Source: Antedon mediterranea
Taxonomy: Eukaryota; Echinodermata; Crinoidea; Comatulida; Antedonidae
DNA length: 64,000 nucleotides
Reading direction: 5' to 3'
Assembly (NCBI RefSeq): GCF_964355755.1
Contig: NC_092679.1
Span: 18,032,932 to 18,096,931 of the forward strand
Under the pieces are notes generated by a model. The model searched no databases and had not been told where the DNA came from. It saw nothing but the letters and a program-made list of their open reading frames with translations. Position numbers and translations under genes: made by a program. Below are positions 1-64,000 of the stretch, piece by piece (the first letter of the stretch is position 1; every line of letters begins with the position of its first letter).

Positions 1-149
1 TTGATAATTTTAATGTTTACAAACAAAATTTGTTAATAGTAAGTTCGGTATCCCACTTCGCAGAATTCAATCTTCAAATAAAAGAAATTAAAATCAAAAG
101 GAAAAGAGACAAAAATAATATTTTATTATTTTTTATTTAATTATATTTA

Positions 150-330
150 TTTTTTTTAAACATATTTAATGAGGGTGATCCATCCAGAAATTGCTGATCA
201 TTAGGGACCCTCAGAGATAAGTTCAAAAGACAAACATATACAGAAGATGCTTTACATAAACAAAGTCTTCGAGAGGAGTTGTAATTTTGTCCTTAGAAAA
301 AATTCTGACCTGTGACAAGATTGAACCCAG
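150..330 (-). mobile_element. CR1-like LINE 3' tail fragment
   Basis: On the minus strand this matches the 3' untranslated end of two other LINE copies in the window (near 1,455-1,560 and 18,440-18,560). The shared plus-strand signature is a GAGGGT block, then ATCCATCCAG, then GCTGATCATTAGGGA and CCTC. No coding part remains, so this is a severely 5'-truncated copy. Confidence 0.6.
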
Positions 331-388
331 GACATTTGGAGTGGTAGCCAAGCATCATAACCACCAAGCCACAACTGAACTCCAAATA
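300..388 (-). repeat. tRNA-derived SINE head (family B)
   Basis: The reverse complement contains an A-box-like GTGGCTTGGTGGTTATGATG and a B-box-like GGGTTCAATC, spaced as in a tRNA. Nearly the same head occurs on the plus strand at 30,136-30,190, so it is a dispersed repeat rather than a tRNA gene. The stems do not form a convincing cloverleaf. Confidence 0.5.
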
Positions 389-639
389 GTATTATATAGT
401 AAGCACAGGACTAAGCACCACCAGTACGTTTTCGCTAAATGCATACGTTTTGCATAGCCAAATACTACAAAATAACGCTGTATTGCTACAAATTGGACAA
501 AAATGCAATGCAACACTTAATTGTTTCCTACTCCAAACTGGCTAATCACCCATTTTAATGAAAATGTTGGTTGACCACAGTGAAGTAAGTACCAGACAAT
601 AATTGACATCTTACGCTAAGCCGCTCTTGAGTTGCAACA

Positions 640-930
640 CTCGTGGGCATAAAGATATTTTATTATTTCATTATTTATTCGATCTATTTCAGTATACATA
701 ACAAAAAAAAAACTGAAATTGTGGAGATCAGAGTCAACCTAAGTGAACTTAATCACTGTAGCTGAGCCAACCACAAAGTCAATTTACACATAAAAAAAAG
801 ACACAAAATACAGTTAAAGTGAATCAATGAATGTGAACTTTTCTAATGAAGGCTGATGGGCTTTCTAGGACTGCAACATCTGTCAATGGTCTGGGAAGAT
901 GGTTCCAGACACGGGGTATTCCAGAGCCAC
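640..930 (-). mobile_element. LINE ORF2 C-terminal remnant
   Basis: Read on the minus strand, about 825-920 encodes residues around RVWNHLPRPLTD, followed by FIRKVHIH and a stop. This resembles the conserved WN-LP end of LINE ORF2 proteins. The flanking GGGCATAAAGATATTT motif occurs twice (near 646 and 948). No upstream reverse transcriptase is present. Family assignment is uncertain. Confidence 0.5.
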
Positions 931-1454
931 TTTTGATTTGCCACAGTGGGCATAAAGATATTTTCTATTTATTAATTAATTTGAGAATTCTTTCATTATA
1001 TTCTATTACTGTGTTCAATTGAAAGTTGTAAGTACAATTATCTAACATGATGGTACCAATGTACTGTATTCCATAAATCAAATTAACCTCCTTTACTGAA
1101 AATGTCAGTGTGTTAACAGATTGATGTTTTAAAAGTACCTGGTTGAACATTCTAATCTGTAATTTAATTCGTTAGTGACGCCACAATTAACCAGGTAATA
1201 GTTTTTATGAAAACATGGAAAATGTGGTTGACATCATAATTTTATCTTAAAGAAGTTCTCATTTATATATTTTATTTTCATGCCTATATTCAGCTTTTAA
1301 AAGGTGTAGTTTAATTTACAATTATGTTGATTAACTATATGTTTAGGCTAAACATTATTTTCACATTGTGAAAACACAAAATCTGTTTCACAAGTTACTG
1401 ATGATCGAATTGGTGCATTTATATCATTGAAAAAACGCTATTCCTTTTTATATT

Positions 1455-4340
1455 CAATGGACCAATTTTTTTATTTCAACTTTATTTATAGAGGGTAACC
1501 CTTCCAGCTGAACCCGCAGGCCAGCTGATATTCAGGGGCCCTCTTGAAAATGACAAAATATATAAAACTATACTTAACTAATACGAATCTACTATATACA
1601 TTTAAATTTAAAACTATTATATAAAAAAATAATTATCCAAAAAAATTCAATTAAACAATTACGATAAAATGTGTTTTTTAAAATTGAATTTAAACGAGTT
1701 AATATTGGTACATTCTTTCAAAACAGAAGGTAATACATTATATAAAATACAAGCAGAATAAATAAAAGAGCGCCGGAAACATTCCAATTTAACTTTGGGT
1801 ACCAGCAAGTCTCCCCTGGAAGCAGCCCTAGTCCTCATAGAGTGTATCGGAACAGTGGAAAATCGTTGGGTGATGTATCGAGGGGCAATATTGTTCATGG
1901 CTTTAAAAGCTAGGCAGCCTACCTGGTACTGCACCCTCTGTGACACATTCATGATGTGGAGAGATGTTAGAAGAATGTGAGTGCTGGTGCGAGGCGGAGC
2001 TTGAAGAACAACACGCATAGCGCGATTTTGAAGTTTTTGAATCTTATTAATGTTTGTTTTACTTCCGGTGCCCCAGAGAAGAGCACCGTAGTCAATGTGT
2101 GGTAAAATTAATGTGTTGTAAAATAAATGTGCTGTACGTTTGTCAAGATATTTTCTAATTCGTGCAAGTGTGTGGATTTTGAAAGAAAGTGTAGAGCTCA
2201 ACTTACTGACATGGGTATGCCAGTTAAGTTGATTGTCAATGTGCACACCTAAGTGTTTGTGGTTAGTTACAACTTTGATCGGTTGTGCAGCAATCGATAC
2301 GTCTATTGTTTTGTGTTTAAGCCGCTGAGGGACGCCAATTAACATCGCCTCAGTTTTGTCAGTGTGTAATGATAATCGGTTAGAGGTGAGCCATGTGTTA
2401 ATTAGTGAGAGGTCAGAATTTACTCCAAGCGACGTTCCACAGTCCAATCGACTAAGCTGCTCCAGGACAGACTCACAAGATACCCTCTGAAAATCAAATT
2501 GAGAATCAAATAAAGGTAAATAAGAACATGGATCAACATTATTAGCTGCAAGTGCATTGTCAAGATGAGTAGCTATATTTACAAAATAATCATTATATGC
2601 ATTACTAATTTCATTTTCATTACAAGAAGCATGACCATTGATCCTAACAGAAGATGGCAACCAGTTAGACTTTGATGAGATCAAATGTTTCATTCCTTTC
2701 CACATCTTGCTGGTGTCATTCGCAGATTCAATTAAAAAGTTCCTATAATAATTAACTTTTGACTTTCTACACATTTTATTAATCTGATTTCTTAATTTTT
2801 TAATTTGTAACCATAGTTCAGCTTGACCGTTTGGTTTTGCCTTTGACTTTAATCTATCACGTTCGTGCATCAGAATCAATATGTCATCACAACCTTTTAA
2901 CCACAAGGGCAAACTTTTTTTAAAACGTTTCGTTTTTTCTGGAGCATGGACATTAATTACTCCACCAAGGAAATTGTGAAGAACTTTTAAACAGACGTTC
3001 ACGTCATCAAGTTGAGGAATTATGTTCCAAGGTAGTTTTTTCAGGTCATTAATGAAGTTATCCTCGTTGAAATTTCGGAAGTCCCTGAAGGTCCGCTGAT
3101 CATGTACATTCTTGGGAGGTTTGATACGTATTGATGTAAAAATAAAGTCATGATCACTTATGTCTGAAGACAACGTTGTATTGTTGTCGTGTAATTCCTT
3201 GTTGGTTGTGAGTATAACATCAATTAACGTTTGAGAGTCTCTGGTCGTACGCGTTGCATTCGGGATAATCTGTGTCAGATTGAATAAGTCCATGATATGC
3301 ATGAGACTGTTTCTATTCGTGTGTGGTTTCAGCATGTCCACATTAAGATCGCCTAGCATGATAAAATCCTTGGAATCACAATAGTCTTCCAGGAAACTCT
3401 CAAGATGAGTAAAATATATCGCAGGCGAGTTTGGGGGTCTGTAGACAACTGATGCCCGTATTACGACTGAAGCCATATGAATTTCTACAAGAAGGGATTC
3501 GATACTAGCATGTTTAGGATCCACGATTAACTGGGTAAAAGACAATGAGCTGGCAATAAACATTGCCACCCCTCCTCCATGTCTATTCCTATCACGGCGA
3601 AGGAGAGTATACCCAGGTAGTGATACTTCATTATCGTGAATTATATCCGAGAGTTTAGTCTCCGAAATTGCCAAAATATGTAGTTGAGTACGATGCAATA
3701 ACAGTCGGAGTTGATCGATTTTGTCCGTTAAACTGTTTATATTGATGTGCGCAATTCGTAATCCCTTGCATTGATTTATAAAATCAAACGTTGGGGATCT
3801 CCGGCTGCCACCTGCATTCGAATCAAGCTGGGTATTCCTTCGAAGTACTTGAGCTTGATTGTTGTTGTTGCAAACAATGGTATTCGTTCCGGGTTGATGA
3901 TTACTATTTCCGTAATGTCTGCCATTTTGTGGACCAGGGTTTAATTCAATATCTCCACACATGCATAATTCTGACATGTTAAATGTACTTTGAGAGTTAT
4001 GATAGTATCGGATGGGCGCATTGAAAAATTTGCGTTTGAAAGTCCCGCTATACATATTTATACGCTTCAGATCGTGTAGAGCATTATATGTATCCGGCCT
4101 TGCTATCGCCTGCGACAACTCGACGTAGGAGAGCGATAATGAAATTGATATAGGCTTACCGATAAAATCACTGTCGTATGTCCAATTTAGTCCATTAAAA
4201 CGGTCATTGTTCGCCAATCCATAAACAATATCATAATCATACTTCTTGTATCGGTAGGATCCATAATATATGAACCCAGATACAGCAATTAATGAATTAA
4301 TGAACCAAAGCATCCCTCTGCAATGAACTTTTTTTTAAAG
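1455..4340 (-). mobile_element. CR1-type non-LTR retrotransposon, internally deleted
   Basis: The element consists of the single long ORF at 1,659-4,313 and a 3' tail down to about 1,455. The tail shares the GAGGGT-CC-TCCAG-GCTGAT-CCTC signature with tail-only copies at about 150-330 and 18,440-18,690. The minus-strand end reads as a short A/T-rich tail. The region above 4,313 has no further clear element sequence, so the 5' boundary is approximate. Confidence 0.8.
1659..4313 (-). CDS. LINE ORF2-like protein with 2A-like peptide; central reverse transcriptase deleted
   Basis: 884 aa. Residues 1-118 are a hydrophobic-starting leader of unknown role. Residues 119-128 (CGDIELNPGP) match the 2A-like ribosome-skipping consensus DxExNPGP, known from some sea urchin CR1-type LINEs. 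From about residue 185 there is an APE-type endonuclease: HININSL, AISETKL, GGGVAMFI, GDLNVDML and SDHDF are visible. A charged linker follows. The protein then jumps from the start of the reverse transcriptase region (around LEQLSRLDCGTSLGV) directly to LSLINTWLTSNRLSLHTDKT, which normally follows the FADD catalytic box. The palm core is therefore missing while the frame is kept. The C-terminal region (HIDYGALLWG, IQKLQNRAMR) is intact. The copy cannot reverse-transcribe by itself. Confidence 0.88.
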   Translation of the reverse strand: MLWFINSLIAVSGFIYYGSYRYKKYDYDIVYGLANNDRFNGLNWTYDSDFIGKPISISLSLSYVELSQAIARPDTYNALHDLKRINMYSGTFKRKFFNAPIRYYHNSQSTFNMSELCMCGDIELNPGPQNGRHYGNSNHQPGTNTIVCNNNNQAQVLRRNTQLDSNAGGSRRSPTFDFINQCKGLRIAHININSLTDKIDQLRLLLHRTQLHILAISETKLSDIIHDNEVSLPGYTLLRRDRNRHGGGVAMFIASSLSFTQLIVDPKHASIESLLVEIHMASVVIRASVVYRPPNSPAIYFTHLESFLEDYCDSKDFIMLGDLNVDMLKPHTNRNSLMHIMDLFNLTQIIPNATRTTRDSQTLIDVILTTNKELHDNNTTLSSDISDHDFIFTSIRIKPPKNVHDQRTFRDFRNFNEDNFINDLKKLPWNIIPQLDDVNVCLKVLHNFLGGVINVHAPEKTKRFKKSLPLWLKGCDDILILMHERDRLKSKAKPNGQAELWLQIKKLRNQINKMCRKSKVNYYRNFLIESANDTSKMWKGMKHLISSKSNWLPSSVRINGHASCNENEISNAYNDYFVNIATHLDNALAANNVDPCSYLPLFDSQFDFQRVSCESVLEQLSRLDCGTSLGVNSDLSLINTWLTSNRLSLHTDKTEAMLIGVPQRLKHKTIDVSIAAQPIKVVTNHKHLGVHIDNQLNWHTHVSKLSSTLSFKIHTLARIRKYLDKRTAHLFYNTLILPHIDYGALLWGTGSKTNINKIQKLQNRAMRVVLQAPPRTSTHILLTSLHIMNVSQRVQYQVGCLAFKAMNNIAPRYITQRFSTVPIHSMRTRAASRGDLLVPKVKLECFRRSFIYSACILYNVLPSVLKECTNINSFKFNFKKHILS

Positions 4341-6627
4341 TTGAAATTAATACAGGTTTTTTGATTAATTATTTTTGTTCATCCATCCGTTATGGTTGTA
4401 ATTGCAATTAGTTCTTATCTTGTTGTTTTTGATTACCTGCCTCAGGTTGGATTTCATCAAGTAATTTAGTATTCATTGATTTCATCCTTATACAGATACA
4501 CAAATTAGAGTAATTGAGTTTATCTAGACTATTGGGTTTATCTAACTTTGTTAAAGATACTGAAGAAGGCTCTGAGTGCTGGAGACCCAGGATTTTTAAA
4601 TAGGAGGAAGAGGTTAAAGGGGGCCTAAAAAGTGAGATGAAATTTTGAACTATAACCTAATGTCCAATCTTTTGCGTTGTATTTAAGGTACGTGTATGTT
4701 GGACAATTTGGGTTGTATTTTTTGTCCAACCCACTGAAACCTGACTTCGGTCATTTGCTTGATATGCAGATGCACACAACAATGGGATTTTTATTTTCCT
4801 AATTCAATAGTACTGTTTAAAGCGCTAATTTGTTTACACACGCGCAAGAGATTAACAGTAAACTGTCATCGCAAAAGCTGTAACTCAGAAAAAATGTACC
4901 AATTTGAGTATGTTTGCTTATTTATTAATTGTAATAATAATAATATATGGACACGTTATCCAAATAAAAGTTGATTATTGTAGGTCTATAAAACTCCTCT
5001 TGAAAAATTCAAGGTTCAAAACATATTTGGCATAATATATTCAGTGTTGTTCTTGAGCCCAAGTACTTACTATGGTTATCACATATTTACTAGAAAAGCG
5101 AACATATGTACTGTACCATTGGCAGATTTCCAACAGTAACGAACACCCGTTAGATTATTGATTTATTCAAAAACATTTTCATTTAGAATATTTTACGAAT
5201 GTGACGCAAATACGTTGTATTTTGAATTGTAAATTATTGATTATTGAAAGCTGGTATATTTCTGTACAGAGCTCTTTAATGGCTTGATAATTTCAACGCT
5301 TTGACATCACTGTTACCATGGTAATACTAGTAACCAGGGGCATTTACATTATAGATAAGTTGATCGATATTACTGATGGACGTATATTGCAATTGTTAAT
5401 TAGTTTCAGCTCGAGAAATTATCATAGTATCATGTATTTTAAATTAATATAAATATTAATATTACACTTTTTACATTATTGTATTAAGGGATCATGTCAA
5501 AATGATTCTGCTGCAGTTACTGCAGTAACATGGATTTATTTAGATTGTTTCAAAGTGGAAGTTTATGAAGCAGTCACTGCAATAAAGTGATTATTCCAAA
5601 AAAGCTTGCTTGCTCTTTTAAAGAGTGAACAAAATGTAGGTACTGCAGTAACTGCAGTAAAATATTTTTAACATATTGGGCTCTAAAACCAGACTGCTAT
5701 TATGGTGCAAATATAATAGTGAATTAGTGTTTATGTCAAAATTGACACTTTGTGCAAAGAGTTGAATCCGGGACATTCACACGAAATGTGGGAATTAACT
5801 TTTGGAAGCCAGGTTGTATTTGGGGCCATGCAAGGTTTTAGTAGTAATAGTAACTTGGCTCCCTTTGGCTCATGTATAGCATCTTCATTACAGATCTTGG
5901 CATGGGGTCTAGAACAGGTTATTTACGTTGCCGAAACAAATAAATAAATCCTGTTAGGATATACTTCTAACTACAGTATTGACACTGGTTGCCAAATATC
6001 AAATACTAGCAAATAAATTTATTCATGATTTTAAATTTCTTGCCAAAATTTAGAGGCACATTCGGGATGTACAGTTAGCAAAACATACTTAGGGCCAACA
6101 AATAAGGTTTTCTGAAAATACTGTAGTACTAAGGCTGTTTTGTGATAAATTGTCACAAAAAATGCTTGTTCAACGTGATTTACTGTAATTCAAGCCTTAT
6201 TCATATTGGATTCTCCGGCATAGAAAATCTCAATACTTATGAATACCAAATAAGTTGCTAAGGGATAGTGTTAACGCAAGTTATATATTTTTACTTCATT
6301 GTAAGATTCTCAGACATGATACCTAATACGAACCGAGATGCTAACTTATATTTACATAGAAAATAAAGTCTAGTAGGCTGTATATGCATGTGTGCCTATA
6401 TCAAATGCAATGAATAAATTGGCTATTTACACTTCAGTCATGACCTAAAGGCACTTATTACTACTGTACATTTTTATGAAATAAAGTAAGGGCCTCATTC
6501 ACATTGCCTAGAAAAACTCTAGAGTTTGCCCATACTGCAGTGCACACCATACAAAACACTGGTGTTGATACTCCGGTTTTTCTGCTAGGTGATGATAGAG
6601 AGAGAGGTATTTAAGAGAGAGGTATAA

Positions 6628-6890
6628 GAGTGAATTCATTTTGAGAAATTGTTTAAATTTTTCATTTCATTTCATTTATGTTTTTTATCTACTGGAAAAC
6701 CAACATTGACATACTAACAAATAGGAAGACAATTAAAAGGTACCTAGATGTCTACTATATTGTAGTAGTAGTGAATTCATTTTGAGAAATTGTTTAAATC
6801 TTTTTTTTATCTTCTGGAAGACCAACATTGACATACTAACAAATATGAATACAATCAAAAGGTACCTAGATGTCTACTACTATATTGTCA
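6628..6890. repeat. tandem duplication, two ~130 bp units
   Basis: GTGAATTCATTTTGAGAAAT begins both units, and both continue through ACCAACATTGACATACTAAC to AGGTACCTAGATGTCTACTA. The units differ by a few substitutions and by a short CATTT expansion in the first. Confidence 0.85.
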
Positions 6891-7689
6891 TGCTAGTATT
6901 TCAATGTAAACACTAACTAAACTGTAGAGCCACACAATAGCAAGAATTTCAAGTGTCATAAATACTATTGTTAAACTTTTATTGTTCAAAGTCTGCTGCT
7001 GATTGGTTAAGAGTGATGGGGTGACACTGACATGAGGCCCTAGGGGAGATTTACCTTTAGTACCGACTTTTATGCTGGTTAAGTTAAATTACCCGATACA
7101 ATTATTCTAGATTATGTAAAGTGTTTTTGTTTGCTTTGTTTGTTTTTTTTTAACTTTTTTGCACTTAGAAGAACTTATTTAAAGTGCATATCTTGTATTG
7201 TTTTTCTTCTTGTTTATATCAGTCATCGCCATATTTATTGTTGTTTTATCTGGAGGTTCAAACCTAAAGTACAAATGTATATATATAGTGTAATATGTTG
7301 TGTGAAATAAAACTGAAACAGTAACAGAAAGCCCAGCTGTAGTCCAGTCCCATATTTGACAGCAAAATTATGAACTAGGCCTATTTTTTACATCTATTGA
7401 CACCATTTATGAAATAATCAATAACACTAAAACTTTTTCCCGAAACTGAACTTTCTTCAGAAGTAAGTTTTGAGGACCACAACCTCTCCTGAAACCAGAA
7501 TTTCCTAGGGTCTCAAAACCTGACTTAAAAAAATCAAGCACAAAGTTTGTATAAATTAAACATTGAATCAGTGTTCATTATATCAGAGGGGCAGAGAGTA
7601 ATAACACAATAAAATGTTATTTTGTATGGTTTCAAGAAAAGTAAGTATAGATTGACCATTGTCATAACACAGGTGTAATTAACTAATGT

Positions 7690-8130
7690 TGTATTGTGAG
7701 TGAATGAAGCCTTTTTAATTAAAACAAGTACAAGGTCCGCGATCCCTTGCAACAGTACTTGTTTAATCCCACCAGTGTGTCGGACATTTTGAGTGTGTCG
7801 CACATTTTGAATGTGGCGGACATTTTGAGTGACAATGGTTTTTGGCTCCAGACAAACCCCTTTTAAATGTTAGATCCCTATATTATATTCCATGTTTTGC
7901 ATCCAAGAAATTTACATAAAATGTGGGGATTAACTTTTTGGCAGGCCTGTATTATTATTATGTGGGCCTTATTGTTGTAGGTCTATTGTGAGTGAATGAA
8001 ACCTTTTCAATTTATAGGAAGTACAAGATGAAACCATATTTTTGGTTGTGTTTCTCATAATTTCCACATAAAACAGTTTAGTACTATAACAGTGATTCAT
8101 TTAGTCCCACCAGTGGATTGGACATTTTGG
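7690..8130. repeat. diverged direct duplication with short tandem units
   Basis: TATTGTGAGTGAATGAA...AGTACAAG and CCCACCAGTG...GGACATTTTG occur near 7,692-7,790 and again near 7,985-8,130. Inside the first copy a roughly 22-bp unit containing GGACATTTTGAGTG is repeated three times (7,780-7,832). Confidence 0.7.
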
Positions 8131-8767
8131 AGAATTAGACCCCCTTTTTTATGTCCACCCCCTGACATTACACAAACTACTTTTAAATGTCAATATATTT
8201 TTGCGCATTTCACATGTTTGTGGTGACTGGTTTGAGTATACATACATTGCCGTTTTTACCTTTACAAAACTATGGTATTGAGTACAGCAAAACTAACTGC
8301 TATGTAATGCTAAAAGTGTGTCAATTTCACACAAGCTAGACCCCATGCAACTTTGATGACATCATTTGTTGAAGTCTGGTTATTCTTTCAGTGTGTCCCC
8401 CCTCTCCAATTAATTTATAATATGCTGTCTTATCTCCAGCTGGTTTAAAATCTTTTGAACTTTACTCCATAAAGTTATAATTAACAATTATAAGTTATAT
8501 GGTTGATTGACGTCATATGGTTCACAGTATACCCATGATTTGTACATGTGATATCTAGTGCATGCTACTGTACTAAACACAATCAACTTTATATATTTAC
8601 TATCTCTATTTGAAGTTTGACCGTTTATTGTGTGATTGTCACTGTCCTTGAAAACCAGAGAAGAATAGATATAATGTAAACAAGTTTTATTTTTATATAT
8701 TTAATTTATAACTTTCAAATTTTACGGTGGAATCCCTTCTTTAGGACACACCTTATATTCATATTAA

Positions 8768-9009
8768 GGTAACACTTTCTTGCGCTATGCAATTTGTTTG
8801 GTAAATCAAATGATTTTTCTAATTTGTTTTACACACTATGAACCATTTCTTTAACAAAGTAAAAATAGCAAATTGTTATAAGGAATCATCAAAAAAATTT
8901 GATGGCGGCTATTTTTTGTTAAAGAAATGGTTTATATTGTGTAAAACAAATAAGAAAAATCATTTGATTTACCAAAAAAAAAATTGCGTATCACAAGGAA
9001 AGTGTTACC
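8768..9009. mobile_element. foldback MITE with TTAA target duplication
   Basis: A 242-bp element with long terminal inverted repeats of about 100 bp. It begins GGTAACACTTTC and ends GAAAGTGTTACC, flanked on both sides by TTAA (8,764-8,767 and 9,010-9,013). TTAA-specific insertion points to the piggyBac or Kolobok superfamilies. The ORF at 8,838-9,050 lies inside this palindrome and is not a gene. Confidence 0.85.
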
Positions 9010-9104
9010 TTAAACAAAAAATGTTTTTTTGCCTAATAATAATAATCTAATAATTTTAATGAATCTTTATTTAGGAATTCATTTAAATTTTTTTTTTTTT
9101 ACAG

Positions 9105-9181
9105 GAAAAAAACTTGGACTTCCTGTACTGGGAATTGCCAAGGCCACACCTACCAAGAAAATATATCCGGCAACTGCATGA
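9105..9181 (+). other. orphan terminal-exon-like segment
   Basis: A polypyrimidine tract ending in ACAG precedes 9,105. In the open frame (two bases of carry-over) the segment encodes 24 residues, KKLGLPVLGI...KKIYPATA, then TGA at 9,179-9,181. An AATAAA-like polyadenylation signal lies about 115 bp downstream (near 9,297). The composition looks like real protein, but I do not recognise it and found no upstream partner exon. It could be the last exon of a gene entering from outside the window, a dead exon, or chance. Confidence 0.3.
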
Positions 9182-10004
9182 TTATGTTTGGTGGCAGAGG
9201 TGATATTGTAAAATAACACACTTTAAATGTGAATTATTCATTTAACACAAAATATATTTAAAATATATTAGACATTGTATTGATGAGACCTGCTTGTAAT
9301 AAACTTTACATTCAATCATCAGTTATACCTCCATGATTGAAGTTAGATGCAACTGCCTTTGAACCAGAAAAAGTATATCTTCTGAGAGAACTATAAATTA
9401 TACAATAAACTCGTTTTCACTACAGTAAGGAAAGTATTGTATGGTGGCCTGCTTATCAGTCATAGGCTCTTGGATTCAAATCCTGCCATTTTTTTATGGC
9501 CAATGTTGTCTCTCCTATCTTGTTTTTTATTGTACAAAATTTAAATATTCTGCCAAATGTAAATTTTACACTGTATGTTACAGATTTTAAATTAATTTAC
9601 TCTACAAGTTTATGAGTCTATTAAAAATGAAAGACCCCGGCCCTGAGAATACATTGATCATTATAATTACATAGTGCGTTGATAGATAATGCCTTTTTCA
9701 AATGTCGTCTGCAGCTGTAACCACGCCAACTATTACTAGCTTCTACAGAGTTATTGGATGTGTTGAATTACATTACAATGTAGTAGACCTCTATATACTG
9801 TATATATTTCTAAACCTGAGCTGCACTGACGAGATCTAAGAAGATCGAAACAGACTGTCTGTCGGTTTAGAATTAACTTTCAATGCCTAATGTGTTTATA
9901 AATATAAAAGTATCTCTCCGGAGATGCCGCTTCGTGAATAAAAATACTGATAGATGAGGGCGTATCAATTTGATCTCTGGTGCGCGTGCGTACAATTGAG
10001 GGAC
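9182..10004. other. intergenic with SINE-tail-like block
   Basis: Mostly featureless AT-rich sequence. At 9,866-9,912 a block (CGGTTTAGAATTA, then ATGCCTAATGTG and a TA-rich run) resembles the 3' end of the SINE at 10,005-10,268. It is probably the tail of a second copy lying just upstream. Confidence 0.5.
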
Positions 10005-10268
10005 TAGTGCTGTTCCGTCATACCACGCCGAGAATGTTAAAGAATCGCTATCCAATTGAGTTTGAACAATACCATTAAAACCCCAGTAGACTAATGGTTA
10101 GGACATCTGCATATCAAGCAGAAAGTTCCGGGTTTGAGTCTCGGTTGGGGCGACTTTTTCTCATTCTCACAGATTTCCTCATCTTATCGTTTCAAATTAA
10201 TTAAATTTCAGTATATCACCGGGCGGTTTAGAATTACTGTTCTATGCCTGATGTGTATATATATATAC
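10005..10268 (+). mobile_element. tRNA-derived SINE (family A), complete-looking copy
   Basis: Order: a 5' leader (AGTGCTGTTCCGTCATACCA, then CCAATTGAGTTTGAACAA), a tRNA-like head at about 10,079-10,151, a conserved body (TTTTCTCATTCTCACAGATT...ATCTTATCGTTTCAAAT), a 3' block (CACCGGGCGGTTTAGAATTA) and a TA dinucleotide tail. The head folds like a tRNA, with acceptor CCCCA/TGGGG, anticodon stem TCTGC/GCAGA and loop ATATCAA (ATC in the anticodon position). The same order of parts recurs in a second copy at 39,200-41,085, so this is a repeat and not a working tRNA gene. Confidence 0.82.
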
Positions 10269-11910
10269 AGTATATAGGCTATAAATTAAATATCAAGAAA
10301 GAAATAGGTGAAATGACCTATGGTCGAAACTACTAGTGCAATAAATATTTTGAGGGAGAAACAAGAACTTTGTCTGTTTTATTTTTGTATATATAAATGA
10401 TATGGATTAGAGACCAAATGTGTTTGATTAGATTTTTGTCAGAAAATATTTGTAATAAATAATTGTGTGTGTTTTTAAATAATAAATGAAAATCAAACAT
10501 GAGATAGCAGTATTGTTTCCTTGTTTCCTGTGATTTATGAAACCAGATTAGATAGAATAAATATTTGATTTGGTTTATTATCTTAAATTGATAGTCATGC
10601 TATGATATCATGTTAAATGTGTACAGTATGAGAGTGATGTGACACTTTGTAATTGTTTTTTATTTGTTTTTGAGCAAACAAAATGTCTAAATGGAAGTAA
10701 TTTTCCACTGATGAATGAATTATTGAATTATATTTGGATAAACATTTTGACACATTTAAGATTCAATTTGTCACATAAATTTACAGGAAATTTATTTTCC
10801 AGATCCAAAAAAAAAAAAATGAAAAACAATTATACAGTAGTAATAACAAAAATCTATCAACACTTTATAAAAGCATACCATATGATCACTTCAATTTCAC
10901 TGATGACAAAACACTCAGGATTCCCCAACTAACCCCTAACCTCTATAAGAAAAAAAAAAGTGTAGTCCCCCAAAAATTCCAGCTAAGAACTATTTATGTT
11001 CTGTACTTAATTGCCTCCTGCTCCACACCCTTATTATTTTCACAGCTTTTTTCGAAAAAAGGGCTGAACTGATGACAGAGAGTGGGAGGAGAATTACAAA
11101 GTAACAAAGTCTATCCATACAACAACAGTAGTTGTGTCGCAGTCAGACATAAGATCAAAGGACTATCTTGGTTAGGCGAGCTCAGTGTACAATATTGCCT
11201 TGGTCTATCGGATTAGGCCAAGTTGAGCCGCCGACAAGTTGAGCCGCCACCAGAAAAACGTTATTTTTTATGGAACGCCAAATGCTAACTTTCGCCGATG
11301 CTCGTTCAATTTATATTAGGGATCGATGTACATTCAAAAGTTTATATATCATGGTTTTTAGTATATATATTATTAAATTTCTAATTTCCTTTTGAACGAT
11401 TTTGGATTAAATGTGAGTTAATCTGAAACCGAACTATTTGAATCATATTTATATTTTTATTTAGCATTGATAGTCGCGGTTGTCAGATATAGGCCGATGA
11501 TTTATGATAAATACTGTATTTTACTTTTGGGTACTACACCGGTGTTAACGATGGAAATTTCCACTCTTTCAATTTCTGCATGCTTAATATCATGCTTGAA
11601 TAATTATTCCGCCCATTTTGTCATGCTTGAGTGACTACCACTCGGATATCCAATCACATCCTTAATTCCATCTCTATTTAACCAATCAAGTTCATGAATT
11701 TCAATGAATGAATTTTTACAACTCGTCCATGGAATCTTTTTGGGAATTTGCGCCACATTTTGTGAACAGTCATTACGCTACTGACGTGTCTCCAGAGTGA
11801 GTAGGTGAACACTCGATACTGGTTAAAGTTGATTCATATTCACTCTTCTGATATAGATATTATATTGAATATATTAGTATTACATTTATATATTGTAATA
11901 CTGTTACATT
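10269..11910. other. intergenic / TSSK upstream region
   Basis: No gene recognised. A 13-bp repeat AAGTTGAGCCGCC occurs twice near 11,221-11,250. A GC-richer stretch at about 11,560-11,820 just before the kinase ORF is the likely promoter and 5' leader, but no specific element can be named with confidence. Confidence 0.4.
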
Positions 11911-12765
11911 ATGACTGGAGGGAACGCTAAATCGACAATTAAACCAAAACATACGCCTGTAAATGTTGAAGATGTGTTGTTGAATCAAGGTTTTGAGGTT
12001 GGCAAAACCATCGGCGAGGGTGCCTATTCCAAGGTCAAGGATGGCTGGTCTAATTTACACAATAAGCAGATAGCGATAAAGATAATCAGCCTAAAAGATG
12101 CACCCGGTAGGTACCAGGAAAAGTATCTTCCAAGAGAACTTGATATCATCCGAAGGGTGAAACATAAAAGAGTGGTTGAAGTGTTGTCGGTTATTGAATG
12201 TGAGGCGCATGTTTATATTGTGATGGAAAAAGCAGTGCATGGTGATCTGCTTGGACGCATTGAACTTTTTGGCACTGAGACGGAAAAGGGAGCAATGAGA
12301 TTCTTCAAGGAAATTATTGAGGTGTTAGAATACTTCCACGAAGAGGGGATAGCTCACAGAGATTTAAAATGTGAAAATATACTTCTCGACCAGAATAACC
12401 ATGTAAAATTGTCAGACTTTACCTTTGCTAGAGATTTTGTATCTGGCGATAAGTGCAGTACTTTCTGCGGGACATTAGAATACATTGCTCCTGAGGTGCT
12501 ACGAGAAGACGAGTACGACCCAAAGATTGCAGATATTTGGAGTCTGGGTGTGATTTTGTACTTATTGTTGGTTGGTAAAGGTCCGTTCAATACCGAGAGT
12601 ATACCAAAGTTATTAAAAGAACAAACTGAAGAAGTAACATTTCCAGAAACGTGCAATTTGTCCAAAGAAGTGAAAGACTTGATAAAATCAATGTTGACAG
12701 TGGATGTTGAAAAGCGGGCAACTCTTACAGACATTCTCAATTCTGATTGGATGAACCATTTATGA
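11911..12765 (+). CDS. testis-specific serine/threonine kinase (TSSK-like), intronless
   Basis: 284 aa; a complete kinase domain with little else, as in TSSK proteins, which act in sperm development. Glycine loop GEGAYSKV 35-42, ATP lysine K57 (IAIKI), helix-C glutamate E76, catalytic HRDLKCEN 149-156, APE 193-195, DIWSLGV 208-214. The magnesium motif is DFT (169-171) instead of DFG; TSSK1/2 carry DFS here, so a small side chain at this site is normal for the family. The gene is one uninterrupted ORF. The ATG at 11,911 gives the full N-lobe. Flanks show no other ORF. Which TSSK subtype it matches cannot be decided here; TSSK1/2-like is favoured by DFT. Confidence 0.93.
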   Translation: MTGGNAKSTIKPKHTPVNVEDVLLNQGFEVGKTIGEGAYSKVKDGWSNLHNKQIAIKIISLKDAPGRYQEKYLPRELDIIRRVKHKRVVEVLSVIECEAHVYIVMEKAVHGDLLGRIELFGTETEKGAMRFFKEIIEVLEYFHEEGIAHRDLKCENILLDQNNHVKLSDFTFARDFVSGDKCSTFCGTLEYIAPEVLREDEYDPKIADIWSLGVILYLLLVGKGPFNTESIPKLLKEQTEEVTFPETCNLSKEVKDLIKSMLTVDVEKRATLTDILNSDWMNHL

Positions 12766-13316
12766 TAATTGTTTTAAACAAAAATCCTTGCCAGTACCAT
12801 AGGGCCTAGCTAGTAATAGTACTACCACAGGTAGTAAGAAGCCCATTCAAACGTTAAATTGTTTTTTAAAAAAAGGGGTGGAGATGCGGGGCTTAATATT
12901 TAAACAAACACAATTAAGTACTAGGCCTATCTACAGTAAATAAATAACACAACATGCATGGATGCATGAAAATTGTTAATTTAAGGGTAGGCTTTAATTA
13001 TCTGTGGGTTTATCATGGATAATTGATAACAATATTCACATTTTAATAAATAATTATATTTATAAATATTTTATTTATGCACAAACTCACCTGGTATAAT
13101 TTGTGCAATACTGCCAGGGTTACTTTTGAAAACTTTATCCAATCACCAGAGGCGATTTAAAAATGACACTACTAGGCCTACTACAACTAGGCGAAGTATT
13201 GATAACAAAACACAATCAATTAAACTAAATATTTATTTTTCTATTTTGAGACTATTTGAACATATGGGGGTTGATGCTATATATTCCCATTATTGCTGTT
13301 ATTAATACATACTGTA
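12766..13316. other. TSSK 3' flank
   Basis: AT-rich, with an AATAAATAA stretch near 12,938 that could be the TSSK polyadenylation signal. Nothing else is recognised. Confidence 0.4.
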
Positions 13317-13491
13317 CAGGGAATAATTTCGCCAGTGTAGCATAGCAAAAAGCTATACAAAACAACCTTATTGCTACACATTTCGCAAATTGTGTAGCAA
13401 AAAATGCAATACAAAACTATGTTTCTCGACTCAACAATCAGTTTGATTAGCAATTTTGCTAAACAAAATTTTTTAATGAAATTTTTCCCTG
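13317..13491 (+). mobile_element. hAT-like MITE, copy 1
   Basis: 175 bp. It begins CAGGGAATAATTTCGCC and ends AAATTTTTCCCTG, flanked by the 5-bp target duplication CTGTA (13,312-13,316 and 13,492-13,496). It shares its whole body (GTGTAGCATAGCAAAAAGCT, then ATCAGTTTGATTAGCAATTT) with copies at 16,763 and 26,931. Confidence 0.85.
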
Positions 13492-13964
13492 CTGTACTGT
13501 ATTATTTTAAACATTAAAACCTTAATTTACTGTCAAACATAACTTACAGTTGAAGTATATGATATTAATTATTAATATCTAATAGAAGATGCAATTGTAA
13601 ATTTTAAAGGGTAAACATCTATGCATTTTATTTTATGTTTAAACAAATCATAACTTATATTTTTAAAATACTACTTAAATTATAGAGAAAAACACTCGCA
13701 GCACAATGGTTATATTAACCGTGGGTGTTTGGTTGTATTATTTACTAATATGAAATATTGTGAAGTTATTATTTTTCATCTATGAAGAAGGATGAATAAA
13801 GTTTGAAACTCAAAATTAAATTGTGCACGTATTATGCATTGTTTTATTATTGTATTGACTTGTTAAAAGTTGGTGTGAAATTGTATGAAGAGAAATAATT
13901 GTTAGAGATGTTTGCTGTTTTAATTTGCTGGATTCAAGATTTTTTTGAATGACACATAATTCGA

Positions 13965-14350
13965 GCCATCGATAGAGGGTGGTAGTAGGCATCAGTTAAA
14001 AAACGTCACGAAGAAAAGTTTACCCTAGCGCCCTCTTTTTTGTACAACAGCTTAGCAGACGACAAAGTTGGGGATAAACGATAGAGGGTGGTAGACAAGA
14101 ATTAAGCAACGTCACTGGAGAAGTCATCAGATGTTTTATTAATGTAATGTCCTTCATTGAATTTACATTTCTGCTTTTTTAAACGTAAGGATAGTTGCTT
14201 TTTAATTCTATGTGTGCTACCACTGGTGCAAAAATGAAAGTCAATAAATATATTTATTAATATGATCGTCAATATTTCTATCATAGCGCCCTCTTATTTT
14301 GTATTACTTGAAAAACAAACAAGAGAAGCAGACGACAAAATGGTGGACAC
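13965..14350 (+). promoter_or_regulatory. duplicated promoter-like block upstream of PIGH
   Basis: GATAGAGGGTGGTAG occurs at about 13,972 and 14,081. AGCGCCCTCTT is followed some 30-50 bp later by AGCAGACGACAAA near 14,030-14,073 and again near 14,285-14,338. The second copy continues AAAATGGTGGAC, close to a YY1-type initiator. A related pair occurs just before NPHP1 exon 1. It is probably the PIGH core promoter region and an older duplicate. Confidence 0.5.
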
Positions 14351-14482
14351 CATGTATCGTTGTTGTGCGATCTTGTCAAACGTTTTTATCTTGTTTTAAG
14401 GCTTTTTATTGAAATATTGACAACAAAAATAATATATAACTAATCTGAATATATTATTACTCATGAATGGTCAAGTCTGGTT

Positions 14483-16457
14483 ATGTCTAATAATATCCTT
14501 AATGCACACGGGAGAAAAATAAATGTGCTCCCGAAAAACTCATTTCACCGAGATAAACAACAGTTTGATAGGCCTACAGTTACACCTCAGCGAAGAAGTG
14601 GCGACGGATGCCGTTGGTCAGGAGTATGTGAGCCTGTGAAATTCGTGGACCTTAGTCAGTCGATTTTCAATCCATGTTTGATCATGTCGCTTGTAATATG
14701 TTTTTTGTGTGCAGCATATTTGTTATCTGATTTGTTTTTATTAAAAAAGGTAGGCATACTTATTACTAAGCAACTACATACGGAAGAACTTAATATTATT
14801 CATTATTAATGATTGTCAAATTGTACATTGGGGTGTATTTCCCTAGTTCCATGGCCAGTCTGATAGCTTATTCATAAATCATAGCATAGCATATGCGCAA
14901 ACTCAATTCTTACATATTATATAAGTCACTACCATGCCAATGGTGTCTTAAGAATGATATTGTCTCATATAACAGTAGTAAAAAAAGTAATGAAAAAGTG
15001 TTTGTGGATTGTAATTTGATTAAAGATGCGATAAGTTTTATACAGCATTATGTGCTATTCATCATCATGAACAATGTACTGTACTATATACCATGGAGAA
15101 ATTAGCTCAATGAAAAACATATACTTCCAGAATTATACACTGTGGTATGTAATAATTCTTTTTATTTCATTACAGACTTTTGTAATTTTCTACTATCTAC
15201 CAGCAGTTCTACTCACTATATCCTCATTATACATTGTATATGTGCTGTGTTTTAAGGTTAAAAATGGTAAGTATTTTGCAAATGAGGAAGAAAATGACCC
15301 TTTTGACTGCAAAACAACTCCTATCCTAAACATTAAATGTGTTCATTCCTTTTTTCAGAAACTATTATTTTAATACCATCGTTTGGAATTCAGTTAGAGA
15401 GGTGCTATGCATTTGGTAGAATTTCAACTCAATTTATTCCGTATGATACTGTTAAAGATGTTGTAATTAATGAAGCCATATCTATGGTAAGACCATTATT
15501 AATTCAATGTGAATCTTTTTTATAAACCAGTTGAAATAAAAATATAACTTGGATTAAAAAAAAAAATCTTAATTCATAAACTGTGGCAGATCCAATATTT
15601 TGAAGTAGGAGGAGGGGATAGGGCCTAAAAAGTGTAAAGTTGTAATGCTGAACTTAATCCAATTTCCTATCTTTTGCATCCAAATTTTTTAATTCAGAAG
15701 GGTCTGGGCCGGTTAGGAAAAACTACATTTTAAACCTGCCATTGGGTAGGTTAGGTATCTTTCCGATTATTAAATAATTTCTATTTTCTTTTATAGTACA
15801 AAGTCATTTACTACTTAGTTATACTTGTTAAGTACTCACCTGTTGAAGACTTATCTGTTATACCACTTTTTACTGTAAGTATAATCAGGGAAGAGTTAAA
15901 TTAAATAATTAATGTAATTTAACTCTTTCCTGGTATAATATAAATATCTGGATACAACATCTAATTAAATAATAATACAGTATATGGTATTTTTAAGGCT
16001 CCCTTCCAAAAAATTGACATACCTCAAATACATAAACAGTGGTGTGACAAACAGGGCAAAGGCCCCTAGTTTAGCACTCCTAAGGGGTCCCTCTAATACT
16101 GGGTAGTTGCATTGGACTGCTCATGCTCTGGGGCCCTTGAACTCTAGGGCCCCTGGGTTTAGCCAGTGTGAGCGCTCATAGATGTTACGCCACTGTACTG
16201 TACATAAAATGATAAATATGGCTTAAAAAAACCCAATAAAGCGTTGCCTGATGATTTATCATGATCAATTTGAGAGTTAACAACCTGTGTACAAAGACAA
16301 CACTGTGTCATTCCTTATAATATTATGACAACTCTTTCTCATTTTCTGTGTGGTTTTTATCTTGCAGAATTGCTGGCCTAGGCTAGACACCTTATGTGAA
16401 ATTTACAATATATGTCAGGAAGGGTTACTAACCTACCAACAAGAAAATACGGATTGA
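14483..16457 (+). CDS. PIGH: PIGH, GPI-GlcNAc transferase subunit H
   Basis: Five coding exons: 14,483-14,749; 15,176-15,266; 15,359-15,486; 15,797-15,874; 16,368-16,457. All junctions are GT-AG and keep one frame, giving 217 aa. PIG-H is a subunit of the ER complex that adds GlcNAc to phosphatidylinositol, the first step of GPI-anchor synthesis. Exon 1 ends in a hydrophobic helix (CLIMSLVICFLCAAYLL) and exon 2 encodes a second, giving the expected membrane hairpin. Exon 3 holds the PIG-H signature (ETIILIPSFGIQLERCYA, then VKDVVINEAISM). Exons 4-5 continue with YKVIYYLVILVK and PRLDTLCEIYNICQE. The N-terminus is longer than in the 188-aa human protein. Two nearby upstream ATGs run into stops, supporting the chosen start. 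Confidence 0.95.
16037..16195. mobile_element. hAT-like MITE (CAGTGGYGT ends)
   Basis: It lies in the last PIGH intron. It starts CAGTGGTGTGACA and ends TGTTACGCCACTG, inverted with two mismatches. TACATAAA abuts the left end (16,029-16,036) and recurs at 16,201-16,208, separated from the right end by TACTG. That fits an 8-bp hAT target duplication with a small extra insertion. Confidence 0.65.
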
Positions 16458-16762
16458 AGCCGTTTTTATATTTACTACATCTATTTTTATAATTTGTTCA
16501 TGCGTTGAACTGTACATATTTTTTAATTTTACAGTTATTTTATATCATTTATTTTTTTAATGTATAGTTTGTATTTTTGTATGAATACACTGTATTTTAC
16601 ATTGTTTTTAGGTGATGTCAATCGATAAGTTTTTATCGCAGATAGAGATGTCAATTATCTCATACCCTATTAATACGTTGTTACCCCAATTCCTTCCCAC
16701 CAAGGACAATTTCTCGTAAAATCAAGCTATCTGCGATAAACCTTATGGCCTTCAGACCACTA

Positions 16763-16918
16763 CAGGGAAAAATTTCATTTGAAAATTTTGTTTAGCAAAA
16801 TTGCTAATCAAACTGATTTTTTAGTCAAGAAACATAGTTTTGTATTGTATTTTTTGCTACACAATTGTAGAAATGTGTATAGCTTTTTGCTATGCTACAC
16901 TGGCGAAATTATTCCCTG
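16763..16918 (-). mobile_element. hAT-like MITE, copy 2
   Basis: 156 bp, in reverse orientation to copy 1. The ends are CAGGGAAAAATTTC and ATTATTCCCTG, with target duplication CACTA on both sides (16,758-16,762 and 16,919-16,923). It lies between PIGH and the SLC25 gene. Confidence 0.85.
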
Positions 16919-16923
16919 CACTA

Positions 16924-17693
16924 GCTTTGAAAGGAAAACAATAAACAATATGCCTCCATAGATAAATTAATACTACTGTTGTATAAATTGTATTAAATAA
17001 AAACCACACACAATAGTACAATAAAATTGTCATGTTTTATTTTCATTTATATTTGCTTTAATAACTTTGAAATCGAATATTAATAATACTAATAGAATAT
17101 TTAGAAGTTTTCAGAAAATAAACATCTGGCAAATATTATCGCTTTTGGTTCAGTCAAGGACCATTGTAGCAAGTACAATAACTATACAAAAATATAATAA
17201 ATACTGTATGTTATAAAAAACTGTGACATTCACAAATTCTAAAATCCAGTAGAATAAAAGGATTACCTAGTGATATGCAACTGTTTATAAAATCTCACAT
17301 CTTATCAAAGTGTAAAAATGGTAAAGACAAAAACAAAATCTAAAACCCTCTTCTGAATGACATACAGTAGTGTAAAATATTACAGTAGAACCAATGCCCC
17401 CCCCCCCTCTCCTTTTGGGGAACCCCTTTTCACAGGACACCCCTAGTAAGTGGCAGTGTATTGATAGTATGTTTTTATGCTGATCAAGAACACTGGGTAC
17501 CAACTCATTCACTCTCAATTGTATTCCCATGGGATTAGTGTATCTTCACCTATGACATTACATGTACAGTACCACATGTGTTGCCTGTATTATATATAAA
17601 TAGGCTTATAACTTATGATACAGGCATCATATGTGATCATACCAAATAATGTTAAAATGTATTCTCTTGATGCAGCAAATATTGCCATTATTT
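16924..17693. other. convergent 3' flanks of PIGH and SLC25 gene
   Basis: AT-rich, with a C/T-rich run at about 17,398-17,412. TACAGTAGAAC near 17,383 is a repeat motif also seen near 19,120 and 41,622. No gene is supported. Confidence 0.4.
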
Positions 17694-19714
17694 TTATAAT
17701 GTATCTGCATTTAAACGCTGTTTAATGTGTTTATAAACAACAAAGATGACACCATTAACAGGTATGCCCCTAAACATAGTCACTGACACCCCTTTAAATA
17801 AAATACCCCAGCCTTCTTTCTTGGTACATTGCATAAAACAATCAACATAGCTCGAATAAAGTCTTGTAGAACCCACGCCATCTGCTTGCCAGCGAGACTT
17901 AATCACGTCCAAAGGGTATATAACGAACCAAGATAACGTACCAGCGAGGCCCCCTGCTACAAACAAACCTGCTGTCGATGCTTTATTCCCCGTCGAATAC
18001 GAAGCTATTTTATTCGATAAGTAGTGATCAAGGCTAAAATACACACCGGTAGACGGAACATCCCGTACGATGTTGATTCCCAATCCATGATAACAGCCTC
18101 GTAATCCTTCCTTTTTAAAAATCGTATATATTGCTTCTATTGAGTTATTGTAGTGTTTCTGCGCTTTTGCTACATGTTTTGTTCCAATGCCTTGCATCTG
18201 GAGCCTAATTTTTGTTAAGTCTAATGGACACATGAATGACGTACCTAAGAGTCCTACTCCAGCTCCAGCAATATAGTGATTTCTAGTACTAGCGCCACCA
18301 AGATATGCCAAAAAGGTTTCTTCAACACCAAAGTAAAAAGAGTTTTGAATAAGAGATGCGACGACAGGTGAAAGAAGACCTTTATATAACCCTGTTACCT
18401 ATATGAATAAATAAAAATTTAATTTACAGAACCAATTCTCATTTAACATTTTTATTTCAACAGTATTTTACGAGGGTGGTCCATCCAGTCGAAGCTGATC
18501 ATTAGGGATCCTCACAAAGATACAATATGACAAGAACATGCAACAATTAAAATTAATAGAATTTATAAAGATAAACAAAATAAAATAATGAACAAAATAA
18601 TTAGAATCAAAATGGAAATAAAATAAACAGAATTTAAATTAAATTTAAAATGTTGATTATGGTTCAATTAAACAAGCCAGTCATTTTATGTGAAAACCTA
18701 AAATGATCAAAATATCATCAAATGACGGATGTACTTTGATACCCTTTTCAGCAAAAAAGTAATGAAAAAATGCACTTACGGACTCCTGTTTTAGAATACG
18801 CAGAAAACATTCAAAACCACTTTTGTATCGTGTTACTGTGCCCTGATTCTGTAAGCGAACTAAATACAAAAATAACAGTCAAATTGAATATTCTGAAGTA
18901 TATCTTGAAAATTTATATTTTGATGGTGGGACTTGTAATTTAAATGATTTTTAGGAGTCTTAAAAATGATGGAACAGGCAAATCTCTTTCTTTGAGACAT
19001 CCCTATTTAGAGGTCGTTCCTATTAAAGTGACAGTTTTCTGTGAAATGAACAGGGTAAATTTAGGGGGCATCCCTAGCGTTTTAGGTCCCAAATGTATCC
19101 CTTTAATAGGGGTTCTACTGTATGGTGGCACAGGGTGTAGGCCTACTTACTTTTAATTGTGTCAAGTGGATGACCAACAACTGTTCCAGCAACACCTAGC
19201 ATCATTTAAAAAAAGGAGTTTAGTATTTTAATGTTATTACAGTATACAGATAGAAAGAGTGCAGTTTGTATCCAATTGTGAATAAAAAGCATACATATTT
19301 TATTTAGTGTTTTATTTCTGGGAAAATAAAAAAAGGTTAGTTAGGTTATGAAATTTTGGAACCATATTACCTCTTTTGTTATTATAGGTATTTTCATTAC
19401 TTTTTTTGGGAAAAGAAAGATTGTATTCTATAAAAAAAATTGTAGGAATCACTCAAAATTCTTAACAAAATTACATTATTACGGCAGCCAATCATAGTGA
19501 TTTGGGTAAATGACATTTGGGACAATCAATTCTCATGATTGGTAAATCACAGTTAGCAAATACTGTAGATAAAGAAATACAAATCTTTGGCCTGCGTGGA
19601 AAATAGCAATCTTTCTTTTTTTGTTGGTTGGCCTCAAACAGAATCGTGAAAAGTCAAAAGATATTTCTTACCAGCAGTGCCACCAGCAATGAACTCCGGC
19701 AGATTAAATGCCAT
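17694..19714 (-). CDS. mitochondrial carrier, SLC25A45/48-like
   Basis: Four exons in coding order: 19,714-19,672; 19,195-19,151; 18,859-18,780; 18,398-17,694. All are GT-AG and in frame, giving 290 aa, a usual length for this family. Solute carrier family 25 proteins move metabolites across the inner mitochondrial membrane. All three repeat signatures are visible: HPLDTIKIRL, CPLDLTKIRL and YPLDVIKSRW, with six expected helices. The start (MAFNLPEFIAGGTAG) opens directly in helix 1. The sequence most resembles the SLC25A45/47/48 group of carnitine- or amino-acid-type carriers; the exact member is uncertain. Intron 3 contains a LINE tail. The 5' end faces NPHP1 about 1.26 kb away, suggesting a shared promoter region. 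Confidence 0.92.
18440..18690 (-). mobile_element. CR1-like LINE 3' tail in SLC25 intron
   Basis: ATTTTTATTTCAACAGTATT, GAGGGTGGTCCATCCAG and GCTGATCATTAGGGATCCTC match the 3' end of the LINE at 1,455-4,340. No coding region is present. Confidence 0.65.
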
Positions 19715-20971
19715 CTAAGAGATAGAAAGAATTTTAATATCTGTGAAACAATTATTTATCTCACTAATTTATTTTTGATAACTTACAAGAGTAACTAATT
19801 AAGAGGACACTTTCAGGACCCCTTAGTAGGGGTATCCTTTTCAGGGGGCCTGAAGAATATACGTTTAAAAATTTAAATGCTATAGTTGAAGCATAACTAT
19901 TGACCAATCAGAACATGGAACTATATGATCAGAACAACGTCAATTGGAGGACAGGGAGGCACGTGTTGCATATGCACACTGCTGGCTGCTCTAACCAGTG
20001 TCATAATTAATACTAAATAGCACTAACTGATCATCACGACGTTTTTGTTTGTTTACCCGTTTGTTTACCTTTATTCAAAACGTCATAACTAGGTTAAACT
20101 AAACGTTATCGGCCTATCCAATGTATAGGTCCAGATTATAGAATGGATGCAAAAAAAGGCCATTCCCCGAAAACCGGGCTTTGCGATAGGCCTATAATAG
20201 GCCTAGGCCTAGCTAGGCCTAAACTGAACGACGAGAGAATAAATAGCGAATCATTTTAGGCATACCGACCGTGTACCGTGCACACACTAGGCCTAGCTAA
20301 AACAAACATACGGTTGGCCGGCATATCAGTTGGTCTAGATATCTAAAAATCAGGACCTCCCTGGTAAAACTTACTACCAACAGCAGAAGTTACTACTTAC
20401 AGTTAATTTTCACATTTAAAGCATTGTAGTGGTCGTCGCCATCATGTTCAGTGATGCATAGCATAGCATGCAGCATGCTGCAATCAATCAAGCATGAAGA
20501 AAACTGAAAAGTTGGTGCTTGTTTTGATTATTAATTATTAGTTTAGTTATAATGTTAGTGCTATTAATTTGTTTTGTCTTTCGGATATAATTTGGATTTA
20601 AATTTATTGACTTTCATTCATAATTTTTAAAATTGAGTTTAAATATAAAAAATAAAACCTTGAGATGAAAGTATAATTCCCCAGTTATGACCAGTTTAGT
20701 TATATTATAATAATGTCTGATGAGGATATGAAATAGAAGAATTAAATAATATAATTAATAATAATATGATGCAAAAAAGTAATTTCCATTTTATGTATTT
20801 AACTATAGTAACTGTATTTATTATTAATTTATAAATTAAAATCGAATACAACTTTTTTTTTGTAAAAAGACACTGACAAAATATTAGAATATAGAGGGCG
20901 CTAACTTTGTAACTCAGGACGCTTCCTTCTAAAAAAAACAGCAGACGATCAAATGTTTTCTCCACCACAAA
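19715..20971. promoter_or_regulatory. bidirectional SLC25 / NPHP1 intergenic region
   Basis: Head-to-head spacing of about 1.26 kb. It contains a TAGGCCTA/AGCTAGGCC palindrome cluster at 20,185-20,300, an ATAGAGGGCGCTA motif at 20,892-20,904 (similar to a CTCF core) and AGCAGACGATCAAATG just before NPHP1 exon 1, matching the PIGH promoter motif. The region at 19,800-19,860 resembles a dispersed repeat. No coding sequence is supported. Confidence 0.5.
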
Positions 20972-23900
20972 ATGTCTAAAAAAAGCCCACTACAACAAGT
21001 GCAACATGAAGGAGATGTACTAAAGAGAGATGTTAGCATAAATAAATAAATACATTTTAGAATAATATTAGAATAATAGTACTACTACTAGGCCTACCTA
21101 GTAGCTAGTAGGCTAGTAGGCCTAGCCTAGCCTATAGTTAGTTAGGCTCTAGCTAGCCTATCCATGTATTACTAGGCCTACCTAACCCTGGCCATACCTA
21201 GCTAGGCCTAGTCTGCCTACTACCTAGCTAGAGACTGAGAGAGGGTATTCTAGGGTATACTAAGACTAGGCCCTAAGCCTAGCTAGGTTAGCTAGACACA
21301 ACTTGTTTGATGAATCTGACTACAGAAATGATACCCGGACTGATTTTTGCAGTTAACAAATTTAGAGCCAAAACTGGTCCGGCCAACCGATTTTGGCCCG
21401 GACCATACTTGTCATGACCGGCCTATAGTAGCCTAGTGCTAGATCTAAAAATCATTTTAAACTGTACAATTAGGCCTATAATATTACTGTACAACTAATT
21501 ATATTTTAGGTTGATAAGTTGGTGAAGGAATGTCAACAATTTATAGACGATACAACAGAATCTAACAGTAAAGACAAGAAACTAAAAACTTTAATTAAAA
21601 AGTATGTATTCATTTACGATTTTAAATACAATCATTTCATGATAATTTATAATATAAATTGAGAATTAAAAGCTATATGATGATACATTGGAAATAACTA
21701 TGGCGAGAAAAAGTAAATACAATAAGATTCCAACTGAAAAGCAAGACAGGCAGTATATTTAAAAGGAGGGTCCAGGGTATAAAATTATAATATAATGGTA
21801 AAATAACCTAATGTTCTCTTGTTTGCTTGGTAATTTAAAAGGGTACCTAAAATCCTTCCTATCTTTTGCATTGTCATATTTTAAATGGTTAAATAATACA
21901 TAAAGGTATAATATTTTTTTCTTATTTCATAGATGCCAAGATTATGAAAAGAAGATCAACAGTTTATTAAAGAAAGCACAAAAACTTGATAGAGTAAATG
22001 AACCATCTTCAACAAGCAAATTTGAGGAAAATAAACAACAGGAAATCAAGCGATTAGAAACATTCAAGGTACAGATTAAAATATAGTGCCCTCTATGGTT
22101 TGTCCACGCTTTCAAGTGCAACATCATCATTTTTTTCTGTGACTATGATTAATTTTTATTTTTAATCTTTTAGGTACAGCTTGAAAGAATTTCGTCAAAA
22201 CTTGAGCCAGATGAAATAGAGGAAGAATATCTAAGGTTAGAGGTCAAATCACTATTCTTTGCATGTTGGTCTTCCCCAGTCTATATCTGCTTGCAGTCTA
22301 TGAAAAAAAAAAAATGTAGTTTATAATATCATTTGAAGGGAGGCTGCAAATTAGTCAGAGTCATTAAACTGATGACATCATCATTTTAGAGGCCTCTAAA
22401 GAGGGAACATTAGGGTACCAATAAAAGGATAATTTTCCACAGGGTGCCCTCTCAATCATTTCCTTGTATGTTGTCTCTTGTGTATTGACATAATATAAAA
22501 AGCCACAATTTTCTTTACTTTGTATAAACGTGTACAGAGAAATGAGTCAGGAATTAGAGGAAGATTTTTCAGTGAAGAAAAATGAGAAAGAGGATGAAGG
22601 AGTTGAATCAGAACTATCAGAAGATGAGGAGGATGATGAAAGTGATGTAGAAGAGGAACCAGAAGATGATGATGGGGAAAATGATGTAACCCCAGAAACA
22701 AACTCTAAAGGCGAGGCAGATCTAAAAGAAGACACTAAAACATCTTCAAGTAAATCTGGCGATGGAAAACTAAGCCGTTTTTCAATCTTCAGAAGATCAT
22801 CAAAAAAGAAAGAGGTGTCAATGGTAGTAGAAGAAGAGGGTGAGACAGGAAAAAAGAAAGAAACTAAAGATCTTGATAAAGAGAAGAAGGATGAAAAAAC
22901 AAAGAAGAAAAAAACAGAAAAGGAGAACAAAGAAACTGAGATAATGACTAAAAAAAAGAAACAAAGTAAGAAAGACCAAGTAACCGAAAAATCTACCAAA
23001 AAAGATAAAAAATCTGTAAACAAACCAGAGATAAAAGTGCACAATGCGTCTGAAGATGGGGAAGTAGAAGAATCTGAGGAAGCACCAAAAGTGGACACCA
23101 AAAAAGGATGGCGTTTGTTTGGCAAGCAAGACAGGTGATATAATGGATGTTTCTGCTTGGTTTATGGTTTATTAACATTGCAAACGTTTTCGTTGGTGTT
23201 TGGTATTTAATGCTGCTTTTCTTATGTTTTTTTTTAACTCAATGTTTGCTGCAATTATTTTTAATTTTAAAATATAATCAGCTGCAAAAATGGTATTTAT
23301 CATAATATAAAACATGTGATAATCTATTTCCTATTTATAAAATTAGTGACTTGATCTAATAAGAAATATAGCTAATATCGTTGTGTTATTATGGTATTAT
23401 TGGTTTTCTTAATTTGTATTGAATGTACATTTGATAAATTTATTATTTAAAGGTAAGTATAAATTGTAGAATTCTGGGATTCTTTAGTACTGTACTGGCT
23501 TATTTGTGTACATGTTGCTATAGTGACTGCATGGTTTCACTTTTGGTCTGTGTTTTGTGTTATAATTGCACTTTTTTTCTAATTTCTATGAAAAGAGAAT
23601 ATCTATTCATGATCACATGATCCTTTCGGTTTTCTCAGAAATTGATCAAGGCCTGTGTAGAGTTATATAAATAATATAAAATAATTTTTTCAATTATCGT
23701 AAAATATTTTATGTTATTTGTCTTTTAAATAATTTTCTCTTTGATTTGAATTTATTAGGAAAATCATCATAAAATATACATACAAAGTGGTAACATAAAT
23801 TACTGACATTACAAATAATACATTTATAAAGGATTTTCCAGGATAACCCAAAAAGCTTATTAGCTTATTTCCATTGGGATCCTCTTTATCAACAAAATGC

Positions 23901-26900
23901 CACTGTTGTCAATCAATAATAAAAGAAATATCAATAACTGTAATTTGCTTTGTAAAAACAAACTTTGATTGATTGTAGATTGGAAAGGATACAAATCTGT
24001 ATATCTATATAATTTAAATAATAATAATAAAAAGTTGTTTTTTAAATAATGTTTTTTTTTATTGTATATTTCTTTGTGCAATTCTTCTGTTATGGGAAGC
24101 AAGATTGCATCATGTTTAATTTAATCAGCAATGTTAATCCTCAATACAACAACTAGTTATCCCAAAAAGCTGGCTCTCATCAAACAAAAAATACAGTGCT
24201 CTCAAAAGAAGGCATTCAGCTCTCTCCAAAAGATTAAAGTCTGAAACAAGGAACTCTCCATACCAGATTTGTTTAGAACCCAAATTCTTGAATTTTCAAT
24301 AATTACATTTTAAACATTTTCTTTATTAGGAAAATGAAACAGGAGAATGCACCAACTAACACAAAGGAAAAGGATGACAAAAGTAGTAAAAGAAAAGGTG
24401 CAGATGTACAAATAAAAACATCGGACATCAAGAAAGGAAAAATTGATGAAGAGGTGGATGAAGATTCCTATGATGAGGATGAAGAAGATGATGAAGAATA
24501 TGAGGTAAAATTATTATATTATATATAATATAAGATTATATATATATAATATAAGCTAACAAGCATGGTTGTACCCTTTCAGTTCATTTCTAGGTCTTTA
24601 ATTGGATAATGACACAACAGTATTAAAGGGGAAAAAAACCAGAATTTTTAAATTGGATTGATTTATGTGTTACAATGAATGTTTTTTTGTTTTATGCTTT
24701 GTTTGCTTCTAGCGTGGACCCTATATTACTGAATACTATTTTAACTGAATTTATAATGATACTTGATACTAGATTTTATTTTCATATTTAAAATCGGTTT
24801 TCAGGATGAATATGAAGAAGAAGCGAGCGACGAAGAATTGACTGAAGAAGGGGATGAGGAGGAGTACGAAGAAGAAAGGTTTGCACAAATAAACTTTTCA
24901 AAAAATGTTTTCTTAAAATGTAAAACCACCTTTAAAAACTTAAACTGTTTGTTGTTTATCAGATTATTATAGTTAAACTTTTAACTGTGGTCCTTCTTGT
25001 TTCAATGTTGATATAGCCACATCCTTTAGGATGTTTTATTTGTCAGTGATTAGTTCAGTTTGGGGATATTGTCTGTTGGGTTGAGGTGGGAATATCGGTA
25101 AGGGTGATAGGGATAGAATAGACAGGTTGGTGAGGAGGGCAGGGAGGATGGTTGGATGTGAATTACCTGTGGTGGACTCGGTCTATCATGAAAGGTGGCG
25201 CAATATGTTTAGAGTGATATGGAATGATGTTAGTCATCCCCTTAACTCGGACATTGCCGACTGCCTTATTGAACGTAGTGGTAGACTGCTGAGGCCGCCA
25301 CGGGGATCCACTGAACGCCATCGTCTCTCCATCGTCTCTCCCAAGACTATAATGAAAGGTATCAAAGATAGAATTTATTACGATACACTTTTATTGTTAT
25401 TATTATTATTATCACACTTATGTATTAGGCCTATCATTTCTCTTTTAAATACGGCATTGTTATTAGACAGCAACATAATTTCCCAAGTTGGTATGAATAA
25501 AGTTTTCTTGTATGTATCTTGTATCTTGTATCAATGTGGTTTGCATCAATAAGCTTTCAAAATGTTCTCTTAAAATGTAAAATGTTGCTAAAAATTTAAA
25601 CCACCTTCAAAAAATTTCCTCTTTTTGCCAAAAGTTTTTTTTACCTTATTCCTCCATTTCATTATTACTATTGATCAGATTATGTGAGTGATCTCGGATG
25701 CAATTTTAAGGCCAAAAAAACACTTTAAGATAGTGTTTTTTCTTGCGTTTTTTGTTAATAAATATTTGTTTTATAGCGAGGAAGAAGAGTTAGAAGAGGG
25801 AGATGAAGAAGAGGAATCAGAATTTGAGGAAGAATTAGGAGGAAAACCAGATGAAATTGAGGAGGATGACGATGAGACAACGTTTGAAAGAGAAGAAGTA
25901 AGCTTATACTATTACTCAGTTTTGATGCATAACACTAGTTTAATAGAGTTTAGTTTTAGACTTTACCATAATTAATTTTTCAGATGGACCTGTTTGAAGC
26001 AGTATGTGATTACAGAGCAGAACAAGAGGGTGACCTAAGTTTCAAAGTTGGAGATGTCTTAACAATTATCAAAACTAGGTAGAGTCACTGTTGTTCATTT
26101 ATAATAAGATTTGTTTGATTATCTGCTGCACACTGAGAAACATACCAGGATGACCTAAAAAGGTCAAACAGCTGAATGAAGTCATAATAACAAGCAAGCA
26201 TCACTTATAGAAATAGAAAATTTTAAAGGCCAAAATCTTGAAATGATCTTTATCTAATGTTGCAGGGAGGATGGTTGGTGGACTGCAGAAGATGAAGAAG
26301 GTAACAGAGGACTTGTTCCAAGCACATACCTTAAGGTTGGAGTTTACAATTTTTTCATTAATAGTGTTCAGATGATCAAAGTCCTTGATTTGTATTCTTA
26401 TTATAAAACTCCTTTCTATTTATAGCTCAAGAAAGATCCAGGAGATCATAGAGACATTCAGTCTCCAGAAGGTTAGTGATTGGTGACATAGAAATTGAGG
26501 TTAAACAAGAGATGGCTTACAATTAAGAGCTAGGTCGAAGTTGAAATCTTTAACACCACAAGCCCTGCTAGTTTTGTAACGTATACCAAAGCACCTAATA
26601 GCCAGAAGTCTTGATTTGAGGAATACTTAAAACTTTTATTGCATCTGATTTATAAATTGGTATTTTGAATAGACCAAGGTACATTTAATTAATATTGAGT
26701 TTATTTTTTATGACTTGAATTACAAATTCTGATCTTATATTAAGCTGCAGAAATTGACATTCTGAGGGTAATCTTATTAACTATTATGTTGTGTATAAAA
26801 ATATAAAATATTTTCAGATGAGCAAGAGCCACAGCTATCCCGCAGGTAAATTGCAATTGTGAAACAGCGTTTTCTAGTTCTGGAGGCATATTTTATAAAG

Positions 26901-29900
26901 TATTGTTTGTATTTCAGTATTAATATTTAATTCGCAAAAAATTTCGCCAGTGTAGCATAGCAGAAAGCTATACAAAACAACCTTTTTGCTACACATTTCT
27001 ACAATTGTGTAGCAAAAAATACAATACAAAACTATCTTTCTTGACTAAAAAATCAGTTTGATTAGCAATTTTGCTAAACAAAATTTTCAAATGAAATTTT
27101 TCCCTGACAGTTCCATAAATTGATTTATTATTTATATTGATAAATTATCATAATAAATAAATACATCTGTGCCAAATTGTTTTAAATTAAACAATATAAC
27201 ATGTGCCTCTAAAACTAGAAACTAATTCTTATTCTCTAATAATATAATGATTTTGTTTTCATTTTCTTCTTTCTTTCTTTGAACGGACCATAAACAGATG
27301 ACCCGGGGTATTGTAAATTTGTTTAAAAAAATGTCATTTCAAGATTTAACAAAAACAGAATTCGCTGCTATCCCTCTCCGCTTTTAATGTACAGTAGATG
27401 CTTTTATATTTCAAGTGTAGTCTCATGGGCATGTTATGCTATTTAAAAAAAAAAATTCCACAAGATATGATGATACGTTTGTCATTATGTCCGCATGAAT
27501 CAGCACATGTGTCATCCATGTTTTTACTGATTGTGATTTTGTATCATGCATGTCATATGGTTCTGTTTTAATCATAAAGAGTTCTTGAATAATGACACCA
27601 TTTTAAGTGCTCCATTTAATTTCCAAGCTTTTCTGTAAATCGATTTCATAAGTAAATTATGTGCAAGAACAGTGAATGAACTAGTAGTCCCTGCGATGCC
27701 ATTTTATTACAGCATGCGTTTTTGTGGCATAATTCTAATTTTACAGAATGTTGTGTAGTTTACTTCTGTTATGCTCGGTTCTGAAATTTTTGTCAAGCAA
27801 GTATTAATTATTATTAAACCGTATTTAAATCATTATTTTATAAATTTGGTCCCATTTTTGTTGACAGTGGGAAAGTACTTTGGAGAGGTCTTAAAAAAGC
27901 TGTAAGAGAGGTAAGTTAATCTCCACATATCATATGCTAAAAACCTCTATCCCCATCGGAGATCTGGTTTCCTTCATCCGTCATCATTACTTATTTTGTA
28001 CATGCATTATGACATAAAATATGTAAAGCTCTGTCTAAACTATCAAACTAATTTGACAACAAAATATGTGTCTATATATGGACATCATGATGTCATATCA
28101 CTACCATATTTGGACATATCACTACCATATTGCAGTTTCTTGTAAAGCATCCTCAATAATTGGTGCCATGTGTCATATAAAAAAATTAGTATCTACTGAA
28201 GTGTTACTTACCATATACAAGACACTTATATTACCAGTGTTGACATATGGTATTATTGTATGGGGTGCGGGGAACAAAGACAATTTGGATCGCCTTCTAT
28301 TGCTTCAGAAAAAAGCTCTTAGGATCATTTGTAAGGTAGACTTTCATCATCCCTCTTCTCAGCTCTTTGTGAAAACGGGCACACTTAATATATTTGATTT
28401 GTATAAAAACAGTGTTTTAAATTTTATGTTTAAATACCAAAAAGGACAACTTCCAAAATGTTTTAATTCTTTATTCAGTTTATTTGATAATTATCATACA
28501 TATAACACTCGAAATAAAGACAATTATTGTATAAAATTAAAATCAACTAATATGGGTCAGCAAAGTATAGCATATAGAGGACCTAAGCTATGGAATCAAC
28601 TTATAAGAAATATAAGAGAGAGTGAAAATATATCAATATTTAAAAAACTATTACTAAATAAATACATTAATAGTTATAAAGAAACAATATATCTATGCGA
28701 AAACAACATTTGTAAAATATGTCTAACTTTAACTTAATTAATTACATTCTCGTATATATTCTGAGACTGATGTATATATATATGTTATATTATAGTACGT
28801 TGTATTTTCCTTCATTTATTTACTACATGAAAACATTTTTTTGTAATATATTTGTAAATTTATATTTTAAGTTAGGGTGCCACAGATTAAAAGCTTTGCT
28901 TGCTTGTGGTTATCCTGTTTTTCACACTTTATTGTACTTAATCTTTTATTTATATTTTTAAGAATGTTGTGTGAAAAATAAAAGAATCAATCAATCAATC
29001 AATCAATCAATATTAGGGCACATCACATGCTAACCAAGTTTGTATAGTTCCCAGTACTGATACTCCATATTTTCTTTTTTTAAGACAAGTGCCACTGATG
29101 TCTTGTCAGCAATGGGTGCAATTCCATCTGGTTTTCGTCCATCGACTACTGCGAAACTTCTTAGAGAAGGTAATTGAATTTAAATTTCTTATAATCATGA
29201 TTCTATCATTAATATCATTGTAATTATTATCACAATGGAAGACTAAGCTTGCTGTATTGTTATCCTGTATGTTGATAAATATATATTGATAATGAATAAT
29301 TATTTTTTTTTTGTTGTTGGCACATTTAGACCAACATTAATGAGGCAAATGTACCAAAAGAATTTTTGCTTAAATGTGCGTAGTTATAGTCTACCTACCT
29401 TGTCATCTGCTAGAAGGTCCATGAATGTCTTGTTTCTCCATACTTCTCTATTTAGTGCTTCTTCTTTTAGTTCCGATAGTATCATCATACTCATCATCTT
29501 TTTTAGTGTTGCAAATATTCCTAACTTAATCATTATCATCATTATAATTATTCCTAATACTGTATCACCATTGTCATTCCATTCATTATTTTCCAATGGC
29601 TGTATTCACCGATCACACTGAGATATTTCCCTTCGATATTAAGTATTTCACTTAACAAACTCAATAAACATTTAAGTATTATTTATAGTTTTTAATTTTA
29701 AGGATGTTTTCCTTAGCCTAAGCGTGAATGGTGCATATGGCCATGTGCTCCTAACATTTTTGAAGTCTTTATTATCATCATCATTGTCATCATCACGTCA
29801 CCATTTCATCTGTTCACCATTTGTTTTTATCCATCTTTGAATAAAACAACCATCATGTTAAATGTTCATTTTGCACTTTCTTTACAGATGAGTACACTCT

Positions 29901-32900
29901 GCAATATTGTCTTACACCTAAACTCAGCAAGTCCAACCTATTCTTTAAAGATTTATTTTGGGACCCAGCAACAAATGAGGTGAGGCTCCTATATATCATG
30001 TTGATTCACCAAGTTTTTGACAAATTTGTTGAATGAATAAGTTTGATTTATTTTTATACCGTACCGTACACGAACAAAAACAGATAAAAAAGAAACAAAA
30101 ACGCAATCATTTTGTATGGTACCAAAGATAGCCCTCTAAATGTGTGGAGTTGTGGCTTGGTGGTTATGATGCTTGGCTACCACTCTAATACCCCTTTCAG
30201 ACCAAAACTTCGGAGTGATTGCCGGAGACACCGTGGGTTTATGACCATTCAAAATGTTGAGAAACTCCGGAGATACCCCTTTCACACCAACCTAGCAACG
30301 TCGTGAGGTGGTTTCCCGAATGATCGTAAAATCAAAACGGTACTGTGTATGACCAACTAGCGTTATTGTCACCGACTAGTCATCCATTCATAGAAGTACT
30401 GATGTAGTAGCCTACCTGTACGGTGACCATAGAATGTGACCCGAGGCATGACTAACTACGACTTTTAGTTGATAGAAGATTGAAAAAATTGTTAAGAAGA
30501 GTTGTACTGTATGTGGATGTTTAATGAAATTATTTCAATAATGTTTACACACTAGGCATATAAATAGTAATGTTTGTTAGTAAAAATAATTTTGAGTTAA
30601 TAAGAATAAGATATAAGGAAGAAAAGCAAAGAGACTATGGAGCGGCTATTCCTGAATATACAATACTAAGTATCGTAGATTTAAATTATAAATTTTAGGC
30701 GATCTTGTCAAAGGTCAAGCGCCATATAGCCTGCCACGTTTCGATATTCAATATTGAACTTGACCTGACGTGGTTCCATGGTATCTTTATATGAAAATGG
30801 TAGAGTGGATAGAAAATAATTAATTAAAAATTTACCTTAAAATGGTTTTGAACTGAACCGGTGGATGTCTTGTTGTTAATAATAATAATAATAATAATAA
30901 GATTTTTATAGCGCACATACCACTCCAGAGTGCTCAAGGCGCATTTAAAAATAAAAAAGAAATAAATCATACAAATTCCTGACAAATAAAATGCAATTTC
31001 TTTGGAGGGTCCCCATCATTTTGTATACCTTTTCCTGGCCAGCATTATCTTTGGGGTGCCTCTGTCTTGGTTGTTGTCTCTAAGCACCCGGTCGTCTGTG
31101 GCAAGGCAAATGTGTATCCTGCTCCTTTGTTTGGTCACCTAGGTAGGGGTCCGGGACCGCGACAGAACGAAATACTCTATGTTCGATATTAGTGCGTGTG
31201 CGTAATAGAATGAAATGCTTGCGTATGATGTGCGTGATACAGAGTTGTACAATAGTGTATGCTTATAAGTGTATCGTATAGGTATATAATATGGTAGAAT
31301 ATGAAAAAGTAGTATAGAATGTAGAAATTAGGAAATGTTTGTTAATAAAAAGAATAGATTTTGAATGTGAGGAATGACTTATGACGGTTAGATCCCACTA
31401 GAGATCTATGTCAGCTCCTAGGCCTGTTTAACATATTAGATAAAAATACAATACTACCATCACATTTTTCCTGAGGAAACGTCTAAAATCTTATAATATA
31501 AAATTTATAAACTGTATAAAAAATATTAAAATGTTTTGGCCTATGTACAGAGAATTGGCACATTTACATCTACCTCCAATCATACAGTAAATGTACAGCA
31601 TAATGAGACCCTCAAACAGGAATATCCTCAGCCCAGATGAAAGTTGTTGTCTGTGTTGATCATACCTGTGTGAAATTCTGCCCAGTAGGCTGCAAGTCAG
31701 ATTTTTCTCACAAATAGATCAATTAACCAGGGAGACATATTTTTTACCACTCCCTGATTTAACATGAAGAGGGCATTCGGAGTGTTATAACATACATAGT
31801 AACTTTAGATCATGCAATATTATATTACTTTAACAAGTATTATTGCTATTTCATTTGTTTTCTACAAACAGAGTTCTACTCTATTAGTATTATTTAATTT
31901 TCGCGCCGCGGCTCTAGCCAGCTATGTCCCAGGAGGACACATTCATTAATAAGCTGTTTCATAGCGGTAGCTTTAGTATCTAAGGCTGACAGTTTTGTGA
32001 ATTTGGAAACTCGACTATAATTTATAGGTAGCTGCTGGACCCAAAAAACGTCTGGGAGAAGAGAGTCTATATGAAAGCCTTTGCTGATAATACAGTATTA
32101 TTGAGATGTAGACGGAAATCTGTAAAATCTTGTTTAATAAATAATAACTTCGTTTTTGCTGTCAACCAGGCCGGTATTATAATAAGTCACTGTCAAATAA
32201 TCATTCGATAATGGTCAAAACTTTATTTTGGCTCTGTCAACATGAAGGGAAGTATTTACAATGACTTTCTTTTTTATGACTGTCAATCTAGGCCAATGTT
32301 ATAATAATACGCCGTCAGATATTAAATCATTGAAACAGTCCTGGTAAATTTTTTTTTGGTTATCAGATGCCGTGGGGGGGGGGGGGGGTAGGTCCAATCA
32401 ATTATTGTCAGAAGGTGAACAATCAGTCTAGGTAGCAGCAGCAGATTATTAGGAACGCCTGCTCCATTAATTAATCCAGAAAAAGGTTTGTACATTATCT
32501 ATTTGTTTATTAGCCTTCTCCTAGCACAATTATATTTTCTTTAAAAAAAGGTTTTATAAGTTGTTTCAACATTTATGATAGTAATGTTACAGTTCTGTGT
32601 CTGGACGCAAGTTCATAGACCTACTAGTTATATTATTCATATTAACTGATACTTACTCTTCATTTACCGTAAAGTTCAGTTTTAATGAAATATATAATAT
32701 AAATTGGCTTCGTAACAATTAATTAGTGTTGAAAAGGTTAGTTTTTTGGTGATAGGTGAAAATGGCATGTAACTTCGTAATCAATTTTTTTTTTTGTATA
32801 AAGGCCCAATTACACTATGACGATAACGACGGACGATAATATATAAGCATGCATTTCTTTTACATAAACCAAAAGAAATTAGAAAGGTTTTCGTTCTAGA

Positions 32901-35900
32901 CCTATAGGATAATCATTTATGCTGTCTTTGATAAAAATAATGTTTTTCAAATTCCAATCAAATGACGTCATGATAAATAAAAACAATAAAATCGCTGTAT
33001 TGTCACGATATTATTGGTCTTACTAATCATGACGTCATTTGATTGGACGTGTGAAAATATAATTTTCATCAAAGGAATTGTTTATATTTCTTTTGGTTTA
33101 TGTATTAAAAATGCACATTTGTCTATTTATCGTCGATCGTTATTGTCCTAGTGTATGGGCCTTATGCTGTAAATGTTCAATTAATTGATCATTCCGATTT
33201 TATTAGTTGGACTCTTGCACAGTTGCTGTCTAATTGTTGTTGTGTAATATCATTTCGAACCATATTAAAATCATAAAGAGATTCATATTCCTTAACATGT
33301 GGCTGTGCATGGAAGTCTGGTCTACACAAACTCGGGCCCGGGCCTGAAAGTGTTGGTGAATTCATAATTATACTTAATATTATATTTATATATATATATA
33401 TAATTATATTATTATACAATTGAAAGCAAAACCCGTTGAATCTCAAATCATTAGGACTAGAAATTTGGCTTATCAATCAAATAAATACTTTCGTTCAAAA
33501 TGAAACTCCAACCTCTCTAATCAAAAGATTGAACTCGAAAACGGACCGTTTTTTTGAATTGGGTATGTTGAAACATTTCAATATTCATTTAAAAAAGTAC
33601 ATTAATTACGGTATTGATCAGTGGCTATAGAGGCGTAAAAACCCTCGGTCAATATCATGTAAAACGCACTGTGGAAGGGTCATTATTAAGACTGCAAAAT
33701 TGGGCTTATCAACAAATAAATACTTTCGTTCAAAATGTAAAATCAAGGCTGAAAAATTGGGCTTATCAACAACAAAATATTTTATTATTAGACGCGATAA
33801 CATCAAGGATAATCAGTATAATTATTAATATAGCCACTGTTAATAGTTTTATTCTACATGCTAAAGTAAATAAAAATCCACTAGAAAACAAGCAAGTCTG
33901 AATGTTATGCTTATTAGCCATTCTATGTTTGTTACTGTAGGCCTATGATTGTTTGCAATGTCCACATATTATTTCCGTGGGCATATCCATAGTGTATCAC
34001 TCACAAAAAAGACGTGTGAGGTTCTTTCTTTAGATTTTGAAGAATGATTTGTGTTACAGGTTCACACAAGAGTCAAATGCTCAAGATATCAGCTAACGCC
34101 ATGGGACCCTTGGCTTATCAATGAATAATAAATACAGTACTACTTTCGTTCAATTGAAATCGGAATCTGACCGTTTCATTAAATTGGGTGTGATTAGGCC
34201 TAAACATATAATAATTTATTAAAAAGGTACAATAAAAACAAATGCATCAGAGGCGTAAAGAACCCACGGTCAATATCATGTAAAATGTATATGGTATAAG
34301 CACTGTGGAAGGGGTCATTATTATTAAACTGGAAAATTCGGCTTATCAACAAATAAATACTTTCATTTAAAATGTAAAATAAGAATGCAAAATTGGGCTT
34401 ATCAACAAATAAATACTTTCGTTCAAAATGTAAAATAAGACTGCACAATTGGGCTTATCAACAAATAAAATACTTTTTTTTCAAAATGTAAAATTAAGAC
34501 TGGAAAATTGGGCTTATAAACAAATAAATACTTTTTTTCAAAATGTAAAATTAAGACTGGAAAATTGGGCTTATAAACAAATAAATACTTCCGTTCAAAA
34601 TGTAAGAAAACATTTTTTAAATATAATCCTTAAGCTCTGTCTATACTATCAAACTAAATATGATGTGCCCATATTATATAGACATGACGATGTCATATCA
34701 CTACGATATTCGGGCATATCACTACCATATTTGGGCACATCACACTTTTTTTGTTAAACTAGTTGGGACAGTGTAGACAGAGAACTATGCGATCGAAACA
34801 TAAGTCGGAATTGGACTGACGCGATTGATTTAATTGGGTATTTTTATTAATGTAATGATTCATTAAAAACTATAATACCGATACGCGTTTGGTATTGATC
34901 AATGGTGCAAAAAACCCTGAGAAATAATGTTATAACGCGATTTGGTGATAGCTTAGCAATAATACAACCCATATACTATTATTATAAATACCTATTACAA
35001 ATCCATTCATATAACTTTTCATCGCGAACCGAAAATGTATTAATGTTATTCTACAGACAGTAATTATATATTCAAAAGCCATATTATTATTATTATCAAT
35101 ACCTAAATGCGATAGTAAATAACCACATACATTATTCCCAATACAAGTTTGTGCGTTTAATTCTAGAAAGAAACGACTGTGCTGACAGGCCAATGACATA
35201 AATCACAATTAGTAAAGTCCCAATTGTTCACTTGCGTTTTGATTGGCCGACCTATTATATTAGATTAATGAAGACTGTTCTTACAACTGTCCAGTCAAAA
35301 AGTTACGCGGCGTTTTTTGTAAGAAATATTTCTTGTTCAATATTATTTTATATGCTAGCCCAAATTTGCATAACAAGACTACACATATTGCCTGGTGCAT
35401 GTCTTGTTGAGTAAGCCTAGATGTGGTCAGCCAATTAAACTTGATAGATGATATTAAGTTGGCTAGTTTGGTGTTTAGATAAGCTAGTACAGTAATAATC
35501 TGATTTCTGATAAAGGAAACAGAATAGGGGAATCTTTTTTATTTAACCATCTAATAAAAATTTAGAAAGATGAGAACCGGCCAATAGTTTGATAGTGTTT
35601 CAGTTTTAATTTCTGGTTACAAATGACTTTTGATGGAATGAATTGCGTGACTTGTATGACATGATTAAATAATAACTTTCACAATCTGACTTTCTCATTT
35701 GATTCTACTTTCAGATTCGGGCCAGGAATGTCAAAATGCAAAAAATTGTTGTTTTAACCATGATTAGAAACATTCCAACAGTTGGTGTTGGTAAGTTTGA
35801 ATTATCAATTAATCAAGAATAAGACAATTATGCAAACAATAAAAATCAAACAATAATAAGTTCGAAGAATTAAAAAAACATATGAAAAGTGCATCTTCAT

Positions 35901-38900
35901 ACTTTCATACTGTCCCAAAAAATAATTCTTAAATATTGTTATTCACATTTACTAAATTCATTAAGGCATTTTGTCAAAATGTTTAGCACTGACACTAACT
36001 GAAATTAAAATGTTATGTTTTCATCCATTTCGTAAGGCTATTTATTAAGATAATTTTTTTTTTAAATTTTTTTTTGTTTTATTAGTCTTTATTTTTGAAG
36101 TTTTTGGGGAAAATACATCTTTAAAGATTAATTGTTTTTTTTTTAGGTTTAGAAGTTAAAAGCCGACATGTAAGGATATGTTTATTTGATGGAGAAAAGG
36201 TTAGTTTTAGTAGTAGTAGTTTTTAGTACAATAATCAAATTTTGAAAGATCCATATTTTGCTCCTTAGTACTCTACTGTGTATTGTTTTAAATGGGAAAA
36301 ATTCGACCCTTTTTTTTATAACGTAACTTGTTACTATGACACTACAAGATTATCAAAATAATAGTCCATATTTTGCCCATTTAAAAAAAAAGATGAGTGG
36401 GATTGGAGATGTGGATGGCTTGACCACTTGAGCCACTATTATTATAATGGTTTTTTTTTTTGTTTAGGTTCTTAGTAATATCCATACAATACAGGCAACT
36501 TGGACGGAGGTAGATGAAAAGTCTTGGAGGTTTTCACCTAAGGTAAAATCTACATTGAAATTTAATAGAAACTGATACAAACAATAAGAATGTTACATAC
36601 TGTGGAACTAAGGCGTGGAAAAAGATTAAGTATGCTACACACTGCAACTAAGGTGTGGAAGAAGATAAAGAATGTTACACACTGTGCAACTAAGGCGTGG
36701 AAAAAGATTAAGTATGCTACACACTGCAACTAAGGTGTGGAAGAAGATAAAGAATGTTACACACTGTGCAACTAAGGGTATGTTCAGACCTACGGAGTTA
36801 TGCTTTCGTATCACAGCCAAGGTCATATTTTAATGAGCGTCGTAAGAGCAAAGTGTTCAGATTCATTGCAACGAAGTTGCGTTACAAACGGATATGATGT
36901 CACTCGCTGGCGATTAACCAAACTCTAACGCACGTATAGACCTAGGCCTACCTTCGTTGTTATTAAAAGTAGTAGTGGTTGGGGTAAGAGTTACAGGCCT
37001 AGACCGAACACTTGGGCTCGGCATTATCGATGGGTTGTCAGGCATACCAACCAGCCGATCGTTTTGGGGTTTGTTTTTATATTTGGTCTAGGCCTAAAAT
37101 ATCATTTATGGCAGAAAAATGTTCAAATCCCGTACTTGCACCGGCTCCAGACTTATTTACTCGGTCTTTCGCTGCTTTATACGACGACCCCTTCAATTTC
37201 GTTTGGATATAATTTAAATCCTTCTTTATTATGAGGATGGCCCATCTGCTATCTAACGTGTCCGCCATCTCGTTGAACACAGACATCTTGTTGCCGGTGC
37301 TTTTACGCCAGTTTTTCACTTCCAACCGATCTCTAAACTCAGGGCTTCCCACTAATGAAATAAGGTATTTTACTTCGGTTTCTCGCCAATGCGCACGCTT
37401 CGATGACATTTTAAATTAATTAATATAATAATATTAATAATAATAATACTGTATACCTAGTGTAACAACAAACAAAAGGTATGATTTTTTCGCACGTTCA
37501 CCGATCACAACAAATGGATCAGCTTGGCTGTACGATGAGGAGCACATGTCACGATGTGATGTGGCGAATATTGTAATTTGATTGGCTAGATATCAAACCT
37601 AGGTCATATTCATCGATGCGTGACTTTCGTATTGTAAGCGACGTCCACTAAACTCATACCTTGAGCTTTCGTAGCGTACGAAATATCAGTGTCGTACGAG
37701 GTGGCTTCCACTAATCTTTTCCTGGTTCAGACCTATGGACTTGTACGCCGCGTACAATACGAAAGCATAACTCCGTAGGTCTGAACAGGCCCTAAGGCGT
37801 GGAAAAAGATTAAGTATGCTACACACTGCAACTAAGGTGTGGAAGAAGATAAAGAATGTTACACACTGTGCAACTAAGGCGTGAAAGAAGATTCCAAACA
37901 TGATAATAAAGTACTTTCTGTACAAACTAGATAAACAACACTTTCTAAACTCAAACTGATTATTCTCTTTTGTCCAAGAATTTATTTATTATTTATATAT
38001 ATTATTTATTTATCATTTACCATTTATTAATTTTTTACAAATTTAATTTGTAATAAACAAATAGTTACTTTTCCAAGATAGGGTTTGTGAATGTGTGTAA
38101 ACAATGAAATATCTTGAAAATACTTGTTGAAGCTGCAGCACTCATGTGTCCCTTTTTACTCCATTATAACAATAAATTAAATTTATCATAGGTAATTGGT
38201 CAGATGTTTTGCCCGTCTCTGATGTAATTTGTACTTGATACAGTTAGTAGTACATTGAGAACACTTAATTTTCGGGTGGGTCTTGAACCCACAACCTCCA
38301 GATCACTAGGCTAGTGTCCATACCTCTATACCACCGAGCTTGCACTGATGGCTTTTCAATCTACTTAGTATAAAGTACAAATTATGTCAGAGTAGGGGAA
38401 AACATCTGACCAATTACTTAACACCCTGATGCGAAGCTATTCCACAGTCATTTTTCAATTCAATTACAATCCTATAATCATAGGTAACTGGAGTTCTTCC
38501 AAGTATTCTGGATGGAGAATGCTTTATTAGGACAAATAAAACAGATGAGAATTTAGGTAAGACTAATACAGTATATATTTTTATTGTTTGTCTGCAACAT
38601 GAATAACACTGACTTATCTGTTTACACACACGTCCTTACCATGTATCAGGATCCCCTATTATTTTAGGTTGACTTATCCTGTTTTCTTAAATTAAATGGA
38701 TATATTTTGTTGATGTACAAGAGTTCTGTTATGTACATGTTATCTAGATTGGTCATGTGATCAAATTTCAAATTTTTTTTTAGGTTTATTGATTGAGGTG
38801 TGTTTATCCTATGTCAGAACGGTAAGTTTAATTTTTAATCTCAATCTTTCATTGTGTGGTCCAAATCTCTCCATATTATGCATATTTTGAAATGAATAAA

Positions 38901-41900
38901 AGTAAAGTTGAATTAATACACTTTATTAATTATAGTAAGATATACCACAGTAAAGATAAATAACTAAGCACTTGCTTTATCTGCCTTTTTCGAGTAAAAT
39001 TTTTCTATAGATATAATATGTTTAATTATTTTGACTGAATACAGAAAACGGGTGAAAAGGGCGAATTTAGTTGTGGATGGGTAAATCTACCATTATTTGA
39101 ACCAACCACTGGAGCTCCTATCCTGAACAAGTAAGTTACTTGTAATTATTGGTTTACAGTCGCTACTGTTGAGAGATCCTATATATATATATATAAACAC
39201 CACAGGCACAGAACAATTATTCTAAACCGCCCGGTGATATACTGAAATGTATGAATTTATTTGAAACGATAAGATGAGGAACTATGTGAGAATGAGAAAA
39301 AGAAGCCCAACCGAGATTCGAACCCGGAACTAATATGCAGATGTCCTAACCATTAGATCACTGAGGCTTTCATGTGTTGTTCAAATTCGATTGGACACTC
39401 TCTTTAAAGGGGGATTCTGGGTTTAAAATTGCTTTTAAATATCGTTTATTTATTAAATAAAAAATATTATAACAATATAGACATGTCAGAATGAAGAAGT
39501 AATAACGAGAAATAATAAAAATTAAATTTCATATACATTTTAGGGTAAATTCATGGAAAGTTTGTTTTTCAGCAGCTTAGGGAAGCTCATTAATATTCAT
39601 GAGATATTCACAGAATCACGTCATCAGTGGATTCCAAACTCGCGACGTCAAGCTTGTACAGTACGTTGTGTTCTCTCTCCTCTGTCAAACGACGACCACC
39701 CGATCATTGTGAAATACATTTTTTGTAGATTTGCTAAGCTAGGCCTAAAGTGTAATAATAACAGTAGTAGCTGCTAGCATATATTTATTTGACATTTAAT
39801 GAAATACAAAATTTAGTACAGATTACGGAGTCATACCTCGAATTAATAGTACAGATCGTATATCGGCTTCACGTACTAGGCTAGGCCTAGCCTAAATCAT
39901 TTTATTCATGCCAGGGTGAGAGCCATTTCTGACTAGGGATTCCATGCCACGATGGCTACGTTAAAACATTGATTGGGGCCATCATTCATGGGCCTAGCTA
40001 GCCTATTACTAAATGATTGGCCCATAAATAACAAAACTCAGTGGATTCCAAACCCATCCTATCAACCAAACTCCTAAACAATCTAAATCTAAAACGTTCT
40101 ATAAAAATCGGCTGTAAATATTGAGGCAAAACAAGGTCCGATCGCCGTCCGCACGTATGGTGTCCCGATCGTCTAATAAGTAGGCCCAGTTACTCTCCAA
40201 AAAAGCGGATACTGCATCAAGCAAGTAGACCGGTAGTAGGAAGGAGACCTAGCCTAGCCTAGCCGATCCGGCCCAGTTAAAAATTGAGCTAGCTAGTGTA
40301 GTAGACCCTATGCGAATTGATACTACCAAGCCTTTTACTATAGGCTACACTTGTTAAAATTAGCAATACTGTAGTTATGTTTACAAATATTCCAACTCTC
40401 TCATTCGAGCTATATTATCTATACCATTCCGGTAGGTTGAGTCGACCTTCAATCAAATACTGTACATCGTTCATGTTGTGATTATAGACGGGGTATACTC
40501 GATCCGACCAGTTTGGTATTGTATACTGTATCTGCTTATCACGTGACGATGCCAGGCATGGGCAGAGAGAGCACGTGTATCGTCGTCTCGCTCTCCTCGC
40601 TCAGTAGGAATGTATACGTTACGCTTCATTGATTTTGAAGGCTTTCCCTAAGTCAGTGCGAAAATCGGCAAACGTAAAGTGCAAACTTATCTAATTTTTC
40701 TCTGTTTTGATGGATTTTCATAGAAAATTGACTTTATAAATGGGAAGACCGACTAAAATTACATCAAATAAGTATAATTTTACAAAAGTAATTGATATGG
40801 TTAATGATAACGAGTCGTCGGAAGATTGACCATTTCACGAATTTCCTATTCTGTAACCACAGTGTGATTTTGCCGTAGCTGCACTTGTAATCTGGCCTCA
40901 TTTCACAGCCTTCGTTCTGCTTCACTGGGCGCTTATATAAATTGAAACTTTTACCGTTCAAGAGACAAACAAATATATTTTACATTTTTTACTATTCATT
41001 TTAAACCCGGAACCCCCCTTTAACTCTTCAACACTTTCGGCATGGTACGGCAGAACAGCACTACATATATATTTTTTATAGTTTCCTATGGATAAAAATT
41101 AATTGTTTATAATTACAGCGTGTATGTGTTTGGGAAATTTCCAATTTTCTTCTGTGTTTTTTTGATTGGCTTTATGTTATAATAATTAATGTAATAGTTG
41201 TTTCCTCATGTTTACATGTAGTAAACTATAGCTGTATGATAATAATGATAATACATAACTAGTTACCAAACTACATGTATGATGTATAAATTATTATCGT
41301 TAGTACGTAAATAAGTTTTCATTACATCTTTCTTTCATTTTCATTGCCTTTTATCTGATTATGTACTTGTTTCCCTTATTATTATGTTGTTATCAGTATA
41401 ATAATATTTTCATATACTTCCTAACATCTTTCACTCAAATTTCACTTTATTTTGAACTCATTTTGAATCTGTATTAATAGTATTCAAACCTTACCCCCTT
41501 TCAACCATTTTTTCCCCAACACATTAAAATTTCAATCTTCACAGGTCATATTCAGTGTTAAAGTTCATATTTTAGTATTGTTTCAAAATAAACTGTATAT
41601 TGTACTGTTATTTTGCCTGATACAGTAGAACCCCTATTTAAGGAGTCATCTTCAGAACCCAATTAAGTATCTCCTTAATAGGATGTACCCTGAATAGGGG
41701 TGACCAAAGGAAGCAGTTCTATTACAGTATAAAATTTACAGTCAATTCTCCCAATACCGGACACCTTTGGGCTGGCCCAATATGTCTGTTTTTCCGGAAA
41801 GTCTAGTATTCGGAATGTGTTTATAATCGTAAAAATTAATTTGAGACTGTTTGGACTTCAATAAGAGTATGGTATTGGGAGAGTTTCCGGTTTTCAGAGA

Positions 41901-42329
41901 GTCCGGTATTGGGAGAGTTGACTGTAGTAATATAATATTAATGATATATAAATATTGTGTTCTAACAGGGCTTATGAATTAGATGTTAAAGGTGGGACAC
42001 CTTATGAACAAGATGTAGACGTTGATCCTTCAATAAGTCGAAAAGGTAATAATCATACTCTAATGCTCAATTATCAAAATATTTTGTGCCCCAAAGCACT
42101 ACTCATTGACATTATTATATTTAATTTACAGCTTCTACCAGTAAACTGCGTTCTATGTTGTCGGCTAACAAACAACCGCGATTATCGCTCAAGTTAGTAA
42201 CACCAACTAAAGAACAAAAGACGTTCATGGAGTAAGTTAATCTTCTTTTTGTTTCTGTAGGGTAATAAATTTAAAGTAACATTTTTCAGCAGCTTATTGA
42301 AAGATCACACAGAAGACAGTGGACAGTAG
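20972..42329 (+). CDS. NPHP1: NPHP1, nephrocystin-1 (24 exons reconstructed)
   Basis: Ciliary transition-zone and junction scaffold. Exons: 20972-21031, 21510-21601, 21933-22068, 22174-22235, 22538-23134, 24330-24504, 24805-24878, 25777-25897, 25984-26078, 26266-26335, 26426-26471, 26818-26845, 27868-27910, 29085-29169, 29888-29979, 35715-35790, 36147-36199, 36468-36542, 38484-38556, 38784-38821, 39045-39130, 41969-42045, 42132-42231, 42290-42329. All are GT-AG with one frame, about 797 aa. Order: N-terminal coiled coil; long charged region; SH3 domain (exons 9-10); nephrocystin homology region with [32 protein letters not shown] and [18 protein letters not shown]. It lacks roughly the last 165 residues of the human protein. 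The exon 1 donor (GTTAGC) is weak but gives the human spacing between PLQ and VD. Confidence 0.92.
21055..21300. repeat. TAGGCCTA/AGCTAGGC palindrome cluster in NPHP1 intron 1
   Basis: Dense overlapping copies of CTAGGCCTA, AGCCTAGCC and CTAGCTAG. Similar clusters occur at 20,185-20,300, 39,870-40,280 and 63,380-63,485. The function is unknown. Confidence 0.7.
22538..23134 (+). other. NPHP1: NPHP1 exon 5: oversized charged exon
   Basis: A 597-bp exon encoding about 199 residues: an acidic block (E/D-rich with [20 protein letters not shown]), a Ser/Lys stretch and a long K/E-rich segment with repeated KKK. It is flanked by good splice sites and keeps the frame. Acidic exons 6-8 follow, so the acid region between coiled coil and SH3 is far longer than in human NPHP1. 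Compositional bias makes the antisense strand open too; those antisense ORFs are not genes. Confidence 0.85.
25090..25530 (+). mobile_element. LINE ORF2 C-terminal fragment (Rex1/L2-like) in NPHP1 intron 7
   Basis: It translates as [16 protein letters not shown], then [20 protein letters not shown] and [13 protein letters not shown]. This matches the conserved C-terminal end of Rex1-type LINEs (RLVRKAG, NPSHPL, STERHRRSF). It ends with a GTATCTTGTATCTTGTATC microsatellite typical of a LINE 3' end. The 5' part is missing. Confidence 0.75.
25984..26335 (+). other. NPHP1: NPHP1 SH3 domain (exons 9-10)
   Basis: The two exons together encode one SH3 fold: ALYDY-equivalent [20 protein letters not shown], the WW pair in [12 protein letters not shown] and the terminal GLVPSTYLK. 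The aromatic and proline-binding residues (Y, W, P, Y) are kept, so it should bind proline-rich partners. Confidence 0.92.
26931..27106 (+). mobile_element. hAT-like MITE, copy 3 (NPHP1 intron 12)
   Basis: Same body as copies 1 and 2 (TTTCGCCAGTGTAGCATAGC ... ATTTTTCCCTG). The 5' terminus has lost its CAGGG, so the end and target duplication cannot be set precisely. Confidence 0.8.
28026..29044 (+). mobile_element. mariner-like MITE split by a LINE insertion
   Basis: 28,026-28,131 is the left half of the AAGCTCTGTCTACACTATC MITE family (intact copy at 42,480). The homology stops at 28,131 and resumes at about 29,011 with GGGCACATCACATGC...AAGTTTG. Everything between is a LINE fragment, so the LINE inserted into an older MITE inside NPHP1 intron 13. 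Confidence 0.75.
28132..29010 (+). mobile_element. LINE ORF2 3' fragment with (AATC)n tail
   Basis: It encodes the end of a reverse-transcriptase polyprotein: [32 protein letters not shown] and [17 protein letters not shown]...FKKLLL. The 3' end is AAAATAAAAG followed by (AATC)n. It is strongly 5'-truncated and has no palm domain. It is retrotransposon coding sequence, not a host gene. Confidence 0.85.
30136..30190 (+). repeat. SINE family B head, truncated
   Basis: GTGGAGTTGTGGCTTGGTGG...TACCACTC matches the reverse complement of 330-388. It breaks off into unrelated sequence (ACCCCTTTCAGACC ... ACCCCTTTCACACC), which is probably another small insertion. Confidence 0.6.
30876..31015 (+). 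repeat. dispersed repeat beginning with (TAA)n
   Basis: (AAT)n, then TTTTTATAGCGCACATACCA, GAGTGCTCAAGGCGC and TTTCTTTGGAGGGTCCCC. The same order of motifs, diverged, occurs at 45,948-46,045 (CATACCACTCAAGAGT, AAGGCGCTTT, TTTGGAAGGTCACCCC). Confidence 0.6.
32801..33163. mobile_element. large foldback element
   Basis: The left arm (AAGGCCCAATTACACTATGA...CATAAACCAAAAGAAAT) is inverted in the right arm (ATTTCTTTTGGTTTATG...CCTAGTGTATGGGCCTT). A second nested inverted pair contains CCAATCAAATGACGTCATGA. About 363 bp, non-coding; a MITE or foldback transposon of unassigned superfamily. Confidence 0.75.
33430..34930. repeat. complex satellite: ~58 bp minisatellite within a ~700 bp higher-order repeat
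   Basis: The short unit GGGCTTATCAACAAATAAAT, ACTTTCGTTCAAAATGTAAA, then AAGACTG-AAAATT is repeated about five times at 34,325-34,610 and in scattered form at 33,465-33,780. A larger unit (GACCGTTT...AATTGGGT, GGTATTGATCA, AGAGGCGTAAA, GGTCAATATCATGTAAA, CACTGTGGAAGG) recurs near 33,540-33,700, 34,160-34,320 and, degraded, 34,815-34,930. Small ORFs inside it are by-products. Confidence 0.8.
34632..34784. mobile_element. mariner-like MITE, copy 2
   Basis: It starts AGCTCTGTCTATACTATC and ends AGTGTAGACAGAG. The centre has repeated CATATCACTACNATATT motifs shared with the copy at 28,026. It is more diverged than the copy at 42,480. Confidence 0.75.
36595..36775 (+). repeat. ~80 bp minisatellite, left part
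   Basis: Alternating half-units (AAGTATGCTACACACTGCAA, CTAAGGTGTGGAAGAAGATA; then AGAATGTTACACACTGTGCA, ACTAAGGCGTGG) repeated about twice. The array continues at 37,793-37,905; a Harbinger element splits it. Confidence 0.85.
36776..37792 (-). mobile_element. non-autonomous PIF/Harbinger-like transposon
   Basis: 1,017 bp inserted into the minisatellite. The terminal inverted repeats begin GGGTATGTTCAGACCTACGG on the left and (reverse complement) GGGCCTGTTCAGACCTACGG on the right, continuing through AGTTATGCTTTCGTA. The target duplication is TAA on both sides (36,773-36,775 and 37,793-37,795), as expected for PIF/Harbinger (TWA). It carries only the Myb-like ORF; no DDE transposase is present. 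Confidence 0.88.
37077..37409 (-). CDS. Harbinger Myb/SANT-like DNA-binding protein
   Basis: 110 aa. It has the trihelix/Myb-like spacing of tryptophans (W8, W34, W56) with [35 protein letters not shown] and [14 protein letters not shown], then a Gly/Ser-Ala linker. PIF/Harbinger transposons normally encode two proteins: a DDE transposase and a Myb-like partner that binds DNA and helps nuclear import. Only the partner is here. It lies wholly between the inverted repeats, on the minus strand, with an intact ATG and stop. It could act in trans with a transposase elsewhere, or be an inactive relic. Confidence 0.72.
   Translation of the reverse strand: MSSKRAHWRETEVKYLISLVGSPEFRDRLEVKNWRKSTGNKMSVFNEMADTLDSRWAILIIKKDLNYIQTKLKGSSYKAAKDRVNKSGAGASTGFEHFSAINDILGLDQI
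37793..37905 (+). repeat. ~80 bp minisatellite, right part
   Basis: It resumes exactly after the Harbinger TAA with GGCGTGGAAAAAGATTAAGT and the same half-unit alternation as at 36,595-36,775. Confidence 0.85.
38268..38345 (-). repeat. tRNA-like SINE head or tRNA pseudogene
   Basis: The reverse complement has an A-box-like GCTCGGTGGTATAGAGGTAT and a B-box-like GTGGGTTCAAGACCCAC. No clear cloverleaf forms. Confidence 0.45.
39200..39404 (-). mobile_element. SINE family A, main part of a second copy
   Basis: The reverse complement gives CCAATCGAATTTGAACAA, a tRNA-like head (CTAATGGTTAGGACATCTGC...GGGTTCGAATCTCGG), the TTTTCTCATTCTCACA body, CACCGGGCGGTTTAGAATAA and a TA tail. Its missing 5' leader lies at 41,025-41,085, on the other side of a TTAA-type transposon. 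Confidence 0.82.
39405..41024. mobile_element. TTAA-type DNA transposon, non-coding, inserted in the SINE
   Basis: About 1.6 kb. Left end TTAA then AGGGGGATTCTGGGTTTAAA; right end TTTAAACCCGGAACCCCCCT then TTAA. These are inverted repeats with few mismatches and a TTAA target duplication (piggyBac/Kolobok style). No transposase ORF was found. The interior holds a TAGGCCTA cluster. The SINE sequence on both sides joins perfectly once this is removed. Confidence 0.8.
39870..40280. repeat. TAGGCCTA/AGCCTAGCC cluster
   Basis: Scattered TAGGCTAGGCCTAGCCTA and CTAGCCTAGCCTAGCCGA within the TTAA transposon. Same motif family as at 20,185 and 21,055. Confidence 0.5.
41025..41085 (-). mobile_element. 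SINE family A, detached 5' leader
   Basis: The reverse complement reads AGTGCTGTTCTGCCGTACCA, then GCCGAAAGTGTTGAAGAG. This matches the 5' leader of the copy at 10,005-10,060 (AGTGCTGTTCCGTCATACCA...GAATGTTAAAGA). Confidence 0.78.
41622..41715. repeat. TACAGTAGAACCCC dispersed repeat
   Basis: TACAGTAGAACCCCTATT at the left and AATAGGGGTGACC, then TTCTATTACAGTA at the right form a weak inverted pair. Related pieces occur near 17,383 and 18,960-19,125. Confidence 0.45.
41739..41924. mobile_element. MITE with TA target duplication
   Basis: Terminal inverted repeats CAGTCAATTCTCCCAATACC and (right end) GGTATTGGGAGAGTTGACTG, nearly perfect over 24 bp, with TA on each side (41,737-41,738 and 41,925-41,926). 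Tc1/mariner-like; 186 bp, non-coding, in NPHP1 intron 21. Confidence 0.8.
42290..42329 (+). other. NPHP1: NPHP1 exon 24 with in-frame TAG
   Basis: After acceptor TTTTTCAG the frame reads [13 protein letters not shown], then TAG (42,327-42,329). A perfect donor GTAAGT begins at 42,334. The residues line up with the human stretch just after the PSISR block, so the exon probably once spliced onward. The stop may be the true end, a nonsense change or a sequencing error. Confidence 0.6.
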
Positions 42330-42479
42330 TCTAGTAAGTCATTCTTAGCCTGTTGTATCGTCATACTGTCCTGTTTAACATTTCATAAAGGTAAAAAAAA
42401 AACAGACAATTGTTTCTGCAAATGTTTGATAAATTTATTATTTAAAATACACTCATATTGCATAGTATGTACAATACTA

Positions 42480-42632
42480 AAGCTCTGTCTACACTATCAA
42501 ACTAGTGTGAAGTGTGAAGTTGCCCAAATTTGGTAGCGATATTCTCAAATATGTGACATCATCATGTCCATATATGGGCACATCATTTTTTTGGTCACAT
42601 AATGATAAAGTTTGATAGTGTAGACAGAGCTT
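42480..42632. mobile_element. mariner-like MITE, best-preserved copy
   Basis: 153 bp. The ends AAGCTCTGTCTACACTATCA and TGATAGTGTAGACAGAGCTT are perfect inverted repeats. TA is duplicated on both sides (42,478-42,479 and 42,633-42,634). Family members occur at 28,026 and 34,632. Confidence 0.9.
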
Positions 42633-42714
42633 TAGGTCCGTATCTTTGATATTTAAAAAAAATTAGTTTAACGGTTTCTCAAGTTTTTTTTTATACTTGT
42701 GACCTAGTTTTTAA

Positions 42715-42805
42715 TGTAAAAACTCCTAGTACTATGACAAGATTTGAACTCGGTACCCTCAGATTTGTAAGCAAGAATGTCAACCACTGAGCTACAGTAC
42801 ATGCT
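42715..42805 (-). repeat. tRNA-derived SINE fragment
   Basis: The reverse complement reads GTAGCTCAGTGGTTGACATT ... GAGTTCAAATCTTGTCATAG, i.e. A and B boxes of a tRNA-like promoter. The following segment (GTCATAG, GGTCACAAGT) is like the tail of the family at 300-388. Confidence 0.5.
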
Positions 42806-42835
42806 ACTTATTACATTGCATCTTATTTTATTCAG

Positions 42836-42936
42836 GTATAAAACAAATATTGGATCATATAAAATTTAAACAAGAAACATCAAAAGACATAAATACAAGA
42901 AACATCAGCATTTTGCATCATTTGTTATCTGAGTAA
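42836..42936 (+). pseudogene. NPHP1: candidate former last exon of NPHP1
   Basis: Acceptor TTTATTCAG precedes 42,836. If exon 24 is spliced at the 42,334 donor, the frame enters here correctly and stays open for 33 codons to TAA at 42,934-42,936: SIKQILDHIKFKQE...ISILHHLLSE. This weakly resembles the C-terminal part of human nephrocystin-1 (a K-I-DF-K-QE stretch, then LLS). It is only reached by reading past the exon 24 TAG. Confidence 0.4.
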
Positions 42937-43272
42937 AATTTCCATTAAATATTACAAACACTTTTTTTAATTCTATATTACTTTGTTATGTCATGTCAAG
43001 TGCAAAAATCTACAATAATAATTTTGAAATGTTTTAATATACCAAGTTATTACGTTTTTTTCATTGTATTAAGCACTATTTTCATAGCGCTTTGACATAT
43101 ATACATATATATTACATAAAAACAACAAAATAAAAAGTATGGAAAAACAACAAAATCCAGGTCCCCCCACAACTGTTACCATGCCAGGCGGGGAAACGGA
43201 ATATTATTATTATTATTATTAATTAAAGAAATGATTAGGTTTTTTACAATATAGTTTAGACATTTTGTTTTT
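42937..43272. other. boundary between NPHP1 and the Ig receptor array
   Basis: AT-rich, with a (TTA)n microsatellite at 43,201-43,220. It is the shared 3' flank of the NPHP1 plus-strand gene and the first minus-strand receptor. Confidence 0.5.
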
Positions 43273-45387
43273 TCAGTCATGTGGGTCTTTAATATTAGTA
43301 TAAGGCGTGTAAGCATAGCATGTAAGATTATTAATCTTTGATGTTTCAATAGGAATCTCACAGTACAGGTGTGAGTCATTACTACTGATACCTTCAAAGT
43401 CCAAATTTAATGAGCCTGGTTGTGGTGGTGGTGATGCTTCTTTTGCAGTAGTTGGCAAAGGATATGATAGTGTAATGATAGTGTCATTACCTTGTTGTCT
43501 GTTTTCCGTGTTACAGAATTTCGGAGTTGGTTCGTTGCGAAAAATCATACTTTCTTCCAATTTTTGCATTAGGTCTAATCTAGAAATTCCAGATGACAGA
43601 TTTCCTGAAGGGATTTCTGAAGGAAGAATCTTTGTTGACATCCTTGAGTCCAAAGTAGCAATTCCAGGTTCCTTTGAAGGTATTCTTGAGGCATGAGCTC
43701 TAGAAGATCTTGCATCTATAGTTTTTGACCCATTCAGAATTGGTTTCTTAGCCGTTAGTGGTTTTTGCTTTAATGTATTGAAGTGAACACCCAATTCTTG
43801 AAACTTTAGTGGTTGATTGTCAGTGGGAAGTACATTGTTATTGAAAGACAATTTCGTGTCATCATCCATCTTTTCTTTCTGTTTCTCGCTTTCCATACCT
43901 TGAAAAAAATCATCATTGATTTGGTTGTAGACATTTTCTTCATTACAGTTCACAGGTGTTTTTGACAGTATTGTATCTGACTGTTGGATGTTTTGTATTT
44001 CATTATCAATTGAAACTTCTTGGTTTTGGTATTCATCATCTGTGTCTTGAATGCATTCACTACCTTCTGTTTTTTCAATGTCCAGCTTATTGGTGTTTTG
44101 CCCCTTATCATTATCAGCAGCAGCAAAATCGTCATTGATTTGGTTGTAGACATTTTCCTCATCACAGGTTGTAGATGTCTTTGACAGTTTGAGATCTGAT
44201 TTTTGGATGTTTTGAATTTCATTATCATTAAATGCTTGGTTTTCATATTCATCATCTGCATGTTGATTGCATTCTTGCTCATTTTGTGTTTTTTCAATGT
44301 CTAGCTTGATGGGATTTTTCAGCTCAACATTATCAGCACTTGGATCAAATGAATCATTGGTTACATCTGTGGAGTTGTTTGACGATGTTCTAAATTTATA
44401 ACACAGAATTAAAATAACTAGAATCAGTAAGAGGATGCCTACTACTGTAACTACTATGATTTTTATGTAATTTTGTGTAGATTTTTGTGAATTTTCTTCA
44501 ACTTTATCATCTTCTGGTTGAAGAATCTTGTATTCTGCAAATCCATGTACGTCATTAGAAGATGTCACATGACATGTCAACTCACTGTCACTCATTTCAT
44601 CAGTGATGTTCAAGTTGAAATGTGATGTGTTGACAAGTAGATTGGTATTGTCTATTGTCCAGTTGTAAATGCATTCAGAACAATTATGTCCAGTCTTGCA
44701 TTGGAAAACTACCAACTGTCCGATTTTAAGATCATCATTAACAACAATTGTCACTATAATTTTGACTTCAATGGCCTCTAAATAACAACTTTCATCTCTC
44801 TCATTACCATTTAGTGCCATTTGACAGCGAAATATTTTTTTGTTATCCTCCTCCTTGATCAACCATGTGTTTTTACGAGTAATATGAGTACTATTTCTGA
44901 AGTCCACTCCATCCTCTAAAAAGCCTTTCCATCGTAGTGTAGGGTTTAGGTTCATGTGCTCAACTTGGCAAACAGCAGTCATATATTCACCAACAGTATA
45001 ATTGTATCGCTTTGAAAAACAAGACTCTTTTGGAAGAACAGTTAAGTAAGCAATGTTTGATTCCTGGATTAATTCTGTTCCAGAATATACTTCACATTTG
45101 TACTTGCCTGAGTGTGATGTATTTACTTTTGAAAATTGCAACTTAAACACGAATTGTTGTCCTTGTTGTTCTTTTACTAAACTGTCGTCATTCTTTATCC
45201 ATTTAACGTTGTAATCAAGTTCTTTGTCAATGTGACATTTCAATGTGGCATCACCATCTTCAAAAATTGTCACATTCGATAAAGTAACTGTAGTCCCTGA
45301 GGCATTTCCCAACGTAATTGTAGTTATGATGATAAGAGTGATTATAAGGAAAGACATCTTTATTGCTGCCATGAACCAGATGCACAC
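43273..45387 (-). CDS. single-exon Ig-domain receptor 1 with duplicated tail module
   Basis: 704 aa in one exon. Signal peptide about 11-30 (Met11 of KMSFLIITLI is the likelier start). Ig1 about 34-118 (C51, W63, SGKYKC ending C98); Ig2 about 122-214 (C140, W153, C188); Ig3 about 218-288 (C230, W243, C272, plus extra C236 and C239). Membrane helix about 308-330. The 374-aa tail contains a duplicated module (about 362-434 and 435-494), each with DDEYxNQ and ENVYNQINDDF. It ends with LYCEIPI and YTPYTNIKD. YENQ, YQNQ and YTNI fit the pYxN consensus for Grb2-type SH2 domains. Conserved 5' flank as in receptor 4. I know no named family for it; immune or adhesion signalling is inference. Confidence 0.85.
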   Translation of the reverse strand: MCIWFMAAIKMSFLIITLIIITTITLGNASGTTVTLSNVTIFEDGDATLKCHIDKELDYNVKWIKNDDSLVKEQQGQQFVFKLQFSKVNTSHSGKYKCEVYSGTELIQESNIAYLTVLPKESCFSKRYNYTVGEYMTAVCQVEHMNLNPTLRWKGFLEDGVDFRNSTHITRKNTWLIKEEDNKKIFRCQMALNGNERDESCYLEAIEVKIIVTIVVNDDLKIGQLVVFQCKTGHNCSECIYNWTIDNTNLLVNTSHFNLNITDEMSDSELTCHVTSSNDVHGFAEYKILQPEDDKVEENSQKSTQNYIKIIVVTVVGILLLILVILILCYKFRTSSNNSTDVTNDSFDPSADNVELKNPIKLDIEKTQNEQECNQHADDEYENQAFNDNEIQNIQKSDLKLSKTSTTCDEENVYNQINDDFAAADNDKGQNTNKLDIEKTEGSECIQDTDDEYQNQEVSIDNEIQNIQQSDTILSKTPVNCNEENVYNQINDDFFQGMESEKQKEKMDDDTKLSFNNNVLPTDNQPLKFQELGVHFNTLKQKPLTAKKPILNGSKTIDARSSRAHASRIPSKEPGIATLDSRMSTKILPSEIPSGNLSSGISRLDLMQKLEESMIFRNEPTPKFCNTENRQQGNDTIITLSYPLPTTAKEASPPPQPGSLNLDFEGISSNDSHLYCEIPIETSKINNLTCYAYTPYTNIKDPHD
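43906..44304 (-). repeat. tandemly duplicated tail module of receptor 1
   Basis: Two in-frame copies of a 60-73-residue unit: LDIEKT...DDEY-NQ...DNEIQNIQ-SD--LSKT...C-EENVYNQINDDF. The copies differ at many positions, so the duplication is not very recent. Receptor 5 has one full unit only. Confidence 0.85.
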
Positions 45388-45389
45388 AA

Positions 45390-45465
45390 TAGTGTGTCAC
45401 ATTATTACAGAATGGAAAGAATAAAGTAAAGTGGATTATATGATAGAGGGTGCTATTTATGCAAT
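45390..45465 (-). promoter_or_regulatory. conserved 5' block of receptor genes (copy 1)
   Basis: AGTGTGTCACATTATTACAG, AATGGAAAGAATAAAGTAAA, then GATAGAGGGTGCTATTTA. The same order lies before receptor 4 (55,528-55,605) and before remnant 6 (61,787-61,860). Likely promoter or 5' leader. Confidence 0.6.
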
Positions 45466-45479
45466 CATAATAAACATGA

Positions 45480-45745
45480 TTATACTTAAACGACATATGA
45501 AACCAGTTTTATTGAAACATTTACTTTACCTTAATTACAAGATGTATATTTAAGTTTGTTACCATTTTCTGTTCATAATTCACCAAATCTACTTTCCTTT
45601 AAAGTCAACTTAAAATCACACCTTTTCAGATTTTTTATTTACCTTGCTTTATTCTTAAGTGCCCTTTGCTAAATTGTTGAATTAGCGCTATATAAATTTT
45701 TGTTATTATTATTTCAATAAATTGTTTTTGATCATTTTGTAATAT
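45480..45745 (+). mobile_element. receptor 3' block remnant plus LINE fragment
   Basis: ATATGAAACCAGTTTTATTG (45,494-45,513) matches the 3' flank block of the receptors. It runs into TTTAAAGTCAACTTAAAATC...CACCTTTTCAG, the end of a LINE ORF2, and a (TTA)n tail. The same junction occurs at 55,795-56,215, so it was copied by segmental duplication. Confidence 0.7.
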
Positions 45746-46261
45746 GTCAGTTTCCATTTGCTACTATTGGGATGTGATTCCTCGCTCCCCACCCATACAC
45801 AGAATTAATGGTTTCTAGTTCAAGGCAAAGACTGATGACACATCAATTGGCATGACCTACAGTAGTGAGGGCGTCAGTCTTTTTTGTCACAGGTTGTGGT
45901 ACGATTATGAGTTTTTTATTGTGTTTTAGTAGTGGAATTCCCGGGCTTCATACCACTCAAGAGTACACAAGGCGCTTTAAAAAAATGAAATTCAATATAC
46001 AATATCTGGCTTAATAATACGCAATGTCTTTGGAAGGTCACCCCTTGTTGCATCAGATGGTCAGATGTTGCATATTTAAGCTAACATTTGATATTGTTGT
46101 CTCTGAAGGTTTCCCCAGTCTAATTGTAGTTTTTTTATTTATTATAACTTTTATTTTGATACGTATGTACTGTGCACTGTTGTTCATTCAACTGTAATAA
46201 GCATCTCTTTTGGTTATAATGGTACACCTTAAAAGGTAGCATCATCATATTCAAGAACTGA
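45746..46261. other. inter-receptor DNA with receptor footprint
   Basis: 45,750-45,870 matches 56,215-56,340 (CAGTTTCCATTTGCTACTAT...ACCCATACACAGAATTAATG). 45,948-46,045 is the dispersed repeat also seen at 30,876. At 46,098-46,175 a scrap of receptor 5' coding and flank (TTTCCCCAGTCTAATTGTAG, then TATTATAACTTTTATTTTGA) survives. Confidence 0.6.
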
Positions 46262-46890
46262 TATAATCAATCAATCAATCAATCAAATTAACATTTATTT
46301 CTTCCGCAGTAAAATAACAACAAATATCCAATGTAAATTGTAATATGAAGAAAGAGGGAAAAACTCAAAAAGTAACGCCAGATGAAAAATAGAAAACTAT
46401 TAATCAAAAGACCTTGTGACAAGCAAGCCCTAAATGATAAATATAAATAAGAATTACAAATTAATTTACGTACACAAACACACAGACAGGGCAAGAAAAA
46501 AGAAGAAAAAAGGAACAAACGAACATGGGATATAATATAAAAGCTGAGGATGGTATAAGCAACATTTTATAAATCATATTTTGACAAAAGAAATTTTTTG
46601 GCTTTATAAGAGAAAATTTTCCTGGAGGGGGTTGCAATGATTTCAGGAGGAAGGTCATTATATAATTTAACACCGCTATAACGGACGTTGTGTTGGATCA
46701 ACGTAAGTTTGGGCTGAGGAAGATGAAGTTCTAGTAGAATAGGAGTGAAAATCTGAGGAAGAAGCATAAATTGGAGGGAAGAAGAGAATGCAAAGCTTCG
46801 TAAACAAAGATATAAAAATGGAACAATCTCTGTGCAGGCCACTGAGTTGTCAAATGCATCTTTAAAAAACCTTACCAACCGTACTGGTGG
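46262..46890 (-). mobile_element. LINE ORF2 C-terminal fragment
   Basis: The minus strand at 46,567-46,878 encodes LTLIQHNVRYSGVKLYNDLP then FSYKAKKFLLSKYDL, the common LINE C-terminal motif. The 3' end is a (GATT)n microsatellite at 46,262-46,285. Confidence 0.7.
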
Positions 46891-47061
46891 CTATGGCCCT
46901 GATATTACTTCAGCATATTTGTGCCCTAGCCCTTATTTTGTCCTCAAATCATACAGTTAAAGTTAAACTGACATTAAGGCTTTAGAATGTTCGTGAAGAA
47001 GTCAACACTAAAAATCATTCCTATAAATATTTAACATAATCAACAATAGCACAGCTAATTA

Positions 47062-48452
47062 TCAGAATTTGTTGTTATACATTGCTTCAGACTTCTTCTC
47101 TTTTACATGTCCATAGGCATATGCATATTCAGGGATAGCTTCAAATGTGGTTTGTGTTTTTTCAGTAGTTTCTTGTGCATCTTTTATTGGTAGAGATGTT
47201 TGGTAGAAAGGGGATTCTTCCACCTCTAAATATATTGCAGTTTGGGCTGGTTGGTTAAAATTTGCATATGCATATTCAGGATCTTTATTCAACATGGCAC
47301 TGTGTTGACACCGAATCATATTCTGGTGGGAAAGAGTTTGTAATAAGATTTGACATGTCTTTACTTGTACACATTTTTTTCTTTTAGTTTTAGACATTCT
47401 ATAGATAATTATTGTTATAATGATAATGAGTATTAAAGCACATGCAACAATGATGCATAAATATATGGTATCCACTTTACTCCTTTCATATGGCTCATGT
47501 GTAACTGTAGATATAGAAGTAGCTTCTTCACCTGTTTCATTGTTTTCACTGTTATCAACTAGTATCACATATGAATCTGATCCATGTACATCATTAGAAG
47601 ATGTCACATGACATGTCAGCACACTGTTAATCATTCTATCAGTGATGTTCAAGTTTAGTTGTGATGTGTTACCCAGGTGTATTTGCATTCTGGACAACTG
47701 TGTCCAGTTTTGCAGTTGAATGAGGATAACTTTCCAACTTTAGAATTGCCACATGTAACAATTGTCACTTTTATCTGAACATTTATTAATACTTCACAGT
47801 TTCCCTTTTCTAGGTCTTCAAGGTGGTGATGTGTCCCCTGATTTGTCACATTTAAGATACATGCAAAATGCAATAGATTAAACATTTCTTTAACCAAAAA
47901 CTCATTTTCTAAACTCAAGTGGGTTGCATTGTTGTTTCTTTTCAAAGAAATATTTGTGTTAACATTCCATTGCAGTCTTTGAGAATCAGTAGAAAATCCT
48001 TCAATGATCTTTGAGGCACAGTACAAAATCAGCACATCTCCAACTATGTAGAATGCTTTGTTTGATTGACAAGTTGGTGTAGGAAAGGCAACCACATTAA
48101 GTACAGCAGGCTTAGAAGAATTTAGAATGATGTTGGAACTATTGATGGCATGGCAGCTGTACTCTCCAGAATCTAACAATGTGACTTCTGGTATACTGAG
48201 TTTACATGAGTCATTCTCCTCATCAAAATCTACTTGAATCTTACTTGTTCCAGGATGTAGCGTGTTGCTGTCATGTTTCCAAAAACAAGTAAAATCTCGT
48301 TTCCAATCTGAAAACACACAAAGGAATTCAGCTGTTCCTTCTTCTAGAATATTCTTATCTGTTGGTTGATAAAAAAGATGAAGATCAAAGCTAATTACTG
48401 AACTTAACAGTAAAAAGATCGTGGAAGATGTTGATACAAATTTTAAATTCAT
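47062..48452 (-). pseudogene. Ig receptor 2, broken by a 26-bp deletion
   Basis: The coding sequence runs 48,452 to about 47,680 in one frame and about 47,680 to 47,062 in another. Signal peptide MNLKFVSTSSTIFLLLSS; Ig1 (FLCVFSDWKRDFTCFWKH ... DSGEYSCHA); Ig2; Ig3 up to CPECKYTW, where the frame is lost. The second frame resumes at GNTSQLNLNITD and includes a membrane helix (IYLCIIVACALILIIIITII) and a short tail (YANF, IYLEV, VYQTSL-like, EYAYAYG, MYNNKF). Against receptor 3, 26 bp are missing between two ACTGG copies. A second, in-frame deletion removes the SEYLVPNV tail segment. Promoter-like start and stop are otherwise intact. One lesion could be polymorphic or an assembly error. Confidence 0.8.
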
Positions 48453-50655
48453 TTTTTAATATAGCAGAGCAATAATACAGTGGACAACAGTTTCCTTTTG
48501 TATACACTGGTTATTTGAATCTATTTTATTTGATTTATAGCCTTGATTTACATCTAAGAACACAACTGAATTTTGTAGGCATTTTCAACCAAAGTTGGTT
48601 TCATTTTCATTTTGCAATCCGCTGAAATAATAATGTTAATGGCCAGCCATAAGCTTGAAAAAAAGTAAATAACTAAACCAAAATTTCCATTAATGCTGAA
48701 TCAATTTCAGCCACTGTGAATGCAAAATTAAGCAAATATAGTTTTTATTAGAATGATATTCTATTCTAATTTTAATGTATTTGTTTATTTTGTATGAATC
48801 AGTCATTTTTAAACACAAATTAATTTGTTCTGATCTTTTTTGACAGTGCCATGAGCAATGATTGATACAAGTGATTTTTTATGTAATCCTTATTAAAAGA
48901 CAAAGTGTTTTTACAAATATCAGATCAACTAAATTACACTTGATTCAAAATGTCACAGGTCACTATAAGACGTTCGTCGGCTTTTTTAGAGGAACCATTC
49001 AATTATTTTTTTAAATTGCATTACATTTACAACCAGATTTGTTGTGCACAAAATCTTATTGAAACATTATATTCCTATAGCATTATTTAAAAAAATTGAG
49101 GCCAATAATTATTTTAGATATGTTGATTTGAAAGTGAGTTAGCCTTTTTATTTTTAATAATATTACAAGAAATTATTGAGAGTCACAATTTAATTTGGTC
49201 ATAAAAGTTTTTTCAACAAAATTCAACCTTGCATCTTCAGCTACAGACTTCTTCTCTTTTACGTGATCATATGCATACTATATTACATAGCCTATGTAAA
49301 TACGTGAACGTGATTGGTTTAAACTGCATCACATGACTACCGCTGCGAGGATCGTAAATCGTATATATCCTCGTGTACGATGATATTGACTGGGTAATTG
49401 TCGCGTAATTATCGTGTCCCTGTCATTAAACATAAAATCCAGCAAATTTTCGAGTACGATGATATTGACTGTGTAATTTTCGTGTGGCAACACTCGCATT
49501 TGGGGATGAATAAACAAAAGTTATCTACTGGGTCTTGAAATCGCGATGAAATTTTCACTCCATCACAAGACAACGCTTCATGCGCTGTGCCACAGAACTT
49601 GCTTAAAGAAATTAATCAACTAAACTATTTAAACTATGCATACATAGCGCCCTTATTTGTTATTAGTCCTCCCTAGATGTGATGAAAGACCGTTTGTGAT
49701 TGGTTAATACTCACGGTAGTAGTTAGTTATGCGCGACGTGGCGAACATCCGGTGATTCGGCTCGAAGAAGACGAATTATTCGGCCTACCTGATTATAATA
49801 TTATTGTTAATGTAGGCTTATTGATGGAAATTCTTCTGTTAATTTAAACGACCTAGACCTAAGTGAATATTTTATTGCCAAGGAATCATTTAATTAGTAA
49901 TTATCTGTATATTATTCTTCACAACGTAAGGTGAATTCAACGCCTAACTACTGTAGGCAGGCTTATTACAATACAAAGGAGGCCTAGCTACACCCGACCC
50001 AGCAGTAGATATTCAACTTGTTGTTGGCAATGTAATATCACATTAACAGATATCGCCTTTTATATCGGTAAAATATAAGATTTGACATCCCCTTGGGAAT
50101 GATATTTTTTTCGATGGAATATATTTCCCGAAATGTTAAGGGAAATATATTCTATCGAACAAAATATCATTCCTAAGGGGATGTCAAATCTTATATTTAA
50201 CCTCTAAGTCTAAGCAGGCAAAATCTGTATAATATTCAGGGATATGTAGTTTCTTGTGCATCTTTTATTGGTAGAGATATTTGGTAGGTTGCATATGCAT
50301 ATGAATATTCATAACATTGAAACTACATAAATGACATACGAAACCAAATTTTTGTTTTATGAACATTTTTATTTATATACAATAAAACAAGTGTTTTTGA
50401 ACAAATACAAAGCAACAAAGAGAGTAATATTAAATAGGAACATTATGAAAATAATTATGACTAATAACTATTTCTGATTTGTACTATAGCTATATTGCTT
50501 CAAAATGTTTGTGACCTAGCCCTTATTTTGACCTCAAATCGTACAGTTAAAGTTCAACTGACACTAAAAGTTTTAGAATGTTCTTGAAAAAGTCAACAGT
50601 AGAAATCAGTCCTCTATATATTTAACATCATCATTAACAATGGCACAGCTAATTA
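48453..50655. other. inter-receptor DNA with tail remnants and a hairpin
   Basis: Mostly AT-rich. 49,236-49,278 matches the receptor tail end (CAGACTTCTTCTCTTTTACG). 50,232-50,275 matches another piece of tail coding (TAGTTTCTTGTGCATCTTTT). 50,325-50,395 is the shared 3' flank block (GACATACGAAACCAAATTTT). The hairpin is at 50,071-50,198. A GC-richer, promoter-like stretch lies at 49,640-49,800 (AGCGCCCTTATTTG, then GCGCGACGTGGCG), but no gene was found with it. Confidence 0.55.
50071..50198. repeat. near-perfect 59-bp inverted repeat (hairpin)
   Basis: The arms 50,071-50,129 and 50,140-50,198 pair with three mismatches around a 10-base loop. The left arm begins AAATATAAGATTTGACATCC; the right arm ends GGATGTCAAATCTTATATTT. 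It could be a foldback MITE or a source of hairpin RNA. Confidence 0.88.
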
Positions 50656-52195
50656 TCAGAATTTGTTATTATACATTGCTTCAGACTTCTTCTCTTTTAC
50701 ATGTCCATAGGCATATGCATATTCAGGGATAGCTTCAAATGTGGTTTGTGTTTTTTCAGTAGTTTCTTGTGCATCTTTTATTGGTAGAGATGTTTGGTAG
50801 ACAGGGGATTCTCCCACCTCTAAATATATTTCAGTTTGGGCTGGTTGGTTACAATTTGTATATGTATCATTATCTTTATTCAATATGGCACTGTGTTGAC
50901 AACGAATCATATTCTGGTGTGAAAGTGTTTGTAATGAGATTTGTTCTGTGGATGAAACATTTGGTACTAGATATTCTGATGACATTGAATCTTGTTTTAC
51001 CACTTCATCTGTTGTGGTGAAATCATCTGGACTACACTGAGTTGAGATGTCTTTATTTCTACACCTTTTTTTCACTTTCTTTCGTTTAGTTTTAGACATT
51101 CTATAGTTAATTATTGCTATAATGATAATGAGTATTAAAGCACATGCACTGATGATGTATACATAGATTGTGGCGATAGAATTAACTTCTTCATCTGTCT
51201 CTTTTTGTTTACCACTGTTTGTCTGGCTGCAGTTATTGTCATTAGTGTTATCAGGTTGCATCACATATGAATCTGATCCGTGTACATCATTAGGAGATGT
51301 CACATGACATGTCAGTAGGCTGCCAATCATTCCATCAGTGATGTTCAAGTTGAGTTGTGATGTGTTGCCCAGTTGACCTGTAATGTTCATTGTCCAGTTG
51401 TATTTGCATTCTGGACAACTGTGTCCAGTCTTGCAGTTGAATGAGGATAACTTTCCAACTGTAGAATTGCCACATGCAACAATTGTCACTTTTATCTGAA
51501 CATTTATTAATACTTGGCAGTTTTCCTTTTCTAGGTCTTCAATGTGGTGTTTCCCCTGATTTGTCACATTTAAGTTACAAACAAAATGCAATATTAAACA
51601 TTTCTTTAACTAAAAACTCGTTTTCTAAACTCAAGTGGGTTGCATTGTTGTTTCTTTTCATATTTATAGAAGAAATATTTTTGTAAACATTCCATTGCAG
51701 TCTTTGAGAATCAGTAGAAAATCCTTCACTAATCTTTGAGGTACAGTACAAAATCAACACATCTCCAACCATGTAAAATGCTTTGTTTGATTGACAAGTT
51801 GATGTAGGAAAGGCAACCACATTAAGTACAGCAGGCTTGGAAGACTTTAGAATGATGTTTGAACTATTGATGGCATGGCAGCTGTACTCTCCAGAATCTA
51901 ACAATGTCACTTCTGGTATACTGAGTTTACATGTGTGTCTCTCCTCATCAAAATCTACTTGAATCTTACTTGTTCCAGGATGTAGTGTCTTGCTGTTATG
52001 TTTCCAAAAACAAGTCAAATCTGGTTTCCAATCTGAAAACACACAAAGGAATTCAGCTGTTTCTTCTTCTAGTGTATTTTTATCTTTTGGTTCATAAAGA
52101 AGATGAAGGTCAAAGCTAGTTGCAAAACTCAGCAATAAAACTATGGTTAAACTTAAAAGATGTTTTGATGCAGTTTTCTGAAACATGTTGATCAT
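50656..52195 (-). pseudogene. Ig receptor 3, broken by a 2-nt frameshift
   Basis: It reads 52,195 to about 51,594, then shifts frame and continues to 50,656. Signal peptide about residues 8-28; Ig1 (EFLCVFSDWKPDLTCFWKH...DSGEYSCHAINS); Ig2 starting CQSNKAFYMVGD and carrying the lesion at EMFN; Ig3 (CKTGHSCPECKYNWTM...LTCHVTSPNDVHG); membrane helix (IYVYIISACALILIIIIAII); basic juxtamembrane KTKRKKVKKRCRNKD. Tail with SEYLVPNV, YTNCNQ, IYLEV, VYQTSL, EYAYAYGHV and terminal MYNNKF. Receptor 2 has two more bases at the shift site, restoring frame. Everything else is intact, so this may be a young pseudogene, a null allele or a read error. Confidence 0.8.
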
Positions 52196-54084
52196 GCAAT
52201 CAATTTATAAATTGATTGTTTTCCAGTTATACAATTAATTTACTTTTGAGTTTTATAATGTTTAATGAAGCAGTAATTATATTTTCTGTTTCAATTTCAT
52301 AGATTGGCGGCCAATAAATCATTGAACTAATTGTCACTGATTGATTGATAGGTGAATGTGAAATGTGATGATACATTATTTCAAGTTCAAGTAATTAAAA
52401 AATAATGTGTTACGTATAGGGCATACTAAATTTCTCTGTGTGTGTGGGATTATATTATTTGTGGAGGGTGTGAAGATTGTTTGTTGTTTCAATGATTAAC
52501 CCCACACCACATAAAACCCATGAGTTGTAATGCCTACAATTTTGTTTTACTTTATCTGCTAGCTTTGTCACCTCAGTTTAGCAATTTGGTTTTTGTAATT
52601 AAAACGTTGTCAATAATTATTGACATATTTTTCTCTAATTGAAGTACTGTACCACGTTTATTCAAGGAAGGTGTTTAATTTTGGGTATTAGTCAAACTTC
52701 CTTGACCTGAAAAAAAAAACACAATATCAAGAAATTATAAAATACAGTACAAATTATTAAAAAACCTGCCACACAATATTGTAGTACTGTATAAAATAAC
52801 ACATTTCTATTTATAGTAGAATTTTACAATATGTCTCCGAACAATAAACGCCTGGGCACTTATTCGAATAAATACGGTATAGTTTCATACCTTTTTTCTG
52901 AGTGGTGGATCAATGAATTTTAAATAGAAAGATTTACTATTTATAAAGTAATAGTAAGTGCTAATGAACCGTGTAGGTAAGGTTTCGGTGAAATATCTTG
53001 TCAACTAATTGTCTGTCAGCCAATTGTCTGTTGCGAAATCATTTTCGACGAAATGTCCTGTTAGTGAAATGTCCAGTCGGCGATTTGTCCGGTTGCCTAA
53101 ATGTCTGTCAACTAAATGGCTTTTGACAAAATGTCTAAGAGTACCGTTTATTCAAGGAGGTCCCGGGCATTTATTTAAAGTGGGGTGTTTATTCAAATAA
53201 ATATGGTATATGGTACTTATTCAAGAACAATGGATGTAGGTAAAGGGTCACTATTGTACATCTCGCATTTAAATATTGTCTCTAGTTTCAGAATAATGAC
53301 TCAATTTATTGAAACAATAACTATGGTATTAAAATACATACATATTTATTTATTACGTTTTTAATACAAAAAGGTTACTTAAACTCGAACACAGTAAAAC
53401 AAAAGTTTAATTTGGGTCAGTGATTAAGTATGGACTTATACTGTTATAGCTTCTCCTGCATTTAAATGATTTCCACTTATTCCTATTGTGTTTGTAACTG
53501 TCATAATAATAATAATAATAATAATATGTATTTATTTAGCACGTACACAAGGCATGTTAACATGACTGTACATTGGTTTTGGTATGGTCGCCTGTGCGTT
53601 GTCTAAATTAGGTCTGTACCATTTATTAGTGTATGTACTACATATACTAATAAAATAATGATACTCGTAAAGTTTTTTGGAGGATTAAAAATAGCTCCTT
53701 GCCAAGTAGATGGGGGTTTTCCCTTTTATTACGCACCAAGTATCCCAGCATCATGTGCAAAGTTACGTGCAATGATACGATACAATGAGAAAATTTAAGA
53801 AATTTACACCTCTAGATGGCTGGAAATTGCACTCATCATAATCAACACTTCAGAAAATACATATTCCATAAAATATTGAGGGGACCATGACCCCATAAAA
53901 AATAACATTGAAACTACAGAAATGACATACAAAACCAAATTTTTGTTTTATGAACAATTTTATTATATACGAAACAAGTGTTTGTATACGAAAACTACAA
54001 CGCAACAAAAGTATTTAAAATAAATTAAGATAGCATAAAAGTAGTACATCTAATCATCAATTTCATAATTTATGTAAAATTTGA
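52196..54084. other. inter-receptor DNA
   Basis: No gene. 52,832-53,212 has repeats: paired TTATTCAAATAAATA-type ends, and at 52,983-53,137 a degenerate roughly 20-bp unit around CGAAATGTCCTGT. A (TAA)n microsatellite lies at 53,503-53,526. 53,560-54,084 is the 3' flank of receptor 4, nearly identical to 56,590-57,142 (for example GATTAAAAATAGCTCCTTG), with an AATAAA signal on the minus strand near 53,959. Confidence 0.6.
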
Positions 54085-55524
54085 CTAGTTAATATACATA
54101 GTGTCAGAGATTGCTTCAGCTATAGACTTCTTTTCTTTTACATGTCCATAGGCATATGCATATTCAGGGATATCTTCAAATGTGGCTTGTGTTTTTCCAG
54201 TAGTTTCTTGTGCATCATTTATTGGTAGAGAGGTTTGGTAGACAGGGGATTCTTCCATCTGTAAGTGTATTGCAGTTTGGGCTGGTTGGTTAAAATTTGC
54301 ATATGAATATTCATGATCTTTATTCAACATGGCACTATGATGACAACGAATCATATTCTGGTGTGAAAGAGTTTGTAATGAGATTTGTTCTGTAGATGAA
54401 ACATTTGGTACTAGATATTCTGATGGCATTAGCTCCACCACTTCATCTGTTTTGGTGAAATCATCTGGACTACATTGGGTTGACATGTCTTTATTTCTAT
54501 ACCCCTTTTTCTCTTTATTTCTTTTAGTTTTAAACTTTTTGTAGATAATAATTTTTATAATAATAATGACTATTAAAGCACACGTACCAATGATGTATAG
54601 AAAGGCATCATCCAGTTTTTCACCTATTTTTTTGTTTTTATTATCAGTATTATCTTCTGGTTGAATCTTGTATTTTGAAAATCCATGTACATCATTAGAA
54701 GATGTCACATGACATTGCAACACACTGTCAGTCATTTCATCAGTGATGTTCAAATTGAGTTGTGATGTGTTGCCCAGTAGATTGGTATTGTCTTTTGTCC
54801 AGTTGTATTTGCATTCAGAACAATTATGTCCAGTTTTACATTGAAAAACAGATATCTCTCCAATTTGAAGATTATCATTGGCAACAATTGTCACGTTGAT
54901 TACGACTTCAATGGCCTTAAAATCACAGATTTCATCTATCTTATGAACATGTAGTGTCATTTGACATGAAAATTCCCCCTTATCATCTTCTTCTGTAATC
55001 AACCATGTGTTTTTGCGAGTAATATGAGTACTATTTCTGAAGTCTTCCCCGTCCTCTGAAAAGCCTATCCATCGTAGTGTAGGGTTTAGGTTCATGTGTT
55101 CAACTTGACAGACAGCAGTCATATATTCACCAACAGTATAAGTGGGTATTTTTGAAAAACAAGACTGTTTTGGAAGAACAGTCAGGTAGGCGATGTCAGA
55201 TTCCTGGATTAATTCTGTTTCAAAGTAAACTTTACATTTGTACTTGCCCGAGTGTGTTGGCTTCACTTTTGAAAATTCCAATTTAAACTGTATTTGTCGC
55301 CCTTCTTGTTCTTTGAATACGCTGTCTTCATTTTTTATCCATTCAACCTTGTAATATTGTACTTTGCCATTAATAATACATTTTAATGTTTCTTCTTCAT
55401 CTTCAAGAACTGTGACATTTGATATTGTAGTCGTTGATGTTTTTCCCAGTCTAATTGTAGTCATGATGATAATGGTAATTATAAGGAAAGACATCTTTTT
55501 AGCTACCATGAAAAAGGTGCACAC
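54085..55524 (-). CDS. single-exon Ig-domain receptor 4
   Basis: 479 aa in one exon. Signal peptide about 11-30 (KMSFLIITIIIMTTIRLG). Ig1 about 33-118 (C49, W62, SGKYKC to C97); Ig2 about 122-214 (C139, W152, C187); Ig3 about 217-287 (C229, C235, C238, W242, C271). Membrane helix about 307-328, then a basic KFKTKRNKEKKGYRNKD. Tail tyrosines: SEYLVP (Y370), SYANF (Y408), PVYQTSL (Y429), EYAYAYG (455-459) and C-terminal MYIN (Y477). YANF and YIN fit pYxN. The ectodomain is like receptors 1 and 5, while the helix and tail are like receptors 2 and 3. The 5' flank block is shared with receptor 1 and the 3' flank with receptor 5. Intact, probably functional. Confidence 0.87.
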   Translation of the reverse strand: MCTFFMVAKKMSFLIITIIIMTTIRLGKTSTTTISNVTVLEDEEETLKCIINGKVQYYKVEWIKNEDSVFKEQEGRQIQFKLEFSKVKPTHSGKYKCKVYFETELIQESDIAYLTVLPKQSCFSKIPTYTVGEYMTAVCQVEHMNLNPTLRWIGFSEDGEDFRNSTHITRKNTWLITEEDDKGEFSCQMTLHVHKIDEICDFKAIEVVINVTIVANDNLQIGEISVFQCKTGHNCSECKYNWTKDNTNLLGNTSQLNLNITDEMTDSVLQCHVTSSNDVHGFSKYKIQPEDNTDNKNKKIGEKLDDAFLYIIGTCALIVIIIIKIIIYKKFKTKRNKEKKGYRNKDMSTQCSPDDFTKTDEVVELMPSEYLVPNVSSTEQISLQTLSHQNMIRCHHSAMLNKDHEYSYANFNQPAQTAIHLQMEESPVYQTSLPINDAQETTGKTQATFEDIPEYAYAYGHVKEKKSIAEAISDTMYIN

Positions 55525-55527
55525 AGC

Positions 55528-55605
55528 AGTGTGTCACATAACAGAATGGAAAGCAAAAAAGTAAAGTAGATACTGTAGATAGAGGGTGCTATTTACACTG
55601 GCTAT
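55528..55605 (-). promoter_or_regulatory. conserved 5' block of receptor genes (copy 2)
   Basis: GTGTGTCACATAACAGAATG, GAAAGCAAAAAAGTAAAGTA, TAGAGGGTGCTATTTACAC. Same order and spacing as before receptor 1. Confidence 0.6.
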
Positions 55606-55794
55606 AATAATGGACATTGTAATATATTCATATTAGCAATTTAACGACTGGATTAGAGACGAATAAAGGAGTTCTACAAGATGGCTGAACATCAGCACAT
55701 GGTCTAATTTTTTTCTTAGTAAAATACTTAGTGTTATCATTCATTCTAAGAGCACAATATATAACAGACATGTTGATACCTGTTGTTGATGAAA

Positions 55795-56340
55795 TATGAA
55801 ACCAGATTTATTGAAACATTTATTTCCTTAATTACAAGACGTATATTTAAGTTCTAGGTACAAAAAGCAATATAAAAACGGTATTGACAAATGTTACAAC
55901 TTGCAAATGACTACTCATCAGCTTTGTGCATCCTCTAAACATCTATTGACAGTTCCATCTATTCAGCATAAAACCAATACACCAATACATGGTCAACATG
56001 CCTTTCAAGCCCCTCTTGTGTGGAACTCATTACCATTTTATGTTTGTAACCTACTTTTCTTTAAAGTCAATTTAAAATCACATCTTTTTCAGGTTTTTTA
56101 TTTAGAAGCTTGCGTTATTTTCAAGTGCCTTGCTAAGTTTTTGAATTTGATATATACATTTCTGTTATTATTATTATTATTATTCCAATAAATTTGTTTT
56201 TGATCATTTTGTAATATGTCAGTTTCCATTTGCTACTATTGGGATGAGATTCCTCGCTTTCCACCCATACACAGAATTAATGGTTTCTAATTCAAGGCGC
56301 TGACTGACGACACATTGATTGACCTGACATAGTTTGGCCG
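55795..56340 (+). mobile_element. LINE ORF2 C-terminal fragment in duplicated inter-receptor block
   Basis: 55,901-56,110 encodes THQLCASSKHLLTVPSIQ then HAFQAPLVWNSLPFYV and FKVNLKSHLFQ, the WNSLP...FK..LK..LF end of CR1/L2-type LINEs. A (TTA)n tail follows at about 56,163-56,183. The whole block, including flanks, parallels 45,480-45,870. Confidence 0.72.
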
Positions 56341-57142
56341 TCCGTCGTTTTTTTTGTCACTTTTATTTATTACGTAATATGCAATACTACTGCATACACA
56401 GACTTAGTAAATTGTAAATTTTTCTGTTAAACCTGTACTGCAACTACTGTATATTCAATGGCGCAGATCTGTTTCGAAAGGTGAGGTTGTGGTACGATTA
56501 TGCACATGTTTTAGTAGGGGATTTCCTGGGCTTCATCAGCGAAAACGTCCGAAGAGAATCTGATGAAGTGTAGGCATAGCTCGATGTCAGACAGCAATTT
56601 GACTGTACATTGGTATGGTCGCCTGTGTGCCATTAAATTAGGTCTGTACCATTTATTAGTGTATATTTGGGAGAAAAATGCATTCTTAATTCATACATTA
56701 ATCAAAATAATGATACTGGTAATTAAATGTTTTTCAAGAGGATTAAAAATAGCTCCTTGTCAAGTAGATGGGGGTTTTCCCTTTATTACGCACCCAGTAT
56801 TCCAGTATCATGTGCAAAGTTACGTGCAAAGATACGATACAATGAGAAAATTTAGGAAAATTACACCTCTAGATGGCTGGAAATTGCACCCATCATAATC
56901 AACACTTCAGCAAATACATATTCCATAAAATATTGAGGGGACCATGACCCCTAAAAAATAACATTGAAACTAGAGAAATGACATACAAAACCAAATTTTT
57001 GATTTATGAACAATTTTATTATATACAAAACAAGTGTTTGTACACGAAAACTACAACGCAACAAAAGCATTTAACATAAATTAACATAGCATAAAAGTAG
57101 TACATCTAATCATCAATTTCATAATATATATGTAAAATTTGA
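56341..57142. other. receptor 5 3' flank (duplicated)
   Basis: 56,590-57,142 parallels 53,560-54,084 almost base for base (GACTGTACATTGGTATGGTC, CACCTCTAGATGGCTGGAAA, TTCATAATATATATGTAAAA). AATAAA on the minus strand near 57,015. No gene. Confidence 0.65.
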
Positions 57143-58852
57143 CTAGTTAATATACATAGTGTCAGAGATTGCTTCAGCTATAGAATTCTTCTCTTTTACA
57201 TGTCCATAGGCATATGCATATTCAGGGTTATCTTCATATGAAGGTTGATTTTTTTCAGTAGTTTCTTGTGCATCATTTATTGGTAGAGAGGTTTGGTAGA
57301 CAGGGGATTCTTCCATCTGTAAGTGTATTGCAGTTTGGGCTAGTTGGTTAAAATGTGAATATTCATGATTTTTATTCAAAATAGCACCAGGATTCTCTCT
57401 GTTGTGATAATGACAACTGCAGTGACAAAGAATCCTTTCTCGGTGTGACAGAGTTTGTAATGAGATGCGTTTTGTACATGAAACATTTGGTACTAGATAT
57501 TCTGATGGCATTAGCTCCACCACTCCACTGCCTTCTGTTTTTTCAATGTCCAGCTTATTGGTATTTTGCCCCTTATCATTATCAGCAGCAGCAAAATCGT
57601 CATTGATTTGGTTGTAGACATTTTCCTCATCACAGGCTGCAGATGTCTTTGACAGTTTGAGATCTGATTGAGGAGTCTTTTGTATTTCATTATCAATTAA
57701 TGCTTGGTTTTCATATTCATCATCATCTGCATGTTGATTGCATTCCAGCTCTTGTGTTGTTACAATGTCTTGCTTAATGGGATTTTTCAGCTCAACATTA
57801 TCAGCACTTGGATCACATGAATCATTGGTTACATCTGTGGAGTTGTTTGATGATGTTCTAAATTTAAAACACAGAATTACAATAACTAGTAGAATCAGTA
57901 AGAGGATGCCTGCTACTGTAACTAATATGATTATTATTATGTAATTTTGTTCAGGTTTTTGTGGTTTGTCTTCAACTTTATCATCTCCTGGTCCAAGAAT
58001 CCTGTATTCTGCAAATCCATGTACATCATTATAAGATGTCACATGACACTTCAACACACTGTCAGTCATTTTATCAGTGATGTTCAAATAAAGTTGTGAT
58101 GTGTTGCTCAATAGATTAGTATTATCCATTGTCCAGTTGTATTTGCATTCAGAACAATTATGTCCAGTCTTACATTGAAAAACAGATATCTCTCCAATTT
58201 TAAGATCATCTTTGGGAACAATTGTCACTTTAATCTTGATGTGTATGTCATTTAAATAACAATTATTCCCATCATTACCCAAAATATTTAGTGTCATTTT
58301 ACAACGAAATATCATTTCATTATCTTTCTCCGTAATCAGCCATGTGTTTGTCCGAATCATATGAGTACTATTTCTGAAGTCCACCCCATCCTCTAAAAAG
58401 TCTTTCCATCGTAGTGTAGGGTTTAGGTTCATGTGTTCCACTTGGCAGACAGCAGTCATGTTATCACCAACATTATAAGTGGATGGATTTGAATAACAAG
58501 ACTGTTTTGGAAGAACAGTGAGATAAGCAATGTTGGATTCTTTGACAAAGCTTGGTCCAGCATAAACTTTACATTTGTACTCACCCGAGTCTGATGGATT
58601 CACATTTTGAAATTTCAAAATAAACTCATCTGTAACAATAAACTCTAGTCCTTGTTGTTCTTCAACTACACCTTCATCAGTTTTTATCCATTCAACCCAG
58701 TAATTGTCTTTTTTGTTAACGATGCAATTTAAGGTAGCAGATTTACCCTCAAGAAATGTTTTATTTTCTAATGTAACTGAGGCCTTTCCTAGGCTAATTG
58801 TAGTTAGGAAGAAAGGAATAAAGAAAAAGAAGGACATCCTGTCTAGCATCAC
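57143..58852 (-). CDS. single-exon Ig-domain receptor 5, chimeric tail
   Basis: 569 aa in one exon. Signal peptide about 6-25 (MSFFFFIPFFLTTISLGKAS); Met6 is an alternative start. Ig1 about 26-114 (C43, W55, SGEYKC to C94); Ig2 about 119-211 (C136, W149, C184); Ig3 about 215-286 (C227, C233, C236, W240, C269). Membrane helix about 305-328. Tail 329-442 matches receptor 1 (NNSTDVTND, DDEYENQ, ENVYNQINDDF, LDIEKTEGS). From GVVELMPSEYLVPN (443) to the end it matches receptor 4. An inserted CHYHNRENPGAIL (480-492) is shared only with remnant 7. The C-terminus is MYIN. Its 5' flank lacks the block shared by receptors 1 and 4. Intact, apparently formed by recombination between paralogues. Confidence 0.87.
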   Translation of the reverse strand: MMLDRMSFFFFIPFFLTTISLGKASVTLENKTFLEGKSATLNCIVNKKDNYWVEWIKTDEGVVEEQQGLEFIVTDEFILKFQNVNPSDSGEYKCKVYAGPSFVKESNIAYLTVLPKQSCYSNPSTYNVGDNMTAVCQVEHMNLNPTLRWKDFLEDGVDFRNSTHMIRTNTWLITEKDNEMIFRCKMTLNILGNDGNNCYLNDIHIKIKVTIVPKDDLKIGEISVFQCKTGHNCSECKYNWTMDNTNLLSNTSQLYLNITDKMTDSVLKCHVTSYNDVHGFAEYRILGPGDDKVEDKPQKPEQNYIIIIILVTVAGILLLILLVIVILCFKFRTSSNNSTDVTNDSCDPSADNVELKNPIKQDIVTTQELECNQHADDDEYENQALIDNEIQKTPQSDLKLSKTSAACDEENVYNQINDDFAAADNDKGQNTNKLDIEKTEGSGVVELMPSEYLVPNVSCTKRISLQTLSHRERILCHCSCHYHNRENPGAILNKNHEYSHFNQLAQTAIHLQMEESPVYQTSLPINDAQETTEKNQPSYEDNPEYAYAYGHVKEKNSIAEAISDTMYIN

Positions 58853-59425
58853 TGTTTTTCATTTCTAAAGAAAAATTAAATTGACTAAGAGTCACTTACG
58901 CTTTCTATTCTATAGCGGGCAGTATATTATGAAAAAAGCTATTATAATGTTTATGTTTAAAATCTAAACGTGATAACTATAGAAACCAGATAATAGAAAT
59001 CTATTTGAAGTGTCAAAAATCAGGGCAGGCGGAAAAGTGTAATTCTACTTTACCCCGAAAATTGAATAAATTCAAATAAAGGCATGCTACCTTTCATAGT
59101 TTTCGGGTCATGAAAAATGTAAGGCAAGCGGGATTTATTCCTCCCACTCTACTTTACCCCTCTATAATTTTTTTCTCGATCTTACAGCATTTTTCCCCAA
59201 AAAATAATGGGAGGGAGGATCGAGTCTTTATCTTTAATGTTTTATATTTTATTTTAATTTTTTTTTATTTCACATCTAACAATTAGGTTTTGTGTAATAC
59301 TTGGGTAGTGATGATATTTTTTGAAGAATGTTTTTGATATTCAGAAAACCTGTCTAAGTCAATAGAATCAACTTTCAAACATGCACCAAGCAATATAATC
59401 AAACACACTAGTTTAGTGTAGTTTA
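58853..59425. other. receptor 5 upstream region
   Basis: AT-rich; no conserved receptor 5' block is visible, so the promoter of receptor 5 differs. A CCTCCC/GGGAGG inverted pair occurs near 59,145-59,220. Confidence 0.4.
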
Positions 59426-59695
59426 TTCTGCAAATCCATGTACATCATTAGAAGATGTCACATGACATGTCAACACACTGTCAGTCATTTCATGATGTTC
59501 AAGTAGAGTTGTGATGTGTTTCCCAGTAAATTGTTATTGATCAGTTGTATATGCATTCAGAACAATTATGTCCAGTCTTGCATTGGAAAACAATTTGAAG
59601 GTTTTCATTGGCAACAATTGTCACTTTAATTTTAACTGCAATGGCCTCTAAATAACAAGTTTCGTCTTTCTCAATACCATTTACGCTCGTATTCT
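59425..59695 (-). pseudogene. Ig receptor remnant 6, Ig3 domain
   Basis: The minus strand matches the Ig3 domain of receptors 1, 4 and 5: LEAIAVKI..., CKTGHNCSECIY, LTCHVTSSNDVHGFAE. It has small deletions around the tryptophan region and in NITDEM that break the frame. It ends abruptly at 59,695 against unrelated sequence and is probably the 3' part of the gene whose 5' end lies at 61,611-61,793. Confidence 0.75.
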
Positions 59696-60880
59696 TAAGC
59701 CGGACTTTAGTCGTAGTTCGAAGTTCGACTTGAAAAAGTCGTAGTTCGAGTTATTACTTCAAATTCGATTCATAAACGAAGTAGTCAAAGTTTGCAGTTC
59801 GACTTAATGAAGTCGAGCTTTTAGTCGAGTTGCACACGTCTGGGTAATAAAGGCTATACATTGGCCAATGACAGGAGAGTATTTGAGGAGCAGACAAAAT
59901 TTTGCGCATTGATATCACTTTCCATTTTCTTACAAAACTGTTTACGCATCACGCAACATGAAAAATAATTTGAATTGTTAATTATTAGAACAAGATCAGT
60001 ATTAATTTAACAGTGAAGTACTTTTGATTAACAACAAACAAAGTCTTCAAAATATATTTAGGAACCATGGCGGTACGGTAATTTCATATTTTCTAGGCCT
60101 CCAACAAAGCAGTGGCGTATCCAGTGGGGGGGCCGGGGGATTTTGATTTGGTATCCGTCGGCAAACAAAGGTGCCGAGGAAAAAAATAAAGTTAGGCAAA
60201 TAAGAATAAACTATTATTCTGACAATAATTGAACTGTAAACATAATTCTTTTGAGTGTTTGTTTATTTACATATCATATCATTCACTTCAGATCAACTAT
60301 TTTTTATTTTCATTACATCTAACCAAACACGTAAAAAATGTGGTTAAAATATCTTATCATCTAGCACGTACGGCCGTACGCGGTAGATTGTTTACCCAAA
60401 AGTCTTTGAACGGTCCGGTGACCTTACCCTATTCAACCTTGTTTTTTCCGTTGAGCCTCTCATGACCTGGGATTTGTATGTCTTCCTACGCTAAGATTAT
60501 ATAGTTCCACATGCCATGTGCTTTTTTTTCTAAGATATATTTATTATAAGTGCCAAAAAACCCGTTTTTTTCTCGATATGTGGCCTTTATTATTCAAATT
60601 TTTTAAAGAAAAAGCACACATAGAATATAACAATTTTGATTGGTGGATGCGAATCACCCGCAGCGGAATGTTTTTTCTCTCGCGCGTATACCATGAAGTC
60701 ACATGGTCTCTTTGGTGAGTTAGAGCAATGAATTTGTCCGAATTCCATTAAGTAAACAACTTTATATATTTTATAAGCATTTAATAACATGTTTTATTGA
60801 TCTTTCCAATGTTGATATATAAAATAAATTACTAAAAAACGTAATTATATGTAATTATTTTAGCCAAAAATGGCGTAGTT
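59695..60880. other. insertion-rich segment splitting remnant 6
   Basis: 59,700-59,850 is a block of AGTCGTAGTTCGA/TTCGACTTAATGAAGTCGA repeats with internal inverted pairs. 60,112-60,170 starts AGTGGCGTATCCAGTGGGGG, a terminus typical of hAT-type repeats. The rest is AT-rich. Nothing coding is supported. Confidence 0.5.
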
Positions 60881-60884
60881 AATA

Positions 60885-61505
60885 GAATTGTTTATTTATT
60901 TATTTATTTATTTATTTCCTTTATTGCATCAAGTAAGCAGTGATGAAGTTGACATAAATATAATAGTAAATATGTAAACACATAGTATAACACAGTCCAA
61001 ACAAGTAATACTAAAATATATCATAGTCCACAAATCAGTCTTTCAATGGCCATCATAGTACATCCAGTAACACAAACCAATAGAGGTTCACAATTTGCTT
61101 ATCATAACTCAGTATACTGATCATTCACCAATCATTGAAAACTCCGTGGAAAGTAATGAAGTTTTTTGTGCGTTGTGTCCGGACTTTGGGGAGGGTGAAC
61201 GATCTAACGCGTCGGAGCTGATGGTTGTGTGTGGGAGGTTTAGGTAAGAGAGAGTGTAATATATGATCTTCTTTTTTCATTTATCAAAGAATTTTCTTGA
61301 CAACTTCTCGCGGCGTTCAGATAGAGTGATGATGTTAAGGTATCTGCGGGTATCAGCATACGAGGTACCATCGGGGCATATTATGTTACACGCTCTTCTT
61401 TGGACATGTTCGATTTGGTCAGATTGTGCTTTGGATAAACTCGGGGACCAAACAGCACAGGCATATTCAACTGTCAATTCAATTGTCGACTGAGGCTGCA
61501 AATTG
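60885..61505 (-). mobile_element. LINE ORF2 fragment with (TAAA)n tail
   Basis: 61,277-61,501 on the minus strand encodes VEYACAVWSPSLSKAQSDQI, EHVQRRACNIICPDG and LSERREKLSRKFFDK, the end of a LINE reverse-transcriptase ORF. Its 3' end carries (TAAA)n, seen on the plus strand as TTTATTTATTTATTTA at about 60,890-60,915. Confidence 0.8.
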
Positions 61506-61610
61506 TTTTACTTCTTTCGTGGCTAAAAACGATCATTTTCGGCGATGTTTTAGACCCTATATTTCGAAAACTACAAGTCAGATTTTCGTAATTCTTTCTT
61601 TATTGTAATA

Positions 61611-61793
61611 TTAATACAACATACTAACTAAACTAAAAAAATTTAATGTAGCAGGTTTATGCTCAAGAACTGTCACATTTGATAATGTATCTGTAGTCTC
61701 CGAGGTTTTTCCAAGTCTAATTGTAGTTATGATGATAAGGGTAATTATAAGGAAAGGCATCTTTTTAGCTGCCATGAACCAACAGTGTGTCAC
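61611..61793 (-). pseudogene. Ig receptor remnant 6, signal peptide end
   Basis: It encodes MAAKKMPFLIITLIIITTIR, LGKTSETTDTLSNVTVLEHK and PATLNF, matching the first 50 residues of receptors 1 and 4, then runs into unrelated sequence. The conserved 5' block lies directly upstream (61,787-61,860). Confidence 0.8.
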
Positions 61794-61860
61794 ATTACAG
61801 AATGGAAAGAATAAAGTAAAAATAGATTATAAATGATAGAGGGTGCTATTTACACAAGCT
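61787..61860 (-). promoter_or_regulatory. conserved 5' block of receptor genes (copy 3)
   Basis: CAGTGTGTCACATTACAGAA, TGGAAAGAATAAAGTAAAAA, GATAGAGGGTGCTATTTACA. It is kept beside a dead gene, so it cannot be used alone as proof of function. Confidence 0.55.
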
Positions 61861-62573
61861 ATAGTAATTTACATGATGATACTTTTTATTATAACTTTTA
61901 TTTTGATATGTACGCATTGCTGTAACAATTGAAACTATGTAAATGACTTATGATACCAGATTTATGTTTTTATAAACATTTTTATTGCAAAAAAAAGTAG
62001 TGGTATATATTTATTTCCTTAATTACAAGATGCTTAAACTTGTTAAAATTTCACTTACATGTTATGATATTAACTTCAAGGAACACAAAGAAATCTAAAA
62101 ACAATATGGGAATGTTACAGCCTAAATCACTACTCAATAAATACATTTTGTACGCTATACGGCACGCACTGATGACATATTATAATAAATTAGAACATGT
62201 CTTGCGCAGTGGAATTTTTCAGTGAGCTGCTAGCTCACGTTCGGCACACACTTGAGGAAAATGACTCATATGACAAAAAAATATTAAAATGATAGATATT
62301 TTCCTCACCGGCACGCACGCGTGGCTGATTCCTCACAAATTGTCCCATGCACACTGAGAAAAGAAGTGTTATTCATGCCAGTTAACTCAGCCGATAGCTA
62401 TAGTGCGCCGGGCTTCAGATCGTACAGTTTCACTTTAAAAACTTTATATTCTTGAAAAAGTTACCCAAATGTAAAAATCAATCTATATATTTAAAAAATT
62501 CTTAAAAGAGTACAGCTTAAACAAGTACAGCTAATAATTGTAATTGAATCATTTTATTACGTGTCAAATTTGA
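61861..62573. other. 3' flank of remnant 7 and spacer
   Basis: 61,930-61,990 is the shared receptor 3' block (ATGATACCAGATTTATGTTT, AACATTTTTATT). The rest is unremarkable; no gene. Confidence 0.5.
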
Positions 62574-62996
62574 CTAGTTATTATACATTGTGTCAAAGTC
62601 AGAGATGGCTTCAGCTGCTATAGACTTCTTCTCTTTTACATGTCCATAGGCATATGCATATTCAGGGTTATCTTCAGATGAAGTGTTGAGTTTTTCCAGT
62701 AGTTTCTTGTGCATTTTGTTTTGGTAGACAGGGGATTCTTTCACCTGTAAGTGCATTACTATTTGGACTGGTTGGTTAAAATTTGCATATGCATATGAAT
62801 ATTCATGACCTGAATTCAAAATAGCACCAGGATTCTCTCTGTTGTGATAATGACAACTGTGCTGACAAAGACAATGTGAAAGAGTTTGTAAAGGAATTTG
62901 TTCTGTACATGAAACATTTGGTACTAGATATTCTGATGGCATTATCTCCACCACTTCATCTGTTTTGGTGAAATCATCTGGACTACATTGGGTCAT
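62574..62996 (-). pseudogene. Ig receptor remnant 7, cytoplasmic tail only
   Basis: 140 codons, open from TQCSPDDFTKTDEVVEIMPS to the stop. It keeps SEYLVPNV, CHYHNRENPGAILN (as in receptor 5), YAYANFNQ, PVYQ, EYAYAYGHVKEKKS and C-terminal MYNN. Homology stops at 62,996 beside unrelated GC-richer DNA. The ectodomain and membrane helix are missing, so the ATG at 62,996 is accidental. The tyrosine motifs are still intact, implying recent loss or a retained coding role not visible here. Confidence 0.75.
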
Positions 62997-64000
62997 GGAT
63001 TAAAGAATAGAAGGATATGCATCGACGTGAGATCAAGGGTTCCTTGACTCTCGCCGACAGACCGCGGACCGCCCACAATGTTACAGTTTAATTAACCGCA
63101 TGGTAACAACGAAACGGTCGCGTGCCTAATATATTGTTTACTGCACATGTGCAACGACATTTAACCTTGTTGGCTACTACGCTTCTTTCGCGCGTTCTTT
63201 GGTGGCATGATGTTTGTAGATGGTCAACTATTGACTATGTTGGTTTCTGCCGCGATTGATCTACGCTAATGATTTTTTTATGATGATTAAAGTAGCATTT
63301 TATGACCTGTAGTAGCCCTACATCTGAGACAATAACTATTAGTTGTCTCATTTGTTGTAAAATTACAAAATCAGCAAGAATGCTAGCCTAGCTAGGCCCA
63401 GGCCTTGTACTAACTAGGCTAAACTGGGCTAGTAAACCCTATGATTTGCCGACATTGATACTGCCTAGGTAGGCCTAGGCTAATCTTAAATACTCACCGT
63501 TGTCTTACTTCTTGTGTGAATAATAATAATAGGTAGGCCTACTTCGTTTGTTCGTGATCAAGTTTGCCCTGCGTGTACTTTTCAAAACGACCGCTAGGTA
63601 ACGAATCGCAACTATACATAGCCAGCCAATCCCGGATCAGGGATCGCTGTTTTCATTCAATTAGGCCCGGTGATTGGATGTGATGTGGATGACATAACCA
63701 CTAGCCAATCACCAGGCACTACAGTTTAAATATAATCACATCGATAATTAAGGAGATTTATGAAGAAACCACTGCTTAGCCATATATTAAAAAACACGAT
63801 TGTTGTATGTCTGAACACCGGCCACGCTAACAACATACATGGTCAAATGCATAATTTAATATTCTATAGATTAACGCAATTTTTAATGACAGAAGATGGC
63901 AGGCAAATAATGATAATTCAAATATAAAAATGGCATATTTTATTAATATTACCAACTACCTAAAATTACCAGTCGTAAGAAAGTGAACTTTTCGTAGTCC
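62997..64000. other. distal flank, no supported gene
   Basis: 63,030-63,280 is GC-richer with several CpGs and could be a promoter. 63,380-63,485 is another TAGGCCTA/CTAGGCTA cluster. No exon was recognised up to the window end. Confidence 0.4.

Follow-up and report, generated by a model that had tools for sequence, protein, structure and literature searches.

A genome-wide superfamily of single-exon immunoglobulin-domain receptor loci in the crinoid Antedon mediterranea

The FcoR receptors of the Botryllus fuhc locus are composed of one V-type and two C2-type immunoglobulin (Ig) domains, a single transmembrane segment (TM) and a long tail with a core Y-x-x-I/L/V motif; they also contain a sushi domain and undergo alternative splicing (PMC12065747). 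The receptors described here resemble FcoR in being invertebrate proteins with three Ig domains, one TM and a long tail with Y-x-x-I/L/V motifs, but they are encoded by single exons at far more loci, and no sushi domain is found among the families matched by 16 of their members at E ≤ 0.01. The Alr genes of the cnidarian Hydractinia occupy one genomic region, whereas the present receptors are intronless and spread over 41 places on 8 contigs. Their host is not a cnidarian: a Hox search revealed an ordered cluster of deuterostome type, with presumed paralogue names. The assembly has 18 contigs, against 23 ancestral groups given for echinoderms and ambulacrarians (PMC11175523). It yielded no match to COX1 and none to GH6, the latter in a search whose control gave no signal either and which therefore does not speak against tunicates.

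Other systems share single features with these receptors. Sea urchin Toll-like receptors form a very large, largely intronless, tandem immune family in an ambulacrarian; they are LRR-TIR proteins, whereas the receptors here are Ig proteins. Clustered protocadherins combine a variable single-exon ectodomain with an alike inner part, but they are built of cadherin repeats and have shared constant exons spliced on, whereas each receptor gene here has its own tail. SIRP, nectin/PVR and CADM, whose genes are multi-exon in vertebrates, are matched over three Ig domains: a 16-member family profile is collinear with the CADM4, PVR and SIRP-alpha chains. The C2-set_2 family (PF08205, the CD80-like C2-set considered for Ig2) is detected in 7 of 16 members at E ≤ 0.01, and one receptor (L015) carries LTYADI and LDYATV close to its C-terminus. 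This likeness is one of sequence profile rather than of demonstrated orthology. Among the titles and abstract openings listed from open-licence PMC papers, none mentions an intronless Ig receptor family, and passages from a paper on acorn-worm immunity name none (PMC10210618).

The receptor array in the window

The window, a stretch of 64,000 nucleotides of contig NC_092679.1, had been described in a first-pass annotation as carrying a tandem array of intronless Ig receptors. The ORF listing places this array at 43273-62999, on the minus strand. It holds the three intact and two nearly intact receptors that had been claimed, the former in single ORFs and the latter broken by one frameshift each, together with three fragments. 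Signal peptide, three Ig domains, TM and tail were found in one ORF in all three intact copies. A random sequence of the same composition and 64 kb in length would be expected to contain about 5 × 10−13 frames of at least 482 codons.

All receptor features of the window lie on the minus strand. The intact receptor W43 (43273-45396, 707 aa) ends in a 376-aa tail with a duplicated tyrosine-motif unit; its tail repeat, with a 219-bp tandem unit, lies at 43906-44307. W54 (54085-55533) has 482 aa and W57 (57143-58858) 571 aa. The two frameshifted copies have a second type of ectodomain and are located at 47062-48455 (ORFs 47655-48455 and 47062-47739) and at 50656-52204 (ORFs 51575-52204 and 50656-51609). 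W57 is a mosaic: its ectodomain, TM and proximal tail are W43-like, and after a sharp switch its distal tail and 3' flank resemble those of W54.

At least three fragments had been announced. Two of them stand, namely an Ig3 piece split across three frames (59426-59669) and an Ig1 piece with four in-frame stops (about 61515-61784). The third is no independent scrap but the 3' end of a further receptor, R64, whose distal tail lies at 62574-62999 and whose ectodomain lies beyond the window, at 64284-65369 in continued coordinates. The ectodomains of R64 and W57 are 92% identical, while their tails are not common to both. The R64 tail is interrupted by a 1304-bp element of unassigned strand (62994-64297 in continued coordinates, of which 62994-64000 fall in the window), whose terminal inverted repeats of 34 bp are perfect and whose target duplication is ACCCAAT. 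The array does not end with the window: Ig receptors follow for about 14.6 kb beyond it, and related tails extend over about 25 kb.

Genome-wide census and ectodomain architecture

Profile searches of the genome gave a lower bound of 189 loci whose open frames reach 340 aa. They fall in 41 places, on 8 of the 18 contigs; 171 of them are free of stops across the match and 18 have stops within it. The window array is thus a small share of a superfamily that extends across the genome and comprises some 190 loci or more. The count was made from 292 of 351 match rows; the 59 omitted rows (40 second pieces or repeats and 19 fragments below 340 aa) leave the 189 unchanged and make counts of short frames incomplete. 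About 11 further loci, seen by eye in a search with a relative on contig C7, come on top of this scripted count. The 189 include the C7 locus itself, which has one intron, and loci that match C2-set_2 only (e.g. on C9 and at C11:5.56-5.60 Mb), which were counted from matches rather than read as DNA and some of which may not be full receptors. Part of the 189 loci were read as DNA, and full architecture was checked on a subset of the ORFs.

In the window copies, Pfam detects Ig1 with E-values down to 1.9 × 10−13, its scores for Ig2 and Ig3 are weak or absent, and C2-set_2 gives no match. The count of three domains therefore relies on conserved cysteines and on the alignment of the family profile over all three domains. 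Membership of the Ig superfamily is clear, as Ig_3, ig and I-set are matched in 16 of 16 members (E ≤ 0.01) and the three intact window copies exceed the Pfam cut-offs for Ig_3 and I-set. We aligned 52 ectodomains, 15 from window, array or single-locus members and 37 from array genes. L012 was left aside, as were the broken copies; of these, R64 alone contributed its ectodomain, since the cut affects only its tail. An eight-cysteine pattern is complete in 51 of the 52, six columns being invariant and two present in 51. Within this pattern Ig2 holds an additional cysteine pair, which probably forms an extra disulphide. AlphaFold2 models of the three intact window ectodomains had a mean pLDDT of 38.8, too low to be read, and this putative bond is proposed from the alignment.

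In a FastTree phylogeny of the same 52 ectodomains, three arrays (A, B and C) and three array members on contig 6 are each monophyletic with supports of 0.997-1.0. Members of arrays A, B and C lie on the same strand and are closely spaced, which speaks for tandem duplication.

Divergence along the gene and the function of the receptors

Divergence was analysed on arrays A, B and C, which were read fully (37 genes). The median dS is 1.00, 1.05 and 1.35 in Ig1 and 0.13, 0.25 and 0.11 in the tail for A, B and C, respectively. Synonymous divergence is thus high in one part of the gene and low in another, as in concerted evolution; the drop occurs between Ig1 and Ig2 in A, at the TM in B and at about the Ig2/Ig3 boundary in C. 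The last 450 coding bases are 92, 82 and 96% identical, while 5' and 3' flanks share a mean of 29-51% identity, against 21-25% for shuffled sequences. The fall in dS from Ig1 to the tail, together with flanks that are much less alike, points to partial gene conversion that homogenises the tails and leaves the outer domains different. The birth-and-death evolution that had been proposed is seen in the mix of live, broken and scrapped copies; it is an incomplete description, since tails appear to be homogenised by conversion and modules are swapped.

The tails are constrained, with a pooled pN/pS of 0.09, 0.16 and 0.08 in A, B and C. The corresponding Ig1 values, 0.47, 0.42 and 0.62, are below 1, and dN exceeds dS in a single pair (0 of 45, 0 of 153 and 1 of 36; the second set includes 22 saturated pairs, counted as not exceeding). 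We therefore rejected diversifying selection as an overall force on Ig1 in these arrays, averaged over the domain; only the stalk has a pN/pS near 1 (0.92 in A, 1.01 in C).

Among 17 chosen tails, Yxx[ILV] occurs 32 times, against 17.8 ± 3.8 after shuffling (reached in 1 of 2000 shuffles), and YxxP 17 times, against 6.5 ± 2.4 (reached in none of 2000). YxN is not significantly enriched in these tails (259 of 2000 shuffles reach the observed number), and the strict ITIM [SIVL]xYxx[ILV], with 8 occurrences in 5 tails, is not significantly commoner than chance (164 of 2000). The label of ITIM receptors was consequently rejected.

Divergent outer ends with alike inner tails are the pattern expected of a built-in recognition repertoire. 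We favour, with some confidence, the reading that these genes encode type I surface receptors of a large germline-encoded repertoire, grown by tandem duplication and with tails homogenised by conversion; its role is probably immune or in self/non-self recognition. Ig1 would be the variable outer domain, held off the membrane by Ig3 and by Ig2 with its second cysteine pair, and phosphorylated tail tyrosines would recruit SH2 proteins. Local tandem duplication would enlarge the repertoire, while partial conversion among neighbours would homogenise the inner half and the tail and let Ig1 stay divergent. A single recombination tract can span both ectodomain and tail, since they share one continuous exon in each gene, and exchange between neighbours would swap tails. 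Against this reading, Ig1 lacks the overall positive selection that an arms race might have left, strict ITIM and YxN are not enriched, and some members (L005 and L010) have very short tails.

An adhesion or wiring code comes next, and we consider it unlikely. During development the receptors would recognise one another or other partners, like IgLON, DIP/Dpr or clustered protocadherins, with specificity in the outer-domain variation and a single output through common tails. The nearest solved relatives by sequence include the adhesion proteins NCAM, neurotrimin, Robo, SYG-2 and CADM4, Ig1 is under net purifying selection, and protocadherins likewise pair a variable ectodomain with an inner part that is homogenised. 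However, high copy number, frameshifted or fragmentary copies and changes of tail between copies are commoner in immune families, and the tails differ strongly from one array to another.

Receptors for ligands in reproduction or chemosensation, serving gamete or conspecific recognition, seem improbable: chemoreceptors, olfactory receptors among them, are typically encoded by large tandem families without introns, but we know of no chemoreceptor type that is a single-pass Ig receptor with a tyrosine-motif tail. It is more improbable still that most copies are dead, functionless retrocopies or duplicates carried by mobile elements. The broken copies, the inverted-repeat element inside R64 and the dissimilar flanks would suit such an origin, but most loci are stop-free, the tails are constrained and the genes of arrays A, B and C are closely spaced on one strand.

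Within the favoured reading of a recognition repertoire, we regard as tentative the further proposal that an invertebrate deuterostome uses a genome-scale, one-exon Ig repertoire with gene conversion as its diversity engine, perhaps with one or few receptors per cell. As nearly every receptor is one exon, conversion could fix the signalling half and reshuffle tails, with variable outer domains building up meanwhile. To our knowledge, large non-vertebrate Ig receptor repertoires occur in few animals, mostly through splicing or allelic polymorphism. If true, the proposal would describe a third solution, splicing (Dscam) and somatic rearrangement being the other two, and an Ig-based counterpart to intronless chemoreceptor or protocadherin repertoires. 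Some 190 single-exon Ig loci with divergent outer domains and conserved tails, in an ambulacrarian, would represent a further way to diversify recognition on the branch adjacent to chordates. Several predictions follow from the superfamily: one transcript per ORF, binding of tails to SH2 proteins and copy-number polymorphism. The architecture, the arrays, the low dS and constraint of the tails and the motif enrichment are read from the sequence; conversion as the cause, location at the cell surface, signalling and the immune or self/non-self role are what we infer from them.

Single-exon structure and its origin

By eye, no splice acceptor common to the copies was found upstream of the ATGs, single copies holding acceptor-like sequences. 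The coding part thus looks intronless, with potential introns in the 5' UTR, and the intronless tandem copies of the first-pass annotation are borne out as far as DNA reveals, by whole ORFs and by this lack of a shared acceptor. We rejected the idea that the homologous, same-strand tandem units are exon cassettes of a single alternatively spliced, Dscam-like gene, which is scarcely credible when the intact units are complete in themselves, each running from a start and a hydrophobic N-terminus through TM and tail to a stop, and no shared acceptor is seen before the ATGs.

The relative on C7 has a single phase-2 intron, within Ig1. With this relative as query, scoring covered 106 of the 352 candidates; 105 of the 106 matches belong to frames of 340 aa or longer, the remaining one to a frame of 273 aa. 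No multi-exon parent is present among the matches scored, the nearest being the one-intron relative itself; as short exons match more weakly and 106 of the 352 were scored, such a parent could be missed. The single-exon state may come from intron loss, from an ancient single-exon founder or from a retrocopy, the example given in the first-pass annotation, that gained an intron afterwards.

The contrast that had been drawn with Ig genes of one exon per domain is visible within the same genome, in a different Ig family on contig 8. These genes were rejected as the parent, since the two C2-set_2 exons read in one of them (L036) are without the second cysteine pair. The contrast comes from one search, of which all 93 rows were entered: 39 have frames of 340 aa or longer, 51 have frames of at most 170 aa (45 of them on C8) and 3 are in between.

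Receptor copies in and beyond the window

ORF listing of the minus strand within 43273-62999 gave W43, W54 and W57, whose open frames are intact (707, 482 and 571 aa, at 43273-45396, 54085-55533 and 57143-58858, respectively), two receptors with one frameshift apiece, and a 141-aa tail at 62574-62999. A run of 482 open codons is expected about 5 × 10−13 times per 64 kb of random DNA of matched composition. The intact receptors have a hydrophobic N-terminus and a single membrane helix, followed by 376, 152 and 246 aa of tail, respectively. In the window copies Pfam scored Ig1 strongly and the remaining domains weakly, and a 16-member family profile could be aligned with three-domain chains along some 280 positions (CADM4 38-316, PVR 35-323, SIRP-alpha 33-316). 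Tblastn identified two further pieces, one of Ig3 (59426-59669) and one of Ig1 (about 61590-61775); the genome search matched both and showed stops inside them. These data uphold the count and architecture proposed in the first-pass annotation, namely three intact, two nearly intact and at least three fragmentary receptors with a signal peptide, three Ig-like domains, one membrane helix and a tail. Among the fragments, the Ig3 and Ig1 pieces stand, whereas the tail at 62574-62999 is not a separate scrap: it is the 3' end of R64, a receptor whose ectodomain lies past the window at 64284-65369 (window numbering continued, here and below). The R64 tail is interrupted by a 1304-bp element whose 34-bp terminal inverted repeats match perfectly; its target duplication measures 7 bp.

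Further on, a split receptor copy (72251-73816) is followed by R75 (75080-76681), an intact receptor whose tail is unrelated, by the divergent receptor R77 (77406-78596) and by five tandem TM-plus-tail frames (79827-89265; contig 10, loci L002-L003) in which no Ig domain was found. All five share an acceptor-like site, AATTACAGAGTTGTA, about 30 bases upstream of the ATG, and thus look like the final exons of spliced genes or like genes with a 5' UTR intron. By eye, no such shared site was seen upstream of the Ig receptor ATGs. The tail of the last frame resembles that of the window receptors, and pN/pS among four of the five is 0.38-0.78.

A superfamily of single-exon receptors

The host genome comprises 354.4 Mb in 18 contigs. 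A search of it with a single window protein found at least 39 matches, many of which lie in long frames and on contigs other than that of the window. Eleven matched places were read, and 10 have the single-exon receptor design, with lengths from 372 to about 690 aa and, in some cases, closely packed arrays; the eleventh, at C7:3.66 Mb, has one intron. Later searches gave at least 95, 60, 93, 64 and 106 matches. Merging all but the 106-match search led to at least 250 loci. At least 189 of them have frames of 340 aa or more and are spread over 41 places on 8 contigs; at least 171 of these lack stops within the matched region. The biggest block (C3:18.70-18.91 Mb) comprises at least 52 receptor loci: 25 minus-strand loci make up the first half and 27 plus-strand loci the second. 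The two halves stand head to head, a layout that could point to an inversion or to a control region common to both.

Eight cysteines are common to 52 aligned ectodomains, with four in Ig2 and a pair in each of Ig1 and Ig3; six of the columns are kept in 52/52 and two in 51/52, locus L015 being the exception. The second Ig2 pair is dispensable for the Ig fold and is the best mark of the family; gathering members by similarity biases toward shared residues, though not obviously toward this pair. In a tree of the 52 ectodomains, each of three arrays (A, B and C) forms a clade, as do three contig-6 members; the window set forms one only if L005, a locus 5.5 Mb away, is included (support 0.996).

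Among the 93 matches listed in a C2-set_2 genome search, 39 have an open frame of 340 aa or longer and 51 have one of 170 aa or shorter; contig 8 accounts for 45 of these short-frame matches. A 9.9-kb piece of contig 8 carries single Ig domains, each in its own short frame. Ordinary exon-per-domain Ig genes thus exist in this genome, and single-exon organisation distinguishes the receptor superfamily from them. This second large family, with one domain per exon, occupies both strands of C8:4.70-5.78 Mb, where most of the 45 short-frame matches fall. The sole intron seen in a relative of the receptors (n=1, contig 7) is a phase-2 GT-AG intron inside Ig1. A retrocopy founder, as first suggested, is possible.

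Recombination, probable gene conversion and constraint

The W57 extract matches W43 at 81% through position 1775 and W54 at 89% from 1774 onward. W57 and R64 share 92% ectodomain identity and differ in TM and tail, those of R64 being W54-like; R75 is 88% identical to its neighbour in the ectodomain, where the match ends. Neighbouring genes have thus exchanged ectodomains and tails by recombination. A 219-bp unit is duplicated in the W43 tail.

Divergence was measured per domain by NG86 in arrays A, B and C (10, 18 and 9 genes). Median dS is 1.00, 1.05 and 1.35 in Ig1, the array B value being low because 22/153 saturated pairs were excluded, and 0.13, 0.25 and 0.11 in the tail. In a sliding scan, divergence drops past Ig1 in A, whereas in C it does so near Ig2/Ig3 and in B at the TM. 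Identity over the final 450 coding bases is 92, 82 and 96%; the 300-base flanks average 29-51% against 21-25% when shuffled, individual pairs reaching 93-98%. Whole-gene duplication alone should give uniform dS along the gene; the gradient would be explained if gene conversion had acted on the inner half. Synonymous-site constraint is a less likely alternative.

The array tails are under strong constraint (pN/pS 0.08-0.16). Ig1 evolves more quickly, still under net constraint (0.42-0.62), and so does not demonstrate positive selection; the stalk is close to 1 in arrays A and C (0.92, 1.01). Among window copies values are mostly 0.4-0.7, a weaker constraint than in the array tails.

Predicted role and other features

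In 17 hand-picked tails (three come from the contig-6 array, one is a tail-only frame, and a few membrane-edge tyrosines are counted), Yxx[ILV] and YxxP are enriched, 1/2000 and 0/2000 shuffles being as high, although shuffling treats these kindred tails as independent. YxN and the strict ITIM showed no significant excess in the same tails (259/2000 and 164/2000). The enriched motifs are those of SH2 partners, whose binding here is predicted.

In the most economical account of these sequences, single-exon genes that duplicated in tandem and underwent partial gene conversion make up a germline repertoire of recognition receptors. The analogy with Botryllus FcoR and Hydractinia Alr makes an immune or self/non-self role likely; membership tests placed the receptors in neither family. 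That they form a wiring or adhesion system is a live alternative.

An ordered Hox cluster lies at C2:7.83-8.21 Mb; its homeodomains read as Hox1-8 and Hox9/10 with three posterior genes, of which one is on the opposite strand. PMC11175523 reports that Hox13b and Hox13c are inverted in Ptychodera. The host is tentatively read as a hemichordate or another ambulacrarian, but its 18 contigs do not match the 23 ancestral groups given in PMC11175523.

Mitochondrial carrier frames flank the receptor array, at 17697-18398 (minus; a Mito_carr match) and 99907-100620 (plus; similar by eye). A unit of roughly 40 bp forms two tandem arrays about 1 kb apart (36586-36777 and 37792-37893). A non-LTR retrotransposon frame with an endonuclease (1659-4334, minus) carries GDIELNPGP in its N-terminal part, the 2A-like motif for ribosome skipping that sea urchin retrotransposons, among others, are known to have. 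A single-exon protein kinase frame (11899-12765, plus; Pkinase E 2.4e-67) resembles the testis-specific TSSK kinases.
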